DNA of 60,420 bases from Rhodoplanes sp. (GTDB lineage Bacteria; Pseudomonadota; Alphaproteobacteria; Rhizobiales; Xanthobacteraceae), in contig NZ_JACAAX010000041.1 in assembly GCF_013377085.1 (NCBI RefSeq), positions 1 through 60,420 of the forward strand. The letters run 5' to 3'. Position numbers and translations under genes: made by a program. The notes beneath the pieces are model-generated. The model saw only the letters and a list, made by a program, of their open reading frames with translations. It was not told where the DNA came from and did no database searches. Below are positions 1 to 60,420 of this stretch, one piece after another (the first letter of the stretch is position 1; each line of letters begins with the position of its first letter).

Positions 1-884
1 GGGTCATTTGCGGACTTATCGACGGCCGGAGAAGCGCCTTTCGCCCGTCCGTTCCTCATCGTTGAAGCCGAGGCCGGTTCGGTGGTGTGCCCGAACTCAA
101 ATTCGGTGTTCCCATCTCCGGAAAATAATCCTATAGTACTCCCGTCTCGCTCGTCGAGGGACGTCGACCGGTGACGTCGGGCGGCGGAGCGAGCCGGCGT
201 TTTCGCGTGACGATCTCGCGCGGAAAAAAGCCGGTCGCCGGAACTCCCGGGAAATCCGGCCGGCGGATGCGGCGCCTGCGGGTCCGGCCTCGTCCGCCGG
301 GCTCCCGGGGGTTTTTGGGGCTCCGCCCTCCGGGCACAACGACCCGGGCGCGAGGAGCATCGCTGAAGAGATCCGTCACCCCGGTCGGGCCGGATCGCAA
401 GCGCGGCCCGAAAGCCGAAAATCGCCGCGGCGGAGCGCCGGGAGGCGGGCGCATCGACGCTTCGATGCGCGCTGCGCTTCTGGCGAAGCGCAGAAAAAGG
501 TGTGGCGCCTGCCGGCGCTCCGCCTCCCTCGGCTTTTCAGGACGCCGGGGCACGGGTCATGGGCACACCCCGGGCGCGAACGCCGCGCCGCGGGATCAAA
601 GGAGTTTTGCCTTCGAGCGCGCGCATACGTTCGGCACGAGGGCACGGCGGCGGAAAACCAGAACGGACCATGCCGTCATGTCCGGGCGAGACCTGCGTCC
701 CTCCGACGAGAAAAGCGTCTGATTCACAAAATGATGGGTCGCCGGGTCGGAGCCCGGCAAGGCCGCCCGGAACGATCGGTCCCGGCACTCGCCCTGCTCT
801 CGCCCCGATCGGGGGCCAGGAGAACCCCGGGGAACGGCTGTGGCGTCGGGGGACGCTGCGGCGGCATGCGGGATGACGGGCGAT
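1..884. other. Long gene-free stretch at the window edge
   Basis: No reading frame here has a recognisable domain. The frames that are open are Arg/Pro/Gly-rich on both strands, as expected from GC-rich non-coding DNA. The first 150 bases are more AT-rich and could hold a promoter. The rest contains G/C-rich hairpins, including the pair at 449-492. An unseen gene could end just left of the window. Confidence 0.5.
449..492. repeat. Two adjacent perfect hairpins
   Basis: A 9-bp inverted repeat (GCGCATCGA, loop CGCT, TCGATGCGC; 449-470) is followed by an 8-bp one (TGCGCTTC, loop TGGC, GAAGCGCA; 473-492). No T-run follows on the plus strand, so a classical terminator is unlikely. They may be RNA structure or an intergenic repeat. 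Confidence 0.5.
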
Positions 885-1982
885 ATGGGTTCGAACGAAA
901 CAGCGCTGTCGCGGCGGACGCTTTTGCGCGCCATGAGCTCGGCCGGTGCCGCGCTCGCGCTCGGCGGCTGCGCGGGGCTGGGCACCGAGGCGCCGGCTTT
1001 CGACGCGTCCGCTCTGGCGGCGCAGCCGAGCCTGATGGTGGCGACCAACCGGCGTGCCGTGAACGGCGCGCAGGCCCAGCCCTGGTTCGGATCGGAGCGT
1101 GGTTCCACCACCATCGCGCGGGCCCGGCTCGCGGCGCCGGACGGCGGCCGTTTCTCGCTCGCCGCGGTCGGGCTGTCCGACTGGAGCCTGACCGGCGTCG
1201 AGCGGGTGCCGCAGGTCGAGGATCTGTTCCGCGGCATGCCGACCGGCCGCGACGTCCTGGTCTATATCCACGGCTACAACACCACCTTCGAGACGGCGGT
1301 GCTCGACGCCGTGCATCTCTCCGACGGCATCAGCTTCCGCGGCTCGACCATGCTGTTCTCGTGGCCGTCGCGGGCCAAGCTCCTCGACTACGGCTACGAC
1401 CGCGAGAGCGCCATGTGGTCGCGCGACTCGCTCGAGCGCGTGCTCGACCAGCTCATCGTCAGCCCGACGGTGGGGCGGATCAACATCGTCGCGCACAGCA
1501 TCGGCACCATGCTAACGCTCGAGGCGCTGCGGCAGGTCTATGCGCGGCGCGGCGACGACCTGGTGTCGCGCATCGGCGCCGTGGTGTTCGCCTCGCCCGA
1601 CATCGACATGGACGTGTTCACCTCGTCGGTCGGCCGCATCGGCGGCCTCGCGCCGAAGATCACGGTGGTCACCGCGACCAACGACCGGGCGCTCGCCGTG
1701 TCGCGCCTGATCGCCGGTGGCGTCACCCGGGTCGGCGCCGCCGAGAAGGCGCAGCTAGAGCGGCTCGGCATCCGGGTGATCGACGCCTCCGACAGCGGCT
1801 TCGGCGTCATCAACCACGACCTGTTCCTGTCGAACGAGGCGATCCGCGGCGTCATCCGGCGCGCCATCGAGACCGGCACCTATGCCGGCGTGCCGATGTC
1901 CGGCCCGCTGCCGGGCGGCCCCGCCGGTGGCCCTGTCGATCCGCTGTCGCCCGCCGCGGCGGCGTCTCTGCAGCCATACTGA
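885..1982 (+). CDS. DUF900-type alpha/beta hydrolase, Tat/lipoprotein-like signal
   Basis: A 365-aa protein counted from the ATG at 885. The N-terminus has a twin-arginine-like SRRTLLRAM followed by a hydrophobic run and a lipobox-like LGGC (Cys at about residue 29), suggesting export and possible lipidation. The body matches the DUF900 esterase/lipase family: DVLVYIHGYN near the N-terminal core, the nucleophile elbow AHSIG (Ser about 205) and a late INHDLF that may supply the catalytic His (about 311). The substrate is unknown. An alternative in-frame ATG lies at 873; I chose 885 because it puts the Tat-like motif close to the N-terminus. The caspase-like gene follows on the same strand after 117 bp. 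Confidence 0.85.
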   Translation: MGSNETALSRRTLLRAMSSAGAALALGGCAGLGTEAPAFDASALAAQPSLMVATNRRAVNGAQAQPWFGSERGSTTIARARLAAPDGGRFSLAAVGLSDWSLTGVERVPQVEDLFRGMPTGRDVLVYIHGYNTTFETAVLDAVHLSDGISFRGSTMLFSWPSRAKLLDYGYDRESAMWSRDSLERVLDQLIVSPTVGRINIVAHSIGTMLTLEALRQVYARRGDDLVSRIGAVVFASPDIDMDVFTSSVGRIGGLAPKITVVTATNDRALAVSRLIAGGVTRVGAAEKAQLERLGIRVIDASDSGFGVINHDLFLSNEAIRGVIRRAIETGTYAGVPMSGPLPGGPAGGPVDPLSPAAAASLQPY

Positions 1983-2099
1983 GCCCGGCCGGTCGATCCG
2001 CCGGCGGCGCAGATTGTCGGCGCTGGGCCGGGCCGTTATGGTTTCGCGCCGGTCCGTGATCCTCCGTTCCCCCGACGGGCCGTCCGGACGGGAGTGCAC

Positions 2100-3563
2100 A
2101 TGCGACGACCTCTCAGGGCCGCGGCCGTCCGCTCGATCGGTCCGGCGCTCGTCGCGATCCTGTGCGCCCTGCTGCTGGTGGCGGTCGCCGCCCCGAGCGC
2201 GGCTGCCGAGGCGCGCACCGCGCTGGTCGTCGGCAATGCCGCCTACGGCTTCGCGCCGCTCGCCAATCCGCTCAATGACGCCACCGACATCGCCGCGGCG
2301 CTGCGTGGCGCCGGCTTCGAGGTGACGCTGGCGACAGACGCCGACCAGCCGACCCTGAAGGCCGCGGTGCGCCGCTTCGCCGACACGCTCAAGAGCCGCG
2401 GCGGCGTCGGCCTGTTCTTCTTCGCCGGCCACGGCGTGCAGGTCGGCGGCGAGAACTACATCGTCCCGATCTCGCCCCGCGCCCCCTCGGCCGAGGAGCT
2501 GAGGACCGCCTCGGTCACCGCCTCCGAGGTGGTCGACGCCATGACCAGCGCCGGCAACGTCCTCAACATCGTGGTGCTCGACGCCTGCCGCGACAATCCG
2601 ATCGCCGGCACCAGCACGCGCGGCCTGTCGCGGATCGACAGCGGCGCCAGCCTGTTCGTTTCCTTCTCCACCTCGCCGGGCGCCGTGGCCCTCGACGGCT
2701 CGGGCCGCAACAGCCCCTACGCCAAGCACCTGACGCAGGCGCTGGCGACGCCCGGCCTGACCCTGGAGGACACCTTCAAGCGCACCCTGAAGGGCGTCTA
2801 TCAGGAGACCCGCGGCCAGCAGACGCCGTGGCTCTCGTCGTCCTTCTTCGGGGACTTCGTCTTCCGCGAGGCGGCGCTCGCACCGCGGCCGATGCCGTCG
2901 CCGGCGCCTGCTCCGCCATCGTCCTCCTCGCCGCCGCCGGTCGCCGATCCGCGTGTCGCCCCGCGCGAACCGCGCCCCGTCCAGGCCGCCGTGGCACCGC
3001 GGCTCGCCGGCCTCTACCGCGCCGACGGCAAGAATCCCGACGGCAGCCGCTATCGCGGCATGGTGGCGCTGCAGCCGGCCGGGGAGGGGATGCGCTTCAC
3101 CTGGTGGATCGGCCGCGACGTGTTTCGCGGCACCGGCGAGTTCGCCGGCCGCATGCTGGTGGTGAACTGGGGCCAGACCCATCCGGTGATCTACGGCTTC
3201 GGCGGCAGCCGCGATCTCGATGGCGAATGGGCCGACGGCACCGCGACCGAGCGGCTGACGCTGTTCGCCGCGGCCGCCGACCGCCCGGTGGCACCGCCGC
3301 AGGGCCGCTACCGGGTCGCCGGCCGCAATGCCGACGGCAGCCGCTATGCCGGCACGCTCGCCATGCGGCGCGAGGGCGACCTCTATCGGCTGAGCTGGCG
3401 GGTCGGATCGAGCGGCTATCAGGGCACCGGCCGGCTCGACAGCAATGTGCTCACCGTCGACTGGGGTGCGGCGACGCCGGTCGTCTACGCCCTCGCCGCC
3501 GACGGCACCCTGACCGGCCTGTGGGACGCCGGCCGCGGCGAGGAGATTTTGACGCCGGAGTGA
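2100..3563 (+). CDS. Caspase-like (peptidase C14) secreted protein with two C-terminal repeats
   Basis: A 487-aa protein. A signal peptide covers about residues 1-37. A caspase-fold domain spans about 38-255, with His in FFAGHG (about 111) and Cys in LDACRDN (about 163), the expected catalytic dyad of bacterial metacaspase/orthocaspase relatives. A Pro/Ser-rich linker (about 262-300) leads to two homologous modules of roughly 85 residues (about 302-388 and 400-483), each with NPDGSRY/NADGSRY, then W, GTG and a V-x-W segment. The start is ATG 2100 with GGGAG upstream; a GTG at 2094 is in frame but too close to that site. Role inferred only at the level of a cysteine protease of Arg/Lys-specific caspase type; substrate unknown. 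Confidence 0.85.
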   Translation: MRRPLRAAAVRSIGPALVAILCALLLVAVAAPSAAAEARTALVVGNAAYGFAPLANPLNDATDIAAALRGAGFEVTLATDADQPTLKAAVRRFADTLKSRGGVGLFFFAGHGVQVGGENYIVPISPRAPSAEELRTASVTASEVVDAMTSAGNVLNIVVLDACRDNPIAGTSTRGLSRIDSGASLFVSFSTSPGAVALDGSGRNSPYAKHLTQALATPGLTLEDTFKRTLKGVYQETRGQQTPWLSSSFFGDFVFREAALAPRPMPSPAPAPPSSSSPPPVADPRVAPREPRPVQAAVAPRLAGLYRADGKNPDGSRYRGMVALQPAGEGMRFTWWIGRDVFRGTGEFAGRMLVVNWGQTHPVIYGFGGSRDLDGEWADGTATERLTLFAAAADRPVAPPQGRYRVAGRNADGSRYAGTLAMRREGDLYRLSWRVGSSGYQGTGRLDSNVLTVDWGAATPVVYALAADGTLTGLWDAGRGEEILTPE

Positions 3564-3697
3564 GGCGTTCCCTCCGGTTGTGCCCAATCATCATGCGTCG
3601 GTCGTATTGTCGCGGCATGACGGCCCTGCGGGCCGGTGCGCCCGCGGGCGGCACCGGTGTGCTATCGGGGGTCGGCTTCGGACCCCGAGGAGACGCC

Positions 3698-4894
3698 GTG
3701 TTCGGCAATCCCGACATCAACCGGCTGGCCGTGCATTCCGGCCTGCGCCAGATCGCCTGGGGCCTCGCCGGCGTGTTCTTCTTCGCCGTGCTGCTGCGGG
3801 CCGGCTTGTCGCCGGCCGGCGCGTTCCTGGCTGTCGCGGCGACGCTTGCCGCGCGGCTCGCCACAAGGCCGCTCGCCTTCGCGTTGATCCGCGCCTACGG
3901 GGTCCGCACCACCATGCTGCTCGGCAGCCTGCTTTACGTCGTCGAGTTTCCCGTGCTGGCGATGACCGATGTCGGCCGGTGGTGGACGGTCGCCGCCTAT
4001 GTGCTCGCCGTGGCGCTCGCCGACGTGACCTACTGGACCTGCTACCACGCGGTGTTTGCGGCCGCCGGCGATGTCGGCGAGCGTGGCGCGCAGGTCGGCG
4101 TGCGCACCCTCGTGCTGGTCGGGGCCGACGCCGTCGCCCCGGTGGTCGGCGGGCTCCTGCTGACCTGGCACCCCTGGGCCGCCTTCGCGGCGGCATCCGT
4201 CGTCGCGCTGGTCGCCATCGTGCCGTTCTGGTCCGTGCCGGTCCCGGCCGTCGACCTTTCCGGCAACCACGGCTGGGCGCCGTTCCGCGAGGGGGTGCGT
4301 TTGTTCGCGGCCGACGGCTTCCTGCTGTGCGGCATGGCGATCACCTGGGGCCTGATCATGTTCGAGGCGTTCGACCGCCGCTTCGACGCCTTCGGCTGGC
4401 TGCTCGGCGCTGCGGCGATCGCCGGGGCGTTGGGCGGGCTGGTGCTCGGCCGCCTGATCGACGCGGGTCACGCGCGCCGCGCCGTCTGGCTGAACCTCGC
4501 CGCCATGGCGGTCGTGGTGCTGCTGCGCACCTGGCTTGCCGACACCCCGACCGGCGTCGTCGTCGCCGCGCTCGCCACCCAGGCGCTGTTCGGCCTCTAT
4601 GTGCCCACCCTGATGACGGCTGTTTACAACGCCGCCAAGAGGTCGCCCTGCGCGGTGCGCTTCCACTATCTGGCGGAGGCCGGCTGGGACGTCGGTGGGA
4701 TCGTGGTCTGCCTGCTGACGGCGGCGGCCCTCGCCCTCGGCGTGCCGGCCCGCTTCATCTTGCTGCTGGCGCTGCCGGTGCTGGCGCTGCAGGCCTGGTG
4801 GCTCGACCGCGGCTATGCCGCGGCGCGTGAAGCCGATCGAACGCCCGCCACAGGGACACCGGCCGCCGCTGTGCTCGCCGGCCGGCTCGACTGA
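3698..4894 (+). CDS. MFS-type permease
   Basis: A 398-aa, strongly hydrophobic protein with about 11-12 predicted membrane segments. It looks like a Major Facilitator Superfamily member; the substrate cannot be told. The GTG start at 3698 has GAGGAG seven to ten bases upstream and gives the N-terminus MFGNPDINRL. In-frame ATGs at 3594 and 3618 would add a non-conserved, Arg-rich leader. The gene stands alone and converges on the small membrane protein at 4907-5182, with only 12 bp between stops. Confidence 0.75.
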   Translation: MFGNPDINRLAVHSGLRQIAWGLAGVFFFAVLLRAGLSPAGAFLAVAATLAARLATRPLAFALIRAYGVRTTMLLGSLLYVVEFPVLAMTDVGRWWTVAAYVLAVALADVTYWTCYHAVFAAAGDVGERGAQVGVRTLVLVGADAVAPVVGGLLLTWHPWAAFAAASVVALVAIVPFWSVPVPAVDLSGNHGWAPFREGVRLFAADGFLLCGMAITWGLIMFEAFDRRFDAFGWLLGAAAIAGALGGLVLGRLIDAGHARRAVWLNLAAMAVVVLLRTWLADTPTGVVVAALATQALFGLYVPTLMTAVYNAAKRSPCAVRFHYLAEAGWDVGGIVVCLLTAAALALGVPARFILLLALPVLALQAWWLDRGYAAAREADRTPATGTPAAAVLAGRLD

Positions 4895-4906
4895 AACCGC
4901 ACGGCC

Positions 4907-5182
4907 TCAGAGCGCGCGGCTCGAAAACGAATGCTCGACCGGGTCGTGGTGCAGCCGCTGGCGGGCGATCAGCAAGCGCATTGTCGCCGCCAGGCTGACG
5001 ATCAGCAGCAGACCGATCAGGACCAGGCCGGCCTGCGACCAGGCGTCGGCCGAGACGTGCGTCGGGGCCTTGGCGATCGCCATCGCGACATGGGTGAGTC
5101 GTGCGATCAGGAACAGGCCGCCGAGACTGCCGACGAAGACGACGAGGCCGATCAGGGTTCCAGGTGTCCGATCCTCGTTCAT
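4907..5182 (-). CDS. Small two-TM membrane protein
   Basis: A 91-aa protein with two membrane segments (about 11-32 and 48-70) separated by a short soluble loop, and a basic C-terminal tail. A good ribosome site (GGAGG, 5-6 bases from ATG 5182) supports it as a real gene. I do not recognise a named family. It is divergent from the exonuclease gene at 5416. Confidence 0.65.
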   Translation of the reverse strand: MNEDRTPGTLIGLVVFVGSLGGLFLIARLTHVAMAIAKAPTHVSADAWSQAGLVLIGLLLIVSLAATMRLLIARQRLHHDPVEHSFSSRAL

Positions 5183-5415
5183 TTCAACCTCCGGGATCGA
5201 CCCGGCCGCCCGTATGCCGGGCAGCCGGATGACGACCAGAATCCTAAGCCCGCGCGGTGGGGCCGGGCATCGGGGTTTTCATGGAGGCCGGTCGCTTCGA
5301 GCCAAGTAAAGTGACCGCGACGAAGGATTGCTTGGGCAGAGGCCCGGGTTCGGGCCATGATGCCCCGAGAACCGGCCATCGCGTCGATGGTCGGCGGCTG
5401 TTTCGGAGGACCGTG

Positions 5416-6075
5416 ATGCACGCGCCGGGCTTTCTCGATGGGTTCGACCGGCTGGTCGCCTTCGACGCCGAGACCACCGGCAAGCGCGCGCCCGATCCCG
5501 CTTTCATCCGCAAGCAACCGTTGGGATGGCGGCCGCCGGGCCTCGTCATCGAGGTCGGCTTCGTGGAACTGCGGCGCGAGGCCGACGGGTGGCGCAAGGG
5601 CGAGACCTGGCGCTCGCTGGTCAACCCGGACGCTCCGATCGATCCCGCCGCCATCAAGGTGCACGGCATCCGCCCGGCGGAACTCAAGAACGCGCCACGC
5701 TTTCCGGCGATCCTGCCGCAACTGCGCGACTTCGTCGCCGACTCGCCGATCGTCGCCCATGCCTGGGAGAACGAGCGGGACTTTTTGGATTACGAGTTCG
5801 CCCGGGCCAAGGTGATCGGCTGGGGCGAGCGCGCCTATGACGAAGCGCGCTATCTCTGCACCCAGAAGCTCTACGCCCAGATTTTCCCCGGTGCCTCGAT
5901 GTCGCTCACCGCGATGTGCGACCGCCTGGCGCTGGACGCCAGCGAGCGTGACAACCGCCACGGTGCGCTCCTCGACGCCGACATGACGGCCGACGCGCTG
6001 CTGCTGCTCGACCAGATCCTCAAGGACGGCGGCAGCGGCAGCGCCACGCCACGAAGCTGGACGTTCGGAGGGTGA
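5416..6075 (+). CDS. DnaQ-like 3'-5' exonuclease
   Basis: A 219-aa protein of the DEDD exonuclease superfamily. Exo I is FDAETTG (Asp17, Glu19). Exo II is around HAWENERDFL, where the usual Asp appears to be replaced by Glu120. Exo III is HGALLDAD (His182, Asp187), which is the DEDDh pattern. It may process DNA or RNA 3' ends; it lacks the polymerase-binding tail of true DnaQ. Start ATG 5416 follows TCGGAGGACCGTG, a strong ribosome site. Upstream in-frame codons back to 5257 show no conservation. Confidence 0.85.
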   Translation: MHAPGFLDGFDRLVAFDAETTGKRAPDPAFIRKQPLGWRPPGLVIEVGFVELRREADGWRKGETWRSLVNPDAPIDPAAIKVHGIRPAELKNAPRFPAILPQLRDFVADSPIVAHAWENERDFLDYEFARAKVIGWGERAYDEARYLCTQKLYAQIFPGASMSLTAMCDRLALDASERDNRHGALLDADMTADALLLLDQILKDGGSGSATPRSWTFGG

Positions 6076-6167
6076 GGCTCGGTCGGCGTCGCGGCGGGCG
6101 CTCGACGGCTGCGGCGGCTGCGGGCCGCGATGCGATCATCCGTCTGGAAAGCCGCCGAATGCGCCGG

Positions 6168-6914
6168 TCACTTCAGCTTCATGTCGATGCGGAGCGTGTC
6201 GCCGCGGTAGAGCCCTTCGCCGATGAACACCAGGCATCCGTCACGATCGACGACCGTCCGGTGCACGATCGCGACCGGCGCGTTGAGGGAGATGTCCAGA
6301 TATTTCGCGGTCTCCACGTCGGCGGTGCCGATCGTCAGGGTCTGACGGGCGTCCTTGATCTTCAGTCCCGGAATGTCGGCGATCAGCTTCAGGGCCGGCT
6401 TGCTCTGAAAGTCCTTCCTCGAAATCTTGCTGGCGAGGCGCTCGTCGATATAGAGGTCGCTGAGATAATACGGCGTGCCGGTGCGCGAATGCAGGCGGCG
6501 GATGCGCTGATAGGACGGCGCCAGCGTGCCGACCGGATGCATCACGTGGTGCGGCTGCATGCCGCGTTCCTCCGAGAGCGTCTGGATCACGGCGTTCTTG
6601 CGCGGCATCAGGAGGCCGGACCAGTCGGTCGCGACCTCGCACCAGAGCTGCACCTCCGGCCGCTTGCGGACGAACGTGCCCTTGGCGCGGAAGCGCTCGA
6701 TCAACTGATCCTTCGCCAGGATATCGAGGGCCTGCCGAATGGTGGCGCGCGCCACGCCGACCTCGACGGCCAGCTCGTCCACGGTCGGGATCTGCTGCCC
6801 GACGGTCCACTGCCCGGATTCGATCCGACGCCGGAACAGACTGGCCAACTGGATGTAGCGGGCGACGGCGCTGCGGTTGAGGTCCGGAGCGGCGTCTGAG
6901 CTGGATGCTTTCAT
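6168..6914 (-). CDS. GntR-family regulator (HutC/UTRA type)
   Basis: A 248-aa protein. The N-terminal winged helix (about 15-80) has the GntR signature IPTVDELAVEVGVARATIRQ followed by GTFV. The C-terminal half is a UTRA ligand-binding domain (about 95-245). It is transcribed away from the CoA-transferase operon across a 684-bp gap containing a strong palindrome (7442-7463) that recurs before two other operons of the island. I infer that this protein is the regulator binding those sites and that a pathway acid or its CoA ester is the ligand. No direct proof is visible. Confidence 0.85.
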   Translation of the reverse strand: MKASSSDAAPDLNRSAVARYIQLASLFRRRIESGQWTVGQQIPTVDELAVEVGVARATIRQALDILAKDQLIERFRAKGTFVRKRPEVQLWCEVATDWSGLLMPRKNAVIQTLSEERGMQPHHVMHPVGTLAPSYQRIRRLHSRTGTPYYLSDLYIDERLASKISRKDFQSKPALKLIADIPGLKIKDARQTLTIGTADVETAKYLDISLNAPVAIVHRTVVDRDGCLVFIGEGLYRGDTLRIDMKLK

Positions 6915-7598
6915 GCTCTATTCCCGGTCGACGCGCGTGCCACATGACGACGCGACGATCGACGCGACAGTCTGCGATGTCGAACCGCATGCATGTCCCG
7001 GACCACTGTCTGCGCTGGCGTCGTCGCTCGGCATGACCCGCGCGGCCGCCGGCGCGAGACGCTCTCGCCGGACTTTCGAAGACGACCGCGTCGTCATGCG
7101 TCGCACCCGACACCTAAAACAAGCAAAGCGTTCGGCGCCACATCAGACGGCCGAGATCGATGCCCTGAACCGATAGACCATTCGCCTAGTCAATGCAACT
7201 ATTGCGGGTTGCGTCGCGCTTCAACTCTCGCCCGGCGCGCAGGTCGCGCAGGCGCTCGGCGTGGTTCCTCTGGCGCGAAGGCGCGGTGGAGGCGGGCCCG
7301 GCGCGCGGTACGAAGCCGTTTCGGCTCGATTCGAAGCATGCCTCCGGCCTCCCGGCGCCGGCGACTCTGCTCACGCTGCTGCCGCGATCGGGCCGCCGAG
7401 CAAGGCTGGCCCGATCAAAAAGTGCTGGACAGATCGGCGCATTAGGTCATATATCTGGCCTAACGGCACTTGGCTCCTCACCCCGGAGGTGCTCCGGCGT
7501 CGGAACTGGCGACGCAAGGCCGGCCGGTGTCGACAAACCCGCTTCGAGCGAGCATCGAACGGGTTATCTTTACGGACGCACGAACAGCCGGAGCCGTC
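6915..7598. other. Divergent control region between gntR and the CoA-transferase operon
   Basis: 684 bp without a convincing gene. The left part is GC-rich. The right part (7420-7480) is AT-richer and carries the palindromic operator at 7442-7463. Weak frames here lack domains and ribosome sites. Confidence 0.6.
7442..7463. promoter_or_regulatory. Palindromic operator upstream of CoA-transferase operon
   Basis: An inverted repeat with arms TTAGGTCA and TGGCCTAA around TATATC (7 of 8 positions pair). It is 136 bp upstream of ATG 7599. The core AGGTCATATATCTGGCCT matches the sites at 19986 and 22662, so it is a regulon operator candidate, probably for the divergent GntR protein (inferred). Confidence 0.7.
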
Positions 7599-8879
7599 AT
7601 GGCCACCACAGCAGAATCACCTCGGGCCGCCGGATCGGCGGACAGCTCGCAGCCGCAGCGGGTCGGTCCGCTCGCCCATATCCGGGTGCTCGACATGGGC
7701 CGCATCATGGCGGCGCCCTGGGCGACGCAGATCTTCGCCGATCTCGGAGCGGATGTCATCAAGATCGAGCGTCCGGGCGTCGGCGACGATACCCGCGGCT
7801 GGGGGCCGCCGTTCCTGAAGAGTCCGGATGGCGCCACGGCAGGCGACGCCGGCTACTTCCTGTCCGTCAATCGCGGCAAGCGATCCGTCACGGTCGACAT
7901 CACCAAGCCCGAGGGGCAGGAGATCATTCACCGGCTCGCCGCGACCGCGGACGTCGCCATCGAGAACTTCAAGGCGGGAACGCTGGAGCGATACCGGCTC
8001 GATGCCGCGTCGCTGCGGGCCGTCAATCCGCGGCTGGTCTACTGCTCGGTCACCGGCTTCGGTCAGGACGGCCCGCGCCACGAGCAGGCGGCCTACGACT
8101 TCGCCATCCAGGCGATGGGCGGCCTGATGAGCGTGACCGGCGAGCGCGACGACCTGCCCGGCGGCGGGCCGCAGAAGGTCGGCCTGCCGATCGTCGACAT
8201 CATGACCGGGATGTATGCCGCCGTCGCCGTGCTGGCGGCCCTGACGCGCCGCGCCGAGACCGGGCAGGGCGAGACGATCGATCTCGCGATGCTCGATGTG
8301 CAGGCGGCCGTGCTGGCCAATCAGGCGATGAACTGGATGCTGTCCGGCAGGACGCCCAAGCGCGGCGGCAACCGCCATCCGAACATCCAGCCGCAGGACG
8401 TGTTTCCCTGCGCCGACGGGCATCTGGTGCTGGCGGTCGGCAATGACGGGCAGTTCGCCCGGCTGTGCAGCGTGCTCGAGCGGTCCGAATGGGCGAGTGA
8501 CGAGCGTTTCAGCAGCAACGCCGCGCGCGTTCGCAACAACGCGGTGCTGACCGCGCTGCTGAGCGAGCGCTTCCGCATGGTCGGCCGCGCCGAGCTGATC
8601 AAGGCGCTCGACGCCGTGGGCGTGCCTTGCGCGCCCATCAACGACATCCCGCAGGTGTTCGACGACCCGCAGATCCGTCATCGCGAGATGCGGCGCGACC
8701 TGCCGCATCCGGTCGCCGGAACGGTGCCGCAGGTCGTCAGCCCGCTGCGTTTCGCGGACGAGCCGCTGCGCTTCGATCGCGCGCCGCCGCTGCTGGGCCA
8801 GCACACGCGCGACATTCTCGCCGAGCTCGGGCTCGACGATGCCGCGCAGAGCGAGCTCGCCGCGCGCGGCGTGACCTGA
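7599..8879 (+). CDS. CaiB/BaiF family (class III) CoA-transferase
   Basis: A 426-aa protein of usual family length. After about 24 variable residues come the typical ADLGADVIKIERP-type segment, SVNRGKRSVTVDI and VDIMTGMYAA, whose Asp is the likely catalytic aspartyl-CoA residue. It moves CoA from a donor thioester (often succinyl-CoA) onto a carboxylic acid, which would activate the substrate of this island. Start ATG 7599 follows CGGAG; the longer frame from 7470 is non-conserved. It is first in a rightward operon of five genes. Confidence 0.9.
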   Translation: MATTAESPRAAGSADSSQPQRVGPLAHIRVLDMGRIMAAPWATQIFADLGADVIKIERPGVGDDTRGWGPPFLKSPDGATAGDAGYFLSVNRGKRSVTVDITKPEGQEIIHRLAATADVAIENFKAGTLERYRLDAASLRAVNPRLVYCSVTGFGQDGPRHEQAAYDFAIQAMGGLMSVTGERDDLPGGGPQKVGLPIVDIMTGMYAAVAVLAALTRRAETGQGETIDLAMLDVQAAVLANQAMNWMLSGRTPKRGGNRHPNIQPQDVFPCADGHLVLAVGNDGQFARLCSVLERSEWASDERFSSNAARVRNNAVLTALLSERFRMVGRAELIKALDAVGVPCAPINDIPQVFDDPQIRHREMRRDLPHPVAGTVPQVVSPLRFADEPLRFDRAPPLLGQHTRDILAELGLDDAAQSELAARGVT

Positions 8880-8905
8880 CGCGACCGAGCCCGACACGGC
8901 TGACG

Positions 8906-8969
8906 GCTTGCACGACCGAAGGCCTGCACGACCGAAGCCTTGCACGAGCGAAGGCTTGCACGAGCGACC
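8906..8969 (+). repeat. Four tandem 16-bp repeats
   Basis: Four back-to-back copies of a 16-bp unit, GCTTGCACGACCGAAG, with a few changes (copies at 8906, 8922, 8938, 8954). They fill the gap between the CoA-transferase stop and the next start codon, just before the ribosome site AAGGA. Confidence 0.85.
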
Positions 8970-8980
8970 AAGGATTGCCG

Positions 8981-9583
8981 ATGCCCCGCATCCCTCTCCC
9001 CGATCCGGCCGACATGACGGCCGAGCAACGCGCCGTGCACGACTCCGTGGTGTCGGGTCCGCGCGGAAAGATGATCGGCCCGCTGCGCGCCGTCATCCAC
9101 AGTCCGGAGCTCGCCCGCCGCTGGTCGGCGCTCGGCGAGTTCCTGCGCTACTCCACCTGTCTGCCGCCACGGCTCAACGAGCTGGCCATCATCGTCGTCG
9201 GCCGGCGCTACACCAGCCAGGTCGAGTGGTGGGCCCATTCGGCCGCCGCGGCCAAGGCCGGCCTCTCGGTCGAGGTGATCGAAGCGATCCGGCTCGGCGA
9301 ACCGCCGGCGTTCTCCGACCAGGACGAGGCCGCGGTGTACGAGTTTGCGCGTCAGCTCGTGCAAGCCGGCCAGGTGGACGAGGCGACCTATCGGGCCGTC
9401 GAGCGTCGCTTCGGCGCGCGCGGAGTCGTCGAGCTGGCCGGCGTCGTCGGCTACTACACGATGGTGTCGATGACGCTCAACGTGCACGACATCCCGCTGC
9501 CGGACGGTGTCGCCACCCAGCTCTCCCCGCTGCCGCAATCGAACGGGCTGCTGACGCCGTTGCCGGCGGCCCGCCCCCGCTGA
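8981..9583 (+). CDS. Carboxymuconolactone decarboxylase (CMD) family protein
   Basis: A 200-aa protein with the CMD/AhpD fold pattern: RLNELAIIVVGRRY, then VEWWAHSAAAAKAGL, then a late VVELAGVVGYYTMVSMTLN. It lacks the CxxC pair of AhpD peroxidases, so it is closer to the decarboxylase/lactonase-like branch; the exact reaction is unknown. Start ATG 8981 has AAGGA upstream. It lies between the CoA-transferase and a LigI-like hydrolase, so it may act on the ring or lactone form of the substrate before or after CoA activation (inference). Confidence 0.8.
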   Translation: MPRIPLPDPADMTAEQRAVHDSVVSGPRGKMIGPLRAVIHSPELARRWSALGEFLRYSTCLPPRLNELAIIVVGRRYTSQVEWWAHSAAAAKAGLSVEVIEAIRLGEPPAFSDQDEAAVYEFARQLVQAGQVDEATYRAVERRFGARGVVELAGVVGYYTMVSMTLNVHDIPLPDGVATQLSPLPQSNGLLTPLPAARPR

Positions 9584-9594
9584 GAGGAAACGCC

Positions 9595-10497
9595 ATGCCG
9601 GGATTCGACATCGTCGCGGCGCCGCCCGTGTCGGCACCGACCGTCGCGCTGCCGCCGGGCGCCTGCGACGCGCACAGCCACGTCTTCGGCCCCTTCGATC
9701 GGTTCCCGCCGCTGCAGGCCTCGGTCTATGCCTTGCCGGACGCGTCGCCGGACGTGCATGCGGCAACACGGGCAAAGCTCGGCGTCGCCTATGGGGTGCT
9801 CACCCAGCCGGCGCCCTACGCCAACGATCCCGCGGCCATGCTCGATGCGGTCCGTCGCTCCGGCGGCGCCTTGAAGGCGGTCGCCGCCACCGACAGCGCG
9901 ATCGACGATGCGACGCTCGAGGCATGGCGCGCCGGCGGCATCTGCGGCCTGCGGTTCGTCGAGATGCGGGCGCCCGGCGGCCAACGCTATCCGGGCAGCG
10001 TCGGGGCCGACCAGCTCGTCGCGCTGGCGCCGCGCATGCGCGCCCTCGGTCTCCATGCACAACTTTGGGCGAATGCGGCCGACCATGCCACGCTGCTGCC
10101 CGATCTGCTGCGTCTCGGCGTGCCGCTGGTGCTCGATCACATGGGCTGCCCGGATCCGGCACGCGGCCCGGGCGACCCGAGCTTCGGCGCGATCCTCGAC
10201 GCGATGAAGACCGGTCAGGTGTGGGTGAAGCTGTCGGTGTGCCGGGTGTCGCGCACCCAGCCCGACTATCCCGACGTGAAGCCCCTGCACGACGCCCTGG
10301 TGGCGGCCATGCCCAACCGGCTCGTCTGGGGCTCCGACTGGCCGTATGTTCGGCTCGATCCGTCGCCCGACGCCGGCCGGCTGCTCGACCTGTTCGCGGG
10401 CTGGCTCGGCGACGACGCCCTGCGGCATCGGATTCTCGTCGAGAACCCCGCCGCGCTGTATGGATTCCCCGGCCCGAGCAAGCACGCCGCGGCCTGA
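9595..10497 (+). CDS. Amidohydrolase-2 family, 2-pyrone-4,6-dicarboxylate hydrolase-like
   Basis: A 300-aa TIM-barrel amidohydrolase. Metal-site motifs are visible: DAHSHVFGP near residue 23-30 (HxH), LDHMG in the middle and WGSDWPYVR near the C-terminus. This arrangement is shared with LigI-type lactone hydrolases and related decarboxylases. It probably hydrolyses a lactone or C-C/ester bond in the substrate. Start ATG 9595 follows GAGAGGAAA. The gap to the preceding CMD gene is 11 bp, indicating co-translation. Confidence 0.8.
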   Translation: MPGFDIVAAPPVSAPTVALPPGACDAHSHVFGPFDRFPPLQASVYALPDASPDVHAATRAKLGVAYGVLTQPAPYANDPAAMLDAVRRSGGALKAVAATDSAIDDATLEAWRAGGICGLRFVEMRAPGGQRYPGSVGADQLVALAPRMRALGLHAQLWANAADHATLLPDLLRLGVPLVLDHMGCPDPARGPGDPSFGAILDAMKTGQVWVKLSVCRVSRTQPDYPDVKPLHDALVAAMPNRLVWGSDWPYVRLDPSPDAGRLLDLFAGWLGDDALRHRILVENPAALYGFPGPSKHAAA

Positions 10498-10519
10498 GCC
10501 ACTCAATCGGAGACACGCG

Positions 10520-12043
10520 ATGTCCGACGCCGAAGCGGCCCTGCCGACCACCGTCCCGATCGCCGTGGTCGGCGCCGGAACCATGGGAAGCGGCATCGCG
10601 CTCGTCGCCGCCAAGGCCGGACACAAGGTGCTGCTGCACGATGCCAACGCCGAGGCGATCCAGCGCGGCCTCGATGGGCTGCGCAGCGGGCTCGACCGCC
10701 TGGTCGCGAAAGGCAAGATGACGGCCGCCGAACGCGACGCGCAGCTCGGCCGCATCGCGCCGACCCCGGATGTCGACGCCGTCGCGCCCGCCGGGCTGGT
10801 GATCGAGGCGATCATCGAGGACTTCGGCATCAAGCGCGATCTGTTCCGGCGGATCGAAGCCGCCGTCGCGCCTGATGCCATTCTGGCCACCAACACGTCG
10901 TCGCTGTCGGTGACGGCCCTGGCGGCCGTGCTGTCGCGGCCCGAGCGGTTCGTCGGCGTCCACTTCTTCAATCCGGCCCCGATCCTGCCGCTGGTGGAGA
11001 TCGTCAGCGGCCATCTCACCGCGCCGGCTGTCGCCGCGACGGCGTTCGCCACCTGCCGGGCCTGGGGCAAGACGCCCGTCCACTGCCGCTCGACCCCCGG
11101 ATTCATCGTCAATCGGGTCGCCCGGCCGTTCTACGGCGAAACGCTGCGCCTGCTGACCGAAGGCGCCGCCTCCCCGGCGACGCTCGATGCCATCCTGCGC
11201 GAGGCGGGCGGGTTTCGCATGGGCCCCTGCGAGCTGATGGATATGATCGGGCACGACATCAACTACGCGGTGACCCGGACCGTCTATGAGCTCCTGTTCC
11301 AGGATCCGCGATACAAGCCCTCGCTCGTGCAGAAGGAGCTGGTGGACTCCGGGCTCCTCGGCCGCAAGAGCGGACGCGGATTCTTCGACTATGCCGACGG
11401 CGCGACCGCGCCGGCGCCGGACGACGCACCGGCCGGCCCAAGGCCGGCGCGCGCCGTGATCGAGGGCGATCTCGGTCCGGCGGCGGCGCTTGCGGCGCTC
11501 GCCGACGCGGCCGGGCTGACGGTCGAGCGTCGCGACGGCACCGGCCTCGTCCGGCTCGACGGCGCCACGCTGGCCCTGACCGACGGACGCTGCGCCACCG
11601 AGCGCATGGCGGAGGCGGGTGGCCCATCCGTTCTGTTCGACCTCGCCCTGGATTACGGCACGGCCAAGCGCGTGGCGATCGCCCGCGCCGATCAGGCGCC
11701 GGCGACCGCGACGGCAGCGGCCGCGGGCTTCTTCCAGGCGCTCGGCAAGTCCGTGTCGGTGCTGGACGATGCGCCCGGCCTCGTCGTGATGCGCACCGTC
11801 GCGATGATCGTCAACGAGGCCGTCGACGCCGCGCACCAACAGGTCGCCAGCATCGACGACATCGACCTGTCGATGCTCAAGGGCGTCAACTATCCGCGCG
11901 GGCCGCTGGCCTGGTGCGATTCCCTCGGCGCCGCGCGGGTCGCGACCGTCATCGACTCGCTCGGGCGCACTTACGGGGAGGATCGCTATCGCGCCTCGCC
12001 GCTGCTCAAGCGTCACGCCCTGACGGGGCGCTCGTTCCACTGA
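10520..12043 (+). CDS. 3-hydroxyacyl-CoA dehydrogenase (PaaC/PaaH-like, two-domain)
   Basis: A 507-aa protein. The N-terminal Rossmann domain has VVGAGTMGSGIA (about 17-28); the substrate motif NTSSLSVT and HFFNPAP follow, then a first C-terminal HAD domain, and a second, diverged copy in the last 150 residues (VNEAVDAAHQQVAS, LKGVNYPRGPLAW). This length and double C-terminal domain fit the PaaC/PaaH subgroup. It oxidises a 3-hydroxyacyl-CoA to 3-oxoacyl-CoA with NAD. Start ATG 10520 follows CGGAGA, 22 bp after the amidohydrolase stop. Confidence 0.9.
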   Translation: MSDAEAALPTTVPIAVVGAGTMGSGIALVAAKAGHKVLLHDANAEAIQRGLDGLRSGLDRLVAKGKMTAAERDAQLGRIAPTPDVDAVAPAGLVIEAIIEDFGIKRDLFRRIEAAVAPDAILATNTSSLSVTALAAVLSRPERFVGVHFFNPAPILPLVEIVSGHLTAPAVAATAFATCRAWGKTPVHCRSTPGFIVNRVARPFYGETLRLLTEGAASPATLDAILREAGGFRMGPCELMDMIGHDINYAVTRTVYELLFQDPRYKPSLVQKELVDSGLLGRKSGRGFFDYADGATAPAPDDAPAGPRPARAVIEGDLGPAAALAALADAAGLTVERRDGTGLVRLDGATLALTDGRCATERMAEAGGPSVLFDLALDYGTAKRVAIARADQAPATATAAAAGFFQALGKSVSVLDDAPGLVVMRTVAMIVNEAVDAAHQQVASIDDIDLSMLKGVNYPRGPLAWCDSLGAARVATVIDSLGRTYGEDRYRASPLLKRHALTGRSFH

Positions 12044-12067
12044 ACCCACGGATCCGGACACAGCGAC

Positions 12068-12859
12068 ATGACGGACTCTTCAGGCGCAAAGCCGCCGGTG
12101 ACCAGCCGGTGCGACGGCAAAGGCGCAGCCATCATCACGATCGACCGGCCGGAGCGCCGCAATGCCTTGAACCTGGAGGTGAAGGGCCTGATCGCCGACG
12201 CCGTGGAGGCGCTGACGGCGGACGAGACGGTCGACGTGATCATCCTCACCGGCGCCGGCGGGTGCTTCGTCGCCGGGACCGATCTGGCCGAGATGGCGAC
12301 CATGACGCCGCAGACCCATGTCGCACTACAGACCGACCGGGTGTTCAACGTCCTGCGCCATTGCCCCAAGATCCTGATCGCGGCGGTCGAAGGCTACGCG
12401 CTGGGCGGCGGCTGCGAGCTCGCGCTGTGCTGCGACCTGATCATTGCCGGGGAGGATGCCGCGTTCGGCCAGCCGGAAATCCGCGTCGGCATCATGCCGG
12501 GCGCCGGCGGATCGCAGCGGCTGCTGCGCGCCATCGGCAAGTACCGCGCCATGAAGCTGATGCTGACCGGCGAGCCGGTGCGGGCGCCCGATGCGCTCGC
12601 CATGGGCATGATCTCCGAGGTGGCGCCGAAAGGAGCCGCGCTCGAGCGTGCGCTGGCGCTCGCCAAGACGATCCTCGCCATGCCGCCGCTCGCCGTCCGC
12701 GCCATCAAGGAGGTCGTCACGCTCGGCCAGGACGCGCCGCTGGAAACGGCGCTGGCGCTGGAACGCAAGGCCTTCGTGATGCTGTTCGACAGCGCCGACC
12801 AGAAGGAAGGCATGCAGGCCTTCCTGGAGAAGAGGAAGCCGACCTACCAGGGGTGCTGA
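12068..12859 (+). CDS. Enoyl-CoA hydratase/isomerase family protein
   Basis: A 263-aa crotonase. Both catalytic glutamates of true hydratases are present: Glu117 in GGGCELAL and Glu137 in QPEIRVGIMPGAGG. The oxyanion-hole segment is near residue 66-72 (CFVAGTDL). It adds water to a 2-enoyl-CoA, giving the substrate of the dehydrogenase just upstream (24-bp gap). It is last in the rightward operon and is followed by a palindromic intergenic repeat. Confidence 0.92.
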   Translation: MTDSSGAKPPVTSRCDGKGAAIITIDRPERRNALNLEVKGLIADAVEALTADETVDVIILTGAGGCFVAGTDLAEMATMTPQTHVALQTDRVFNVLRHCPKILIAAVEGYALGGGCELALCCDLIIAGEDAAFGQPEIRVGIMPGAGGSQRLLRAIGKYRAMKLMLTGEPVRAPDALAMGMISEVAPKGAALERALALAKTILAMPPLAVRAIKEVVTLGQDAPLETALALERKAFVMLFDSADQKEGMQAFLEKRKPTYQGC

Positions 12860-12871
12860 GCCGCGCGGTGC

Positions 12872-12944
12872 TCATTCCCGCGAAAGCGGGAATCCAGGAG
12901 CCACGCCCGGCGAGGCTCTGGGTCCCCGCTTTCGCCGGGACGAG
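12872..12944. repeat. Palindromic intergenic repeat (REP-like)
   Basis: A perfect hairpin ATTCCCGC-gaaa-GCGGGAAT (12874-12893) and, 28 bases later, an imperfect hairpin GTCCCCGC-tttc-GCCGGGAC (12922-12941), joined by CCAGGAGCCACG. This paired-hairpin layout is common between genes in Hyphomicrobiales genomes. It sits between two converging genes and may also end transcription. Confidence 0.75.
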
Positions 12945-13004
12945 CGGATTTGGTGGGCGATTCATCTCCAATAAAAATCTGTTTAGCCGCGGGGATCGGA
13001 GCAG

Positions 13005-13670
13005 CTACTTGCTCTCCGGCCCGGTCCAGCCTTCGCCGCCGGGGGGGCGCTGCAGCATCGGACGCTCGAAGATTTCGCCGAGCGCGGCGTAGAACGGCCC
13101 GCCCAGGCGGGCGATCGGCCGCATCTTCACGCTGTCGACGCGGCGGCCGTCGAAGATCTCCGGCGAGAGATGGAAGGCGACGACCTCGCCGATATACAGC
13201 GTGTTGATGCCGCTGCCGAGCACCACCACCTGGTCGAGACGGCACTCCATCTGCACCGGCGACAGCGCGATGCGCGGCGGCTTGACGTGCCGGCTCGGCA
13301 GCAGCGGAATGCCGAGCGCCTCCGCCTCGCTGACCTCGGGCGGGAAGTTCTGGCCGCTGCGATGCATCAGCTCCATGGTCGCTTCGGTGGCGACATTGAC
13401 GACGAACTCGCCCGTCGCCTTGATGTTGCGGGCCGTGTCCTTGATGGCGTCGCCGGGCGCGCCGGCGCGCTTGGCGATGTTCATGGCCAGCATCGGCGGC
13501 GTGGTGGCGACGTAGTTGTAGGAGCTGAACGGCGCCACATTGACGAGGCCGTCCGGGTTGACCGTGGTGATCCACGCCACCGGACGCGGCACGACGCAGC
13601 CGACGATCAGGCGATAGGCCGCCTCGGTGTCGAGGTTTTTGGCGTCGATGGTGACGAAGTCGTCGGGCAT
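13005..13670 (-). CDS. Flavin reductase-like FMN-binding protein
   Basis: A 221-aa split-barrel protein: ATEAAYRLIVGCVVPRP-type opening, NVAPFSSYNYVATTPPMLA (FMN phosphate contacts), NFPPEVSEAEALGIPLLPS in the middle and a late VVAFHLSPEIFDGRRVD. The family reduces FMN with NAD(P)H or simply binds it. Here it could feed a flavin monooxygenase, but none is visible in the island. It is the most downstream member of a leftward group starting at the MFS gene, although the gaps (84-136 bp) leave separate promoters possible. Confidence 0.8.
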   Translation of the reverse strand: MPDDFVTIDAKNLDTEAAYRLIVGCVVPRPVAWITTVNPDGLVNVAPFSSYNYVATTPPMLAMNIAKRAGAPGDAIKDTARNIKATGEFVVNVATEATMELMHRSGQNFPPEVSEAEALGIPLLPSRHVKPPRIALSPVQMECRLDQVVVLGSGINTLYIGEVVAFHLSPEIFDGRRVDSVKMRPIARLGGPFYAALGEIFERPMLQRPPGGEGWTGPESK

Positions 13671-13754
13671 GGCGCAATCCGGTGGGGGCGCGAGGAATAC
13701 GAGGGCGAGCGGCCGGCGGCCGCCACGGGCGAGGCCTTGGTCAGCCCGCCTTGA

Positions 13755-14720
13755 TCACCGGGCCTTGATCTGCGCGGTGGCGATGAGGCGGGCCATGCGG
13801 TCGGCATCCAGCTTCAGGTAGGCGGCGAAGTCCTTGGCGTCGAGATAGAACACCTCGCTGCCTTGCGAAACGATCTTCTGGCGCACGGCCGGCATGCTCA
13901 TCACGGTGGCGAGCGTCGCGCCGAGCTTGTCGAGAACCGCCCGGGGTGTCTTCGCCGGTGCCGATATGCCGTACCAGGTGCCGATGTCGAAGCCCTTCAG
14001 GCCCAGCTCGTCGAGCGTCGGGACGTTAGGGAGCTGGTCGGCCCGCTTCAGGGTCGTCACGGCGAGCGCGCGCAGCGCGCCGGACTCGATGTGCTGCAGC
14101 AGCGGCGGCGCGTTCAGGAAGCCGAGATCCATCTGGCCGGAGACGAGGTCGGTCGTCGCCGGCGCGACGCCCGTGTAGGGAACATGCACCATGGTGGCGC
14201 CGGTCATCTGCTTGAACAGCTCGGCGGCGAGGTGGGGCTGGCTGCCGATGCCCACCGAGCCGAAGTTCAGCGTGTCCGGATGGGCCTTGGTGTAGGCGAC
14301 GAGCTCGGGCACGCTGCGGATCGGCAGCGAGGCGCGGACCACCAGCACGTTGGGGACATTGGCCACCATCGCCACCGGCGCGAAATCGGCGATCCCGTCA
14401 TAGGTCACCTTCGACAGCAGCGGCATGATGGCATGGGCCGTGGCGGTCGACAGATAGAGCGTGTGTCCGTCCGGCTCGGCATGCGCCACGAAGCTCGCGC
14501 CGATCGTGGTGCCGGCACCCGGCTTGTTGACGACGATCACCTCCTTGCCGAGCACGTCGGCCATGGCCGCGGCGATCGTCCGGGCCAGGAGGTCGGCCGA
14601 GCCGCCGGCCGCATACGGATTGACGAGCTGGATGGTGGTGCGCGGGAAGTCCTGCGCCTGTGAGGTACCGATCAGTGCGCCGGCCGTCAGCGCCGCGACG
14701 AGAAGCCCCTTCGTGATCAT
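13755..14720 (-). CDS. Bug-type TTT-family periplasmic receptor
   Basis: A 321-aa protein. A signal peptide (about 1-22, ending SQAQ) is followed by the Bug hallmark YAAGGSADLLARTIA, then PGAGTTIGASFVA, LNFGSVGIGSQPHLAAELFK and MVHVPYTG. Such proteins bind carboxylates outside the inner membrane and normally deliver them to TctA/TctB permeases. No TctA/B gene is in this window. The C-terminal LDAKDFAAYLKLDADRM is standard. Confidence 0.92.
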   Translation of the reverse strand: MITKGLLVAALTAGALIGTSQAQDFPRTTIQLVNPYAAGGSADLLARTIAAAMADVLGKEVIVVNKPGAGTTIGASFVAHAEPDGHTLYLSTATAHAIMPLLSKVTYDGIADFAPVAMVANVPNVLVVRASLPIRSVPELVAYTKAHPDTLNFGSVGIGSQPHLAAELFKQMTGATMVHVPYTGVAPATTDLVSGQMDLGFLNAPPLLQHIESGALRALAVTTLKRADQLPNVPTLDELGLKGFDIGTWYGISAPAKTPRAVLDKLGATLATVMSMPAVRQKIVSQGSEVFYLDAKDFAAYLKLDADRMARLIATAQIKAR

Positions 14721-14856
14721 TGTTTCCCCCGTGATGTCCTGCCTTGACGGCTTTTCGGGCTTGTTGGGGCCCTGGATGTCTCAGTCCCCGACGGCAACCC
14801 GTCGGCATCGATGCCTTTCTGTCGCGCCCACAATCGGGCGAATCACCCGCTCCGGC

Positions 14857-15828
14857 TCAGTCGATCCGGATGCCGGCGGTCTCGATCACGCGCTTCCACT
14901 TCGTGGATTCTCTCTTGAGAAAGGCGGCGAGGTCCTCCGGCGTGCCGCCGGTCGGCACGGCGCCGAGCTCGAAGATGCGCTGCGCCAGCGCCGGCTCCTT
15001 GATGGCGACGTTGACCTCGGCATTGACGCGCTCGACGACCGCCCGCGGCGTGCCGGCGGGAGCCAGGAAGGCGAGCCAGCTCGACATCTCGACGTCCGGA
15101 ATGCCGGCCTCGGCGTTGTTCGGGATGTCCGGGATCGCCGGCGCGCGATCCTTGCCGGCGATGGCCAGGGCCTTCAAGGTTCCCGACGTGATGAAGCTCA
15201 TGACGCCCGGCACCGTGTCGACCGTGAAGTCGATGTTGCCGGCGAGCAGATCCTGGAGCATCGGCGCGCTGCCGCGGTAGGGGACGTGCGTGCCGGTGAG
15301 GCCGGTGCTCGACACGAACAGCGTGCCGCCGAGATGCCCGGTCGAGCCGACGCCGGCGCTGCCGTAGTTCGCACCCTGCGGAAGCGCCTTCATCTCGGCG
15401 ATGAAGTCCTCGAGGGTCGTCGCCTTGACCTTGGGGCTGACGACCAGGACGCTCGGAAAGAAGGCGACATAGACCACCGGCGTGAAGGCCGAGGCGGTGT
15501 CGAACGGCATCTTCCGGTACATGAACTGGTTCATGGCGGCCGGGCCCGGCGTCGCCATCAGCAGCGTGTAGCCGTCGGGCTGGCTGCGGGCGACCACGGC
15601 GGCGCCGTTGTTGCCGGCGCTGCCGGCCACGTTCTCGATGATGACGGGCTGGCCGAGCCGGGTCTGCAGCCGCGCCGCGACGACGCGCGCGACCACGTCG
15701 GTGCTGCCGCCGGCCGCATAGGGCACGACGATGCGGACTGGTCCGTCCGGCCACGCCGCTGCGGTGCTCGATGCCCCTGAAAGCGCGACCGCAAGGAGCA
15801 GTCCGATCCAACCTGTCCGCATGGTCAT
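14857..15828 (-). CDS. Bug-type TTT-family periplasmic receptor (second copy)
   Basis: A 323-aa protein with a signal peptide (about 1-25, ending AAAWP) and the motifs YAAGGSTDVVARVVA, SAGNNGAAVVARS, NYGSAGVGSTGHLGGTLF and THVPYRGSAP. It is clearly paralogous to the receptor next door but distinct, so the island may sense two related acids. Carboxylate binding is known for the family; the ligand here is unknown. Upstream (rightward) lies the hydrolase gene at 15893. Confidence 0.92.
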   Translation of the reverse strand: MTMRTGWIGLLLAVALSGASSTAAAWPDGPVRIVVPYAAGGSTDVVARVVAARLQTRLGQPVIIENVAGSAGNNGAAVVARSQPDGYTLLMATPGPAAMNQFMYRKMPFDTASAFTPVVYVAFFPSVLVVSPKVKATTLEDFIAEMKALPQGANYGSAGVGSTGHLGGTLFVSSTGLTGTHVPYRGSAPMLQDLLAGNIDFTVDTVPGVMSFITSGTLKALAIAGKDRAPAIPDIPNNAEAGIPDVEMSSWLAFLAPAGTPRAVVERVNAEVNVAIKEPALAQRIFELGAVPTGGTPEDLAAFLKRESTKWKRVIETAGIRID

Positions 15829-15892
15829 CCTCCCTGAGCTCGTCGGCGGTCCGCCTGGACGGCGCCGTGTCGCCGTCGCCGACGAGCGCTGA

Positions 15893-16741
15893 TCACGGCA
15901 GAGACCCGATCCAGTTCGCCAGCGCGTCGACCACGGCCTTCGGCTGCTCGGGGATGAGGGCGTGGCTGGCGTTCGGGATCACGGCGATGGTGACGCGCGT
16001 GCCGAACTCGTCCTTCATCTCGTTGCGCTTGGCCGCCGGCTTGAACGGATCCTGCTCGGCCTGGAGATCGAGCAGCGGCGCCGTGCCGCCCGACCACCAC
16101 TCGCTCTGCTTCGTCGCGGCCACGGCCGCGCGCTGGGCATCGCGGACGCCCGGATGCCAGCCGTCGAGCCACACCCGCGGATCGTTGCCGGGCGCGAAGA
16201 AGCCGAACCGCAGGGCCGCGAGCCGCTCGTCCTCGGGCAACGACAGATCGCCGGCCTTGGTCACTGCGACGGTCAGCTCCGGGGCGTATTGTTTCGCTGC
16301 CGCGGCCGCGATGACGACCCCGCGCACCCGGGCCGGATGGTCGACGGCGGTCATCCGCGCGACCCAATTGCCGTAGGCGTGCCCGACGATGACGGCCCGG
16401 CCGCCGCCCACGGTCTCGATCACGGTCGCCACGTCGCGGGCGAAATCGTGCAGGCTGATGCCGGTCATCGGGCCCTTACTGCGGCCGATGCCGCGCGGCT
16501 GCGGACGCAGCACGCGAAAGCCGCGGGCGACCAGCCCGTCCGCCACGGCGTCGTAGTCTTCGGAGTCGCGGGCGAGCGACGGCAGCAGCACGATCGCCGG
16601 CCCGGTTCCGTCGACGATCACGTCGATCTCGACATCCGCGTACCGGACGGTCTCCCGGGTGCGTTCCGCGGCGGCCACGCTGGTCGTGAGCAGGGCCAGC
16701 GTGGCGGTCAAGATCGACAGCGACAAAACGAGGCGGTTCAT
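15893..16741 (-). CDS. Secreted alpha/beta hydrolase lacking the nucleophile Ser
   Basis: A 282-aa protein with a signal peptide (about 1-25). The fold follows the alpha/beta hydrolase plan: oxyanion-type VLLPSLARDSEDY, PRGIGRSKGP, the nucleophile elbow and a late NASHALIPEQ that would hold the catalytic His. At the elbow the sequence is VGHAYG, so the usual Ser is Ala (residue 122, codon GCC). It is either inactive as an esterase or works by another route. Start ATG 16741 follows AAAGGA; upstream in-frame ATGs lack this. Confidence 0.8.
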   Translation of the reverse strand: MNRLVLSLSILTATLALLTTSVAAAERTRETVRYADVEIDVIVDGTGPAIVLLPSLARDSEDYDAVADGLVARGFRVLRPQPRGIGRSKGPMTGISLHDFARDVATVIETVGGGRAVIVGHAYGNWVARMTAVDHPARVRGVVIAAAAAKQYAPELTVAVTKAGDLSLPEDERLAALRFGFFAPGNDPRVWLDGWHPGVRDAQRAAVAATKQSEWWSGGTAPLLDLQAEQDPFKPAAKRNEMKDEFGTRVTIAVIPNASHALIPEQPKAVVDALANWIGSLP

Positions 16742-16813
16742 GCGGTCGCGTCCTTTCGTCATCGGATCCATGGATGCAGCGAGAATGCGTTGCATCCGAT
16801 GCTTCAGAGCTGA

Positions 16814-17485
16814 TCAGCGAACAGGCTGGACCTCATCCGGTGCTTTCGTCGCGGCACTCGGCACCACGCGATGACCGCGCTCTGCATCGAGCGCCTTCAT
16901 GATCTCGGGCAACCTCTCCTCGGCGGTCCGAGTGCACTGCTCGTAGATGCTGCCACCATGACTGTCGATCGCGACCACCAGCGGACCGAGGTCGGCGACC
17001 CGCAGCCTGACCAGGCGATAGTGCGAGATGAGGTCGTCCCAGGCGACGGCGACGACCGACTGGATGGCGTCCGTCAGCAGCGGGCAGCCACCCCCGAGGA
17101 ACGACAGGTAGACGCACCCGACTTCCTGCATCGCTTGCGTGCAGGCCATGTCGAGGCCGCCCTTGCCGCCGATCAGCCGCAGCCGATAGTGGCGAATGAG
17201 CCCCGGCATCAGGGAATTGAACCGCGTGCTGGTCGTCGGGTTCATGTAGAGAACCTCGAACCGGCCGTCGGTCTCCTGGCTGTAGCTGCCGAGGTGGAAC
17301 AGCGTGTCCCCGGTGATGTCGATCGGCAGCGGCCGCCCGGCCTCCATGTACTCGATGATGCGGCGGTGAGTGGGCAGGCCCGCCGTGATGGTGATGTCGC
17401 CGGTCAGGGTGACGAGGTCGCCGACGACCAGCTCCCTGACGCTCTGTTCCGTCATCGGGAGCGTGAGTGACTTGATGGCTGGCAT
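16814..17485 (-). CDS. Fumarase/tartrate dehydratase, beta subunit
   Basis: A 223-aa protein matching the C-terminal (swivel) half of class I fumarases and L(+)-tartrate dehydratase beta. Recognisable segments are LVTLTGDITITAGLPTHRR, TRFNSLMPGLIRHYRL, IGGKGGLDMACTQAMQEVGC and LGGGCPLL. It pairs with the alpha subunit encoded 12 bp upstream. The pair hydrates or dehydrates a dicarboxylic acid (fumarate, tartrate, mesaconate or a relative). It is too small to be a complete fused fumarase, which confirms the two-subunit form. Confidence 0.9.
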   Translation of the reverse strand: MPAIKSLTLPMTEQSVRELVVGDLVTLTGDITITAGLPTHRRIIEYMEAGRPLPIDITGDTLFHLGSYSQETDGRFEVLYMNPTTSTRFNSLMPGLIRHYRLRLIGGKGGLDMACTQAMQEVGCVYLSFLGGGCPLLTDAIQSVVAVAWDDLISHYRLVRLRVADLGPLVVAIDSHGGSIYEQCTRTAEERLPEIMKALDAERGHRVVPSAATKAPDEVQPVR

Positions 17486-17497
17486 GGTGTGGCGCCC

Positions 17498-18367
17498 CTA
17501 CTCGAATGTCTCGATGCGGCCATCGTCGTAGATGCGCGCGCTCGCCCGACGGTTGATCCAACAGTTGAAGCACACGGCGACCGGGATGAAGCCGTGCGAG
17601 GCGGCATAGTCTATGTGGACGGCCAGCGCGGTGGTGTCGCCGCCCGTGCCCATCGGACCGAAGCCGGTCTTGTTCACGGCGTCGAGCAGGCGGGCCTCCA
17701 TGTCGGCGAGGATCGGCTCGGGATTGACGAGGCCGAACGGCCGCAGCGACGCCTGCTTGGCGAGCTTGGCGCAATAGTCGAACGTGCCGCCGATGCCGAC
17801 GCCGATCACCACCGGGGGGCAATGCTGCGAGCCGGCCTTGAGCACGCAGTCCATGACGTAGCGCTCGATGACGTCGAGGGTCGGGAAGCTGAAGATCTCC
17901 AGCGCGGCCCAGCGGCCGGCGCCGAGCCCCTTCGGCGAGCAGGTGATCTCGACATAGTCGGCGCCGTCGACCAGCTCGAAGCTGACCAACGGCATGCTCT
18001 TGCCCTTGTAGCCGCGTTCCAGCGTCAGCGGATTGGTCACGTGCTTGAGGATGGGCGGCTGGATGGTCGCGACGAGATGGTCGAACCCGTCGGAGATGGC
18101 TTGCCGGATATTGCCCTGCAGGCGCGCCGCTGTGCCGATCTTGACGAAATAGGTCGGGATGCCGGCGTCCGAGCAGAGATGGCGGCTCGCCTCCTCGGCC
18201 CGGCGGGCGCTGCCGAGCATCATCGACAGCACGTTCTGGGCGACCGGATTCGTCTCGGCCTCCCGGGCACGCGCCAGCGCCGCCTTGGTATCCTCCGGCA
18301 CCTTCTTCAGGGCGCTTCCGTAAAGCTCGGCGGCGACGGTTTTCACCTGGTCGTAAGTGACTGGCAC
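17498..18367 (-). CDS. Fumarase/tartrate dehydratase, alpha subunit (Fe-S)
   Basis: A 289-aa protein matching the N-terminal half of class I fumarases. Cysteines suited to the 4Fe-4S cluster are Cys65 (HLCSDAG), Cys183 (QHCPPVVIGVGIGG) and Cys266/269 (AVCFNCW). The TGGDTTALAVHIDYA stretch is also typical. The first gene of the alpha-beta pair, it lies 202 bp downstream of the MFS permease gene on the same strand. Fumarase and tartrate dehydratase cannot be told apart from sequence alone. Confidence 0.9.
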   Translation of the reverse strand: MPVTYDQVKTVAAELYGSALKKVPEDTKAALARAREAETNPVAQNVLSMMLGSARRAEEASRHLCSDAGIPTYFVKIGTAARLQGNIRQAISDGFDHLVATIQPPILKHVTNPLTLERGYKGKSMPLVSFELVDGADYVEITCSPKGLGAGRWAALEIFSFPTLDVIERYVMDCVLKAGSQHCPPVVIGVGIGGTFDYCAKLAKQASLRPFGLVNPEPILADMEARLLDAVNKTGFGPMGTGGDTTALAVHIDYAASHGFIPVAVCFNCWINRRASARIYDDGRIETFE

Positions 18368-18569
18368 GACTGACGTCCTTCCATCTCGCCGAGAACCGAA
18401 AAGGAACGTGGATCAATGAGCTGGTCGGTCGACGGCGCCTTGCATGCCGCTGGTGACGGCGATGTTGAACCGTGTCCGCCGGCGCTGCACGCCGATCGGG
18501 CAGGATGCCGGCGAGCGCGAGACGACTGCGTTCGCCGGATGCGGTGTGGTGCCGGCGGATGCCGCGCCG

Positions 18570-19901
18570 TCAGGCGGGCTTGGCCGCCTCGCTGCGGGCC
18601 GCCGGAATTCCGGCCAGGATCACGACGGCTCCGATGAACATCAGGGCCGCATAGTAATACTGTCCGACGGCGAGCGATCCGGTGGCTGTCGCCATCCAGC
18701 CGACGATCCACGGGCTGAAGAAGCTGCCGATGCCGCCGAGCGTGGTGATCAACGCGATGCCCCCGGCGCGCGCCGGACCGGTCAGGAACGACGACGGCAT
18801 GGTCCAGAAGGGTCCCATGGCGCCCAGGGTGCCGACTGCCGTCATGGTCAGCGCCACCATGGAGAGGGTCGTGCTCGTCGGGACGAACGGCAGCATGGCC
18901 CATCCGGCGGAAGCGAGCAACGCCGGTGCGCAGGCGTGCCAGCGGCGCTCGAGCGATCGATCGGAATGGAGTGCGATGAGTTGCTGGGCCGTGACTGCGA
19001 CGATGAACGGAATCGCGGACAGAAGCCCGACCGTGAACACGTCCTTGATGCCGGAGTTCCTGATGATGGTCGGCAGCCAGAAGAAGATGCCGCCCGTGCT
19101 CGCCATCAGGGCTGTCGCCAGGCCGACCAGGATATAGAAGCGGGGCGCTTTCAACGCGGCACCGAACGAATGGTGGCTCTTGGTGCCCTGCGCCTTGGCC
19201 TCCGCCTCGAGGTCAGCGATCACCAGGGACTTTTCCTCGGCGGTGAGCCAAGTGGCGTCATGCGGCCTGTCGGTCAGGTAGAAGTAGGCCACCACGCCAC
19301 AGGCGACCGAGGGGAGCCCCTCGACGATGAACAGCCACTGCCAGCCGGCCAAACCACCCACGCCGGCCAGGCTGGTCATGATGGCCCCCGAGATCGGCCC
19401 CCCGATGACGCCGGTGATGCCGATGGACGCCATGAACATGGCGGTCAGGCGGGCGCGGCGGCGCGCCGGCGTCCACAACGTCAGATAGTACAGGATGCCG
19501 GGAAAGAATCCGGCTTCGGCCGCGCCGAGCAGGAAGCGCAACGTGTAGAGGTGCCAGTCGGTGCTGATCAGGGCGAGGGCAGCCGCACAAAGCCCCCATA
19601 CCACCATGATGCGCAGCAGCGTCTTGCGAACGCCGATCCTTTCGAGGACCAGGTTGCTGGGGACCTCGAACAGGACATAGCCGAGAAAGAAGATGCCGGC
19701 ACCGAACCCGTAGACCGCTTCGGTGAAATTCAAGTCGTGAAGGAACTGCAGCTTGGCGAACCCGACATTGGTCCGGTCGAGAAACGCCAGCAGGTAGCAG
19801 ATCGTCAGGAACGGGATGAGCCGCAAGTAGATCTTGCGATAGGCGGCATCGGCCTCGTTGACGACTCGAGGGGCAGCTTCGACGGCAGGTATGGCGGCCA
19901 T
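18570..19901 (-). CDS. MFS permease, anion:cation symporter (ACS) family
   Basis: A 443-aa protein with about 12 membrane segments. ACS features: LLAFLDRTNVGFAKL in the first helix region, LGYVLFEVPSNLVLERIG, RFLLGAAEAGFFPGILYYL, and a large central loop before helix 7. The family carries organic anions such as tartrate, phthalate, galactonate or 4-hydroxyphenylacetate. Start ATG 19901 has GGAGGAAGG directly upstream; the ATG at 19919 lacks a site. The operator pair at 19963-20005 lies 62-104 bp upstream. Confidence 0.9.
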   Translation of the reverse strand: MAAIPAVEAAPRVVNEADAAYRKIYLRLIPFLTICYLLAFLDRTNVGFAKLQFLHDLNFTEAVYGFGAGIFFLGYVLFEVPSNLVLERIGVRKTLLRIMVVWGLCAAALALISTDWHLYTLRFLLGAAEAGFFPGILYYLTLWTPARRRARLTAMFMASIGITGVIGGPISGAIMTSLAGVGGLAGWQWLFIVEGLPSVACGVVAYFYLTDRPHDATWLTAEEKSLVIADLEAEAKAQGTKSHHSFGAALKAPRFYILVGLATALMASTGGIFFWLPTIIRNSGIKDVFTVGLLSAIPFIVAVTAQQLIALHSDRSLERRWHACAPALLASAGWAMLPFVPTSTTLSMVALTMTAVGTLGAMGPFWTMPSSFLTGPARAGGIALITTLGGIGSFFSPWIVGWMATATGSLAVGQYYYAALMFIGAVVILAGIPAARSEAAKPA

Positions 19902-19962
19902 GCCTTCCTCCAGGTGCAAACGGTGGGATGTTCACGACGGGGGCATGGCGGTGATCGCCAGA

Positions 19963-20005
19963 AAGGTCACTGTCATGACCTTATCAGGTCATAGAGCTAG
20001 CTGAA
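19963..20005. promoter_or_regulatory. Two operator sites upstream of the MFS permease gene
   Basis: Site A (19963-19982) is a perfect inverted repeat AAGGTCA-ctgtca-TGACCTT. Site B (19986-20005), AGGTCATAGAGCTAGCTGAA, matches the operators at 7444 and 22662 position by position. Both use the AGGTCA half-site with a 6-bp spacer and lie upstream of the MFS start. Site B could also affect the divergent GST gene, 269 bp away. Confidence 0.7.
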
Positions 20006-20273
20006 GCGTTCAAGATTGTCAACTCCGTGTTCGGTACGGATGGAGCGAATTCGCCTGGTGGAGTAGCCTTTGGCTGTCGTGTTCCAACCCTCTGTCTCCT
20101 CGGCGGATTCGACGATCCGCCTTCACCGATGCCGGACCGTCCGTCGACCGCACCCGCCCGGAGATCGCGGCGCCTCGAGCCGGGGCGCCCTCTGATCCGG
20201 ACGCCTTTGAACCGAGCCGTTCTCCGTCCGGGTGGGGCCGTCGAAACCGTCATCGCCAAGCAGGGCCTGTCCC

Positions 20274-20882
20274 ATGAAACTGCACTGGTCTCCCCGCTCC
20301 CCGTTCGTCCGCAAGGTGATGCTGTTCGCCCATGAAACAGGGCTGGTGGACAAGCTCGAGTGCCACCGCACCGTCGTGGCGATGACGAAGCCGAATGCGG
20401 AGCTCTTGCCCGACAATCCCCTGAACAAGATCCCGACGCTGATCCTGGACGACGGCTCGCCGCTCTACGACTCGGTCGTCATCTGCCAGTATCTCGACGG
20501 CCTGCACGCGGGACCCAAGCTGTTCCCGACCGAGCCCAAGGCCTACTGGACGGCGATGCAGCGGTGCTCGCTGGGCGACGGCCTGCTCGACATGCTGCTC
20601 CTGTGGCGCAACGAGCGCGAACGCAGCCACCCGGATCCGGCCTATCTGAGCGCCTATGCGGTGAAGTTCGACGCCTCGCTGGCCAACCTCGAAAAGGAGG
20701 CCGACGCGCTCGCCGCGACGCCGTTCGGCATCGGCCATATCGCCATCGGTTGCGCACTGTCCTACACCGACTTCCGCTTTCCCGACCTCGCATGGCGGCC
20801 GAGCCACCCGAAGATCGCGGCCTGGCTCGCCGACTTCGTGAAGCGCCCGTCGGCCAAGGCGACCGAAGCGCGCGACGGCTGA
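20274..20882 (+). CDS. Glutathione S-transferase family protein
   Basis: A 202-aa protein. The N-terminal thioredoxin-like domain begins KLHWSPRSPFVRKVM (Ser in SPRSPFVRK as the likely glutathione-activating residue) and has NPLNKIPTLIL and SVVICQYLD for glutathione binding; the C-terminal helical domain follows from about 85. Start ATG 20274 gives the normal GST N-terminus, though the ribosome site is weak. It lies between the MFS gene (divergent) and the thiolase (convergent), and could serve in detoxification or thioether cleavage. Confidence 0.85.
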   Translation: MKLHWSPRSPFVRKVMLFAHETGLVDKLECHRTVVAMTKPNAELLPDNPLNKIPTLILDDGSPLYDSVVICQYLDGLHAGPKLFPTEPKAYWTAMQRCSLGDGLLDMLLLWRNERERSHPDPAYLSAYAVKFDASLANLEKEADALAATPFGIGHIAIGCALSYTDFRFPDLAWRPSHPKIAAWLADFVKRPSAKATEARDG

Positions 20883-20915
20883 GCGGCGGCCGACCGCGCG
20901 GGCTCCGAGACAAAG

Positions 20916-20951
20916 AAAAGGACCGACAGGCTTTCGCCCGCCGGTCCTTTT
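20916..20951. terminator. Bidirectional intrinsic terminator
   Basis: A perfect 10-bp inverted repeat AAAAGGACCG ... CGGTCCTTTT with a 16-base loop lies between two converging stops (GST and thiolase). The flanking A- and T-runs give a U-tract in either direction. Confidence 0.85.
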
Positions 20952-20982
20952 CGCAGGCGGCCCGGAGGGGCAGCCTGCGCGG

Positions 20983-22125
20983 TCAATTCTTCAGGATCGT
21001 CACGGCGCAGTTGCCGCCGGCGCCCAGCACGTGCGCGAGCCCCACCTTGGCGTCCGCCACCTGCCGCTTGCCCGACTGGCCGCGCAACTGCGAGATGATC
21101 TCGACCACCTGGCCGAGATGCGAGGCGCCGACCGGCTCGCCCTTGCTGATCAACCCGCCGCTCATGTTCACCGGCATGTCGCCGCCGATCTCGGTGCGGC
21201 CCTCGTCGATCAGTCGTCCTGCCTCTCCGAGGCCGCAGAGACCGAGCTCCTCGTAGATCTCGATCTCGCAGAAGGCATCGGTGTCCTGGACCTCGAAACA
21301 ATCGATGTCCTTCGGCCCGAGGCCGGCCCGCTCGAAGGCCTGCTTGGCCGTCACCTCGGTCGGACCCGGGTTGTTCGCCGTCGCGCTCATGCTGTCGGCC
21401 GGGCAGCGGAAGTCGGCGGAGAAGCGGGCGATGCTGTGGCAGCAGGCCGCGATGGTGATCGGGTGTCCGCCGATCTTCGCCGCCCGCTCGCGCGAGGCGA
21501 CGACCACGGCCGCCGCGCCGTCGTTGGGCGCACAGATTTCGAGCCGGCGGATCGGATCGCAGACCAGCGGCGAGTTGATGATCTCCTCGAGGCTGAACTC
21601 CTTCTGATACATGGAGTTCGGATTATGCACGCTGTTGCGATGGTTCTTGTGGGCGACCTTGGCGATGTGCAGGTCGGTGGTGCCGAACTCGTACATGTGC
21701 CGGCGCGCCCGCATCGACCAGTAGCTCGGATTGAGCGACATGCCCATCTCGACCTGCCACGGGCTGTAGATCATGCGCGGGTCCATGAAGCCGCGCGGCA
21801 TCTTCTCGGTTCCGAGGACGAGCACCAGATCGGCCTCGCCGGAGCGGATGGCGAGAACCGCCTGGCGCAGGGCGACGCCGCCGCTGGCGCAGGCCGCCTC
21901 GACGTCCACGATCGGGATGTCGGTGCTGCCGAGGCGCCGAAGGATGCGCGCCCCGGAGGTTGCCGGAAGATACATGCGCGACAGATAGGCGGCCTGGATG
22001 TCCCGCCACGCGACGCCCGCATCGGCGAGCGCGGCGGCGGCGGCGTAGGAGCCGATCTCCTCGTAGGTCTTGTCGAACCGGCCGAAGGGATGGATCCCGG
22101 CTCCTAGAATGACGACGTCGGACAT
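20983..22125 (-). CDS. Thiolase, SCP-x/non-canonical type
   Basis: A 380-aa thiolase-fold enzyme. The active Cys is Cys79 in VEAACASGGVALRQA. The second half has DIDCFEVQDTDAFCEIEIYEE-like organisation and ends with LAHVLGAGGNCAVTIL, as in SCP-x/lipid-transfer thiolases rather than the CxGxGxG ending of classical ones. It would cleave a 3-oxoacyl-CoA. The DUF35 gene is 13 bp upstream; such proteins commonly form complexes with these thiolases. Confidence 0.88.
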   Translation of the reverse strand: MSDVVILGAGIHPFGRFDKTYEEIGSYAAAAALADAGVAWRDIQAAYLSRMYLPATSGARILRRLGSTDIPIVDVEAACASGGVALRQAVLAIRSGEADLVLVLGTEKMPRGFMDPRMIYSPWQVEMGMSLNPSYWSMRARRHMYEFGTTDLHIAKVAHKNHRNSVHNPNSMYQKEFSLEEIINSPLVCDPIRRLEICAPNDGAAAVVVASRERAAKIGGHPITIAACCHSIARFSADFRCPADSMSATANNPGPTEVTAKQAFERAGLGPKDIDCFEVQDTDAFCEIEIYEELGLCGLGEAGRLIDEGRTEIGGDMPVNMSGGLISKGEPVGASHLGQVVEIISQLRGQSGKRQVADAKVGLAHVLGAGGNCAVTILKN

Positions 22126-22138
22126 GATCGAGAACCCC

Positions 22139-22579
22139 TCAGAGGCGCGGCGCGAACGCGAAGGCGACGACGTCCTCGCCGGCGGCCCCGGTGTGATGAA
22201 CGGAAATCTTCAGGCGCAGCGGCGTGCCGACCTTCAAGCTGTCGACGTCGCCCTCGATCGGAGACACGACCCGCAACCCGTCGGGCAGCTCGACGAGGCC
22301 GAGACCGAACGGCTTGAACGGCTCGGGGCCGCGATAGTCTCCCGGCGGCTTGTGGCGCACGACCGTGTAGGTCCACAGCTCGCCGTGGTCGGCGAGCGCG
22401 ACCGGGTCCATGTCGATGCCGCCGCAATTCGGGCAGATGGCGTTGCGGCCGAGCGTGACCTCGTTGCAGTGCCTGCAGCGGGAGCCCTGCAGCCGCACCT
22501 TGGCGAGATCGTCGAGCGGTTCCGTCAACAAGCCGTCGCGGATCGCCACCCTTTTCGGGGCCTGATGTTCAGTTGCCAT
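22139..22579 (-). CDS. DUF35 (zinc ribbon/OB-fold) thiolase partner
   Basis: A 146-aa protein: an N-terminal rubredoxin-like zinc ribbon (Cys35, Cys38, Cys49, Cys52) and a C-terminal OB fold (about 60-140) with YRGPEPFKPFGLGLVELP. Family members bind acyl-CoA and assist SCP-x thiolases or HMG-CoA synthases. The ATG at 22579 places the ribbon at the usual distance; an ATG at 22633 is also in frame. The operator at 22662-22681 precedes it. Confidence 0.88.
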   Translation of the reverse strand: MATEHQAPKRVAIRDGLLTEPLDDLAKVRLQGSRCRHCNEVTLGRNAICPNCGGIDMDPVALADHGELWTYTVVRHKPPGDYRGPEPFKPFGLGLVELPDGLRVVSPIEGDVDSLKVGTPLRLKISVHHTGAAGEDVVAFAFAPRL

Positions 22580-22661
22580 GCCTGCCACGCTCCCATGCGA
22601 GGAGCCGGTCGCGGACGCGAGGAGGTTCTTCACCGCGCCGCCGGCTCACCCTCGACCGAAT

Positions 22662-22681
22662 AGGACATAAAGCTAGCCTTT
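22662..22681. promoter_or_regulatory. Operator upstream of DUF35-thiolase operon
   Basis: AGGACATAAAGCTAGCCTTT, 83 bp upstream of the DUF35 start. It agrees with site B at 19986 at 14 of the first 16 positions and shares the AGG-CATA...CCT frame with 7444. It is the third member of the candidate regulon. Confidence 0.65.
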
Positions 22682-22857
22682 AGGTGTGTTGCCGTCAAGG
22701 CTCTCCTGGCGACTGCGGCCATGCGCGTGGCGGGGTTCCGCCCGCCGAGGGGGCGCAGCGTCGGCCGAATCATCGGCGAGACGGCGGAGGCTGGCAACCG
22801 GAGCCGGCATCGCGGTCGGGGCGTCGGGCCACCGCGTGCCGGCTGGCCCGGGCTTCG

Positions 22858-23433
22858 CTAGTCTTCGTCGGCGGGCGGAGCCAGCCACGCCTCCGGAGGC
22901 GCCGTGCCACCCGAGGCGAGCGAGCGCTGGACCATCACGACGTCGGTCCAGTGGCCGAACTTGTAGCCGACGGAGGGCAGATACCCGACTTGGCGGAATC
23001 CACATTGCTCGTGCAGCCGGAGCGACGGCGCATTGGCGGCGTCGATGTAAGCGATGAGCTGTCTGTAGCCGGCCGCCGCGCAGGCGTCGATCAGCGCCGG
23101 CAACAGGACCTTGCCGATGCCGGAGTGCAGATGGTCGTGGTGCACGTAGATCGAGTGCTTCACCGTGTAGCGATAGGCCGGCCGCTTGCGGAACAGCACC
23201 GCGTAGGCATAGCCGACGACGCCGCCGCGTCGATCGGCGACCAGATGCGGCAGGCGATGCTTGCGCATGTTGCGTCGCCGCCGCTTGAGATCGTCCGGCA
23301 GAAGGGCGCCGTCGTCACCGAAATAGGATGGATCGACGCCACGGCGGATATGGTGTCGGTAAATGGCGAGCATCGGCTCGATATCCGCATCGGTTGACGG
23401 ACGAATGAGCGTCTGTTCGGGCATCACGTTCAT
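22858..23433 (-). CDS. GNAT N-acetyltransferase (phosphinothricin acetyltransferase-like)
   Basis: A 191-aa protein with RPSTDADIEPMLAIYRHHI at the start, an acetyl-CoA loop around LHSGIGKVLLPAL, and NAPSLRLHEQCGFRQVGYLPSVGYKFG near the end, as in the Pat/Bar subgroup. Start ATG 23433 has AAGGA seven bases upstream. It follows the amino acid decarboxylase on the same strand after 47 bp, so it could acetylate the amine product (inference); true substrates in this subgroup include amino-acid analogues and amines. Confidence 0.85.
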   Translation of the reverse strand: MNVMPEQTLIRPSTDADIEPMLAIYRHHIRRGVDPSYFGDDGALLPDDLKRRRRNMRKHRLPHLVADRRGGVVGYAYAVLFRKRPAYRYTVKHSIYVHHDHLHSGIGKVLLPALIDACAAAGYRQLIAYIDAANAPSLRLHEQCGFRQVGYLPSVGYKFGHWTDVVMVQRSLASGGTAPPEAWLAPPADED

Positions 23434-23480
23434 GAGAAGTCCTTCGCGAACGGTGCAGGGGCGAGCACGTGGATGCGACG

Positions 23481-25838
23481 TCACTCCCGGATCACATAGG
23501 TGTGGAACCGGATCGTGCCGGCGGCATCGATCTCGCGGTAGACGCCCTGGATCTCTGCCTCGAAGCCCGGAAAGGCGTTGGCGCTGCGCTCGAAGACCTT
23601 GAGATAGTCGATCATCGGCTTGGCCCGGTCGTCGAGGCGCTCGCCGGGGACGATCGTGGCGATGCCGGGCGGGTAGACGACGAACAGCGTCGTCGCGATG
23701 CGCCCGTGAATGGCGTCGATCGGCAGGTAGTCGACATTGTTGCGCACCAGGTGCCGGGCCGCTTCGGCGGGAGCCATCGCCGGCTCGGGCAGGTGCTTGG
23801 ACATGAATTGCGCCTTCTGCAGGGAACTGACATCGGCGGCACGGAAGAAGGCGTGCATCTCCCGGCAGAGATCACGCAGGCGCACGCCGCGATAACGGTT
23901 CCGCCGGGCCGCGACGAACTCGGGCATGACGCTGTCGAGCAGGACGTTGTCGTCGTGCAGCCGCTTGAACGCGACGAGCGCGCTGACCAGCGTCCCCGCC
24001 TTGCTGGCCTCGACGCCCGGCGTGAGCAGGAACAGCAGGGAGTTGAGGTCGTTCTTCTCCGGCACGACGCGGTTCTCGCGCAGATACTGGGCGACGATCG
24101 GGGCCGGAACGCCGTGCTCCAGGTATTCGCCGGTGCTGCGGTCGAAGCCCGGCGTCAGCAGCGTCAGCTTGTTCGGATCCGTGATGGCGAAACCGGGCGC
24201 GACGTGCTCGAATCCGTGCCAGCGCGCCCCCGGCGACAGCTCCCAGAACTGCGGGTGGCTGGCCAGTGCGTCGGTCGCGAGGCTTTCCCAGGCGACCTCG
24301 TGCACGCCGCCCGGGGAGGCGGCGTCCGGAAGCTGGATCTTGTCCGGCACGAAGGGATCGAAGAACCAGCGGCGCGCCGGGTCGGCCTCCTTGCGCTCGA
24401 ATTCCGCCCGCACGGCCCTCAGCTTCTTGCGCAGCTCGATGCCGAGCCGGATGGTGTCGTCCCACAGCACCTCGCCGGATCGCCCCTTCATCATCTGGGC
24501 GCACACGTCGATCGACGCGAACAGCGGATAGAACGGTGATGTCGAGGCGTGCTGCAGCACGCTCTCGTTGAAGCGCCGATGCTCGACCCGGCGCCGCTGC
24601 CCGCGGATGTGGCTGTCCTTCACGTGGATCTGCGACCCCTGCGAGAAGCTGGCGAGCTGCTTGTGGGTGGACTGGGTGGCGATGATGCCGGGGGCCTTGT
24701 CGTCGAGGCCGTTCACCCCCATGGCGAAGCGGCCGGCATAGATCGGGTGGAACTTCATGAAGCCGGCCCAGGCCTCGTCGAACAGGATATAGTCGCAGAG
24801 CGGGCCGAGCCGCGCGAGCATCATCTGCGCATCGTGGATGGTGCCGTCATAGGTGCACTGCTCGATCACGGCGGCGCGGAACGGCCGCTCGCGGCGCCAC
24901 GCCTCCGGATCCTTGACCAGCGGATTGGTCCGGATGGCGTCGCGGATCGCGGTCTCGTCGAGGGCTTCCGGATGGATAGGCCCGATCAGGCCGTGGGCGT
25001 TGCGGTCGGTCGGCAGGAAGATCGGGATGCCGCCGCCGAGCAGCAGCGCGCCGTGATGCGCCGCCTTGTGATTGTTGCGGTCGAACAGCACCAGGTCGCC
25101 GTCGGCGACCAGCGCCCCGAGCACGATCTTGTTGGACGCCGAGGTGCCGTTGAGGACGAAATAGGTCCGCTCGGCGCCGAAGATCGCGGCGGCCTCCTTC
25201 TGGGCCTGGAGGGCGGGGCCTTCATGGGTGAGCAGGTCGCCGAGCTCGAGCACCGAGTTGTCGAGGTCGTCGCGGAACACCGCCTCGCCGAGATGCTCCT
25301 TGAAGATGCGGCCGATCGGGCTGCGGCTGTAGAAGATGCCGCCGTTATGCCCGGGACAGGTCCAGAGCTGGTTGCCCTCCTCGGCGTAGTCGACCATGGC
25401 GCCGAAGAAGGGCGTCTTCAGCGTCTCGGCGTACTGGGTCAGGCGACTGACGAGGTTGCGGGCGATGAACTCCGGCGTCTCCTCGGCGAGGAAGACATAG
25501 CCGTCGATGAAGTCGAGCACCTCGACCGGCACGTCCTCGAAGCGGGTCCGGCGCACCAGCAGCACGATCGGCATTTCCAGGCCGCGACGACGCATCACGT
25601 TGATCAGCGAGGCCGCCTTGCCTTCGAGCCCCTTCTTGCCCCAGTCGACCACCAGGCAGCCGATGGCGGCGTCGGTCTTCACCGCCATCTCCGCATCCTC
25701 GATCCGGCGGGCCCGGACCACCTGGAAGCCGAGCCGTTCGATGGCGCCGATGATCTGCTGGATGCGCAGCCCTTCGAGGTCCTCGGCATCGAAGCTGGGA
25801 GCGGAAAACAGGAATGTGAAGCGCTGGGAGAAGTTCAT
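23481..25838 (-). CDS. Orn/Lys/Arg decarboxylase, fold-type I PLP enzyme
   Basis: A 785-aa protein. A response-regulator-like N-terminal wing (about 1-140) precedes the PLP domain with CPGHNGGIFYSRSP, NGTSASNKI, FDEAW (Asp354) and STHKQLASFSQGS, where Lys393 forms the Schiff base. A C-terminal domain completes the usual inducible decarboxylase plan. It makes a diamine or agmatine with CO2 release and may help acid resistance or polyamine supply. Which of the three amino acids it uses cannot be read off. No antiporter gene is adjacent. Confidence 0.92.
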   Translation of the reverse strand: MNFSQRFTFLFSAPSFDAEDLEGLRIQQIIGAIERLGFQVVRARRIEDAEMAVKTDAAIGCLVVDWGKKGLEGKAASLINVMRRRGLEMPIVLLVRRTRFEDVPVEVLDFIDGYVFLAEETPEFIARNLVSRLTQYAETLKTPFFGAMVDYAEEGNQLWTCPGHNGGIFYSRSPIGRIFKEHLGEAVFRDDLDNSVLELGDLLTHEGPALQAQKEAAAIFGAERTYFVLNGTSASNKIVLGALVADGDLVLFDRNNHKAAHHGALLLGGGIPIFLPTDRNAHGLIGPIHPEALDETAIRDAIRTNPLVKDPEAWRRERPFRAAVIEQCTYDGTIHDAQMMLARLGPLCDYILFDEAWAGFMKFHPIYAGRFAMGVNGLDDKAPGIIATQSTHKQLASFSQGSQIHVKDSHIRGQRRRVEHRRFNESVLQHASTSPFYPLFASIDVCAQMMKGRSGEVLWDDTIRLGIELRKKLRAVRAEFERKEADPARRWFFDPFVPDKIQLPDAASPGGVHEVAWESLATDALASHPQFWELSPGARWHGFEHVAPGFAITDPNKLTLLTPGFDRSTGEYLEHGVPAPIVAQYLRENRVVPEKNDLNSLLFLLTPGVEASKAGTLVSALVAFKRLHDDNVLLDSVMPEFVAARRNRYRGVRLRDLCREMHAFFRAADVSSLQKAQFMSKHLPEPAMAPAEAARHLVRNNVDYLPIDAIHGRIATTLFVVYPPGIATIVPGERLDDRAKPMIDYLKVFERSANAFPGFEAEIQGVYREIDAAGTIRFHTYVIRE

Positions 25839-26051
25839 GGTGATGCCAATCTCGGGGTGGGAGCCGCACCGTCCAGAGCCGACATGACAGCCGTGTGACC
25901 GAAGCGGGCGAGACGCGAAAGTCGCGTCCGAGATGCTACCTGTCCCCGGCCGATTCGCCAGTGTGGTCAGCTCTGATAGCCTGAGCGAATCGATCCTCGG
26001 CCGGCTCGGATCGACCGGCGGTCCATCGGGCGGCCGTCACGGGGGTGAATC

Positions 26052-26879
26052 GTGAGAGTGCTGATACGCCTGCTGCAGCGATTGCTCATCCTGGCGCTGG
26101 GCATTTTCAGCGTCTGGCTGATCGTCTTCGTGGTGTTCGACACCGCGGACCAGCGGCTGCCGTGGACCCTGGCCGTGGCCGTCACGTATGGGATGGCGGC
26201 CTATGTCATTCTCCCGCGCGTCGTTCGCACGGGCCTGAAGATTCTCCAGCGCAAGAGCATCCCGAGCTTCACGGTGACGGGCGACGGCTTGCCGGGCGAC
26301 CCCGTCAATCTCGTGCTCGTCGGCACGCTGACGCAGCTTCGGGCCGCCTTCGCCGCCGCGGGCTGGACACAGGCGGATCCGCTGGGGCTGAAGAGCTCGT
26401 GGCGTATGGTCAAAGCCTTCGTCCTCGACGCACCTTACCCGGCGGCGCCGTTCAGCACCCTCCATCTGTTCGGCCGCGGCCAGGACATCGGGTTCCAGAA
26501 GGCGATCGGCGACAGCCCGCGCAAACGCCACCATGTCCGCTTCTGGGCCTTGAGCCTCGATCGTGCCGACCTCGCCATGGCAACAGCCGACTTCTGGCTG
26601 AACACCGATCGACCGCCCGAGGATGCGCGCGTTCTGTGGGTCGGAGCCGCCACCAAGGACACCGGACTCTCGCTGACCAGGCTCACGTTCCAGATCACCC
26701 ACGCGACCGACGACGACACCAATGCAGAGCGGGATTTCATCGTCGCCGAGCTGAGGGACCATCGAGTCGTCGGCGAGGTGACGTCAGTTCAATCCGGCCA
26801 AAGCCTGCCGGTTGCACGCGTCAACCATTACATGACCGATGGCGAGGTCACGGTGGCGAGCCTCGTGGTCGAAGGGTGA
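26052..26879 (+). CDS. LssY C-terminal domain membrane protein
   Basis: A 275-aa protein. Two N-terminal membrane segments (about 8-28 and 38-56) are followed by an LssY_C domain with NLVLVGTLTQLRAAFAAAGW, LFGRGQDIGFQKAIGDSPRKRHHVRFW and the late ATDDDTNAERDFI. The domain also occurs fused to PAP2 phosphatases. Its biochemical role is not established. The gene stands alone, divergent from the decarboxylase. Confidence 0.85.
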   Translation: MRVLIRLLQRLLILALGIFSVWLIVFVVFDTADQRLPWTLAVAVTYGMAAYVILPRVVRTGLKILQRKSIPSFTVTGDGLPGDPVNLVLVGTLTQLRAAFAAAGWTQADPLGLKSSWRMVKAFVLDAPYPAAPFSTLHLFGRGQDIGFQKAIGDSPRKRHHVRFWALSLDRADLAMATADFWLNTDRPPEDARVLWVGAATKDTGLSLTRLTFQITHATDDDTNAERDFIVAELRDHRVVGEVTSVQSGQSLPVARVNHYMTDGEVTVASLVVEG

Positions 26880-27220
26880 CGCATGTCGGTTTCCCATGAC
26901 GAATGCAGGCGCGTTGGTCGGCGTCGACGCTGACTTGCGTGTGCGCCGCTGGGTGGTGGTGGACGTGCTCCCGAGCGAGCACGTCTCCACCCGCCGAGTC
27001 CCGGCGGTCCGCTCGCGCGCGCAACCGAGCTGCCGCACAGCCGCGAGAGGACGTGAACCCGGTCGTCGATCGACGCGGGCAGGTCTTCCTTCGGGCCTGC
27101 GCGCTTCGGCTCGACGCCTCTCCGGCGGCGAGTACCTTTCGTTTTCTGGACGCCGGCACGCGGTCTTGCGCCAAAGCGATCGAAAATCGCTCTAGCGCGG
27201 CATGATGCCGGTCACGCGCA
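26880..27220. other. Intergenic stretch between convergent genes
   Basis: 341 bp between two stop codons. Short frames lack family features. A small stem AGCGAT-cgaaa-ATCGCT (27175-27191) near the end of the DUF1269 gene may contribute to termination. Confidence 0.5.
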
Positions 27221-28021
27221 TCATGCTGCCACGGCCTCCTTGGTGAGCTCCCACGCCTTCTTCAGCTTGGCGGCGCGCCTGTCGCGATCGGCAGTCAGCT
27301 CGTCGATGCGCTGCTCGATGCGCATCTTGGTATCGGCGTGCGCCTTCGCGAGCTGGTCCTTCAGCGCCCCGATCCTTGCATCCGTCTCCCGCTTCAACAT
27401 CTCCAACCCGGTCTGCGCTCGACCGGAAATGTCCGAGACCTTCGCGTGAGCGTCGTCGAGGCGGATCCGCAGCTTGGCCTTCATCTCGGCCTTGGCGTGA
27501 GAGAATTCGGCGATCAACCGCTCCTCTTCCAGCCTGCGGTCGGCGGCTTCCCGCGCGATCAGATCCTCTTCGAAGTCGGATCGCCATTCACGCACGACCG
27601 ATCCACCGATCGCCTCCATGCGGGAATCGAGCGGGATGACCCAATCCTCGGCGATGTCCGCGATCACCGCGGTCGTGCCCGGCGCGAGATCGTCGGAGAC
27701 CTTCTGAAGAAAGGTCGTTCCGACCCCGGCATTGAAGAGATCGCGGATGCCGCCGAACAGCGCGCCGCCGGCAATCCCGACGGTGGCGCCGATCGGCCCA
27801 CCCAGAAGTCCGACCAGGCCGCCGACCAGCCCGCCGACCGCCATGCCGAGCGGCCCTTCATTGGCTTTTCGCTTCACGGACAATGTCCCGTCCGCATTCT
27901 TGGTGATGACGGCCACGCCGTAGAGACTGAGAGATCCTTCCGTATGAAGGTCTCTCAACACGCGTGTTCCTTCGTATGCCTTCTCTTCATCGTGAAACAT
28001 GATGACGATGTACTTGCCCAT
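27221..28021 (-). CDS. DUF1269 membrane-associated protein with coiled-coil tail
   Basis: A 266-aa protein. Residues 1-60 form a small alpha/beta domain (MGKYIVIMFHDEEKAYEG). A Gly-rich hydrophobic segment (about 58-90, GLVGGLVGLLGGPIG) and a DLAPGTTAVIADI motif complete DUF1269. The last about 110 residues are highly charged (Glu/Arg/Lys/Ala) and predicted to be a long coiled coil, an extension most DUF1269 proteins lack. Its role is unknown; relatives are often stress-induced. It lies 70 bp downstream of a Crp/Fnr gene on the same strand. Confidence 0.8.
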   Translation of the reverse strand: MGKYIVIMFHDEEKAYEGTRVLRDLHTEGSLSLYGVAVITKNADGTLSVKRKANEGPLGMAVGGLVGGLVGLLGGPIGATVGIAGGALFGGIRDLFNAGVGTTFLQKVSDDLAPGTTAVIADIAEDWVIPLDSRMEAIGGSVVREWRSDFEEDLIAREAADRRLEEERLIAEFSHAKAEMKAKLRIRLDDAHAKVSDISGRAQTGLEMLKRETDARIGALKDQLAKAHADTKMRIEQRIDELTADRDRRAAKLKKAWELTKEAVAA

Positions 28022-28091
28022 GTGCCGATCCTTTGGATTGTTCTTGTTGCTGTCGCGTCGACGATGCGGACACCTCCCACCGTCACGTCAG

Positions 28092-28793
28092 TCATTCTTC
28101 GGTGTCGGCTGCATTGAACGAATGATTGCCGATCTGCGGATGGTCGTGCAGAACGACGTTCAACAATGAGCTGTGGACTTCGATCCGGCCGTTGTAGTCG
28201 ATGAAGCCGAGCTTTCGGAACTTGTTCATGAAGAAGCTCACCCGGGATCGCGTCGTTCCGATCATCTCGGCGAGCGTCTCCTGGCTGATCTTCGCGATGA
28301 TCGGTTCCGGCACTCCGTCCTTGCCGAAGTTCGCCAGCAGCAGAAGCAGCCGCGCAAGACGCTTCTCGCTGGAGTTGAACAACTGATCGACGAGATCCGC
28401 CTCGACCCGGGTGGTTCGACCGAGAAGATAGGCGATGAACATCGCGGAGAACGCCGGCTCCCGATGGATCAGGTCGACCACGGTGGCCTTCTCCAGACGC
28501 ACGATGATCGATTCCGTCATGGTTGCGGCGGTCGCCAAGCGCCGCGGCTGTCCGGTCAGGCACCCTTCACCGAAGAAATCGTCGGCTGCCAGAATGGCGA
28601 CGACGGCTTCCTTGCCCTGTTTCGAGACGACGGTGACCTTGACCTTGCCTTTCTGGATGAAGAACACGGCGTCCGCAGCGTCGCCCTGGGAATAGACGAC
28701 CTGATTCTTGGGGTGCGTGGTGATGGTCCGGCCCCCACCGACCTTGGCCAGAAAGGCCTTCGGCTCGAACGACGACGTGTGCGTTGTCACCAT
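28092..28793 (-). CDS. Crp/Fnr-family regulator (paralogue 1)
   Basis: A 233-aa protein with a cyclic-nucleotide-binding fold (about 20-140; VVYSQGDAADAVFFIQKGKVKV, FFGEGCL) and a C-terminal winged helix (ISQETLAEMIGTTRSRVSFFMNKFRKLGFIDYNG). No N-terminal Cys cluster is present, so it is not an oxygen-sensing Fnr. It is closely related along its length to the protein at 48177-48875, near-identical in the DNA-binding domain. Start ATG 28793 matches the paralogue's length; a longer frame to 28862 is not conserved. Confidence 0.9.
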   Translation of the reverse strand: MVTTHTSSFEPKAFLAKVGGGRTITTHPKNQVVYSQGDAADAVFFIQKGKVKVTVVSKQGKEAVVAILAADDFFGEGCLTGQPRRLATAATMTESIIVRLEKATVVDLIHREPAFSAMFIAYLLGRTTRVEADLVDQLFNSSEKRLARLLLLLANFGKDGVPEPIIAKISQETLAEMIGTTRSRVSFFMNKFRKLGFIDYNGRIEVHSSLLNVVLHDHPQIGNHSFNAADTEE

Positions 28794-28936
28794 GAGGTGG
28801 ACTCGAGGCTTTTGTTTCAGGCAGATGGACGGTCCGCAGATGACGAGGCCGGGATCATCCACCGCGGACCCGAGCCGGGGGATGAGCGAGGGCGGCCTGG
28901 GCAGCCTCGCTCATCGTCGCATTTGCACGGCTGCCA

Positions 28937-28980
28937 CCCGGAGCGTGTTCTTTCCAGAGGGAATCGGAACACGCTCCGGG
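28937..28980. repeat. Perfect 14-bp inverted repeat
   Basis: CCCGGAGCGTGTTC (28937-28950), 16-base loop, GAACACGCTCCGGG (28967-28980), then TTTATAG on the plus strand. It lies between two leftward genes (DUF1236 and Crp), so it reads as a hairpin in both. No U-tract follows in the genes' direction. Confidence 0.75.
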
Positions 28981-28996
28981 TTTATAGACGTGGTCA

Positions 28997-29037
28997 CATC
29001 GTCAACGGCGAAACGGCTCCCGTTTCGCCGGACGATG
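28997..29037. repeat. Long interrupted palindrome just past the DUF1236 stop
   Basis: Outer arms CATCGTC/GACGATG enclose inner arms CGGCGAAACGG-ctc-CCGTTTCGCCG. It begins 2 bp downstream of the DUF1236 stop, so it is probably its terminator hairpin or a mobile intergenic palindrome. Confidence 0.7.
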
Positions 29038-29039
29038 CT

Positions 29040-29642
29040 CTAGGCCGGGATCACCGCGACGATCCTGAGCGTGCGGGGATCCACGATCAGGATCTCGTCG
29101 CCCACCAGGATGTATTCGTACCCGCGGTATTGCGGGGCATATTCGATGATCCGAGACGGCAGCCTGTTGAGGTGGACCGTCCGCGGGACAGCCTGGCCGA
29201 CCGTCACGGAAAACTGTACGTTCGTCAGCGGCGCAACTTTCTGGTTGCGGATGGTGTCGCGGACTTGCGCGCGGTGCTCGGCGGACAACGCCGCCGGGGT
29301 GCCGGGGGTCGGCTGTGCCTCTGCGGCGGCGTTCGGAGCGCCGCGCTCGTTCGAGGGCTGCGCGGAGGGCTTCGCCGGCTGCGTGCTTCCGCCCTGTCCG
29401 ACGGTTTCAGACTTGGGACCGGTCTGCTTTTCCGGCAACTGTGCGGTCGGGGACGGCTTTATCGATTCCGATGCCTTCGGCGCATCGGGCGTCTGCCGGT
29501 TCGCCTTGCCGTCCGGTGCGATCCGCTCCGGCGCCGTTGCGGCGGGCCGTTCCTGCCGCTCGTTGAGGCCTTGTGCCGATGCCAAGCCTCCTGCTGCCAC
29601 GAGCGCGGCGACAGAAACGGTCATCATCAAAGAGAGTCGCAT
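29040..29642 (-). CDS. DUF1236 secreted protein
   Basis: A 200-aa protein with a signal peptide (about 1-25, LVAAGGLASAQG), a long low-complexity Pro/Ala/Ser/Gln linker, and a C-terminal DUF1236 domain ending YEYILVGDEILIVDPRTLR. Periplasmic location expected; function unknown. Start ATG 29642 follows TTGGAG. A promoter of the general-stress type lies 40-64 bp upstream (29682-29706). Confidence 0.88.
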   Translation of the reverse strand: MRLSLMMTVSVAALVAAGGLASAQGLNERQERPAATAPERIAPDGKANRQTPDAPKASESIKPSPTAQLPEKQTGPKSETVGQGGSTQPAKPSAQPSNERGAPNAAAEAQPTPGTPAALSAEHRAQVRDTIRNQKVAPLTNVQFSVTVGQAVPRTVHLNRLPSRIIEYAPQYRGYEYILVGDEILIVDPRTLRIVAVIPA

Positions 29643-29681
29643 CGTGTCGCTCCAATATTGGTTTTCGGTGATCGTGGGATA

Positions 29682-29706
29682 AACGCAAGGAAAAATGAAT
29701 AGTTCC
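29682..29706 (-). promoter_or_regulatory. EcfG-type promoter for DUF1236 gene
   Basis: On the minus strand GGAAC (29706-29702) and GTT (29684-29682) are separated by 17 bases, the last being C, giving GGAAC-N16-CGTT. This is the consensus of alphaproteobacterial EcfG general-stress sigma factors. It sits 40 bp from the start codon. Confidence 0.65.
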
Positions 29707-30066
29707 GTTGAAAAACAAATATAGAACGGAAATGCGAGGTTGCAGTCACGTTGCGGCTCGGGAATAGCGCGCCAAAACAAGATGTGTGCGGCCTGACGGG
29801 GCGCCCCACTGGCGGATAAATATTTTTCGCCGACAGTCTCCGGCGCCGCCAGCCCTTCAAATTACTGATGGTTTTGCTTCGCGCATCTCGGCCGGGGCCG
29901 AAGTCCGGCTCGACCGAGATGGCGATCACGGATCATCGAGGCCTGAAAAAAAAACGGCTCTGACCTCGACCCGATCGGTTCCTCGATGCGCAAGCTCGTC
30001 GGAGCGAGGTCATCCAACAGCGGCTTCTCGACGTGCGCGCGTCGGCCGCGAGACGGCAATCCGACG

Positions 30067-31176
30067 TCAGGCGGCCGGCTGTTGCGACGGGAACACGGCG
30101 TGGGTGATCGACACCGTCCTACCGTCGGGATTCATCTGGATTTCGACGTGGGCTTCGAGTTGCCGGGCCAGCGCTTCGATGATCGTCGTGCCGAGCCCGG
30201 GAGTGCCCTGCTCCGATTGGCCGCTCGGCCTCCCGATTCCGTCATCGGAAACCGTGAGCCTCCAGTTCTGATCGACAAACTCATAGGTCACCGTCACCGT
30301 GCCGGCACGTCGATCTTCCGGGAAGGCATGCTTGATCGCGTTGATCACGAGCTCGGTGACGATGAGACCGATGCTGACGGCCTGCGTCGAGGTGACGGTG
30401 CCGCCATCGACATGAACCTTCAAGGCGACCGGCCGACGATCTCCGATCATCGAGGCCGCCAGGGTCTCGCACAGCCGCGACAGATAGGAACCGATCTCGA
30501 TCATCGTACCGGGCTCGGAGACCAGCAACTGCTGTTGCACGGCGGCGACCGACATGACGCGCTGATAGGCTTCCTCGAGGTGCTGCCGGGTCTCGTCCGA
30601 TCGCACCGTCCGCGCCTTGATCAGGAGAATGCTCGCGATGATCTGCAGACTGTTGCCGAACCGATGCTGCATCTCCCTCAACAAGATGTCCTTCTGTTGC
30701 AGGAGATCCCGGAGCTCGCGCTCCCTGGCGCGCCGGTCGGTCACGTCCTCGACAGCCAGAAGAACCGTGCCGAGGGCGCTGTCCTCGTAAAGCAATTCCC
30801 GGGCATTGAGCAGCATGGTGCGGCGCCCGATACCGGCAAAGTCCTGCACCACCTCGTAAGCGTCCATCACGCCATGCTGCGGCGCTATGCGTTCCAGCAG
30901 GGCCCGCAGCGCCGGGATATCCCACTGGCCGTCGCCCAGCGCATGGAGCGGCCGGCCTTGGACATCCTGACGGTTCATCTTGAACGTCGAATAGAACGCG
31001 CGATTGGCCGTCACGACGCACAGGTCGCTGTCGAGAACCAGCAGGGGCTCGCGGATCGTATCGACGATGGCCTGCGCGAGCGCCCGCCCGTCATCGAAGT
31101 CCACCTGCGCCGAACCATGGGACAAGACCCGTGCATTCGTCGGGAATTGAGATAGTGGCTCGGTCTGCGTTTCCAT
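30067..31176 (-). CDS. PAS-domain sensor histidine kinase (HWE/HisKA_2 type)
   Basis: A 369-aa soluble protein. A PAS domain (about 35-150, IREPLLVLDSDLCVVTANRAFYSTF) leads into a HisKA_2 dimerisation helix with the phospho-acceptor His171 in REMQHRFGNSLQ, then a HATPase domain with VNAIKHAF (N box) and VSDDGIGRP. No membrane segment, so it senses a cytosolic cue. Such kinases often feed PhyR in the general stress pathway, fitting the neighbourhood. The ATG at 31176 has GGGAGGG upstream. No response regulator is adjacent. Confidence 0.88.
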   Translation of the reverse strand: METQTEPLSQFPTNARVLSHGSAQVDFDDGRALAQAIVDTIREPLLVLDSDLCVVTANRAFYSTFKMNRQDVQGRPLHALGDGQWDIPALRALLERIAPQHGVMDAYEVVQDFAGIGRRTMLLNARELLYEDSALGTVLLAVEDVTDRRARERELRDLLQQKDILLREMQHRFGNSLQIIASILLIKARTVRSDETRQHLEEAYQRVMSVAAVQQQLLVSEPGTMIEIGSYLSRLCETLAASMIGDRRPVALKVHVDGGTVTSTQAVSIGLIVTELVINAIKHAFPEDRRAGTVTVTYEFVDQNWRLTVSDDGIGRPSGQSEQGTPGLGTTIIEALARQLEAHVEIQMNPDGRTVSITHAVFPSQQPAA

Positions 31177-31845
31177 TCCCACCCTCCCGTTGAATGCCAA
31201 ACGCGCTCGACGCTACGAACCGCTCACCATCAACCGTTTCCCACGTCTGTCCCGTTCTCTCCGCCATTCGCCTCCTCTGTGGACGGGCCGGATGATCGAC
31301 GACAGGCCCGGACCCGACAGCGGCGATTACGGTCGCCGCGAGAAGGGGACCAGATTGGACGCCGCGCTGGACAAGGGGCCTGCTGCCATCCGGCCATGAG
31401 GCCGAAACTCAGGGCGAAGAATCCGCCGCCCGAAATGCTCGATCTCGGAATTCCCGGATCTCGACCGAATCATGTTATATTGGTGCATTCACCGAAACTG
31501 AGCAGAATTGCTCACTTCCGCCAGCGTCGCCCGTGCCGGGCGATCAAACATCTTCGACGGTTAAGTATCTTTGACGGTAATACATATCATTGAAGATCAA
31601 AAAGTATTCGAAGCCCGTATGCCATTGAGGTGAAAATGCTTTTGAAGGTCGAGAAGAGCATCTTCGAAAGTGAAGGTACCGTCGCGCAGCCGCTTGTGTC
31701 GGCCGGCGCGGGTCGCGCATGCTCGACCTAGGCCCCTGGTTGCGTTACGGCACGTGCGTGACTTGCCGGGCCTGCCGGCGTCACCCGCGCCGCGGGAGCC
31801 TATCTGGCTCCGCGGCGCTGTCGCCAGGCGGTCATGCGTGGCAGC
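31177..31845. other. AT-richer gene-free region
   Basis: 669 bp between two leftward genes. The stretch 31480-31640 is clearly AT-richer than the surroundings. Near 31218-31241 the minus strand reads GGAAA-N16-GTT, a weak general-stress promoter match for the kinase. No coding frame is convincing. Confidence 0.5.
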
Positions 31846-32178
31846 TCATGGATCGAGCGACTTCAGCCAAGCGTCGATCTGCCGGTTTGCCTCCTCCTTG
31901 GTGATTCCATACCGCACCTGGATCTTGCCGGCGAGCTCGTCGCGCTGCCCCTTCGCCACCTCGAGATCGTCGTCGGTGAGCTTGCCCCACTGCTGGCGGG
32001 CCTTGCCGGTGAACTGCTTCCAGTTGCCGGCGATCTGATCCCAGTTGATCGCGACGCGGACGGGCGCCTCCGCGCGTGGCGGCGTGGGTCCGGTCTGCCA
32101 CCCCTCGCTCGTGGCGGCGAGCGCCGGCCCGGCAGACAGGATCAGCAAAGCCACTGGAACGATCGACTTGCGCATCAT
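31846..32178 (-). CDS. CsbD-like protein with a signal peptide
   Basis: A 110-aa protein. A signal peptide (MMRKSIVPVALLILSAGPALA) precedes a short linker and a CsbD-like domain: NWDQIAGNWKQFTGKARQQWGKLTDDD, then GKIQVRYGITKEEANRQIDAW. CsbD proteins are normally cytosolic, so export is unusual. GGAGGA lies 4-7 bases before the double ATG (32178/32175). It resembles the cytosolic CsbD protein at 35395 more closely than the one at 45807. Confidence 0.85.
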   Translation of the reverse strand: MMRKSIVPVALLILSAGPALAATSEGWQTGPTPPRAEAPVRVAINWDQIAGNWKQFTGKARQQWGKLTDDDLEVAKGQRDELAGKIQVRYGITKEEANRQIDAWLKSLDP

Positions 32179-32376
32179 GGACTCCTCCGATGGTGTCGAG
32201 CGAAGCAAACCTCGCGGTTGCTCCAGCATGCGGTTTTCGTTGTATGAGGCCGCGACATCTCTGCATCGGCCCATCTGGACGTCTGCTCCTCACTGGTCTT
32301 TCCGCCGAAATGCTCTTCGGGGGCCACTCGGACAGACAGGCGCAGCCGCTCGATCGACCGGGTCGAGGCTCAGGGC

Positions 32377-32532
32377 TCAGTTGACGAAATGGTAGATGCC
32401 GTTGAGCCCGATCAATCCTGTCACGATGAGGTAAATGGCAACGATATACGCCAACAGCCGCGGCGCGATCAGGATCAGGATCCCGGCGATCAGGGCGACG
32501 ACGGGGGTGATGTGACCGACGGAGATATCCAT
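32377..32532 (-). CDS. DUF3096 micro-protein
   Basis: A 51-aa membrane protein: HITPVVALIAGILILIAPRLL then AYIVAIYLIVTGLIGL, giving two closely packed helices. Length and pattern fit DUF3096. Function unknown. Start ATG 32532 is taken because upstream in-frame sequence is not hydrophobic or conserved. Confidence 0.8.
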   Translation of the reverse strand: MDISVGHITPVVALIAGILILIAPRLLAYIVAIYLIVTGLIGLNGIYHFVN

Positions 32533-32688
32533 ATCAACGCTCCTTGATGTGCTCGGGCTCACGACGACCGGATCGTGGTCCCGTCCGGGCCACCAGCGGC
32601 GGCTGCCCGTTTGAATCTGAGTGCATGAGTACGGGCGCGACGAATTCGGCGCGCTGCGCAAAAGAGAGCTTGTCTCGACAGGCACGTC

Positions 32689-32844
32689 TCACAGGCGGCC
32701 CAACAAGGCGAGCACGAGAACGATCACCAGCACGACACCGACGACGCCGCCGGGCCCGTAGCCCCAACTGTTGCTGTAGCCCCAGGTCGGCAGCGCGCCG
32801 ATCAGCACCAATATGAGAACGATGATCAGAATGGTCGATAACAT
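32689..32844 (-). CDS. DUF3309 micro-protein
   Basis: A 51-aa protein: MLSTILIIVLILVLIGALPTW, a Tyr/Gly/Ser-rich middle (YSNSWGYGPGG), and a second hydrophobic helix ending LALLGRL. This helix-GY loop-helix plan is the DUF3309 signature. It lies 155 bp upstream of the DUF3096 gene, which could share its transcript. An EcfG-type promoter lies 58-82 bp upstream. Confidence 0.85.
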   Translation of the reverse strand: MLSTILIIVLILVLIGALPTWGYSNSWGYGPGGVVGVVLVIVLVLALLGRL

Positions 32845-32901
32845 TGGCCGTCTCCATCGGTCGTTCGAGTGAAGAAGCAGCATAGGGATGACGGTAGTAT
32901 C

Positions 32902-32926
32902 AACCCACCACGGCAGCGAAGGTTCC
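32902..32926 (-). promoter_or_regulatory. EcfG-type promoter for DUF3309 gene
   Basis: On the minus strand GGAAC (32926-32922), 17 bases, GTT (32904-32902). Spacing equals that at 29682-29706. It lies 58 bp from the start codon of the DUF3309 gene and overlaps the gap after the holin-like gene. Confidence 0.6.
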
Positions 32927-32946
32927 CGCCATGCCGTCACTCCGGA

Positions 32947-33375
32947 TCATCGCTTGTCGGCGCCGCGGCTGAGCAGGAGCCCGACCGCGAACGCGCCGAC
33001 GAGCCCGATCCACGCGGCGCGCCGCGGCCCGAGAGTCTTGCCGAGGCTGAGCACGGTGGACAGGACCTGTGGGTCGAGCCACGCGGGCGGCGCTGCGTGC
33101 GCAGCCTGTTGCGCAATCCGAGCCTCGCGTCGCCATACGCTCCGCCGAAACACCAAAAGGCCGATCACGGCGATCAGCGCCAGCGCCAGGAAAAACGCCG
33201 CAAATCCGAGGCACGTCCGGATCGCGCCGTAGATCTCCTGCGCCCATATGAACAGTGCCGCGCCGAGAAAGGCGAACGATACGAGCAGCGCGAAGGTGGC
33301 GACCGCGACCCAGAGGCCGCTTTTGACGACGGCGTCCACCTTCGCCTGCCAACGGAGAACGAGTCCCTCGAGCAC
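32947..33375 (-). CDS. Putative phage-holin-like (superfamily III) membrane protein
   Basis: A 142-aa protein with two strong membrane segments (about 20-45 and 55-80), a basic loop, and a weaker C-terminal segment. The plan fits the holin-superfamily-III-like proteins that are encoded beside DUF883 genes in many bacteria and are not phage lysis proteins. The DUF883 gene is 21 bp upstream on the same strand. Confidence 0.7.
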   Translation of the reverse strand: MLEGLVLRWQAKVDAVVKSGLWVAVATFALLVSFAFLGAALFIWAQEIYGAIRTCLGFAAFFLALALIAVIGLLVFRRSVWRREARIAQQAAHAAPPAWLDPQVLSTVLSLGKTLGPRRAAWIGLVGAFAVGLLLSRGADKR

Positions 33376-33396
33376 GATGGTGATCCCGCTGCAGGG

Positions 33397-33723
33397 TCAG
33401 CGTCGCAACAGGGCGCCGACCAGGACGCCGAGACCGAGCGCGACCGCGACCGTGGTGAGCGGCCGCGACCGCACGGTCTCCTCGACGGTCGAGCCGATCG
33501 ATTCGGCGAAATCGGTCACGGCGTCCCGACCGCGCTCGCCGGCGTCGTGAACGGCTTCGCCCACGCTGTTCAAACGTCCCTTCATGCCGTTCAGGGTCGC
33601 GTCACCCGACGCCGAGATCGCCGTCGAAACCTGCTCGGCGAGACGCGTGACGTCGTCCTTCAGGCTCTGAAGATCCTTGCGGATGTCGTCGACAGTTGCT
33701 GCTGGTCCGTTCGTCGATGCCAT
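33397..33723 (-). CDS. DUF883 (ElaB/YqjD-like) protein
   Basis: A 108-aa protein: an amphipathic, helical N-terminal part (DDIRKDLQSLKDDVTRLAEQV), a charged stretch, and a C-terminal membrane anchor VAVALGLGVLVGALLRR. E. coli relatives bind ribosomes at the inner membrane in stationary phase; whether this one does is unknown. Start ATG 33723 follows GGGAG. First gene of an apparent two-gene operon. Confidence 0.82.
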   Translation of the reverse strand: MASTNGPAATVDDIRKDLQSLKDDVTRLAEQVSTAISASGDATLNGMKGRLNSVGEAVHDAGERGRDAVTDFAESIGSTVEETVRSRPLTTVAVALGLGVLVGALLRR

Positions 33724-34090
33724 CGGAGTGCTCCCGTTCAATTCGGTTCGACCGTGCTGTCCGCCCCGACGGCGAGCAGCGCTGCACATTCATGAAAGCC
33801 GGTTCCGAGGGCGGATCAGGAGCAGGGCCGTGGTCGTCGTCCCGCAACCGGCAAAGCCCATTGGCACGGCGGGCGTGCGGACAGACGCCGTCAGTGCTGC
33901 CGTTCCAAGTCCGCGGCTCATCCGATCAACGCGTTGCCCGGTGGTCATTTGCACCGGGGAACCAGCTTCCGCCGCACCGTCGCTCCCAGGCCAGCGTCCG
34001 GTGGCGAGCCTGCGAGGCGACGACGCGATGCAATTGCTCGGTCCCGGCGGCATGTCGCGTGCCGCCGGGCGGAGACTCACGCCGCCGACA
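33724..34090. other. Intergenic stretch, nothing recognised
   Basis: 367 bp between two leftward genes. I see no coding frame with a domain, and no clear promoter beyond GGTTCG/CAATTC-like noise. Confidence 0.4.
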
Positions 34091-34573
34091 TCACGGACAG
34101 GGATGGCGCAAGCCGTCGAAGCCGAGATAGGTGCCGGAGCCGGGGTCGTACGACCTGAATCGCTGCAGGCAGTAGGCGGCGTCGCCACCGCCGCCGCCGT
34201 AGGGCGACACGGCGACGTAACCGGGTGCATAGCCGGGCGCATACGCATATCCGGGCGAATAGGCGTATCCGGGACCGTAGCCGCCGGAGCCATAGTAGCC
34301 GTAGGGCTGCTGCGTGGCGCCGATGATCGCCCCGCCGAGCAGGGCTCCCGCGGCGAGGCCGAAAGCCGCGCCACCAAATCCGCCGCCCCGATAGCCACCA
34401 CCCTGATAGCCACCACCCCAACCACGCCGGTACTGAACGGCTTCGATCGACGGGGCGATCGCATTCTGCAGCCCGATCGGCAACGAAATCGGTGTTGCGG
34501 CGGCAGGCGCCACGAACCCCGGCGCGACCGCGATCGTCAGCGCGGCGGCAAGGAGTTTGATCGAGGATTTCAT
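34091..34573 (-). CDS. BA14K-family secreted protein
   Basis: A 160-aa protein with a signal peptide (about 1-26, ending PAAA), a Gly/Tyr-rich region (GGGYQGGGYRGGGFGG), a hydrophobic Gly/Ala segment (about 69-89), imperfect GYAYAPGYAPGY repeats, and the family ending AAYCLQRFRSYDPGSGTYLG. BA14K proteins of Brucella and relatives are surface/periplasmic immunogens with lectin-like activity. Start ATG 34573 follows GGAGAG. Confidence 0.85.
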   Translation of the reverse strand: MKSSIKLLAAALTIAVAPGFVAPAAATPISLPIGLQNAIAPSIEAVQYRRGWGGGYQGGGYRGGGFGGAAFGLAAGALLGGAIIGATQQPYGYYGSGGYGPGYAYSPGYAYAPGYAPGYVAVSPYGGGGGDAAYCLQRFRSYDPGSGTYLGFDGLRHPCP

Positions 34574-35074
34574 GAACAGCTCTCCATACACGATCTTGCC
34601 CCGCCACCACGCCAATCGTGGCAACGTTGCTGCGGGGGTCATGTCTGCATCGTGATCTCAGAATACGGGTACCACGCGATTACGCTGCGAGCTGTTCAAG
34701 ATTGCTCATCACGTGAGAGACCTGCGCCTTATTGGTCGATGACCATTTCATTTGCGCCGTATCCCGTAAACGCCTGGTGCAGGCTGACGATGGAGAGTTC
34801 GCGCTTGGCATGGCGGCTCGGTCGAAGCGTTTTTGACGCCGCTCAATGCAACGAGATCGATCCAGTACAAAGCTATTTAATCATCATTGGCCGACTGCAG
34901 AGATGTCGTGGAACGCGCCCCTTGGCAGCGAAGTCCGTATCGGCACTCTCGTCATCGCCAATGTCCAGGCGTCGTTCTCGATGCCGCGCGACTTGGACGT
35001 CTCGGTCGACGCATCCAAGGCAGAGTGCAGAAGGCCTCGACGTACGGCGGGGGCCTGTAAAAGGAGATAATGCC
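34574..35074. other. Divergent region upstream of BA14K and DUF3309-like genes
   Basis: 501 bp, AT-richer near 34690-34880. It must hold promoters for the two divergent genes. A GGAAC at about 34912 is followed by GTC instead of GTT after 18 bases, so it is not counted as an EcfG promoter. Confidence 0.45.
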
Positions 35075-35242
35075 ATGTCATTGCTGGGACTCGTTCTCGT
35101 TATTCTTCTCATCATCTTCTTGCTCGGGGGCGTCAGCGGTCGCTTCGGCGGCTACGGCTACGGTTTCGGTCACACCGGTGTCGGCCTGATCGGCACGATC
35201 CTGATCATTCTCGTCGTGCTGATGCTCATCGGTCGGCTCTGA
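35075..35242 (+). CDS. DUF3309-like micro-protein (second copy)
   Basis: A 55-aa protein with helix MSLLGLVLVILLIIFLLGG, a Gly/Tyr/Phe loop (GRFGGYGYGFGHTG) and a second helix ending VLMLIGRL. It has the same plan as the 51-aa protein at 32689. A near-perfect ribosome site AAGGAG precedes ATG 35075. It is followed by a CsbD gene 152 bp downstream on the same strand. Confidence 0.8.
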   Translation: MSLLGLVLVILLIIFLLGGVSGRFGGYGYGFGHTGVGLIGTILIILVVLMLIGRL

Positions 35243-35394
35243 TGCGCCGGGCGAGATGTCGCGCAGTCGCGTGAAGGCGCGCCATCTCGGGTCGTCTGCT
35301 CCGGAGGCCGGGGCATCCGTCGTTGACGGCGGCGCGAGACCGCTGTGTGTGGCCGGCGCCGGTGTCCCCGAAACCAGACAGCAGGAGTGAAATC

Positions 35395-35625
35395 ATGAAC
35401 TGGGACGAGGTCGAAGGACATTGGGAGCAGGTCAAAGGAAAAGTCCGGTCGCAGTGGGGCAAGCTGACCGAGGACGATGTCGAGGTCGTCAAGGGCAAGC
35501 GCGAGGAGCTGCTCGGCATTCTTCAGGCGCGGTACGGCCACGCCAGGGCGGAGGCCGAGCGCGAGGTCGACTCCTGGGCCGAGCAGGTCAAGTCCCTGTG
35601 GGCCAAGAACGTCAAGTCCGGTTGA
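35395..35625 (+). CDS. CsbD family stress protein (cytosolic)
   Basis: A 76-aa protein: MNWDEVEGHWEQVKGKVRSQ, then GKLTEDDVEVVKGKREELLG and a second amphipathic helix with RYGHARAEAEREVDSW. No signal peptide, consistent with the general-stress CsbD family. Start ATG 35395 follows CAGGAGTGAAATC. Function of the family is unknown. Confidence 0.88.
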   Translation: MNWDEVEGHWEQVKGKVRSQWGKLTEDDVEVVKGKREELLGILQARYGHARAEAEREVDSWAEQVKSLWAKNVKSG

Positions 35626-35862
35626 GGCCGGCTCGCGGGCCTCGACCCTCATGTGCCCGCAGTCGACCGGCGTCAAAGGACGTCGGCCGACTGCGAGCGC
35701 GTTTCGTTTCGGGCGCCGCGCCGGCGCGGGCCGCGGCAGGCGCGATGCCCTGCGCATTAGGCGTCTTCATCGGCCGTCTTTGCCGAAAATCTCGCACGCG
35801 TGGTCAAACTCGAATAGGGTGCTCCCGCAATTGACGCTCGCCAGCATGATTTCGAGGAAAGC

Positions 35863-36564
35863 ATGAGCCGTCTTCGCCGACACCCCGAGAACCATCTCGT
35901 CGACCGCATCGGGTGGCTGCGGGCTGCGGTGCTGGGGGCCAATGACGGCATCGTCTCGACCGCGAGCCTGATCGTCGGTGTCGCAGCCGCGGCGGCGACC
36001 CGAAACGATGTCCTGATTGCCGGTGTGGCCGGCCTGGTCGCCGGTGCCATGTCGATGGCCGCCGGCGAGTATGTATCGGTCAGCTCGCAATCCGACACCG
36101 AACGCGCCGACCTCGGACGCGAGCGCCAGGAGCTGCGTGACAATCCCGCCTACGAGCTCGACGAGCTTGCCGACATCTATGTCGAGCGAGGCGTCGATCA
36201 GGCTCTCGCGCGGCAGGTTGCCGAACAGCTCATGGCGAAGGACGCGTTGACGGCCCATGCCCGCGACGAGCTCGGGATCTCGGCGTTCACCACCGCTCGT
36301 CCGGTCCAGGCCGCCCTGACCTCGGCCGCGACATTCTCGGTGGGCGCAGCCATGCCATTGCTGATGGTCGTCGTATCTCCGGTCGGGATGCTGGTTCCGC
36401 TCGTGTCGGCCGCCTCTTTGGGGTTTCTCGCCGTTCTGGGTGCGATCGGGGCAAAGGCAGGCGGGGCAAACGTCTGGCGTGCCACCGCCCGCGTGACGTT
36501 CTGGGGCGCGCTGGCGCTGGCGCTGACGGCCGGCATCGGCAAGCTGTTCGGCACGGTTGTCTGA
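35863..36564 (+). CDS. VIT/CCC1-family transporter
   Basis: A 233-aa membrane protein. The first helix region carries NDGIVSTASLIVGVAAAAAT, followed by AMSMAAGEYVSVSSQSDTERADLGRE (the family's metal-site region), a cytosolic helical loop, and three C-terminal membrane segments. Family members move Fe2+ or Mn2+. About 5 membrane segments in all. A plausible rightward run with the LOG gene (48-bp gap) and the beta-CASP gene. Confidence 0.88.
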   Translation: MSRLRRHPENHLVDRIGWLRAAVLGANDGIVSTASLIVGVAAAAATRNDVLIAGVAGLVAGAMSMAAGEYVSVSSQSDTERADLGRERQELRDNPAYELDELADIYVERGVDQALARQVAEQLMAKDALTAHARDELGISAFTTARPVQAALTSAATFSVGAAMPLLMVVVSPVGMLVPLVSAASLGFLAVLGAIGAKAGGANVWRATARVTFWGALALALTAGIGKLFGTVV

Positions 36565-36612
36565 TCGCCGGCCGACGAGTGGGCTCCCTTCCGAAAGTCC
36601 GGTTGAAGTGAC

Positions 36613-37563
36613 ATGAACGGCAAGCATCGAATTCCGACGCCTCCTCACCCCCAAATGCGGCGTGAAGCGCTTCCCTGGCAACAGCCGAAGGCAGCCGAGG
36701 AGGATCCGGAGGCCTTGCAACGTGTACGGGCGATCCTGAACAGTCCGAGCTTCCGGAGCGCCGACAAGGACGTCGACTTTCTGGCACGAGACGGCGTGCG
36801 CGGCGTGCGCCTGCAGATCGACTACCTCAAGCCCGAGCTTCTGCTCGAAGAGAACGAGATCGATCATACGATCGTCGTGTTCGGGAGCACACGGATTTGC
36901 GAGCCGGGGGCCGCGCGTCGCAAGGTCGATGCCCTGCGCACAATGGTGGCGGCTGATCCGGACAATGCCGAGCTGGTGCGCCGGCTCGCGATCGCCGAGC
37001 GAATTCATTCCAACAGCCGCTATTACGAGGTGGCTCGGGACTTCGGGCGCCTCGTCGGCGCGGCGAATCATACCGATCGCGGCCCCCATACCGTGGTCAT
37101 GACCGGGGGCGGCCCGGGGATGATGGAGGCTGCCAACCGCGGCGCCTTCGATGCCGGCGCCAAGTCCGTCGGCCTGAACATCAGCCTGCCGCACGAGCAG
37201 TATCCAAATCCGTATGTGACGCCCGAGCTTTGCTTCACCTTCCACTACTTCGCGCTGCGCAAGCTTCACTTTCTGCTGCGGGCCAGGGCGCTGGTCGCGT
37301 TTCCGGGAGGCTATGGCACGTTCGACGAGTTGTTCGAGGTGCTGGCTCTGATCCAGACCCGCAAGATCAAGCCGATGCCCGTCGTGCTGGTGGGCGAGGC
37401 TTTCTGGCGGCGCGCGGTCGATATGGACTTCCTGGTCGACGAGGGAGTCATCGATCCGGAGGATCGCGACTTGTTCTGGTATGCCGAGACGGCGCAGGAC
37501 ATCTGGAGCAGCATTCTGCATTGGCACGATGCGGCTGGAGCACCATTGCACGTCGCCACGTGA
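36613..37563 (+). CDS. LOG-family protein (lysine decarboxylase-like fold)
   Basis: A 316-aa protein with both LOG motifs: GGGPGMMEAANRG (about 165-177) and PGGYGTFDE (about 231-239), plus VFGSTR near residue 89. It is longer than plant-like LOG enzymes by an N-terminal extension of about 80 residues. LOG enzymes release free bases from nucleoside 5'-monophosphates; the bacterial role is commonly nucleotide turnover. Start ATG 36613. Confidence 0.88.
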   Translation: MNGKHRIPTPPHPQMRREALPWQQPKAAEEDPEALQRVRAILNSPSFRSADKDVDFLARDGVRGVRLQIDYLKPELLLEENEIDHTIVVFGSTRICEPGAARRKVDALRTMVAADPDNAELVRRLAIAERIHSNSRYYEVARDFGRLVGAANHTDRGPHTVVMTGGGPGMMEAANRGAFDAGAKSVGLNISLPHEQYPNPYVTPELCFTFHYFALRKLHFLLRARALVAFPGGYGTFDELFEVLALIQTRKIKPMPVVLVGEAFWRRAVDMDFLVDEGVIDPEDRDLFWYAETAQDIWSSILHWHDAAGAPLHVAT

Positions 37564-37636
37564 GCGGCCTGATGTGCTGCCCGGTGCGGGGGCGGATCGA
37601 TGCGCATCCGAACTGGCGAGCGAACAGGAGAATAAC

Positions 37637-39025
37637 GTGAAACTATCATTTCATGGCGCCGATCGCACCGTCACCGGCTCCTGCCATCTGGTCGAATGCG
37701 CGGGCCGGCGGGTGTTGATCGACTGTGGAATGCGCCAGGGCGGCCGCGCATTGCACGATGAGAACGCCGAGCCGTTCGGTTTCGATGCCGCCGGAATCGA
37801 TCACGTGCTGCTGACCCATGCCCACCTGGATCATTGCGGCCGTCTGCCGTTGCTCGCCAAGCGGGGATTTCGCGGCGAGATCATCACCACGTCGGCGTCG
37901 CGCGAGCTGGCGCGCCTCGTCATGCTGGACGCGGCCCATCTCCAGGAGGAGGACGCGCGCTACCACGCCCGCAAGGCCGGGACCACCGGGGCGGCCCACG
38001 CCACGGCCGGGCCGCTCTATTCGACCCTCGACGCCCTGAACAGCCTCGACTTCTTCGGCCGAACGGCGATCTACGGGGAGGCGCTCGAGGTTGCCGCGGG
38101 AATCCGTGCCACCTTCATCGATGCCGGGCATATCCTCGGTTCGGCCAGCATCGTCCTCGAGCTCGAAGAGCAGGGTCGACGATCCAGCGTGCTGTTTTCG
38201 GGAGACCTCGGAAACTCCGGGCGTCCGCTGTTGCGCGACCCGACGCCGCCTCCGCACGCCGAGAACGTCGTGATGGAGTCGACCTACGGGGACCGCCTGC
38301 ACAAGCCGATGGGTCCGTCCATCGAAGAATTCTACGGGGCGATCACCGAAACCTTCGCGCGCGGCGGGAACGTCATCGTCCCGACCTTTGCGTTGGAGCG
38401 CGCGCAGGAAGTGCTTTATTTCCTGAGCCAGGGCGTTGCGCAGGGGCGGCTGCCGACATCGACGCAGGTGTACCTCGATTCGCCGATGGCGATCTCGGCC
38501 ACCGAAATCTTCCGCCGCCATCCGGAGTGCCTCGATCCGGAGACCGTGGCGCTGCTGCAAGGGGGGCACGATCCTCTCGATATGCCGGGCCTGCACTTCA
38601 CGCGCGAGACGGCCGAGTCCATCGCGATCAACGACGTCCGTGGGGGCGCCGTCATCATGGCCGGTTCGGGCATGTGCACGGGCGGCCGCGTGTGTCACCA
38701 CCTCCAGCACAATCTCGGTCGTGACAACTCCAGCGTCGTCTTCGTCGGCTACGCCGCCGACGGAACGCTCGCGCGCCGAATCATCGACGGCGCCAAGCAG
38801 GTGAATATTTTCGGCGAGCCCGTTCCGGTTCGGGCGCGCATCTACACCATCAACGGCTTTTCGGCCCACGCCGACCAGGCGGAGCTGCTGGCCTGGCAAA
38901 AACGGACCAGCGCGAAACGGACCTTCCTGGTTCACGGCGAAGACAAGACCATGACCGCCTTCGCGGCGCGGCTGTCCGGCACTGTCGTCGAGATGCCGAA
39001 GGCCCATCAGGCATTCGACCTGTAA
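37637..39025 (+). CDS. Metallo-beta-lactamase/beta-CASP RNA-processing exonuclease family protein
   Basis: A 462-aa protein. The MBL site is THAHLDHCGRL (HxHxDH, residues 61-66); DAGHILGSASI supplies the next His. The beta-CASP insert runs about 210-370 with PTFALERAQEVLY, and the C-terminal RMMBL-type segment has SGMCTGGRVCHHL and FSAHADQAELLAW. It matches the YSH1/CPSF-like bacterial group. GTG start at 37637 with CAGGAG upstream. Likely an RNA nuclease. Confidence 0.9.
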   Translation: MKLSFHGADRTVTGSCHLVECAGRRVLIDCGMRQGGRALHDENAEPFGFDAAGIDHVLLTHAHLDHCGRLPLLAKRGFRGEIITTSASRELARLVMLDAAHLQEEDARYHARKAGTTGAAHATAGPLYSTLDALNSLDFFGRTAIYGEALEVAAGIRATFIDAGHILGSASIVLELEEQGRRSSVLFSGDLGNSGRPLLRDPTPPPHAENVVMESTYGDRLHKPMGPSIEEFYGAITETFARGGNVIVPTFALERAQEVLYFLSQGVAQGRLPTSTQVYLDSPMAISATEIFRRHPECLDPETVALLQGGHDPLDMPGLHFTRETAESIAINDVRGGAVIMAGSGMCTGGRVCHHLQHNLGRDNSSVVFVGYAADGTLARRIIDGAKQVNIFGEPVPVRARIYTINGFSAHADQAELLAWQKRTSAKRTFLVHGEDKTMTAFAARLSGTVVEMPKAHQAFDL

Positions 39026-39045
39026 AACCAGCCGTTACATAGTCC

Positions 39046-39144
39046 GACTCGTCGTACGCGGGCTCGACCCGCGTATCCGTCTCTGGAAAGGAAGATATTT
39101 TTCGTAGCTTGATGGATGGCCGGGTCAAGCCCGGCCATGACGCG
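39046..39144. repeat. Palindromic intergenic repeat with two hairpins
   Basis: TACGCGGG-ctcga-CCCGCGTA (39055-39075) and ATGGCCGGG-tcaag-CCCGGCCAT (39116-39138) separated by an AT-rich spacer of 40 bases. The ends GACTCGTC...CATGACG mirror each other, as in the element at 59039. Confidence 0.75.
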
Positions 39145-39190
39145 CGGGAGGCAAGCCAGCGTAGGCTTGTATAAGGATGGCGGTTGCAGG

Positions 39191-39424
39191 TCACGCCTGG
39201 TTTGTCGGTCCAGGCAGCTCGCGCCAGTCGAGGCCGAGCTCTTCACACGCACGGCGGACGACCTCGTGGTCGAGGGTCTGGCGCGATCCGCCGAGAGGAA
39301 CCTCCGCCGTCCGCCCCTCGCGGTGGACGGTCACGGCCACCGGACCGTCACCGCGCTTTTCCTCGTGATGGTCGAACCGGCACCCGCGGTCGGTCAGCCA
39401 TTTTCGAAACGTTGCGGCTTCCAT
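39191..39424 (-). CDS. Small HicA-like hypothetical protein
   Basis: A 77-aa protein: FRKWLTDRGCRFDHHEE, a central VAVTVHREGRTAEVPLGG, and DHEVVRRACEELGLDW. The alpha-beta-beta-beta-alpha order and the late helix resemble YcfA/HicA mRNA-interferase toxins, but the Gly-Ser-His catalytic motif is absent and no HicB partner lies next to it. It may be a diverged dsRNA-binding-fold protein. It lies 49 bp upstream of nothing else on this strand except the palindrome. Confidence 0.55.
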   Translation of the reverse strand: MEAATFRKWLTDRGCRFDHHEEKRGDGPVAVTVHREGRTAEVPLGGSRQTLDHEVVRRACEELGLDWRELPGPTNQA

Positions 39425-39473
39425 CGATCGTCTCCTGTCTGTCGTGCCGTCGCGTCCATGGGGATGCGACCGT

Positions 39474-42164
39474 TCAGTTCAGCCCGTACCGTCTTATGAA
39501 CCATGTCTTCACCAGATGGGTGAGGACGACATAGCTCGGCAGGATGAGGCCGAGCGCGATCCAGTATGTCGGCGGCAGCGGGACGAAGCCCAGGAAGCTG
39601 CCGAGCCAGGTGAAGGGCAGCGACATCCCCATCGCGGCGACCACGATGGTCGTGATGATGAGCGACGTGCTGGCCCGGCTCTCCAGGAACGGGATCTTTG
39701 CCGTCCGGATGACATGGATGATGAGGGTCTGAGTGAGAAGGGATTCGACGAACCATCCGGTCTGGAACAGGGCGGGATTGGTCCATGCGTCGAAGACGTA
39801 GAGCATGGTGAAATAGGTCACGTAATCGAAGATCGAGCTGATCGGGCCGATCAACAGCACGAACTTGGCGATGTTGCCGATGTCCCAGCGCCGGGGCACC
39901 GCGAGATAGTCGGCGTCGACGTTGTCGGTCGGGATGGTGGTCTGCGAGAAGTCGTACAGCAGGTTGTTGGTCAGCACCTGGATCGCCGTCATCGGCAGGA
40001 ACGGCAGGAAGACGCTGGCGCCGAGGACGCTGAACATGTTCCCGAAGCTCGAGCTGGCCCCCATCTTGATGTATTTGGTGATGTTGCCGAACACCTTGCG
40101 GCCTTCGATGACGCCGTCACCCAGCACCGCCAGGTTCTTCTCCAGCAGGATGATGTCGGCGGAGTCCTTGGCGATGTCGACGGCGCTGTCCACCGAGATG
40201 CCGACATCGGCGGCCTTCAGGGCCGGTCCGTCGTTGATGCCGTCGCCGAGGAATCCGACGACATGGCCCTTGCGGTGGAGGGCGTCGATGATCGCCGCCT
40301 TTTGCGACGGCGACACCTTGGCGAACACCGTCGTGGTCTCGGCCAGGCTCGCCAACGCCTCCGGCGACAAGGCCGCCATCTCGCTGCCGAGGACGATGCG
40401 ATCGACGGGCAGGCCGACCTCCCGGCAGATCTTGCGGGTGACGATGTCGTTGTCTCCGGTCAGGATCTTCACCTGCACGCCGCTGGCCTTCAGGGCGGCG
40501 ATCGCGGCCGCGCAGGTCTCCTTCGGCGGGTCGAGAAAGGCGATGTAGCCGAGCAAAGTGAGGTCGGCCTCGTCGGCGGCCGAATAGGTCGCCTGGGTCG
40601 GCGGCATCTCCTTGGTGGCGACGGCGATGACCCGGAATCCGTCCGCATTGAGCCTTGCCGTCGTCTCCATCGCCGCGGCGAAATGGCTCTCGTCGAGCGG
40701 GCCCGTCTCGCCGTCGATCGCATAGTGCCGGCAAACCGCGAAGATCTCCTCGACGGCGCCCTTGCAGATGAGGATGTGAACCCCGTCATTGCGTCCGAGC
40801 ACGACCGACATCCGCCGCCGTTCGAAGTCGAACGGCATCTCGTCGATCTTCTGGAAGCGGGCCTGGACGTCGAGCCCGCCTTCGAGCTCGGCATGCTTCA
40901 GGACGGCCACGTCGAGCAGGTTCTTCAGACCGGACTGGTGGAAGCTGTTCAGATAGGCATATTCGAGGACGCGGTCCGACTCGGCGCCCCTGATGTCGAG
41001 ATGGCGCTTGAGGATGATCCGGTCCTGCGTGAGCGTGCCGGTCTTGTCGGTGCACAGCATGTTCATGGCGCCGAAGTTCTGGATCGCATTGAGGCGCTTG
41101 ACGATGACCTTCTTTCGCGACATCGCCATCGCGCCCTTGGCCAGATTGACCGTCACGATCATCGGCAGCATCTCGGGGGTGAGCCCGACCGCCACGGCGA
41201 CGGCGAACAGCAGGGCTTCGAGCCAGTTGCCTTTGGTCAGGCCGTTGATGACGAACACGAGGGGCGCCATCACCACGATGAAGCCGAGCATCAGCCAGGT
41301 GAACCGGGTGATGCCCTTGTCGAAGCTGGTGAGCTCGCGCCGCTCGGAAATTGCGTTCGCCACCACGCCGAAGGCGGTGCGTGGGCCGGTGAGCACGACG
41401 ACACCGCAGCCGATGCCGCTGACGACGGCACTGCCCATGAAGCAGATGTTAGGGAGATCGAAGGGTGTCTCCACCGCGCCGGCATGAGGCGCAGCGACCT
41501 TTTCGAGTGGCATCGCTTCGCCCGTGAGGGTCGACTGGTTGACGAACAGGTCCTTCGCGGAGATCAGCCGGAGGTCGGCCGGGATCATGTCGCCCGCCGA
41601 CAACAGAACGATGTCGCCGGGCACGAGCTGCTCGATCGGCACGTCCACGTGATCGGGCGCGACATGGTCCGGCCCGGCGGAACCCGGCCCGGCTTGGGCC
41701 GCCCGACGCCGCACGGTCGCGGTGACCAGGACCATCCGTTGCAGCTTGTCGGCCGCAATGTTGGATCGGTGCTCCTGGATGAAGCCCAGCGAAATGCTCA
41801 GGACCACCATCACGGCGATCACGATGGCGGCCCGCTGATCGCCCAAGAGCCAGGACGCGGTCGCAAGCGAGAGCAGGAGGAGGTTCAGCGGGTTGATCGA
41901 GCGGCGGACGAGCTCGCCGACGATCGTGTGGTGCGCCTGCTGGGCGATCTGATTCCGCCCCACCGAAGCGAGCCGCTCGTCGACCTGGCGGGCCGTGAGG
42001 CCGTCCGCTGCGCTGGACAGCCGGTGCAGGGCGTCGTCGGGGGAAAGGCACGCGATGTCGCCCAACGCATGCCCGCTGGTGGCGGACCCCACTGGGGTTT
42101 CCAGCGTTTGGGGCGGACCGGGGGACGTGGTCGGTGTCATGACAGCCGGGCCGATCATTTTCAC
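39474..42164 (-). CDS. mgtA: Magnesium-translocating P-type ATPase
   Basis: An 896-aa P3B-type ATPase. Order: N-terminal membrane pair (about 90-128), actuator domain with STLTGEAMPLEK (TGE, about 214), helix 4 motif VGLTPEMLPMIV, phosphorylation motif DKTGTLTQ with Asp373, nucleotide domain, GDGINDGPALKAADVGISVD hinge, and six C-terminal membrane segments. MgtA/MgtB relatives import Mg2+ when it is scarce or under acid/envelope stress. A non-conserved insertion follows VTATVRRR (about 153-174). The start is 61 bp downstream of the debranching-enzyme stop. Confidence 0.93.
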   Translation of the reverse strand: MKMIGPAVMTPTTSPGPPQTLETPVGSATSGHALGDIACLSPDDALHRLSSAADGLTARQVDERLASVGRNQIAQQAHHTIVGELVRRSINPLNLLLLSLATASWLLGDQRAAIVIAVMVVLSISLGFIQEHRSNIAADKLQRMVLVTATVRRRAAQAGPGSAGPDHVAPDHVDVPIEQLVPGDIVLLSAGDMIPADLRLISAKDLFVNQSTLTGEAMPLEKVAAPHAGAVETPFDLPNICFMGSAVVSGIGCGVVVLTGPRTAFGVVANAISERRELTSFDKGITRFTWLMLGFIVVMAPLVFVINGLTKGNWLEALLFAVAVAVGLTPEMLPMIVTVNLAKGAMAMSRKKVIVKRLNAIQNFGAMNMLCTDKTGTLTQDRIILKRHLDIRGAESDRVLEYAYLNSFHQSGLKNLLDVAVLKHAELEGGLDVQARFQKIDEMPFDFERRRMSVVLGRNDGVHILICKGAVEEIFAVCRHYAIDGETGPLDESHFAAAMETTARLNADGFRVIAVATKEMPPTQATYSAADEADLTLLGYIAFLDPPKETCAAAIAALKASGVQVKILTGDNDIVTRKICREVGLPVDRIVLGSEMAALSPEALASLAETTTVFAKVSPSQKAAIIDALHRKGHVVGFLGDGINDGPALKAADVGISVDSAVDIAKDSADIILLEKNLAVLGDGVIEGRKVFGNITKYIKMGASSSFGNMFSVLGASVFLPFLPMTAIQVLTNNLLYDFSQTTIPTDNVDADYLAVPRRWDIGNIAKFVLLIGPISSIFDYVTYFTMLYVFDAWTNPALFQTGWFVESLLTQTLIIHVIRTAKIPFLESRASTSLIITTIVVAAMGMSLPFTWLGSFLGFVPLPPTYWIALGLILPSYVVLTHLVKTWFIRRYGLN

Positions 42165-42225
42165 CCTTGCGCCTCCTTGTACGGATCAACTCCGTCTACC
42201 GCTCGAGCGGAATGCGCTTCGATCG

Positions 42226-44487
42226 TCAGGCGTCGATGGCTCCTCGCGGGGCGGCCGGACGTGACGATGCGCCCTCCGGGCCGCTCGATAGGGTCTGTCC
42301 GTAGACGACCGACACCTGCACCTCGCCGACGTTCCGCAGCACCCGCAACGCGACCTCGTCGCCGTGGCGGTAGAGCGCGAGGTCGACCCGCGACCCGGCG
42401 AGCTGCAGATCCCGGATGGTGACCTCGGAGAGGAACGACGGCAGTCGCGGGTTGTGGAGCTTGATCGTGCGTTTGTCCGGGTCGAAGGCGAGGCCGAGCG
42501 ACGCCTGCAGCAGCGAGAACGGGGTTGCGGCCGCCCACGCCTGGGGCGAGCAGGCGACCGGATAGAGCGTCGGGCCACGGCCGGCGCGCCGCTTGAAGCC
42601 GCAGAACAGCTCCGGCAGCCGACGGAGGTCCATAGCGGTGGCGGCGTCGAAGAGGCCCTGGAACACCCGCTCGACCTCGGATTTCAGATCGTAACGGGCG
42701 AGCCCGAGCGCGATCAGGGCATTGTCGTGGGGCCACACCGAGCCGTTGTGATACGACATCGGATTGAAACGCGCCGCCTCGGTCGCCACAGTCCGAATGC
42801 CCCAGCCCGAAAAGAAGCGCCGGTCCATGAAGCCGCGCGCCACCGCGTGCGCCCGCTCGGGCCGCGCGATGCCGGTGAACAGGGCGTGGCCGGCATTCGA
42901 GCTGCGCACGCCGCACTGCGACTTGTCGCCGTCGAGGGCGAGCGCATAGGTTCCGATGTCGGGGCGCCAGAATGCGCGGTCGAACGCCTCGGCGAGCTGC
43001 ACCGCCTCCGCCGCGAGCGTCAGGGCCCGCTCGCGCCGGCCGAGCGCCTGGGCGGCGCGGGCTGCGAGCTGCTTGGCCGCGTAGACGTAGCCCTGCACCT
43101 CGCACAGCGCGATCGGTCCTTCCGCCAGGCGTCCGTCGGCATGAAAGACCGCGTCATACGAATCCTTCCAGCCCTGGTTGGCGAGCCCCTGATCGGTTGC
43201 CCGGTCGTACTCGATGAAGCCGTCGCCATCCTTGTCGGCCGGGCCGTCGATCCAGGCGAGCGCGGCCTCGACATGCGGCCACAGGTTTCGCAGGGTGTCG
43301 AGATCGCCGGTGCGCTCGGCATAGAGGCAGGCGAGCATCACGAACAGCGGGGTCGCGTCGACGCTGCCGTAGTAGAGCCTGAACGGCACCTCCCCGAGAA
43401 GCGCCATCTCGCCGCTGCGCATCTCGTGCAGGATCTTCCCGGGCTCCGCGTCGGACTCGAGATCCAGTGTCTGCGCCTGGAAGGCGGCGAGTCGCTGCAG
43501 CACCCCTTTCGCGATCGAGGGGTCGCACCACAGAAGCTCCATGGCCGTGACGAGACCGTCGCGTCCGAACGTCGTCGAGTACCAGGGGATACCGGCATAG
43601 GGATAGCGCCCCTCGGCCGTCTGGGTCACCAGCATGGCGAGGTCGGCAGCCGATTGGCAGAGGATCTCGTTGAAGATGTGGTTGGAGGTGGTGACCGAGG
43701 TGGCGCCGGCGGCTTGCTCCCGACGGTCGCGCAGGTTCGCCCGCATCGCCTTGAGGAAGGGTAGCGGCGGCTCCTTCTCCTCGTGGCAGGTCGCCGCGGA
43801 AAAGATCGACACCTGCCCGCCGGGCGCGAGCCGAACCGCATAGGCGGCAATGTGCTTGCCGAGCGTCGTCGGCGGCGGGTCGAACACCAGCCGGGTTTGG
43901 CGCAGCTTGTGATCGAGGCCGCGATAGGTGAGGTCGACACCGTCCGTGCCGTTCACTGCCGAGGAGCACTCGCCGCGCCGCTCGCGCCGCATGCCGCGGA
44001 CCTCGAACAGGTCGGCGAAGTCGCTTGCAAACGCGAAGGAGAGGTTCAGCTCGATGGTCTGGTCGCCGAAGTTGCGCGCCGACAGACGTTGATGCGCGGT
44101 CGAATCCCACAGGAAGATGGTCCGGATGACGTGGACCGTGTCCTTCGGCAGCACCAGCCGGTCGTCGAAATAGATGTCGGGATTGGTGAGGTCGACCGTG
44201 AGGACGGCATTGTCGTCCCGCACATTGGAGCCGAGCAGCAGCGGCTGGTGGCCGTTGAGGGCGAACTCGAAGCGCGAAAGATGGCGGGTGTCGCAGTTGA
44301 ACAGGCCGTCCTGGCCGGTGGGGGCCGCGCCGATGTCACCAAAGCTGTCGAACACCGCAAACGTGTCGCCGTGCTTGAGGATGCGCCGCGGACGCTCGGC
44401 CACACTCCGGGTGGCGATGTAGAACGGTGTTTCGGCGGCGGATTCGGCAGGAACGCGATGGTGATCCACGACCGCCTCAGTCAGCAT
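42226..44487 (-). CDS. Amylo-alpha-1,6-glucosidase-type (glycogen debranching) enzyme
   Basis: A 753-aa protein. The N-terminal GDE_N_bis-type domain (about 30-250) has LFNCDTRHLSRFEF and VRDDNAVLTVDLTNPD; the catalytic (alpha/alpha)6 barrel follows with IPWYSTTFGRDGLVTA, VDATPLFVMLACLYAERTGD, NQGWKDSYDAVF and MSYHNGSVWPHDNALIALG. Such enzymes act on alpha-glucans or trehalose/sucrose-like sugars. The start overlaps the GT4 stop by 11 bp, implying coupled translation. Confidence 0.9.
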   Translation of the reverse strand: MLTEAVVDHHRVPAESAAETPFYIATRSVAERPRRILKHGDTFAVFDSFGDIGAAPTGQDGLFNCDTRHLSRFEFALNGHQPLLLGSNVRDDNAVLTVDLTNPDIYFDDRLVLPKDTVHVIRTIFLWDSTAHQRLSARNFGDQTIELNLSFAFASDFADLFEVRGMRRERRGECSSAVNGTDGVDLTYRGLDHKLRQTRLVFDPPPTTLGKHIAAYAVRLAPGGQVSIFSAATCHEEKEPPLPFLKAMRANLRDRREQAAGATSVTTSNHIFNEILCQSAADLAMLVTQTAEGRYPYAGIPWYSTTFGRDGLVTAMELLWCDPSIAKGVLQRLAAFQAQTLDLESDAEPGKILHEMRSGEMALLGEVPFRLYYGSVDATPLFVMLACLYAERTGDLDTLRNLWPHVEAALAWIDGPADKDGDGFIEYDRATDQGLANQGWKDSYDAVFHADGRLAEGPIALCEVQGYVYAAKQLAARAAQALGRRERALTLAAEAVQLAEAFDRAFWRPDIGTYALALDGDKSQCGVRSSNAGHALFTGIARPERAHAVARGFMDRRFFSGWGIRTVATEAARFNPMSYHNGSVWPHDNALIALGLARYDLKSEVERVFQGLFDAATAMDLRRLPELFCGFKRRAGRGPTLYPVACSPQAWAAATPFSLLQASLGLAFDPDKRTIKLHNPRLPSFLSEVTIRDLQLAGSRVDLALYRHGDEVALRVLRNVGEVQVSVVYGQTLSSGPEGASSRPAAPRGAIDA

Positions 44488-45586
44488 GTCGTCCTGCCCC
44501 TGGCAGCATATGGGCAGGCGGCAGCAAGAATTCCAGCGAGGTGCCGGCCTTGGTGCTCTGCCCTCTCACGAGGGCGCGATAGACGTTGACGTAATCCCTG
44601 GCCATGCGGGCCGCCGTGAACCTCTCCTCGAAGCGCCGGCGCACCGCCCGGCGGTCGAGCCTGATCACCTTGGGAAGGGCGGACATCGCCTCGTCCATGG
44701 TCGACACGATGTATCCCGTCACCCCGTCCTCGATGATCTCGGGCACCGAGCCGTTGCGGAAGGCGAGGACGGGCGTGCCGCAGGCCATCGCCTCGATCAT
44801 CACCAGGCCGAACGGCTCCGGCCAGTCGATCGGGAACAAGAGAGCCAGCGCTTCGCCCAGGAACGCGCTCTTGGCCCGCTCGTTGATCTCGCCGATGAAC
44901 TCGATCCCCGGCCTGTCGAGCAACGGTTCGATCGTCTCCCGGAAATACGCCTCGTCGGCCTTGTCGACCTTGGCGGCGATCTTGAGCGGGATGCCGAACG
45001 TGCTGGCGAGCGCGATCGCACGATCGAGGCCCTTCTCGGGCGAGATACGTCCCAGAAAGGCGAGATAGCCGCCGCGCGGGTTGATGGCAGGTCGGAGCAA
45101 GTCGATTGGCAACCCGTGCAGCACGGTCGCGGCAAAGTTCGCGTTGGGGATGGGCGCCCGCTGGGCGTTGGAGATCGAGATCAGCGGCATCTCGGGGAAC
45201 CCCGCATAGAGCGCCATCAGGTCGGGGCTGTCCTGGCGGCCGTGCAGGGTCGTGAGCGTGCGTCCCGCGATCGGACGAAAGAGCGGAAACTGGAGCTGAT
45301 CGATGTGGAAGTGGATGACGTCGAACTTCTCGGCAACCCGGCACAAGCGGTCCAGCATCAGCATGAAGTAGGGGATCGGGTCACGGACGGCGCGGTTGAG
45401 CCGCAGGGCGGTCGGGACGCACGGAACGAGCTCGGCCGACGTCATCGAATCGCCGCTCGCGAACAGCGTGACGTCGTGGCCCAGCTTGACCAGCTCCTCC
45501 GTGAGGTAGGAGACGATGCGCTCCGTGCCGCCATACAGCCGGGGCGGAACGCTCTCATACAGCGGCGCGACCTGCGCGATCTTCAT
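44477..45586 (-). CDS. Glycosyltransferase family 4 protein
   Basis: A 369-aa GT-B enzyme: MKIAQVAPLYESVPPRLYGGTERIV at the acceptor side, a central LAFLGRISPEKGLDRAI, and the donor-site FLGEALALLFPIDWPEPFGLVMIEAMACGTPVLAF (E-x7-E type). Members of this group make glycans or trehalose-like sugars from nucleotide sugars. Coupled to the debranching enzyme gene, so it may help make or trim a storage or compatible-solute glucan. Start ATG 45586. Confidence 0.9.
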   Translation of the reverse strand: MKIAQVAPLYESVPPRLYGGTERIVSYLTEELVKLGHDVTLFASGDSMTSAELVPCVPTALRLNRAVRDPIPYFMLMLDRLCRVAEKFDVIHFHIDQLQFPLFRPIAGRTLTTLHGRQDSPDLMALYAGFPEMPLISISNAQRAPIPNANFAATVLHGLPIDLLRPAINPRGGYLAFLGRISPEKGLDRAIALASTFGIPLKIAAKVDKADEAYFRETIEPLLDRPGIEFIGEINERAKSAFLGEALALLFPIDWPEPFGLVMIEAMACGTPVLAFRNGSVPEIIEDGVTGYIVSTMDEAMSALPKVIRLDRRAVRRRFEERFTAARMARDYVNVYRALVRGQSTKAGTSLEFLLPPAHMLPGAGRHAD

Positions 45587-45639
45587 GTGAAGGCCTCTGG
45601 CGTAAGCGGAAACGCATGGCGAAGCTCTCTTCGCCGTGC

Positions 45640-45711
45640 GGTATTCGACACGGCATTCGATCTGCCATTCGGGACGGCGGTCGCTCCGGCATTCGAGACG
45701 GTATTTCAGGC
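45640..45711 (+). repeat. Imperfect 12-bp tandem repeat
   Basis: Six consecutive 12-bp units, for example GGTATTCGACAC, GGCATTCGATCT, GCCATTCGGGAC, GGCATTCGAGAC. It lies in the 220-bp gap upstream of the GT4 gene and could hold repeated protein-binding sites. Confidence 0.6.
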
Positions 45712-45806
45712 TGCGCCGATCCGGTCAGCCGCCGTCACGGCCCTCCTGCAGCGACACGCACAAACCTCAACGCCGCAGATCGCCACAAGTTCGGCTGCCG
45801 CCGTGT

Positions 45807-45980
45807 TCATTTACCGCGAAGCGTATCCTTGAGACCGCCGACGGCGTTTTGAATCTTGCCTTCGGCCTTGTCGACTTTGCCCTCTGTCTCCAGCTTGGCG
45901 TCTCCGACGGCCTTGCCGACCACCTCCTCGATCGTGCCCTTGACCTGCTTGGCCGATCCGACGATCCGGTCCTTGTCCAT
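45807..45980 (-). CDS. CsbD family protein (classical type)
   Basis: A 57-aa protein: MDKDRIVGSAKQVKGTIEE, AVGDAKLETEGKVDKAEGK, then IQNAVGGLKDTLRGK, which is the classical two-repeat CsbD plan. Start ATG 45980 has GGAGG nine bases upstream; the ATG at 45989 is too close to that site. Cytosolic general-stress family of unknown mechanism. Confidence 0.88.
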   Translation of the reverse strand: MDKDRIVGSAKQVKGTIEEVVGKAVGDAKLETEGKVDKAEGKIQNAVGGLKDTLRGK

Positions 45981-46277
45981 CGTTTTCATCCTCCGATGCG
46001 TTATCCGCCCCCGCTCGGAAGGCGTAACTCCGTCGTGCTTCGGCCTCTCGAAGCGGAAGGGAAAAAATCCCATAAATACATTCATTGTCTGTGCAAAACA
46101 GCACATGCCGAGCGCCGCCGTGCAGTTAATAATCGCGGTGACAAGGGGACAACAGTTTATGGTCAGCGAGTTGACTCGGCCGTTACAGTCGTCTCTGGAG
46201 CGCATGGAATCGTCCGACCGGGGCATGACCACGTCGGGATTCGGAGTGTCTCTGGGCGAGATGATCGCTGGCGAAAC

Positions 46278-47036
46278 ATGAATGCACCTTCTGACAAGAT
46301 GGCAGGAAGCAACCGACTGCTGGGTGCTCTCGAGATCGCCAGCCGAAGGCGGATCGACGCGTATCTCGAGCCCCTCACGCTCGAGCTCGGGAAAGTCGTC
46401 TGCGAGGCGGGCGGACTTCTCAACCACGCCTATTTCCCCCGAGGCGCCGTTCTCTCGCTGTTGACCGTCCTGGAGAACGGGTCTGCGATCGAGACCGCGA
46501 ACATCGGAAGCGAAGGAGCATTCGGCCTCTTCGCCGCCATGTACAGCCGGGTGTCGTTCAACAGGTGTCTGGTGCAGTTCGCGGGAGCCGCGGATCGCTG
46601 TCCGATCGAATGGCTTCGGGCGGAGTTCAAGCGCAGCGAGCACGTCCGTGATCTCTTCGTCAGCTATTCGGAGACGCTTCTGTCACAGGTCCAGCAGACG
46701 GTCGCGTGCAATGCCCTGCATTCGACCGAGGAGCGGATGTGTCGATGGCTCCTCATGATGCATGATCGCGCCGAGGGCGAAGCTCTGCCGTATACGCACG
46801 AGTTCCTGTCGCATATGCTGGGCGCCAATCGAAAATCCGTGACGCTGGCAGCGCTGTCGCTGCAGAACGCCGGCCTGATCAGCTATCGACGCGGGAAGAT
46901 TCAGGTGCTCGACCGTGCCGGCCTCGAGAAAGCGTCGTGCGAGTGCTACGCGATGGTGCGGGAGCGCTTCGATGCCTTCCTGACGCCGCCGTCGACAGCG
47001 GTCAAGGGAGACACAAAAGGACGTCGCCCGAAGTGA
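46278..47036 (+). CDS. Crp/Fnr-family regulator (third, divergent)
   Basis: A 252-aa protein. The sensor part (about 10-130) has an Ala/Leu-rich beta roll with GSAIETANIGSEGAFGLF, unlike the two close paralogues in the window. The C-terminal HTH has THEFLSHMLGANRKSVTLAALSLQNAGLI followed by YRRGKIQVLDRAGLE. This subgroup often lacks cyclic-nucleotide contacts. Start ATG 46278. Divergent from the CsbD gene at 45807-45980 across 297 bp. Confidence 0.88.
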   Translation: MNAPSDKMAGSNRLLGALEIASRRRIDAYLEPLTLELGKVVCEAGGLLNHAYFPRGAVLSLLTVLENGSAIETANIGSEGAFGLFAAMYSRVSFNRCLVQFAGAADRCPIEWLRAEFKRSEHVRDLFVSYSETLLSQVQQTVACNALHSTEERMCRWLLMMHDRAEGEALPYTHEFLSHMLGANRKSVTLAALSLQNAGLISYRRGKIQVLDRAGLEKASCECYAMVRERFDAFLTPPSTAVKGDTKGRRPK

Positions 47037-47233
47037 GCGAGACGCGGGGGCCTTTGCACCTATGCTGGACCGTAGGTCGAGGACGAACGCTCGAGCCGAA
47101 CGCGCGAGCCCTCGATCAGCTCAAAGTTCCACCTGCCGAGGCCGCATATCGGCCGGGGCGGAGATTTCGCCAAGAGTGCTCGGTGTCTATGGCGCGAGGG
47201 CGCCGCGCGCCTGCCAGGGCCGACCAGCGGCGG

Positions 47234-47416
47234 TCAATTCATGTGCCGCGCGTGTGTTCCCGGGCCCCGTTCGGCTCTGGTGGTCCATTCTCCAGCCATC
47301 CGAATGAAGAACGACTGTAGGGTCGGATCCGGAATCTCCCTCGCCGCCTGCGTGCAATCCGCTGCCAGGCGCAAGCATTCCAATTGAAGACGTCTCAAAT
47401 TGTCGGCGTCGGACAT
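47234..47416 (-). CDS. Small conserved-type protein with LRLAADC motif
   Basis: A 60-aa protein: NLRRLQLECLRLAADCTQAAR followed by PDPTLQSFFIRMAGEWT. The spaced Leu/Cys helix and WT motif recur in small Hyphomicrobiales proteins of unknown function. ATG 47416 has a modest GGTGA site. No partner gene. Confidence 0.6.
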   Translation of the reverse strand: MSDADNLRRLQLECLRLAADCTQAAREIPDPTLQSFFIRMAGEWTTRAERGPGTHARHMN

Positions 47417-48176
47417 CGCGTCACCATGAAAAATCGATATTCGATCATGGCACGGCATCGCTGGTCTTGTCGGTGGCGTACACCACAGAGTGATGCCGAC
47501 AGATGTGGGGAGCGCTTGCGTCTGTCATATCGAGAAGGTCGCCTGCGCCAACGTACTCACGAAAATTATATCCTCATCCGAATACAAAGAACGTGCAGAA
47601 TTGGTCACCGCAGCCCTTGCCCGCAGCTTTGCTGTCTCCGGAACGCCGCCTCGTGACCGCTGGTCGGAGACCCGCATCGTCGAACCCGAAGGGCAATGAT
47701 CGGGGGGACCGCTGTCCGGCCGAACATCGTGGAACAATATTTATTTTGCCCGGGTGTTCAATTTTGAACAGACATGCACCCGATAGGTTCCGTCCATGAT
47801 GCCAGGGCACGGCATAGAAGGTCCGCCCGCCGAGGCGATGAGCCGTTGATATATCGAGCTATTTGCCATTCTGGCCACTAAAGCCAGGATGGTATCGAGG
47901 TGAAGGTCCAGGCTCCCGACGGTGGTCGTCTTCGTTGGCGCGCTTGGGTGGCCTCGCCTTCGGCGGCACTGCGGCATAGATCGAATCGTGGCAATCGGCT
48001 GCGGCGCGAATCGAAACCCGTCGCCCAACGACCAGAAAGGCGATCGATGCCATATCTTTGATCTGGGTCATTCGGTTCGGCTGCGTAAGCCTAAAAAAGG
48101 AACTCATCGGGCCTCGTTGTGCGATGTAATGTTCTGCTGACATCCGAAAGCTATTTGAACGGCAGGTTGCGTCTTG
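47417..48176. other. Long gap, mostly non-coding
   Basis: 760 bp, AT-richer than the genome average. It contains one weak small frame (47493-47699, listed separately). Upstream of the Crp/Fnr gene the sequence is not clearly promoter-like. Confidence 0.45.
47493..47699 (+). CDS. Tentative small hypothetical protein
   Basis: A 68-residue frame from the ATG at 47493 (GTG 47490 also possible), beginning MPTDVGSACVCHIEKVACAN and continuing KIISSSEYKERAELVTAALARS. It has no overlap with another gene, but no strong ribosome site and no known family. It could be spurious. Confidence 0.2.
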   Translation: MPTDVGSACVCHIEKVACANVLTKIISSSEYKERAELVTAALARSFAVSGTPPRDRWSETRIVEPEGQ

Positions 48177-48875
48177 ATGAGCGAGCCGACATCGTCTTTT
48201 GATCCGAAACTGTTTCTGGCCAAGGTCGACGGCGGCCGGACCATCCATTCCTATGCCAATGGCGAGATCGTCTTCTTGCAGGGGGACCCGGCCGATGCGG
48301 TCTTCTACGTCCAGAGTGGAAAGGTGAAGGTTGCCGTCGTCTCGGAGCAAGGCAAAGAAGCGGTCGTCGCCATTCATGGCCCCGGCGATTTTTTCGGCGA
48401 AGGCTGCCTTGCCGGGCAGCGGGTCCGCATGGCGACGGTTGCGGCGATATCCGAGGCCGTTGTCGTGCGGCTGGAGAAGGCGGCCATTGTGCGCGTTCTC
48501 CGTGAAGAACCGGCGTTCAGCGAGCTGTTCATCGCCCACCTCATCTCACGGAATATTCGCGTCGAGGCGGATCTCATCGATCAGTTGTTCAATTCGAGCG
48601 AGAAGCGGCTCGCCCGGCTCCTCCTGCTGCTGGCGAACTTCGGAAAGGACGGAAAGCCGGAGCCGATCCTCGGGACGCTGAGCCAGGAAACGCTCGCGGA
48701 GATGATCGGAACGACCCGGTCCCGCGTGAGCTTCTTCATGAACCGGTTCAGGAAGCTCGGCTTCATCGATTACAATGGGCACATCGAAGTCCACAGCTCG
48801 TTGTTGAATGTCATTCTTCATGACAATTCCGAGACCGGGATCCATCCCGACGATATCGACAATAGAGACGATTGA
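48177..48875 (+). CDS. Crp/Fnr-family regulator (paralogue 2)
   Basis: A 232-aa protein with the same layout as the one at 28092: SSFDPKLFLAKVDGGRTI, FFGEGCLAGQR, then the HTH SQETLAEMIGTTRSRVSFFMN. Residues in and around the HTH are almost identical, so both probably bind the same DNA sites, while the sensor ends differ (HPDDIDNRDD against NAADTEE tails). No Cys cluster. An ATG at 48177 is preferred over TTG 48174. Confidence 0.9.
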   Translation: MSEPTSSFDPKLFLAKVDGGRTIHSYANGEIVFLQGDPADAVFYVQSGKVKVAVVSEQGKEAVVAIHGPGDFFGEGCLAGQRVRMATVAAISEAVVVRLEKAAIVRVLREEPAFSELFIAHLISRNIRVEADLIDQLFNSSEKRLARLLLLLANFGKDGKPEPILGTLSQETLAEMIGTTRSRVSFFMNRFRKLGFIDYNGHIEVHSSLLNVILHDNSETGIHPDDIDNRDD

Positions 48876-49061
48876 AGGCCGCCAGAGCGGACCTGCCTCC
48901 GATCGCGGCGACCGACCCGCCGATGCGCCGGCTCGACGAGCGGAATCACGCTCCTCTGCCGAAGGCCGCCAGGGCAACGGGTGAGCGGTTTTATACAGAC
49001 GCCGATCGGTGATCATACGTAGCTTTACGGGAGTACCGCCCTCTCGTGCAGGAAGTCGATC

Positions 49062-49970
49062 ATGTCGATGCAGCAACGTTCGGCGAACCAGGTCGCCTGT
49101 CCGCCACCTTGGATGCTGAGTTGTACGGAGTGCGGGCGGCCGATGAGAATCCGGATGGCGGCACCAGCCGAAGACGGTCGGGAAAACCGAGTGTTCGAGT
49201 GCGCCTGCGGTCAAGTCGACAGCGTGAATGTTGCCCTTCATCGAACGAACCCGCTCGAGCCGGCGGCTTTAAGAGCGTCCGCCACCGCTGTCGCTCAGGC
49301 CAAGCCGGTCTCGGCCAAAGCTGATCGAGGCGTCCGGGATGGTGCGGCGACGGCCCGATCGCCGCGAGCGAGAGCCGAGACGGCGCGCTCCCCCGTAAAG
49401 GCCGAACCGAACCGATCTGATCGACTTCAAGCGTCCGTCCAGGATGCGATGTTGTCGGTCGTGCCGAGTCTGCGCGCCTTCGCGATTTCCCTCTGCAGAG
49501 ATGTCGATCGCGCTGACGACTTGGTGCAGGAAACGCTGATGCGGGCGCTCGCAAACATCCGCTCGTTCCAACCGGGAACCAACATGTCGGCGTGGCTGTT
49601 CACGATTCTCCGCAATCAATTCCTGACGGAGTATCGCAAGCGCCGGCGCGAAGTCGAAGACAGTGACGGCAGTTACGTCGAAAGCCTGAAGTCGCCCCCC
49701 GAGCAGCAAAGTCGGGTCGATTTCGAGGAATTCCGCGCCGCTCTTGCAACGCTGCCGGTGGAGCAGCGAGAAGCTCTTCTGCTGATCGGCGCGTCTGGCT
49801 TCTCGTATGCCGATGCGGCCTCGATCTGTAAGGCTGCCGTCGGGACGATCAAGAGCCGCGTCCATCGTGCCCGCATGCGACTCTGCACGCTTCTCGCCCT
49901 GGAAGGCGTCGGTACGTTCGGTCCGGATCAAGCGACGTTTGCTGTCATGACTGCGGTCCGGCGCGGCTGA
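49062..49970 (+). CDS. ECF sigma factor with N-terminal Cys-rich module
   Basis: A 302-aa protein, about 120 residues longer than a plain ECF sigma. Residues 13-55 hold Cys13, Cys21, Cys24 (CTECGRP) and Cys47, Cys49 (FECACGQ), a zinc-ribbon-like pattern. An Arg/Ala-rich linker (about 60-120) leads to sigma region 2 (about 125-200, SLRAFAISLCRDVDRADDLV) and region 4 (VDFEEFRAALATLPVEQREA with HTH YADAASICKAAVGTIKSRVHRA). Start ATG 49062 follows AGGA. It is close to the EcfG-type/ECF15-like general-stress group, but that group assignment is tentative. No anti-sigma gene adjoins. Confidence 0.85.
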   Translation: MSMQQRSANQVACPPPWMLSCTECGRPMRIRMAAPAEDGRENRVFECACGQVDSVNVALHRTNPLEPAALRASATAVAQAKPVSAKADRGVRDGAATARSPRARAETARSPVKAEPNRSDRLQASVQDAMLSVVPSLRAFAISLCRDVDRADDLVQETLMRALANIRSFQPGTNMSAWLFTILRNQFLTEYRKRRREVEDSDGSYVESLKSPPEQQSRVDFEEFRAALATLPVEQREALLLIGASGFSYADAASICKAAVGTIKSRVHRARMRLCTLLALEGVGTFGPDQATFAVMTAVRRG

Positions 49971-50042
49971 TCCGGATCTCCGTCTGCGGCGGCCTCTCGT
50001 CGGTCGACCGAGACTCGATGTGGCGATGAATGGGAGCACGAC

Positions 50043-50396
50043 ATGAACGCACGCAGGATCTGTGTCTTCGCGGCGCTTTTGCCGTGGCTCATGTCGAACG
50101 CGGTGTCCGCCGACGAGCACCCCGTCTTGGGACAGGGAAATGTCACGTGTAGCGTGTGGCTCGAGGGTCGCCAGGCGGAAAACGTCAATGCGACGAGCAG
50201 AACCGCCTGGGTTCTCGGCTATCTCACAGCGTACAACGAATACGGGCCCAAAGAGCATTTCGACGTGTCCGATGCGAAGAGCACGGAAGAATTGACCGAG
50301 TGGATCGATAAATATTGCCAACAGCATCGAGAGAACAGCCTGCACAAGGCCTCGGCGGCATTCATCGAGACCTTCGCCGAAAAGGCGGCGCGGTAG
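50043..50396 (+). CDS. Small secreted HdeA/Rap1a-like protein
   Basis: A 117-aa protein with a signal peptide (about 1-23, ending AVSA), two Cys in the mature part (VTCSVW and KYCQQH) and WVLGYLTAYNEYG between them. The paired Cys, Trp/Gly-rich core and helix ending NSLHKASAAFIETF fit small periplasmic proteins of the HdeA/Rap1a-like group. Role unknown; the gene follows the sigma factor after 72 bp. Confidence 0.75.
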   Translation: MNARRICVFAALLPWLMSNAVSADEHPVLGQGNVTCSVWLEGRQAENVNATSRTAWVLGYLTAYNEYGPKEHFDVSDAKSTEELTEWIDKYCQQHRENSLHKASAAFIETFAEKAAR

Positions 50397-51022
50397 ATCG
50401 CCGAGTCCGTTCGGATGGCGCGATCGCTCCTCCGTGGAGAAGGCGCGGCTGCCTGGTCGCGAAGCACTGGACGGGACCCGTAGTCACCCGGCCACAGTCT
50501 TGGTCCGGCATCAGCCAAACTGCGCGCCGCTGCTGTCCACCATGGCGCCCCGACCCTGATCGATGGCGCCGCGAGAGTGCGCGGCGGCACGTCGGGCGTG
50601 CGCGGGTATGGCCATCTCGCTCGATATGCGGCCGACACCGGCGCACCAGGCAGGCGACGGCGTCCAGTCGAATCCGGCGAACAGCCGATTTCGCACGTCA
50701 TTGTGACCGCAGGTGGCCGAGGGGGCTAACGTTCGCGCGGCAACGACCCCATATGAGGTGGGTAAACAAAAACTTGCCTCGCCAGATCGTCGCGCCGGTT
50801 CCACCGGTTAGTGACCAAATTTCGCACGACTGTCGCGCTGTGCGCGCTCGAGGACGCCGCACTCGCGCGGCCGTCGAGGCGACAGGGTGGCGCGTTTCCG
50901 GTGAGCCGCACCTGCGACGATCTGCTTTCGATAGCCCGACGTTGCACCGGACGATGTCACGGTCGCGTCGGTATCTGTGCACCTTTGGATAAGCCAGACA
51001 GACGCGTTTACAGGAGGACTCC
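50397..51022. other. Gene-free region upstream of groES
   Basis: 626 bp. It must hold the groESL promoter. I found no CIRCE repeat (TTAGCACTC-N9-GAGTGCTAA). CCCCATAT at 50747-50754 resembles a heat-shock -10 but no matching CTTGAA-like -35 is at the right distance, so sigma-32 control is uncertain. Confidence 0.45.
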
Positions 51023-51337
51023 ATGAAGTTTCGTCCGCTCCACGACCGGGTGGTGCTCGAGCGCATCGCCGCAGAGGAAAGAACGTCCGGCGGGATCATC
51101 ATCCCGGACAATGCAAAGGAAAAGCCCCAGCAGGGCAAGGTCGTCGCGGTAGGCCCGGGTGGGCGCGACGAGGCCGGAAAGCTCGTTCCTCTCGAATTGA
51201 AGCCCGGTGATCGCGTGCTCTTCGGCAAATGGTCCGGTACCGAGGTCAAGCTCGATGGCGTCGAATACCTGATCATGAAGGAAAGCGATGTCATGGGCGT
51301 GCTCACCGAGGCCGAGGCACGCCAGAAGGCGGCCTGA
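51023..51337 (+). CDS. groES: GroES co-chaperonin
   Basis: A 104-aa protein: [22 protein letters not shown], the mobile-loop [50 protein letters not shown] and [13 protein letters not shown]. It caps the GroEL ring during assisted folding. GGAGGACTCC precedes the ATG. The groEL gene begins 111 bp downstream. Confidence 0.97.
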
Positions 51338-51436
51338 CGCCGCAATACGCGCCCCGAACAGTTGATCGTCGCTCCTCCGGTCGTCGCCTGTCACCCCAAC
51401 GGGGCAGGGCGGCGACCGCGGCCGCGACCTGAATAA

Positions 51437-53086
<1,650 letters not shown>

Positions 53087-53113
53087 ACCATCGCGGTCTT
53101 GTCGGCGACGCGA

Positions 53114-53138
53114 GAGCCCGGATGACACATCCGGGCTC
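53114..53138 (+). terminator. Terminator hairpin after groEL
   Basis: Perfect 10-bp inverted repeat GAGCCCGGAT-gacac-ATCCGGGCTC, 28 bp past the groEL stop. No long T-run follows. Confidence 0.65.
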
Positions 53139-53227
53139 CTGCCTCGACGGCCGCTCCGGCGGCCGCGTCGTGTGCGCCGGCGAGCACGGGGCATGTCGAC
53201 GCGCATCCGGACAACGAACAGGAGATG

Positions 53228-53473
53228 ATGGTGGCACGAAATACGAAAGAGACCCGGGAACGGGCGGAAGCGAGCTTCAAGAAGAAAGCCCTTCAGGTTC
53301 GGGTGAGCTCGCAGGCCATGGCCGACTACGAGGCTGCAGGCGTCGCCGTGAGGACCAAGACCGAGCGACTGAAATCACTGCGGTTGGCAAAGGAGGTCAA
53401 CGACCTGGTCACCCAGACGACGGCCGAACCAGCGAAGAAGACGCGGACTTCGGTGAAGACGTCATCGGGTTGA
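53228..53473 (+). CDS. Small basic hypothetical protein
   Basis: An 81-aa, Lys/Arg/Ala-rich, helical protein: ARNTKETRERAEASFKKKALQ, VRTKTERLKSLRLAKE and a Lys-rich tail. The ribosome site GGAG touches the first ATG (53225), so ATG 53228 or GTG 53231 is the more likely start. Small proteins of this composition occur next to stress genes in related genomes; function unknown. Confidence 0.65.
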   Translation: MVARNTKETRERAEASFKKKALQVRVSSQAMADYEAAGVAVRTKTERLKSLRLAKEVNDLVTQTTAEPAKKTRTSVKTSSG

Positions 53474-53791
53474 GACATGCGCTGAGTCGAGCTTCACGTC
53501 GATACACGATCCCGCACCGGCGGCGACCAGCACCAAGCCAGGCCATTCGGTCGGTCGCGCCAAGGACGGCCATCGTCGTCAGTTGCTACGATCGCGGGGA
53601 CCGTGTCGACGACTTCGGGAGATCCGCGATTGCATCGGCGGACGCGGCCATCTCCCGATCATCGACGTCAAGTCGCGCCAGACTGCGGGATCGAGCAGCA
53701 AGAGGCGCGGGAGACCGGTCTCCCAATGCGAGGCAGAAGACAAATAATTCTCTGCACTGGCAGGATTATTGCCAGCTCGAAACGCTTCTCG
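53474..53791. other. Gap between a small gene and the decayed ppc gene
   Basis: 318 bp. No coding frame or clear regulatory element recognised. Confidence 0.4.
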
Positions 53792-56289
53792 TCATCCCGT
53801 CGTGCCGAGCCCGCGCGCGATGGCATTGACGGTGAGCAGGAGGGGGTCAGCAGCCGCTCGGCCTCCTCCGGCGTGTCCGCCCGTCACCAGCGGCGCAACA
53901 GGCGGATCTGCTCCATGTGCAGGACCCGCAGGGCGACCGCCCGCAGCTCGATGGAGCGCGCCAGCGTCGGGCGTTCGAGATCGAGCCGGCGGCCATATAT
54001 CTCCTCCAGCCGCTGCTGCGTCAGCGCATACTCGGCCTTGATGGCGCCGAGGAAGCGCGCTCGCACGGCCTCGTCCTCCACCAGCTCCGCATAGGCCGCC
54101 ATGGTGTCGGGGCAGGCGGTGGCGATGCTGGTGGTGACGTTCGCCAAAAGATAGTGCAGCGCGGGCCAGGCGTGGATCTGCTGCGCCTTGGCGAGCGCGT
54201 CGAAGCCGTCGGGATCCTCCGTCTTCAGCACGGTGAGGCCGCTGCCGACGCCGTACCAGCCGGACAGATAGAAGCGTGACTGGCTCCAACTGAACACCCA
54301 CGGGATCGCACGCAGATCCGCGATGGTGCGGGCGCCCGTGCGGCGGGACGGCCGTGAGCCGATCCGGCTCCGTTCGACCACGTCGATGGGCGTCGCCTGG
54401 CCGAAGAACGTGACGAACCCGTCCGCCGTGACCAGCTCGGCATAGGTGCGACGGCTGGCGGCGGCGAGCCGGTCCATGGCGGCCGCGACCGGGGGATCGT
54501 GCTCGCCGTTGCGATCGTCGAGCAAAGTGCGGCGTGCGGCGCCTGCGGCCTGGAGCTCGAGATGATGGGCCGCGGTGATGCGGTCGGCGAATTTCTGGGA
54601 GACCACCTCGCCCTGCTCGGTCATCCGCAAGGTCCCCGAAACCGAGCCGGCCGGCAGCGCGTCGAGGAACCGGTGGGTCGGGCCGGCGCCACGGCTGACC
54701 GTGCCGCCGCGACCGTGACAGAAGCGCACCCGCACGCCGGCCGTTCGCCCGACTGCGATCATCGCCTCCTGGGCGCGGTGCAGCGCCCAAAAGCTGGCGA
54801 GGATGCCGCCGTCCTTGTTGGAATCGCTGTAGCCGATCATCACCTGAACGCTCGGCGGCTCGCCGCTCTCGCGCGCCTGCTCGATGACGCTCGCGCGGGT
54901 GATCGGGTGGTCCAGGAAGCCGGCGAGGATCGCGGCGCCATGCTCGAGATCGTCGATGGTCTCGAACAGCGGCACCACCGGCAGCCGGCAGAACACGCCC
55001 TTGGCGTCCTGCTCCAGGAGTCCGACCTCGCGCGCCAGCAGGTAGACCACCAGCAGGTCCGAGAGCGAGCGCGTCATGCTCACGATGAGGGCGCCGAGCC
55101 CGCCCGGTCCATGCTGGTCGAGCTCGTCGAGCACGACGCGGTAGCAATCGAGGATCGCGCTCGCCTCCGGGCCGATCTCGAGGTGCGGCCGGGTGAACGG
55201 CCGCGGCGAGCGCAACTCGGCGGTCAGTAATTCGAGGCGGCGAGATTCCGGCCAGTCCGGAAATTCGGCCGCCCCCTCGACGCCGGCCGCCAGCATGAGC
55301 TGCGACAGTGCGAGATCGTGGAAGCGGCTGTTCTGGCGGATGTCGAGAGCCGCGAGATGAAAGCCGAAGCTGCGGACGGCCTCTGCCACCGGCGCGACGT
55401 CGGTGCGCACCAGGCGCGCCGCACCGCAGGCGGCGAGCGAGCGCGCCAGCACGTCGAGATCGGCGAGCAGGTCGCCGGCGCAGCGGTAGGCGCCCGGACG
55501 GTCGCCGGCGGCGTCCGGCAGGCGCGCCACCATCAGATTGATGAACTGCCGCCACGGCTCGCCCGGATTACGTTCGATCTGCGCCGTGCCGATGTCGCCG
55601 AGCGCTGCCGCGTGGCGCGCCAGGCATCGCGCAGGCGGCGCGACAGCAGCGGCCGCACCGACGGGAACACGTTCACGAGGTAGTGCCGGATGTTGCGGAC
55701 CTCGGAGGCGATGTCGGGCTTTTCGAGGTAGACTTCGCCGGTTCGCCACGCCGTTCCAGCACCGCCTTCATCTGCTCGCGGATGTCGTCCTGCTCGCCCG
55801 GCGTCCACATCTGGTTCTCGCGCCGCACCAGCAGCAGGTAGAGCTCGCGGTGATGCTTGATGACGGTCGCGCGCTTGGCCTCGGTCGGATGCGCGGTCGA
55901 CACCGGCTCCACATGGATATGGGGAAGCGCGGCGGCGATCTCCTCCGGCGACAGGCCGGCGGCGACCAGCCGGGCCAAGGTGTTCTCCCAGGTGTGCCGG
56001 ACTGCGTCCGCAGCGTGCCGGCGGTCTGCATGGCGCGGTGTGCCTGCGCGTAAGCGTTCTCCTCCGCCATGTTGAGCAGCATGAAGGCTGTGGAATAGGC
56101 CTGCGCGATGCGCTCGGCGTCGGGCGCATCGGCGGCCGCCGCCGGCTTGCCGACCCACGGCAGGCGTGCCGCGATGCTGCCCTCGCCGAGCTCCGCCAGA
56201 ACCTCGCGGAAGCAGGTGATCAGGAATTCGAGGTCGCGGCCGACCTTGGCCAGGCGCTCATAGGCATTGAGGCGTTCGACAATCGGCAT
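53792..56289 (-). pseudogene. ppc: Phosphoenolpyruvate carboxylase pseudogene
   Basis: Reading from ATG 56289, ppc homology changes frame near 55985-56025 and near 55744-55756. Catalytic TAHPTE is at about 55881-55898 and EKPDIASEVRNI follows. Near 55610-55640 the frame changes again, and RDAW is joined almost directly to the segment before ERNPGEPWRQF. The section that should hold the GGDRDG active-site motif is missing. The rest (FHGRGG-like FCHGRGGTVSRG, TEQGEVVSQKF) is open down to a premature TGA at 53884-53886. Homology RADTPEEAERLL continues beyond the stop and shifts frame at a C-run at 53842-53846 into the true ending VNAIARGLGTTG. Normal family length is about 900 residues. The lost function is refilling oxaloacetate from PEP and bicarbonate. 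Confidence 0.85.
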
Positions 56290-56434
56290 TGGTCGGCTCG
56301 ATCTTCACGGGAATCGTCATGACAAGCCGCATAAATCGAATGGAGCGGCTGTCGACCGAGATTGCCGTGGGGGTCCTGCATGCGCAAGCCGTGGCGACCC
56401 CGCGCGGGGCCGCGCCGGTCGAGTGGGCGGACGG

Positions 56435-56544
56435 CGCGTCGCATTTCTTCGCCGGCGCCTTGAATGCATCGGCCCGCTTCGGGCTGTCCTTGATGCTGCG
56501 AACGCCCTGCTCGGTGAAGCAGGCGAGCAGACACGGGTCGCCAT
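56435..56544 (-). pseudogene. GYD-domain protein remnant
   Basis: A short stretch reads FTEQGVRSIKDSPKRADAFK, a distinctive match to the N-terminus of GYD-domain proteins (about 95-105 residues). The likely ATG at 56544 is out of frame with it by a shift near 56525-56535, and homology stops after about 35 codons, so the gene is broken at both ends. It lies just upstream of the ppc pseudogene on the same strand. Confidence 0.65.
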
Positions 56545-56686
56545 AATGGCCTCCCTGGCGGCTCGCGCGCGTTTTTTGGAGCGCGAATTTCAAAGCCGGA
56601 CAATATAGCGCAACCAAAAGTTGTATGAGCGTGCGAAGGTGGCACTGGACAGGCGTCCCTGCCCTCAGCCGCGGTGGCCGGCCGGC

Positions 56687-57511
56687 TCAGACCGGCGGGC
56701 CGGTCCGGGGCTTCTGGCCGAACCCGAACCGCGACAATCCGGCCGATGCGAAGTCGCGGAAGAGCCAGAGCCAAGCACCGACCAGCGAGGCGAGCAGCAT
56801 GGCAGCCGCATCTCGATTCCACGCCCGAGGGAGGATGTCCGTGGCGAGCAGCAGCAAGGTGAGAAGCGCCACGACGACGGTTGCGACCGTGGCGGCGCGC
56901 AGCCGTTCTGCCTTGCTTTCGATGATCCAGCCGACCAGCGTGAGGAACAGGGCGATGAGCAGGCCGACGAGCCAGACCCCGACCAGCCCGAGGATCACGG
57001 GCCGCAGGCCACCCGACCCCGACAATTTGTCCGCGCCGCTGGCATGCAGCCACCACAAGGCGAAAAGGCCGGTGCTGATCAAGGACATCGCGGCCGTCCA
57101 CACGAGAGATCGCTGGAAGTGGTTCGCGAAGCTGCTGCTCTTCTCCGGAGCCAGCCTTCGAAAGTAGGATGCGGCGATCATCGCGACGATCGCGTATCCG
57201 GTCGACAGGAACAGCGACGTCAGGCGGCCGATCGACGGTGTCAGGCGATCGCGGACGGCGTCGAGCAGCGCGGTTTCGACTCCCCAGATGGCGTCGCCCC
57301 ACCACCAGGTCAGGATGAGCGGCCCCGAGTTCAGGATCAGAACGAGTGCGGCCGCAAGCGCTTCGACACAGACGGCGAGGAATCGCGATGTCGGACGCTT
57401 CGTCGCCATCAAGGTCGCCGATGCCGCCGCGGTGACGAGCGTAAGGCAACCCAGGACGACGACCTCCGCCAGGGCCCTGGGCATGACGGCGCTCAGCCCG
57501 TTTCTCAGCAT
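56687..57511 (-). CDS. Multi-pass membrane protein, no family recognised
   Basis: A 274-aa protein from ATG 57511 (a longer frame to 57601 exists). About seven to eight hydrophobic segments are spaced along it, separated by short charged loops; one region has ESKAERLRAATVATVVVALLT. No conserved catalytic motif is apparent. Its place beside a decaying region does not hint at a role. Confidence 0.6.
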   Translation of the reverse strand: MLRNGLSAVMPRALAEVVVLGCLTLVTAAASATLMATKRPTSRFLAVCVEALAAALVLILNSGPLILTWWWGDAIWGVETALLDAVRDRLTPSIGRLTSLFLSTGYAIVAMIAASYFRRLAPEKSSSFANHFQRSLVWTAAMSLISTGLFALWWLHASGADKLSGSGGLRPVILGLVGVWLVGLLIALFLTLVGWIIESKAERLRAATVATVVVALLTLLLLATDILPRAWNRDAAAMLLASLVGAWLWLFRDFASAGLSRFGFGQKPRTGPPV

Positions 57512-57947
57512 ATCGAGAATCTCGAACACAGCCCCTGACGACGGCTTGCCGTCGCTCCCTTGATGATCGACGATAATAGGCCCGGCGCCGCTGCGGCACA
57601 ATGAGCGCTCCTCGACCGACTTCGGTGTCGTCGGTCTCGTCCGACGTCGCCGGTAGGGCCGCCGTGGGGCAAGCGATGCGTCCGGCGTTCAGAAAGTCCG
57701 TTTGCCCTCGGCACGGGATCGTCTGTCGCCCGACGCGGGCACGCCTGCACGGCCTCGGCCTCGTGAGCGCCGATGGTCAGGAATGGGCGCGGCGGTGTCG
57801 AAACGGCGCCATTCGGGTTCGCCAGTCTCGCGTTGCCTTCGGGAGCTTTCGTGTGCCTGGTGACACGAACGGTGCGTTGCATTGACGCTCGGGGCTAAAT
57901 ACACTCGTCGCAAACTTGCAACAGGCTTTCCGGCGATACCCCGACGT
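57512..57947. other. Divergent region between membrane protein and lacI-type gene
   Basis: 436 bp without a confident gene. GCAAACTTGC at about 57910-57919 is a small palindrome near the LacI start and could be an autoregulatory half-site, but this is weak. Confidence 0.4.
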
Positions 57948-59009
57948 ATGCGCACACGTTTGACGATGAGCGACATCGCGAAGATCGTGGGTGTCCATGT
58001 CTCCACGGTGTCTCGCGCCCTGGACCCGAAGACCAGCCATCTGATTTCGCCGGAGATCGTCGCCAAGATCGCGGAGGTGTCGGCCAAGCTCGGCTTCCGT
58101 CCGAATGCCGCCGGCTCCTCGCTCCGCACCAACAGGTCACGCACGATCGGAGTCGTCGTTCCGGACATCACCGATCCGGTCTTCCCGCCGATCATGCGGG
58201 GGCTCGAGGACGGGCTCAGCCAACGCGGATATGCCGTGCTTCTGGCCAACACGGACGGGGACGAGGGCCGCGAGGCGGAAATCGTCTCGTCGATGCTGGC
58301 GCGGTCCGTGGACGGGCTGGCGCTGGCGAGCAGCAAGTACGACGACAAGCTCATCCGGCAGATCGACAATGTCCCGGTGGTGACCGTGATCCGGGAGACT
58401 GCCGATCCGATTGCGCCATGCGTCATCTTCGACGAATGGTGCGGCATTCGACACGCACTCACTCACCTCGTGTCGCTCGGGCATCGGCGGATCGCCAACA
58501 TCGCGGGGCCCCGCGGGATTTCGACGGGCCACACCCGCTACGAAGCCTTCGAGCACTACCGCAGGGAGTTGAAGCTGCCACTCGACAAGCGGCTCGTGGT
58601 TCTTGCCGACGGATTCAACGAGCAGGAAGGCGAGCGCTGCGCCGAGCAGCTCTTCATCAGGACGACTGACTTCACTGCCATCTTGTGCGCCAACGATCGT
58701 CTCGCCATCGGCGCCATCGACGTGTTGAGAAGGCGGGGCCTCCGCTGTCCGGAAGACGTCTCCGTGACCGGCTTCAACGACATGCCCTATGTCGACCGGC
58801 TGGTTCCGGCGCTGACGACCATCCGGGTCCAGCAGTACAAAGCCGGTTACGAATCGGCGAAGCTGCTGATCGAAGCCATCGAGAGCAACCCGCCGAAGAC
58901 GATGACGCCGTCGCGCACGGTTCTTCCGGTCGAGCTCGTCGTTCGCGGCTCGACCCAGCACATCGCCTTGAGAGGTCGGGCCCGGCGCGGTGTGGCCACG
59001 GTCAGGTGA
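57948..59009 (+). CDS. LacI-family transcriptional regulator
   Basis: A 353-aa protein: helix-turn-helix [20 protein letters not shown] (about 6-25), hinge [15 protein letters not shown], then a periplasmic-binding-protein-like domain with [46 protein letters not shown] and a late [21 protein letters not shown]. It would respond to a small sugar or acid ligand. Start ATG 57948; an alternative TTG at 57882 is not supported. A Bug receptor gene lies convergent on its right, across a palindromic repeat. Confidence 0.9.
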
Positions 59010-59038
59010 TACCAGTCTTCGTCAGCTTCGACCTTAAT

Positions 59039-59132
59039 CGTCATTGCCGGGCTTGACCCGGCAATCCATCGAACTTCTGAAGAAGCTCTTTTGTAAGCGA
59101 TGGATGCGCGGGTCGAGCGCGCGCATGACGAG
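59039..59132. repeat. Palindromic intergenic repeat with two hairpins
   Basis: ATTGCCGGG-cttga-CCCGGCAAT (59043-59065) and ATGCGCG ... CGCGCAT (59104-59126), with outer ends GTCATT and CATGACG. Same layout as the repeat at 39046-39144. Confidence 0.75.
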
Positions 59133-59262
59133 TCGGAGATTGTGAAGACTGGTATGACTGGTCGTTCCGGTCGTCCCGGTTGTTCACGTCGCGCCGGGGC
59201 TGCCGGCGGTGGCGCGCAGCCCCCGTGACCAAAGCCGGTAGCCCGGCGGAGCCGCGGCTCCG

Positions 59263-60222
59263 TCAGTTCGCGCCGACGCCGGCGTCCCGCAGCACCTTGG
59301 CGTAGAGCTCGGCCTCGCGCTTGACCTGGGCGTCGAGCGCCTCCGGCGTGGTCGGCGACGGCACCGCGCCCTGGGCCTTCAGCTTCTCGATCACGTCCGG
59401 CATCGCGAGCGCCTTCGCGATATCCCGGCTGACCTTGTTGACGATCTCGCGCGGCGTCGCGGCCGGCGCCAGCACGGCGAACCACGAGTCGTAGTCGTAG
59501 GGCGGCACCGTCTCCTTGACGGCCGGAACGTCCGGCATCTGCGGGCTACGCTGGTTGGAGTTGATGGCGATGGCCCGAACCTTGTTGCCGGCGGTCAGCT
59601 CCTGGGCCAGCGGGATCGGCGTGAAGTAGAGCTGCGCGTCGCCGCGGATCACGGCCGTGGTCGCCTCCGGCGTGCCCTTGTAGGGGACGTGCACGATGTC
59701 GATCTGGGCCGCCTGCTTGAGCAGCTCCGCCGACAGATACGTCGTGCTGGCGATGCCGGCCGAGGAGAAGTTCAGCTTGCCGGGCGTCTCTTTGGCCAGC
59801 GCGATGAAGTCGGCCATGGTCTTTACCGGCAGGTCGGGCGGGACCACTGCGACCATCGGCACCGAGGCGACCTTGGTGACGCCGGCGAAGTCCTTCACCG
59901 GGTCGAACAGGATGTTCTTGTTGATGACGTTGGCGATCGTGTGCCCGTTGGAGGTCAGCATCAGCGTGTAACCGTCGGCCTGGCCCTTGGCGACGGCGGT
60001 CGTGCCCGGCAGGCCGGGACGGTTCTCGACGATGACTTGCTGCTTCCAGATCTCGGCGAGCTTGTCGGTGAGAATGCGGGCGAGACCGTCGGTCACGCTG
60101 CCGGCCGAGAACGGCACGACGATCCGCACCATCTGGTTGGGATAGGTTCCTTGTGCCCAGCCGGACGTCGTGAGCGCGAGCAGCGCCCCGCCGGCGAGGG
60201 CGATCGTCCTCAGCATTCGCAT
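59263..60222 (-). CDS. Bug-type TTT-family periplasmic receptor (third copy)
   Basis: A 319-aa protein with a signal peptide (about 1-24, ending SGWAQ), then YPNQMVRIVVPFSAGSVTDGLA, PGLPGTTAVAKGQADGYTL, LNFSSAGIASTTYLSAELLK and VHVPYKGTPEATTAVIRGD. It is distinct from the two receptors at 13.8-15.8 kb. Binds a carboxylate; no TctA/TctB partner is in the window. Convergent with the LacI-type regulator. Confidence 0.92.
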   Translation of the reverse strand: MRMLRTIALAGGALLALTTSGWAQGTYPNQMVRIVVPFSAGSVTDGLARILTDKLAEIWKQQVIVENRPGLPGTTAVAKGQADGYTLMLTSNGHTIANVINKNILFDPVKDFAGVTKVASVPMVAVVPPDLPVKTMADFIALAKETPGKLNFSSAGIASTTYLSAELLKQAAQIDIVHVPYKGTPEATTAVIRGDAQLYFTPIPLAQELTAGNKVRAIAINSNQRSPQMPDVPAVKETVPPYDYDSWFAVLAPAATPREIVNKVSRDIAKALAMPDVIEKLKAQGAVPSPTTPEALDAQVKREAELYAKVLRDAGVGAN

Positions 60223-60301
60223 CAGTCGTTCCTCCGATATGTTATTTGAATCCTTGTTCGACGCGTAGGCCCGGCGGCCTCTCCGGCGCGCTGAGCGTCG
60301 G

Positions 60302-60420
60302 CTACACCAGGAGACCGACGGGGTGCTCGAGGCCGCGTTTGACGGCGGCGAGGAGCTTTGCGCCCAGCGCGCCGTCGACGACGCGGTGGTCGCAGGAGAG
60401 GGTCAGGGTCATGCGGGTCT
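60302..60420 (-). CDS. 2-oxoacid dehydrogenase E2 component, C-terminal fragment (cut by window edge)
   Basis: The last about 39 codons of a gene that enters from the right. The translation TLTLSCDHRVVDGALGAKLL contains the catalytic His of the acyltransferase core (DHRxxDG), ending AVKRGLEHPVGLLV before TAG at 60304-60302. It could be the E2 of pyruvate, acetoin or a branched-chain complex. Confidence 0.85.
   Translation of the reverse strand, partial: TRMTLTLSCDHRVVDGALGAKLLAAVKRGLEHPVGLLV

Follow-up and report, generated by a model that had tools for sequence, protein, structure and literature searches.

The GntR family of regulators includes the HutC-type repressors NagR/YvoA of Bacillus subtilis and DasR, whose pair of domains is the same as in the protein considered here, and the FadR-type protein NanR of E. 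coli. The NagR operator, GTGGTCTAGACCAC, has its half-sites at positions −7 to −4 and +4 to +7, and Arg48 contacts G−4 and Arg38 contacts G−5 (PMC4333415). For the HutC subfamily, Suvorova et al. 2015 (PMC4494728) give GT-N4-AC as the operator norm, name FarR, NagQ, and SdhR among the exceptions, and describe weaker extra half-site boxes 7–12 nt from the center; the HutC-type SdhR operator, TCTTATGTCTTATATAAGACATAAGA, is a palindrome with additional symmetry. NanR dimers line up side by side, three of them, on closely spaced direct GGTATA repeats (PMC8012715), and the GntR-family protein BusR reads a widely separated bipartite motif (PMC8517857).

Set against these accounts, the operator described here is wider than the HutC norm. 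It is palindromic, as HutC-subfamily operators are, and the distance given there for extra boxes is here that of the main pairing. Relative to NagR, most sites would place the Arg48-type contact at −8, and the target genes differ. SdhR differs in operator sequence and box spacing, NanR in its direct repeats, and BusR in its tetrameric coiled-coil ruler, 22-bp separation, and RCK_C effector domain. No published description of this regulon or motif was found among open-licence PMC texts, judged mostly by title and the start of the abstract.

Palindromic sites at three promoters of a catabolic island

The window, meaning the whole analyzed stretch of 60,420 nt from Rhodoplanes sp., carries a GntR gene divergent from the first of three transcription units, an arrangement that the earlier note had described and that the annotated genes bear out:

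6168..6914, minus strand: GntR-family regulator, HutC type, the proposed binder (Pfam PF00392 and PF07702)
7599..8879, plus strand: CoA-transferase family III gene, start of target operon 1 (PF02515)
18570..19919, minus strand: MFS permease gene, start of target operon 2 (PF07690)
20232..20882, plus strand: GST gene, divergent from the MFS gene across the operator pair (Pfam GST)
20983..22125, minus strand: thiolase-like gene, second in operon 3 (Thiolase_C_1/Thiolase_N)
22139..22633, minus strand: DUF35/ChsH2-type OB-fold gene, start of target operon 3 (PF01796)

Operon 1 continues with amidohydrolase, 3HCDH, and ECH genes; operon 2 likely continues with fumN/fumC, an alpha/beta hydrolase, two TctC genes, and a flavin reductase. 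The 3HCDH gene scores just over the NCBIfam PaaH cut-off, and the nearest NCBIfam family to the CoA-transferase is succinate-glutarate CoA-transferase, at a score under its cut-off. The gene groups behind the sites probably serve organic acid breakdown.

Near-identical strings had been reported upstream of the CoA-transferase, MFS, and DUF35-thiolase units, and they are present at 7444–7463, 19986–20005, and 22662–22681, each before a different unit. The palindrome AAGGTCA-N6-TGACCTT, also reported, lies at 19963–19982; its description as related to the three sites did not hold, as all four are a single palindrome, WWARGYYA-N6-TRRCYTWW, with the same 6-bp spacer. This consensus was derived from 82 loci, the Rhodoplanes window locus among them.

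7172..7195: weak candidate autoregulatory site, GATAGACCATTCGCCTAGTCAATG, some 260 bp upstream of the GntR gene, 8.7 bits
7442..7463: operator 1, TTAGGTCATATATCTGGCCTAA, exact consensus match, 25.3 bits, counterparts in two other Rhodoplanes genomes (G001 and G002)
19962..19983: operator 2a, AAAGGTCACTGTCATGACCTTA, exact consensus match, 16.0 bits, just downstream of the putative −10
19984..20005: operator 2b, TCAGGTCATAGAGCTAGCTGAA, two mismatches to the consensus, overlapping the putative −10
22660..22681: operator 3, ATAGGACATAAAGCTAGCCTTT, one mismatch to the consensus, 24.8 bits, counterparts in G001 and G002

Operator 2b, the 19986 copy, is the weakest of the four, scoring 17.4 bits with a genus matrix trained on it among other sites and, once the matrix was refined, 6.8 bits, short of the 12-bit threshold. 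At the GntR gene's own promoter, the refined-matrix scan of the window gave nothing beyond the candidate at 7172..7195, which sits inside a block conserved in three Rhodoplanes and is the window's fourth-best score, below threshold; the next window match reaches 8.0 bits.

Fitting a pattern to the three reported sites gave AGGWCATANAKCTRGCYKWW, which has no other window match at up to three mismatches; shuffled windows averaged 0.14 matches, and 1 of 100 shuffles reached three. Genome-wide, it gave 38 matches at up to three mismatches (3 exact, 0 at one, 1 at two, and 34 at three) vs. 71 for the reversed control, so that only the exact matches stand out. The full palindrome is not scattered at random: in the 6.48-Mb genome it occurs exactly at 7442 and 19962 and with one mismatch at 22660, and at 0–1 mismatch it is thus restricted to the three island promoters. 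At two mismatches there are 29 further places, 19984 among them, with 156 for the reversed control at up to two. The bare core AGGTCA-N6-TGACCT was rejected as a genome-wide signal, being nondiscriminating (329 places at up to two mismatches, reversed control 155).

Putative promoters were read by eye and from three-species alignments; the default sigma-70 scan recovered none of the three:

7426..7454, plus strand: putative promoter TGGACA-N17-ATATAT of the CoA-transferase operon, read from the sequence
19994..20022, minus strand: putative promoter TTGACA-N17-TAGCTC of operon 2, read from the sequence
22670..22698, minus strand: putative promoter TTGACG-N17-TAGCTT of operon 3, read from the sequence

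Across three Rhodoplanes, the CTGGACA block of the first is conserved, although its exact −10 register is not; the TTGACA and GCTAG blocks of the second are identical, with the rest of the −10 varying; and the CTTGAC and GGCTAGC blocks of the third are conserved. Operators 1, 2b, and 3 coincide in part with a −10-like stretch that borders sequence conserved in three species. With such overlap of a putative −10 at three of the four sites, the GntR protein likely acts by repression.

Co-occurrence of the motif and the GntR gene

Same-genus relatives that keep these genes and the GntR also keep the motif. Genes, GntR, and sites are retained together in two of five other Rhodoplanes genomes, G001 and G002, where sites stand at all three promoters and a pair 22 bp apart lies upstream of operon 2; in G002, this pair directly precedes fumN. 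A genus matrix built from nine Rhodoplanes sites was applied out-of-sample to 78 other GntR loci, as the earlier note had proposed for GntR-bearing relatives. It found sites of at least 15 bits in 68 of them (300 scrambled matrices: mean 6.8, maximum 39) and of at least 20 bits in 55 (mean 0.9, maximum 10). It also recovered genus sites on which it had not been trained, at 27484 in G002 (11.8 bits) and at 29312 and 15367 in G001 (24.5 and 21.7 bits). Together with the full sets of promoter sites in G001 and G002, these loci uphold the proposal of a single regulon, which, judged by sequence, is spread across the Alphaproteobacteria.

Sites are present in 75 of the 82 loci examined, and GntR orthologues travel with the motif. 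A crude gene caller assigns about 91% of the DNA to genes, yet it places 192 of the 209 refined sites between genes, and 187 of 209 lie within 350 bp of a gene start. Elsewhere, the most frequent targets are GST orthologues: 40 of the 55 genes of this cluster start no more than 350 bp from a site. Fifteen gene clusters occur in at least 12 loci; besides GntR, 13 of their representatives belong to metabolism or transport, and that of cluster 4 has no Pfam match.

The seven site-less loci all belong to one clade. Members of the GST, CoA-transferase, and fumarase clusters are missing from their called genes; TctC genes are present at six of the seven. A search of these loci for a replacement palindrome gave no convincing shared arm. 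Among 16 target-gene loci, taken from this genome and from relatives that carry the GntR, 9 had a site of at least 12 bits and 7 had none, a count in which one G002 site figures twice and several loci had helped refine the matrix. No such site was found at three fumN paralogue loci in GntR-bearing genomes (0/3), and the G009 GST locus had none. One distant candidate lies in a divergent TctC gene pair (G000:C1:426342), whose best genus matches, at 40–43% identity, are not clear orthologues.

Control loci were scored with the refined matrix at the same 12-bit threshold. No target-gene locus in genomes judged to lack a GntR orthologue had a site (0/15, as 0/11 and 0/4), in a set where the target was only 42–49% identical at 8 of the 15 loci, one genome (G044) encodes a GntR of 35% identity, and GntR absence at four loci was judged by search to E ≤ 1e-60. 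Loci of paralogous GntR genes likewise had none (0/13), and the best score in wider stretches of four genomes judged to lack the orthologue was 10.5 bits. Searches of 288 other genomes across the class returned no GntR at E ≤ 1e-60 and, in four genomes, the GST at E ≤ 1e-50; these four loci are among the controls.

Half-site geometry and the protein proposed to read it

The GntR protein scores 59.5 bits for the N-terminal wHTH (PF00392, cut-off 27) and 64.3 bits for the C-terminal UTRA effector domain (PF07702, cut-off 23.8). None of the 24 NCBIfam families listed, which include the HutC, PhnF, and TreR equivalogs, passes its cut-off, the best among them being TIGR02018 HutC (89.9 bits vs. 220). 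The closest solved chains are YvoA/NagR, then DasR. In the NagR alignment, the arginine that contacts G−4 is retained (Arg48 = Arg56), and Arg38 corresponds to Asp46. The half-site in the usual register reads A−5 R−4, which fits the NagR contact residues. This fit, the out-of-sample loci, and the controls without an orthologue point to the GntR protein as the reader of the motif, a link that the earlier note had offered as inference. G stands at the Arg56-matched position in 12 of 104 halves where the GntR lacks Arg56, vs. 155 of 280; the Arg56 change is one event on the tree, so the correlation proves little and was rejected as proof of binding.

Two WWARGYYA half-sites converge across a 6-bp gap. 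In a scan of spacers from 0 to 14 bp, 6 bp was found in 69 of 78 loci and 14 bp in 30, with 3 to 20 for the others. Over the 82 loci, strict pairs numbered 40 at the 6-bp gap vs. 9 in the usual HutC register, with the half-site itself defined from 6-bp-gap sites. The GT-N4-AC spacing (central YTAR) is thus not the main form here; this minority form has a single exact occurrence in the genome, WWARGYTARCYTWW at 22668–22681 within operator 3. The half-sites follow an 8-bp tiling, and in many operators a third one is found 8 bp away from one of the pair. From this tiling and the dominant 6-bp gap, we infer adjacent dimers.

A single GntR dimer with widely spread arms might instead span the 6-bp-gap palindrome, an alternative that we doubt but take seriously. 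Sites of at least 15 bits in intergenic DNA mostly have no good inner half-site (102/169), and YtrA-subfamily GntR proteins place GT and AC far from the center. Against it, there is enrichment for half-site gaps of −2, 6, and 14 bp as well as for direct repeats at an 8-bp interval, and the spacers of 67 of 169 sites contain a third, usual-register half-site, vs. a permuted mean of 26 and maximum of 40 in 500 trials. NanR, with its three dimers on close repeats, offers a GntR precedent for adjacent binding.

It is unlikely that a different regulator, such as one of CRP/FNR type, binds the palindrome with the GntR protein merely a neighbor. The CRP consensus TGTGA-N6-TCACA comprises two short arms with a 6-bp gap, and another CRP/FNR-type core is TTGAT-N4-ATCAA. 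The arm spacing of AGGTCA-N6-TGACCT equals the former, the window contains a CRP-like gene at 28092 and a similar-looking gene at 48174, and 6-bp spacing is unusual among HutC proteins. However, the motif core, RGYYA-N6-TRRCY, fits neither CRP/FNR-type core, and its half-sites pair in the usual HutC register as well. A global regulator would be expected to leave many sites, whereas the near-exact palindrome is island-only and the 15 orthologue-free control loci have no 12-bit site; among clustered genes, no second regulator is named in the representatives of the 15 widespread clusters.

That chance and common promoter elements (−10 TAGCTY) alone account for the resemblance of the three sites is very improbable: AGCTA at 19986 and 22662 does coincide with a putative −10, 17 bp from TTGACR, but operator 1 lies on an opposite-orientation promoter without a TAGCTY −10, the 19962 palindrome sits downstream of the −10, and the motif is held by 68 of 78 other loci.

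Proposed regulon and its meaning

With high confidence, we propose that the sites serve as operators for the HutC-type GntR protein encoded alongside and define a small, mostly local regulon. It would comprise the CoA-transferase, MFS/fumarase/TctC, and DUF35-thiolase operons, possibly the GST gene, and perhaps the distant TctC pair. GntR dimers would most likely occupy adjacent positions at an 8-bp offset, covering the −10 region or flanking it, and would there block RNA polymerase until a pathway metabolite, bound in the UTRA domain, released them from the DNA. A fuller reading is more tentative, falling just short of an even balance: a HutC-subfamily repressor across the Alphaproteobacteria that reads an 8-bp-tiled WWARGYYA array, with two overlapping dimers on the main 6-bp-gap pair, and controls an uncharacterized catabolic and uptake regulon (GST, CoA-transferase III, TctC receptors, and a two-subunit fumarase-like dehydratase).

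The earlier note's inference is supported as largely right, with the site anatomy revised to one palindrome class, a wider operator, and 8-bp tiling. What began as a motif read by eye has become a regulon that can be tested and whose proposed regulator is named. It also suggests that HutC-type proteins can arrange half-sites in a second way; operator searches based on GT-N4-AC would miss 6-bp-gap sites. For the organism, genes of unknown pathway are grouped into one unit, which helps the search for the substrate.

Operators and putative promoters in the window

Four copies of one palindromic motif lie upstream of three gene groups, each of which strand and spacing suggest to be a single operon. 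The four sequences recorded in the earlier note are present where it placed them; its distinction between three sites and a "related palindrome" does not stand, since all four read as the same palindrome.

Genes and operators of the window
6168-6914, minus strand: GntR gene (GntR and UTRA domains)
7442: operator 1, TTAGGTCA-TATATC-TGGCCTAA
7599 onward: putative operon 1, CoA-transferase III gene first, then amidohydrolase, 3-hydroxyacyl-CoA dehydrogenase and enoyl-CoA hydratase
19962: operator 2a, AAAGGTCA-CTGTCA-TGACCTTA
19984: operator 2b, TCAGGTCA-TAGAGC-TAGCTGAA
Minus strand: putative operon 2, MFS gene first, then a two-subunit fumarase-like pair, alpha/beta hydrolase, two TctC receptors and flavin reductase
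Divergent from the MFS gene: GST gene
22660: operator 3, ATAGGACA-TAAAGC-TAGCCTTT
Minus strand: putative operon 3, DUF35 and thiolase genes

The genome is GC-rich, and the bare core palindrome is frequent in it, with 329 matches when up to two mismatches are allowed. The full consensus WWARGYYA-N6-TRRCYTWW, derived from 82 loci including that of the window, occurs at zero or one mismatch only at 7442, 19962 and 22660 in all 6,477,518 bases; the random scatter that would have counted against the earlier note is thus not seen. At two mismatches there are 29 further places, including 19984, the weakest copy (6.8 bits with the refined matrix), and a reversed control pattern matches 156 places at up to two mismatches. 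An extra site at G000:C1:426342 (17.1 bits), between two divergent TctC genes, is a plausible distant target. In locus L207 (8291-10574 of that stretch) it is the single strong site, at L207:9342, common to the two divergent TctC receptor genes, which adjoin genes resembling, by eye, an LIV-type ABC transporter.

Among the five other Rhodoplanes genomes, G001 and G002 encode an orthologue of the GntR protein (88-89%). In G003 and G004 the best-matching proteins share 40-42% identity with it, and a search of G005 at 1e-40 gave no match. G001 and G002 also keep the operons, and they carry sites at the corresponding promoters, in line with the proposed regulon: 15367, 29290 with 29312, and 31921 in G001; 15595, 27462 with 27484, and 30073 in G002 (coordinates in joined stretches). 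Five of these eight had trained the matrix (29290, 31921, 15595, 27462, 30073); the others still scored 21.7 bits (15367), 24.5 (29312) and 11.8 (27484). The operon 2 pair is 22 bp apart, about two helical turns, in all three genomes; in G002 no MFS gene is present there and fumN lies directly downstream of the pair. Promoter alignment across the three genomes shows identical blocks for operon 2 (TTGACA, GCTAG) and conserved blocks for operon 3 (CTTGAC, GGCTAGC) and operon 1 (CTGGACA). Operators 1, 2b and 3 overlap the putative −10, and 2a lies just downstream of it.

Two CRP/FNR-like genes of the window, at 28092-28862 (minus strand; Pfam was run on this one) and 48174-48875 (plus strand), have similar N-termini. 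Elsewhere in the genome (contig C12, L172:1578-3020), an ORF start, LGLDLGSGSLGWC...GSRIFGDGR, resembles a Cas9 RuvC-I motif.

Conservation and probable dependence on the GntR protein

One GntR-alignment scan found 165 relatives, of which the best 80 were kept; these are 51-89% identical and nearly all from Alphaproteobacteria. A matrix of nine Rhodoplanes sites, scored on 78 loci with the two Rhodoplanes records left out, placed a site scoring 15 bits or more in 68 of the 78, some of them near-copies of one another, versus a mean of 6.8 and a maximum of 39 for 300 column-permuted palindromic matrices; at 20 bits or more the counts were 55 versus 0.9 and 10. The motif thus accompanies the regulator in most relatives of the kind that the earlier note proposed to scan. 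Of the spacers tried, 0 to 14 bp, that of 6 bp gave sites in 69 loci and that of 14 bp in 30; the others gave 3-20 each. Refinement yielded 209 non-overlapping sites in 82 loci, 192 intergenic and 187 no more than 350 bp from a gene start (crude gene caller).

In genomes that encode the GntR protein, counting that of the window, sites of at least 12 bits occur at 9 of 16 target-gene loci and at none of three fumN paralogue loci. Genomes judged to lack the orthologue gave none at 11 target-gene loci (one in G044, whose genome has a 35%-identical GntR) and none at four more (GntR sought to 1e-60 only), with targets only 42-49% identical in 8 of the 15. The best single control, G018, retains fumN, fumC, GST, CMD and TctC genes; a GntR search at 1e-40 gave nothing there, and its sites score at most 10.5 bits. 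None of 13 paralogous HutC-type gene loci has a 12-bit site. The operator set is real and conserved, and very probably belongs to the adjacent GntR protein.

Seven of the 82 GntR loci lack a site and form one clade, in which the regulator may have taken on a new role. No member of the GST, CoA-transferase or fumarase clusters is among the genes called in them; TctC genes are present in six. These loci (L110, L112, L113, L116, L120, L123, L130) are Roseomonas/Falsiroseomonas-type.

Half-site arrangement and proposed recognition

A strict count covered 290 intergenic WWARGYYA half-sites, for which about 0.11 pairs are expected at any one spacing. Convergent pairs numbered 40 at gap 6, 9 at −2, 3 at 14 and one at each of 28, 32 and 39; the gap-6 figure is somewhat favoured, since sites with that gap served to define the half-site. 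There were 3 divergent pairs at −2 and 1 at 14, and 12 direct repeats at offset 8, with no other offset exceeding 2. A looser count shared the main peaks (169, 81 and 36 at convergent gaps 6, −2 and 14; 100 repeats at offset 8) and added convergent pairs at −7 (48), divergent pairs at −2 (26) and −1 (22), and repeats at 13 (32), 20 (29), 21 (22) and 22 (21). We take the −7 peak as probable AT-rich self-overlap and those at 20-22 as probable tandem sites. The −2 pairing (ARGYTARCYT) corresponds to the usual HutC register. Of 169 intergenic sites scoring 15 bits or more, 67 have within their spacer a good third half-site placed in this register, versus a mean of 26 and a maximum of 40 in 500 trials with permuted spacers. 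Half-sites therefore tend toward 8-bp tiling.

A single GntR dimer reaching across the 6-bp-gap palindrome with spread arms is, in our view, a serious if somewhat improbable reading. Binding as adjacent dimers is favoured by analogy, because NagR-DBD pairs also flank the central pair along DNA in the crystal described in PMC4333415, and three NanR dimers occupy close repeats (PMC8012715).

In the alignment to NagR, Asp46 replaces Arg38 and Arg56 matches Arg48; the two NagR arginines contact G-5 and G-4, respectively (PMC4333415). In the usual HutC register the half-site has A at −5 and R at −4, as would follow from loss of the first arginine and retention of the second. Fourteen of the 82 loci encode GntRs without Arg56; G at the matched position occurs in 12 of 104 of their halves versus 155 of 280 (per-locus means 0.11 in the 14 versus 0.53 in 58 loci). 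This correlation agrees with the Arg-G rule published in PMC4494728, and is limited by the Arg56 change being a single event on the tree.

Probable targets and role of the proposed regulon

Refined sites accompany the GST cluster (40/55), fumarase alpha (17/31), MFS (6/8), alpha/beta hydrolase (11/25), GntR itself (26/74), TctC (26/87) and CoA-transferase (6/66), counted over gene clusters in the 82 loci with the crude gene caller. In Bosea robiniae (L099:8351-9820), a histidine/aromatic ammonia-lyase-like gene, with cluster members in five loci, is divergent from GntR with a site between; targets therefore differ among lineages. In Sphingobium sp. SYK-6, known for lignin breakdown, two sites 26 bp apart precede a TonB-dependent receptor gene (L132:6925-9878) that adjoins GntR and GST genes and is a possible regulon member.

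Our search of open-licence PMC texts found no description of this regulon or operator form. The system is of a known kind, and the regulon probably serves to take up and degrade an organic acid or a product of ring cleavage.
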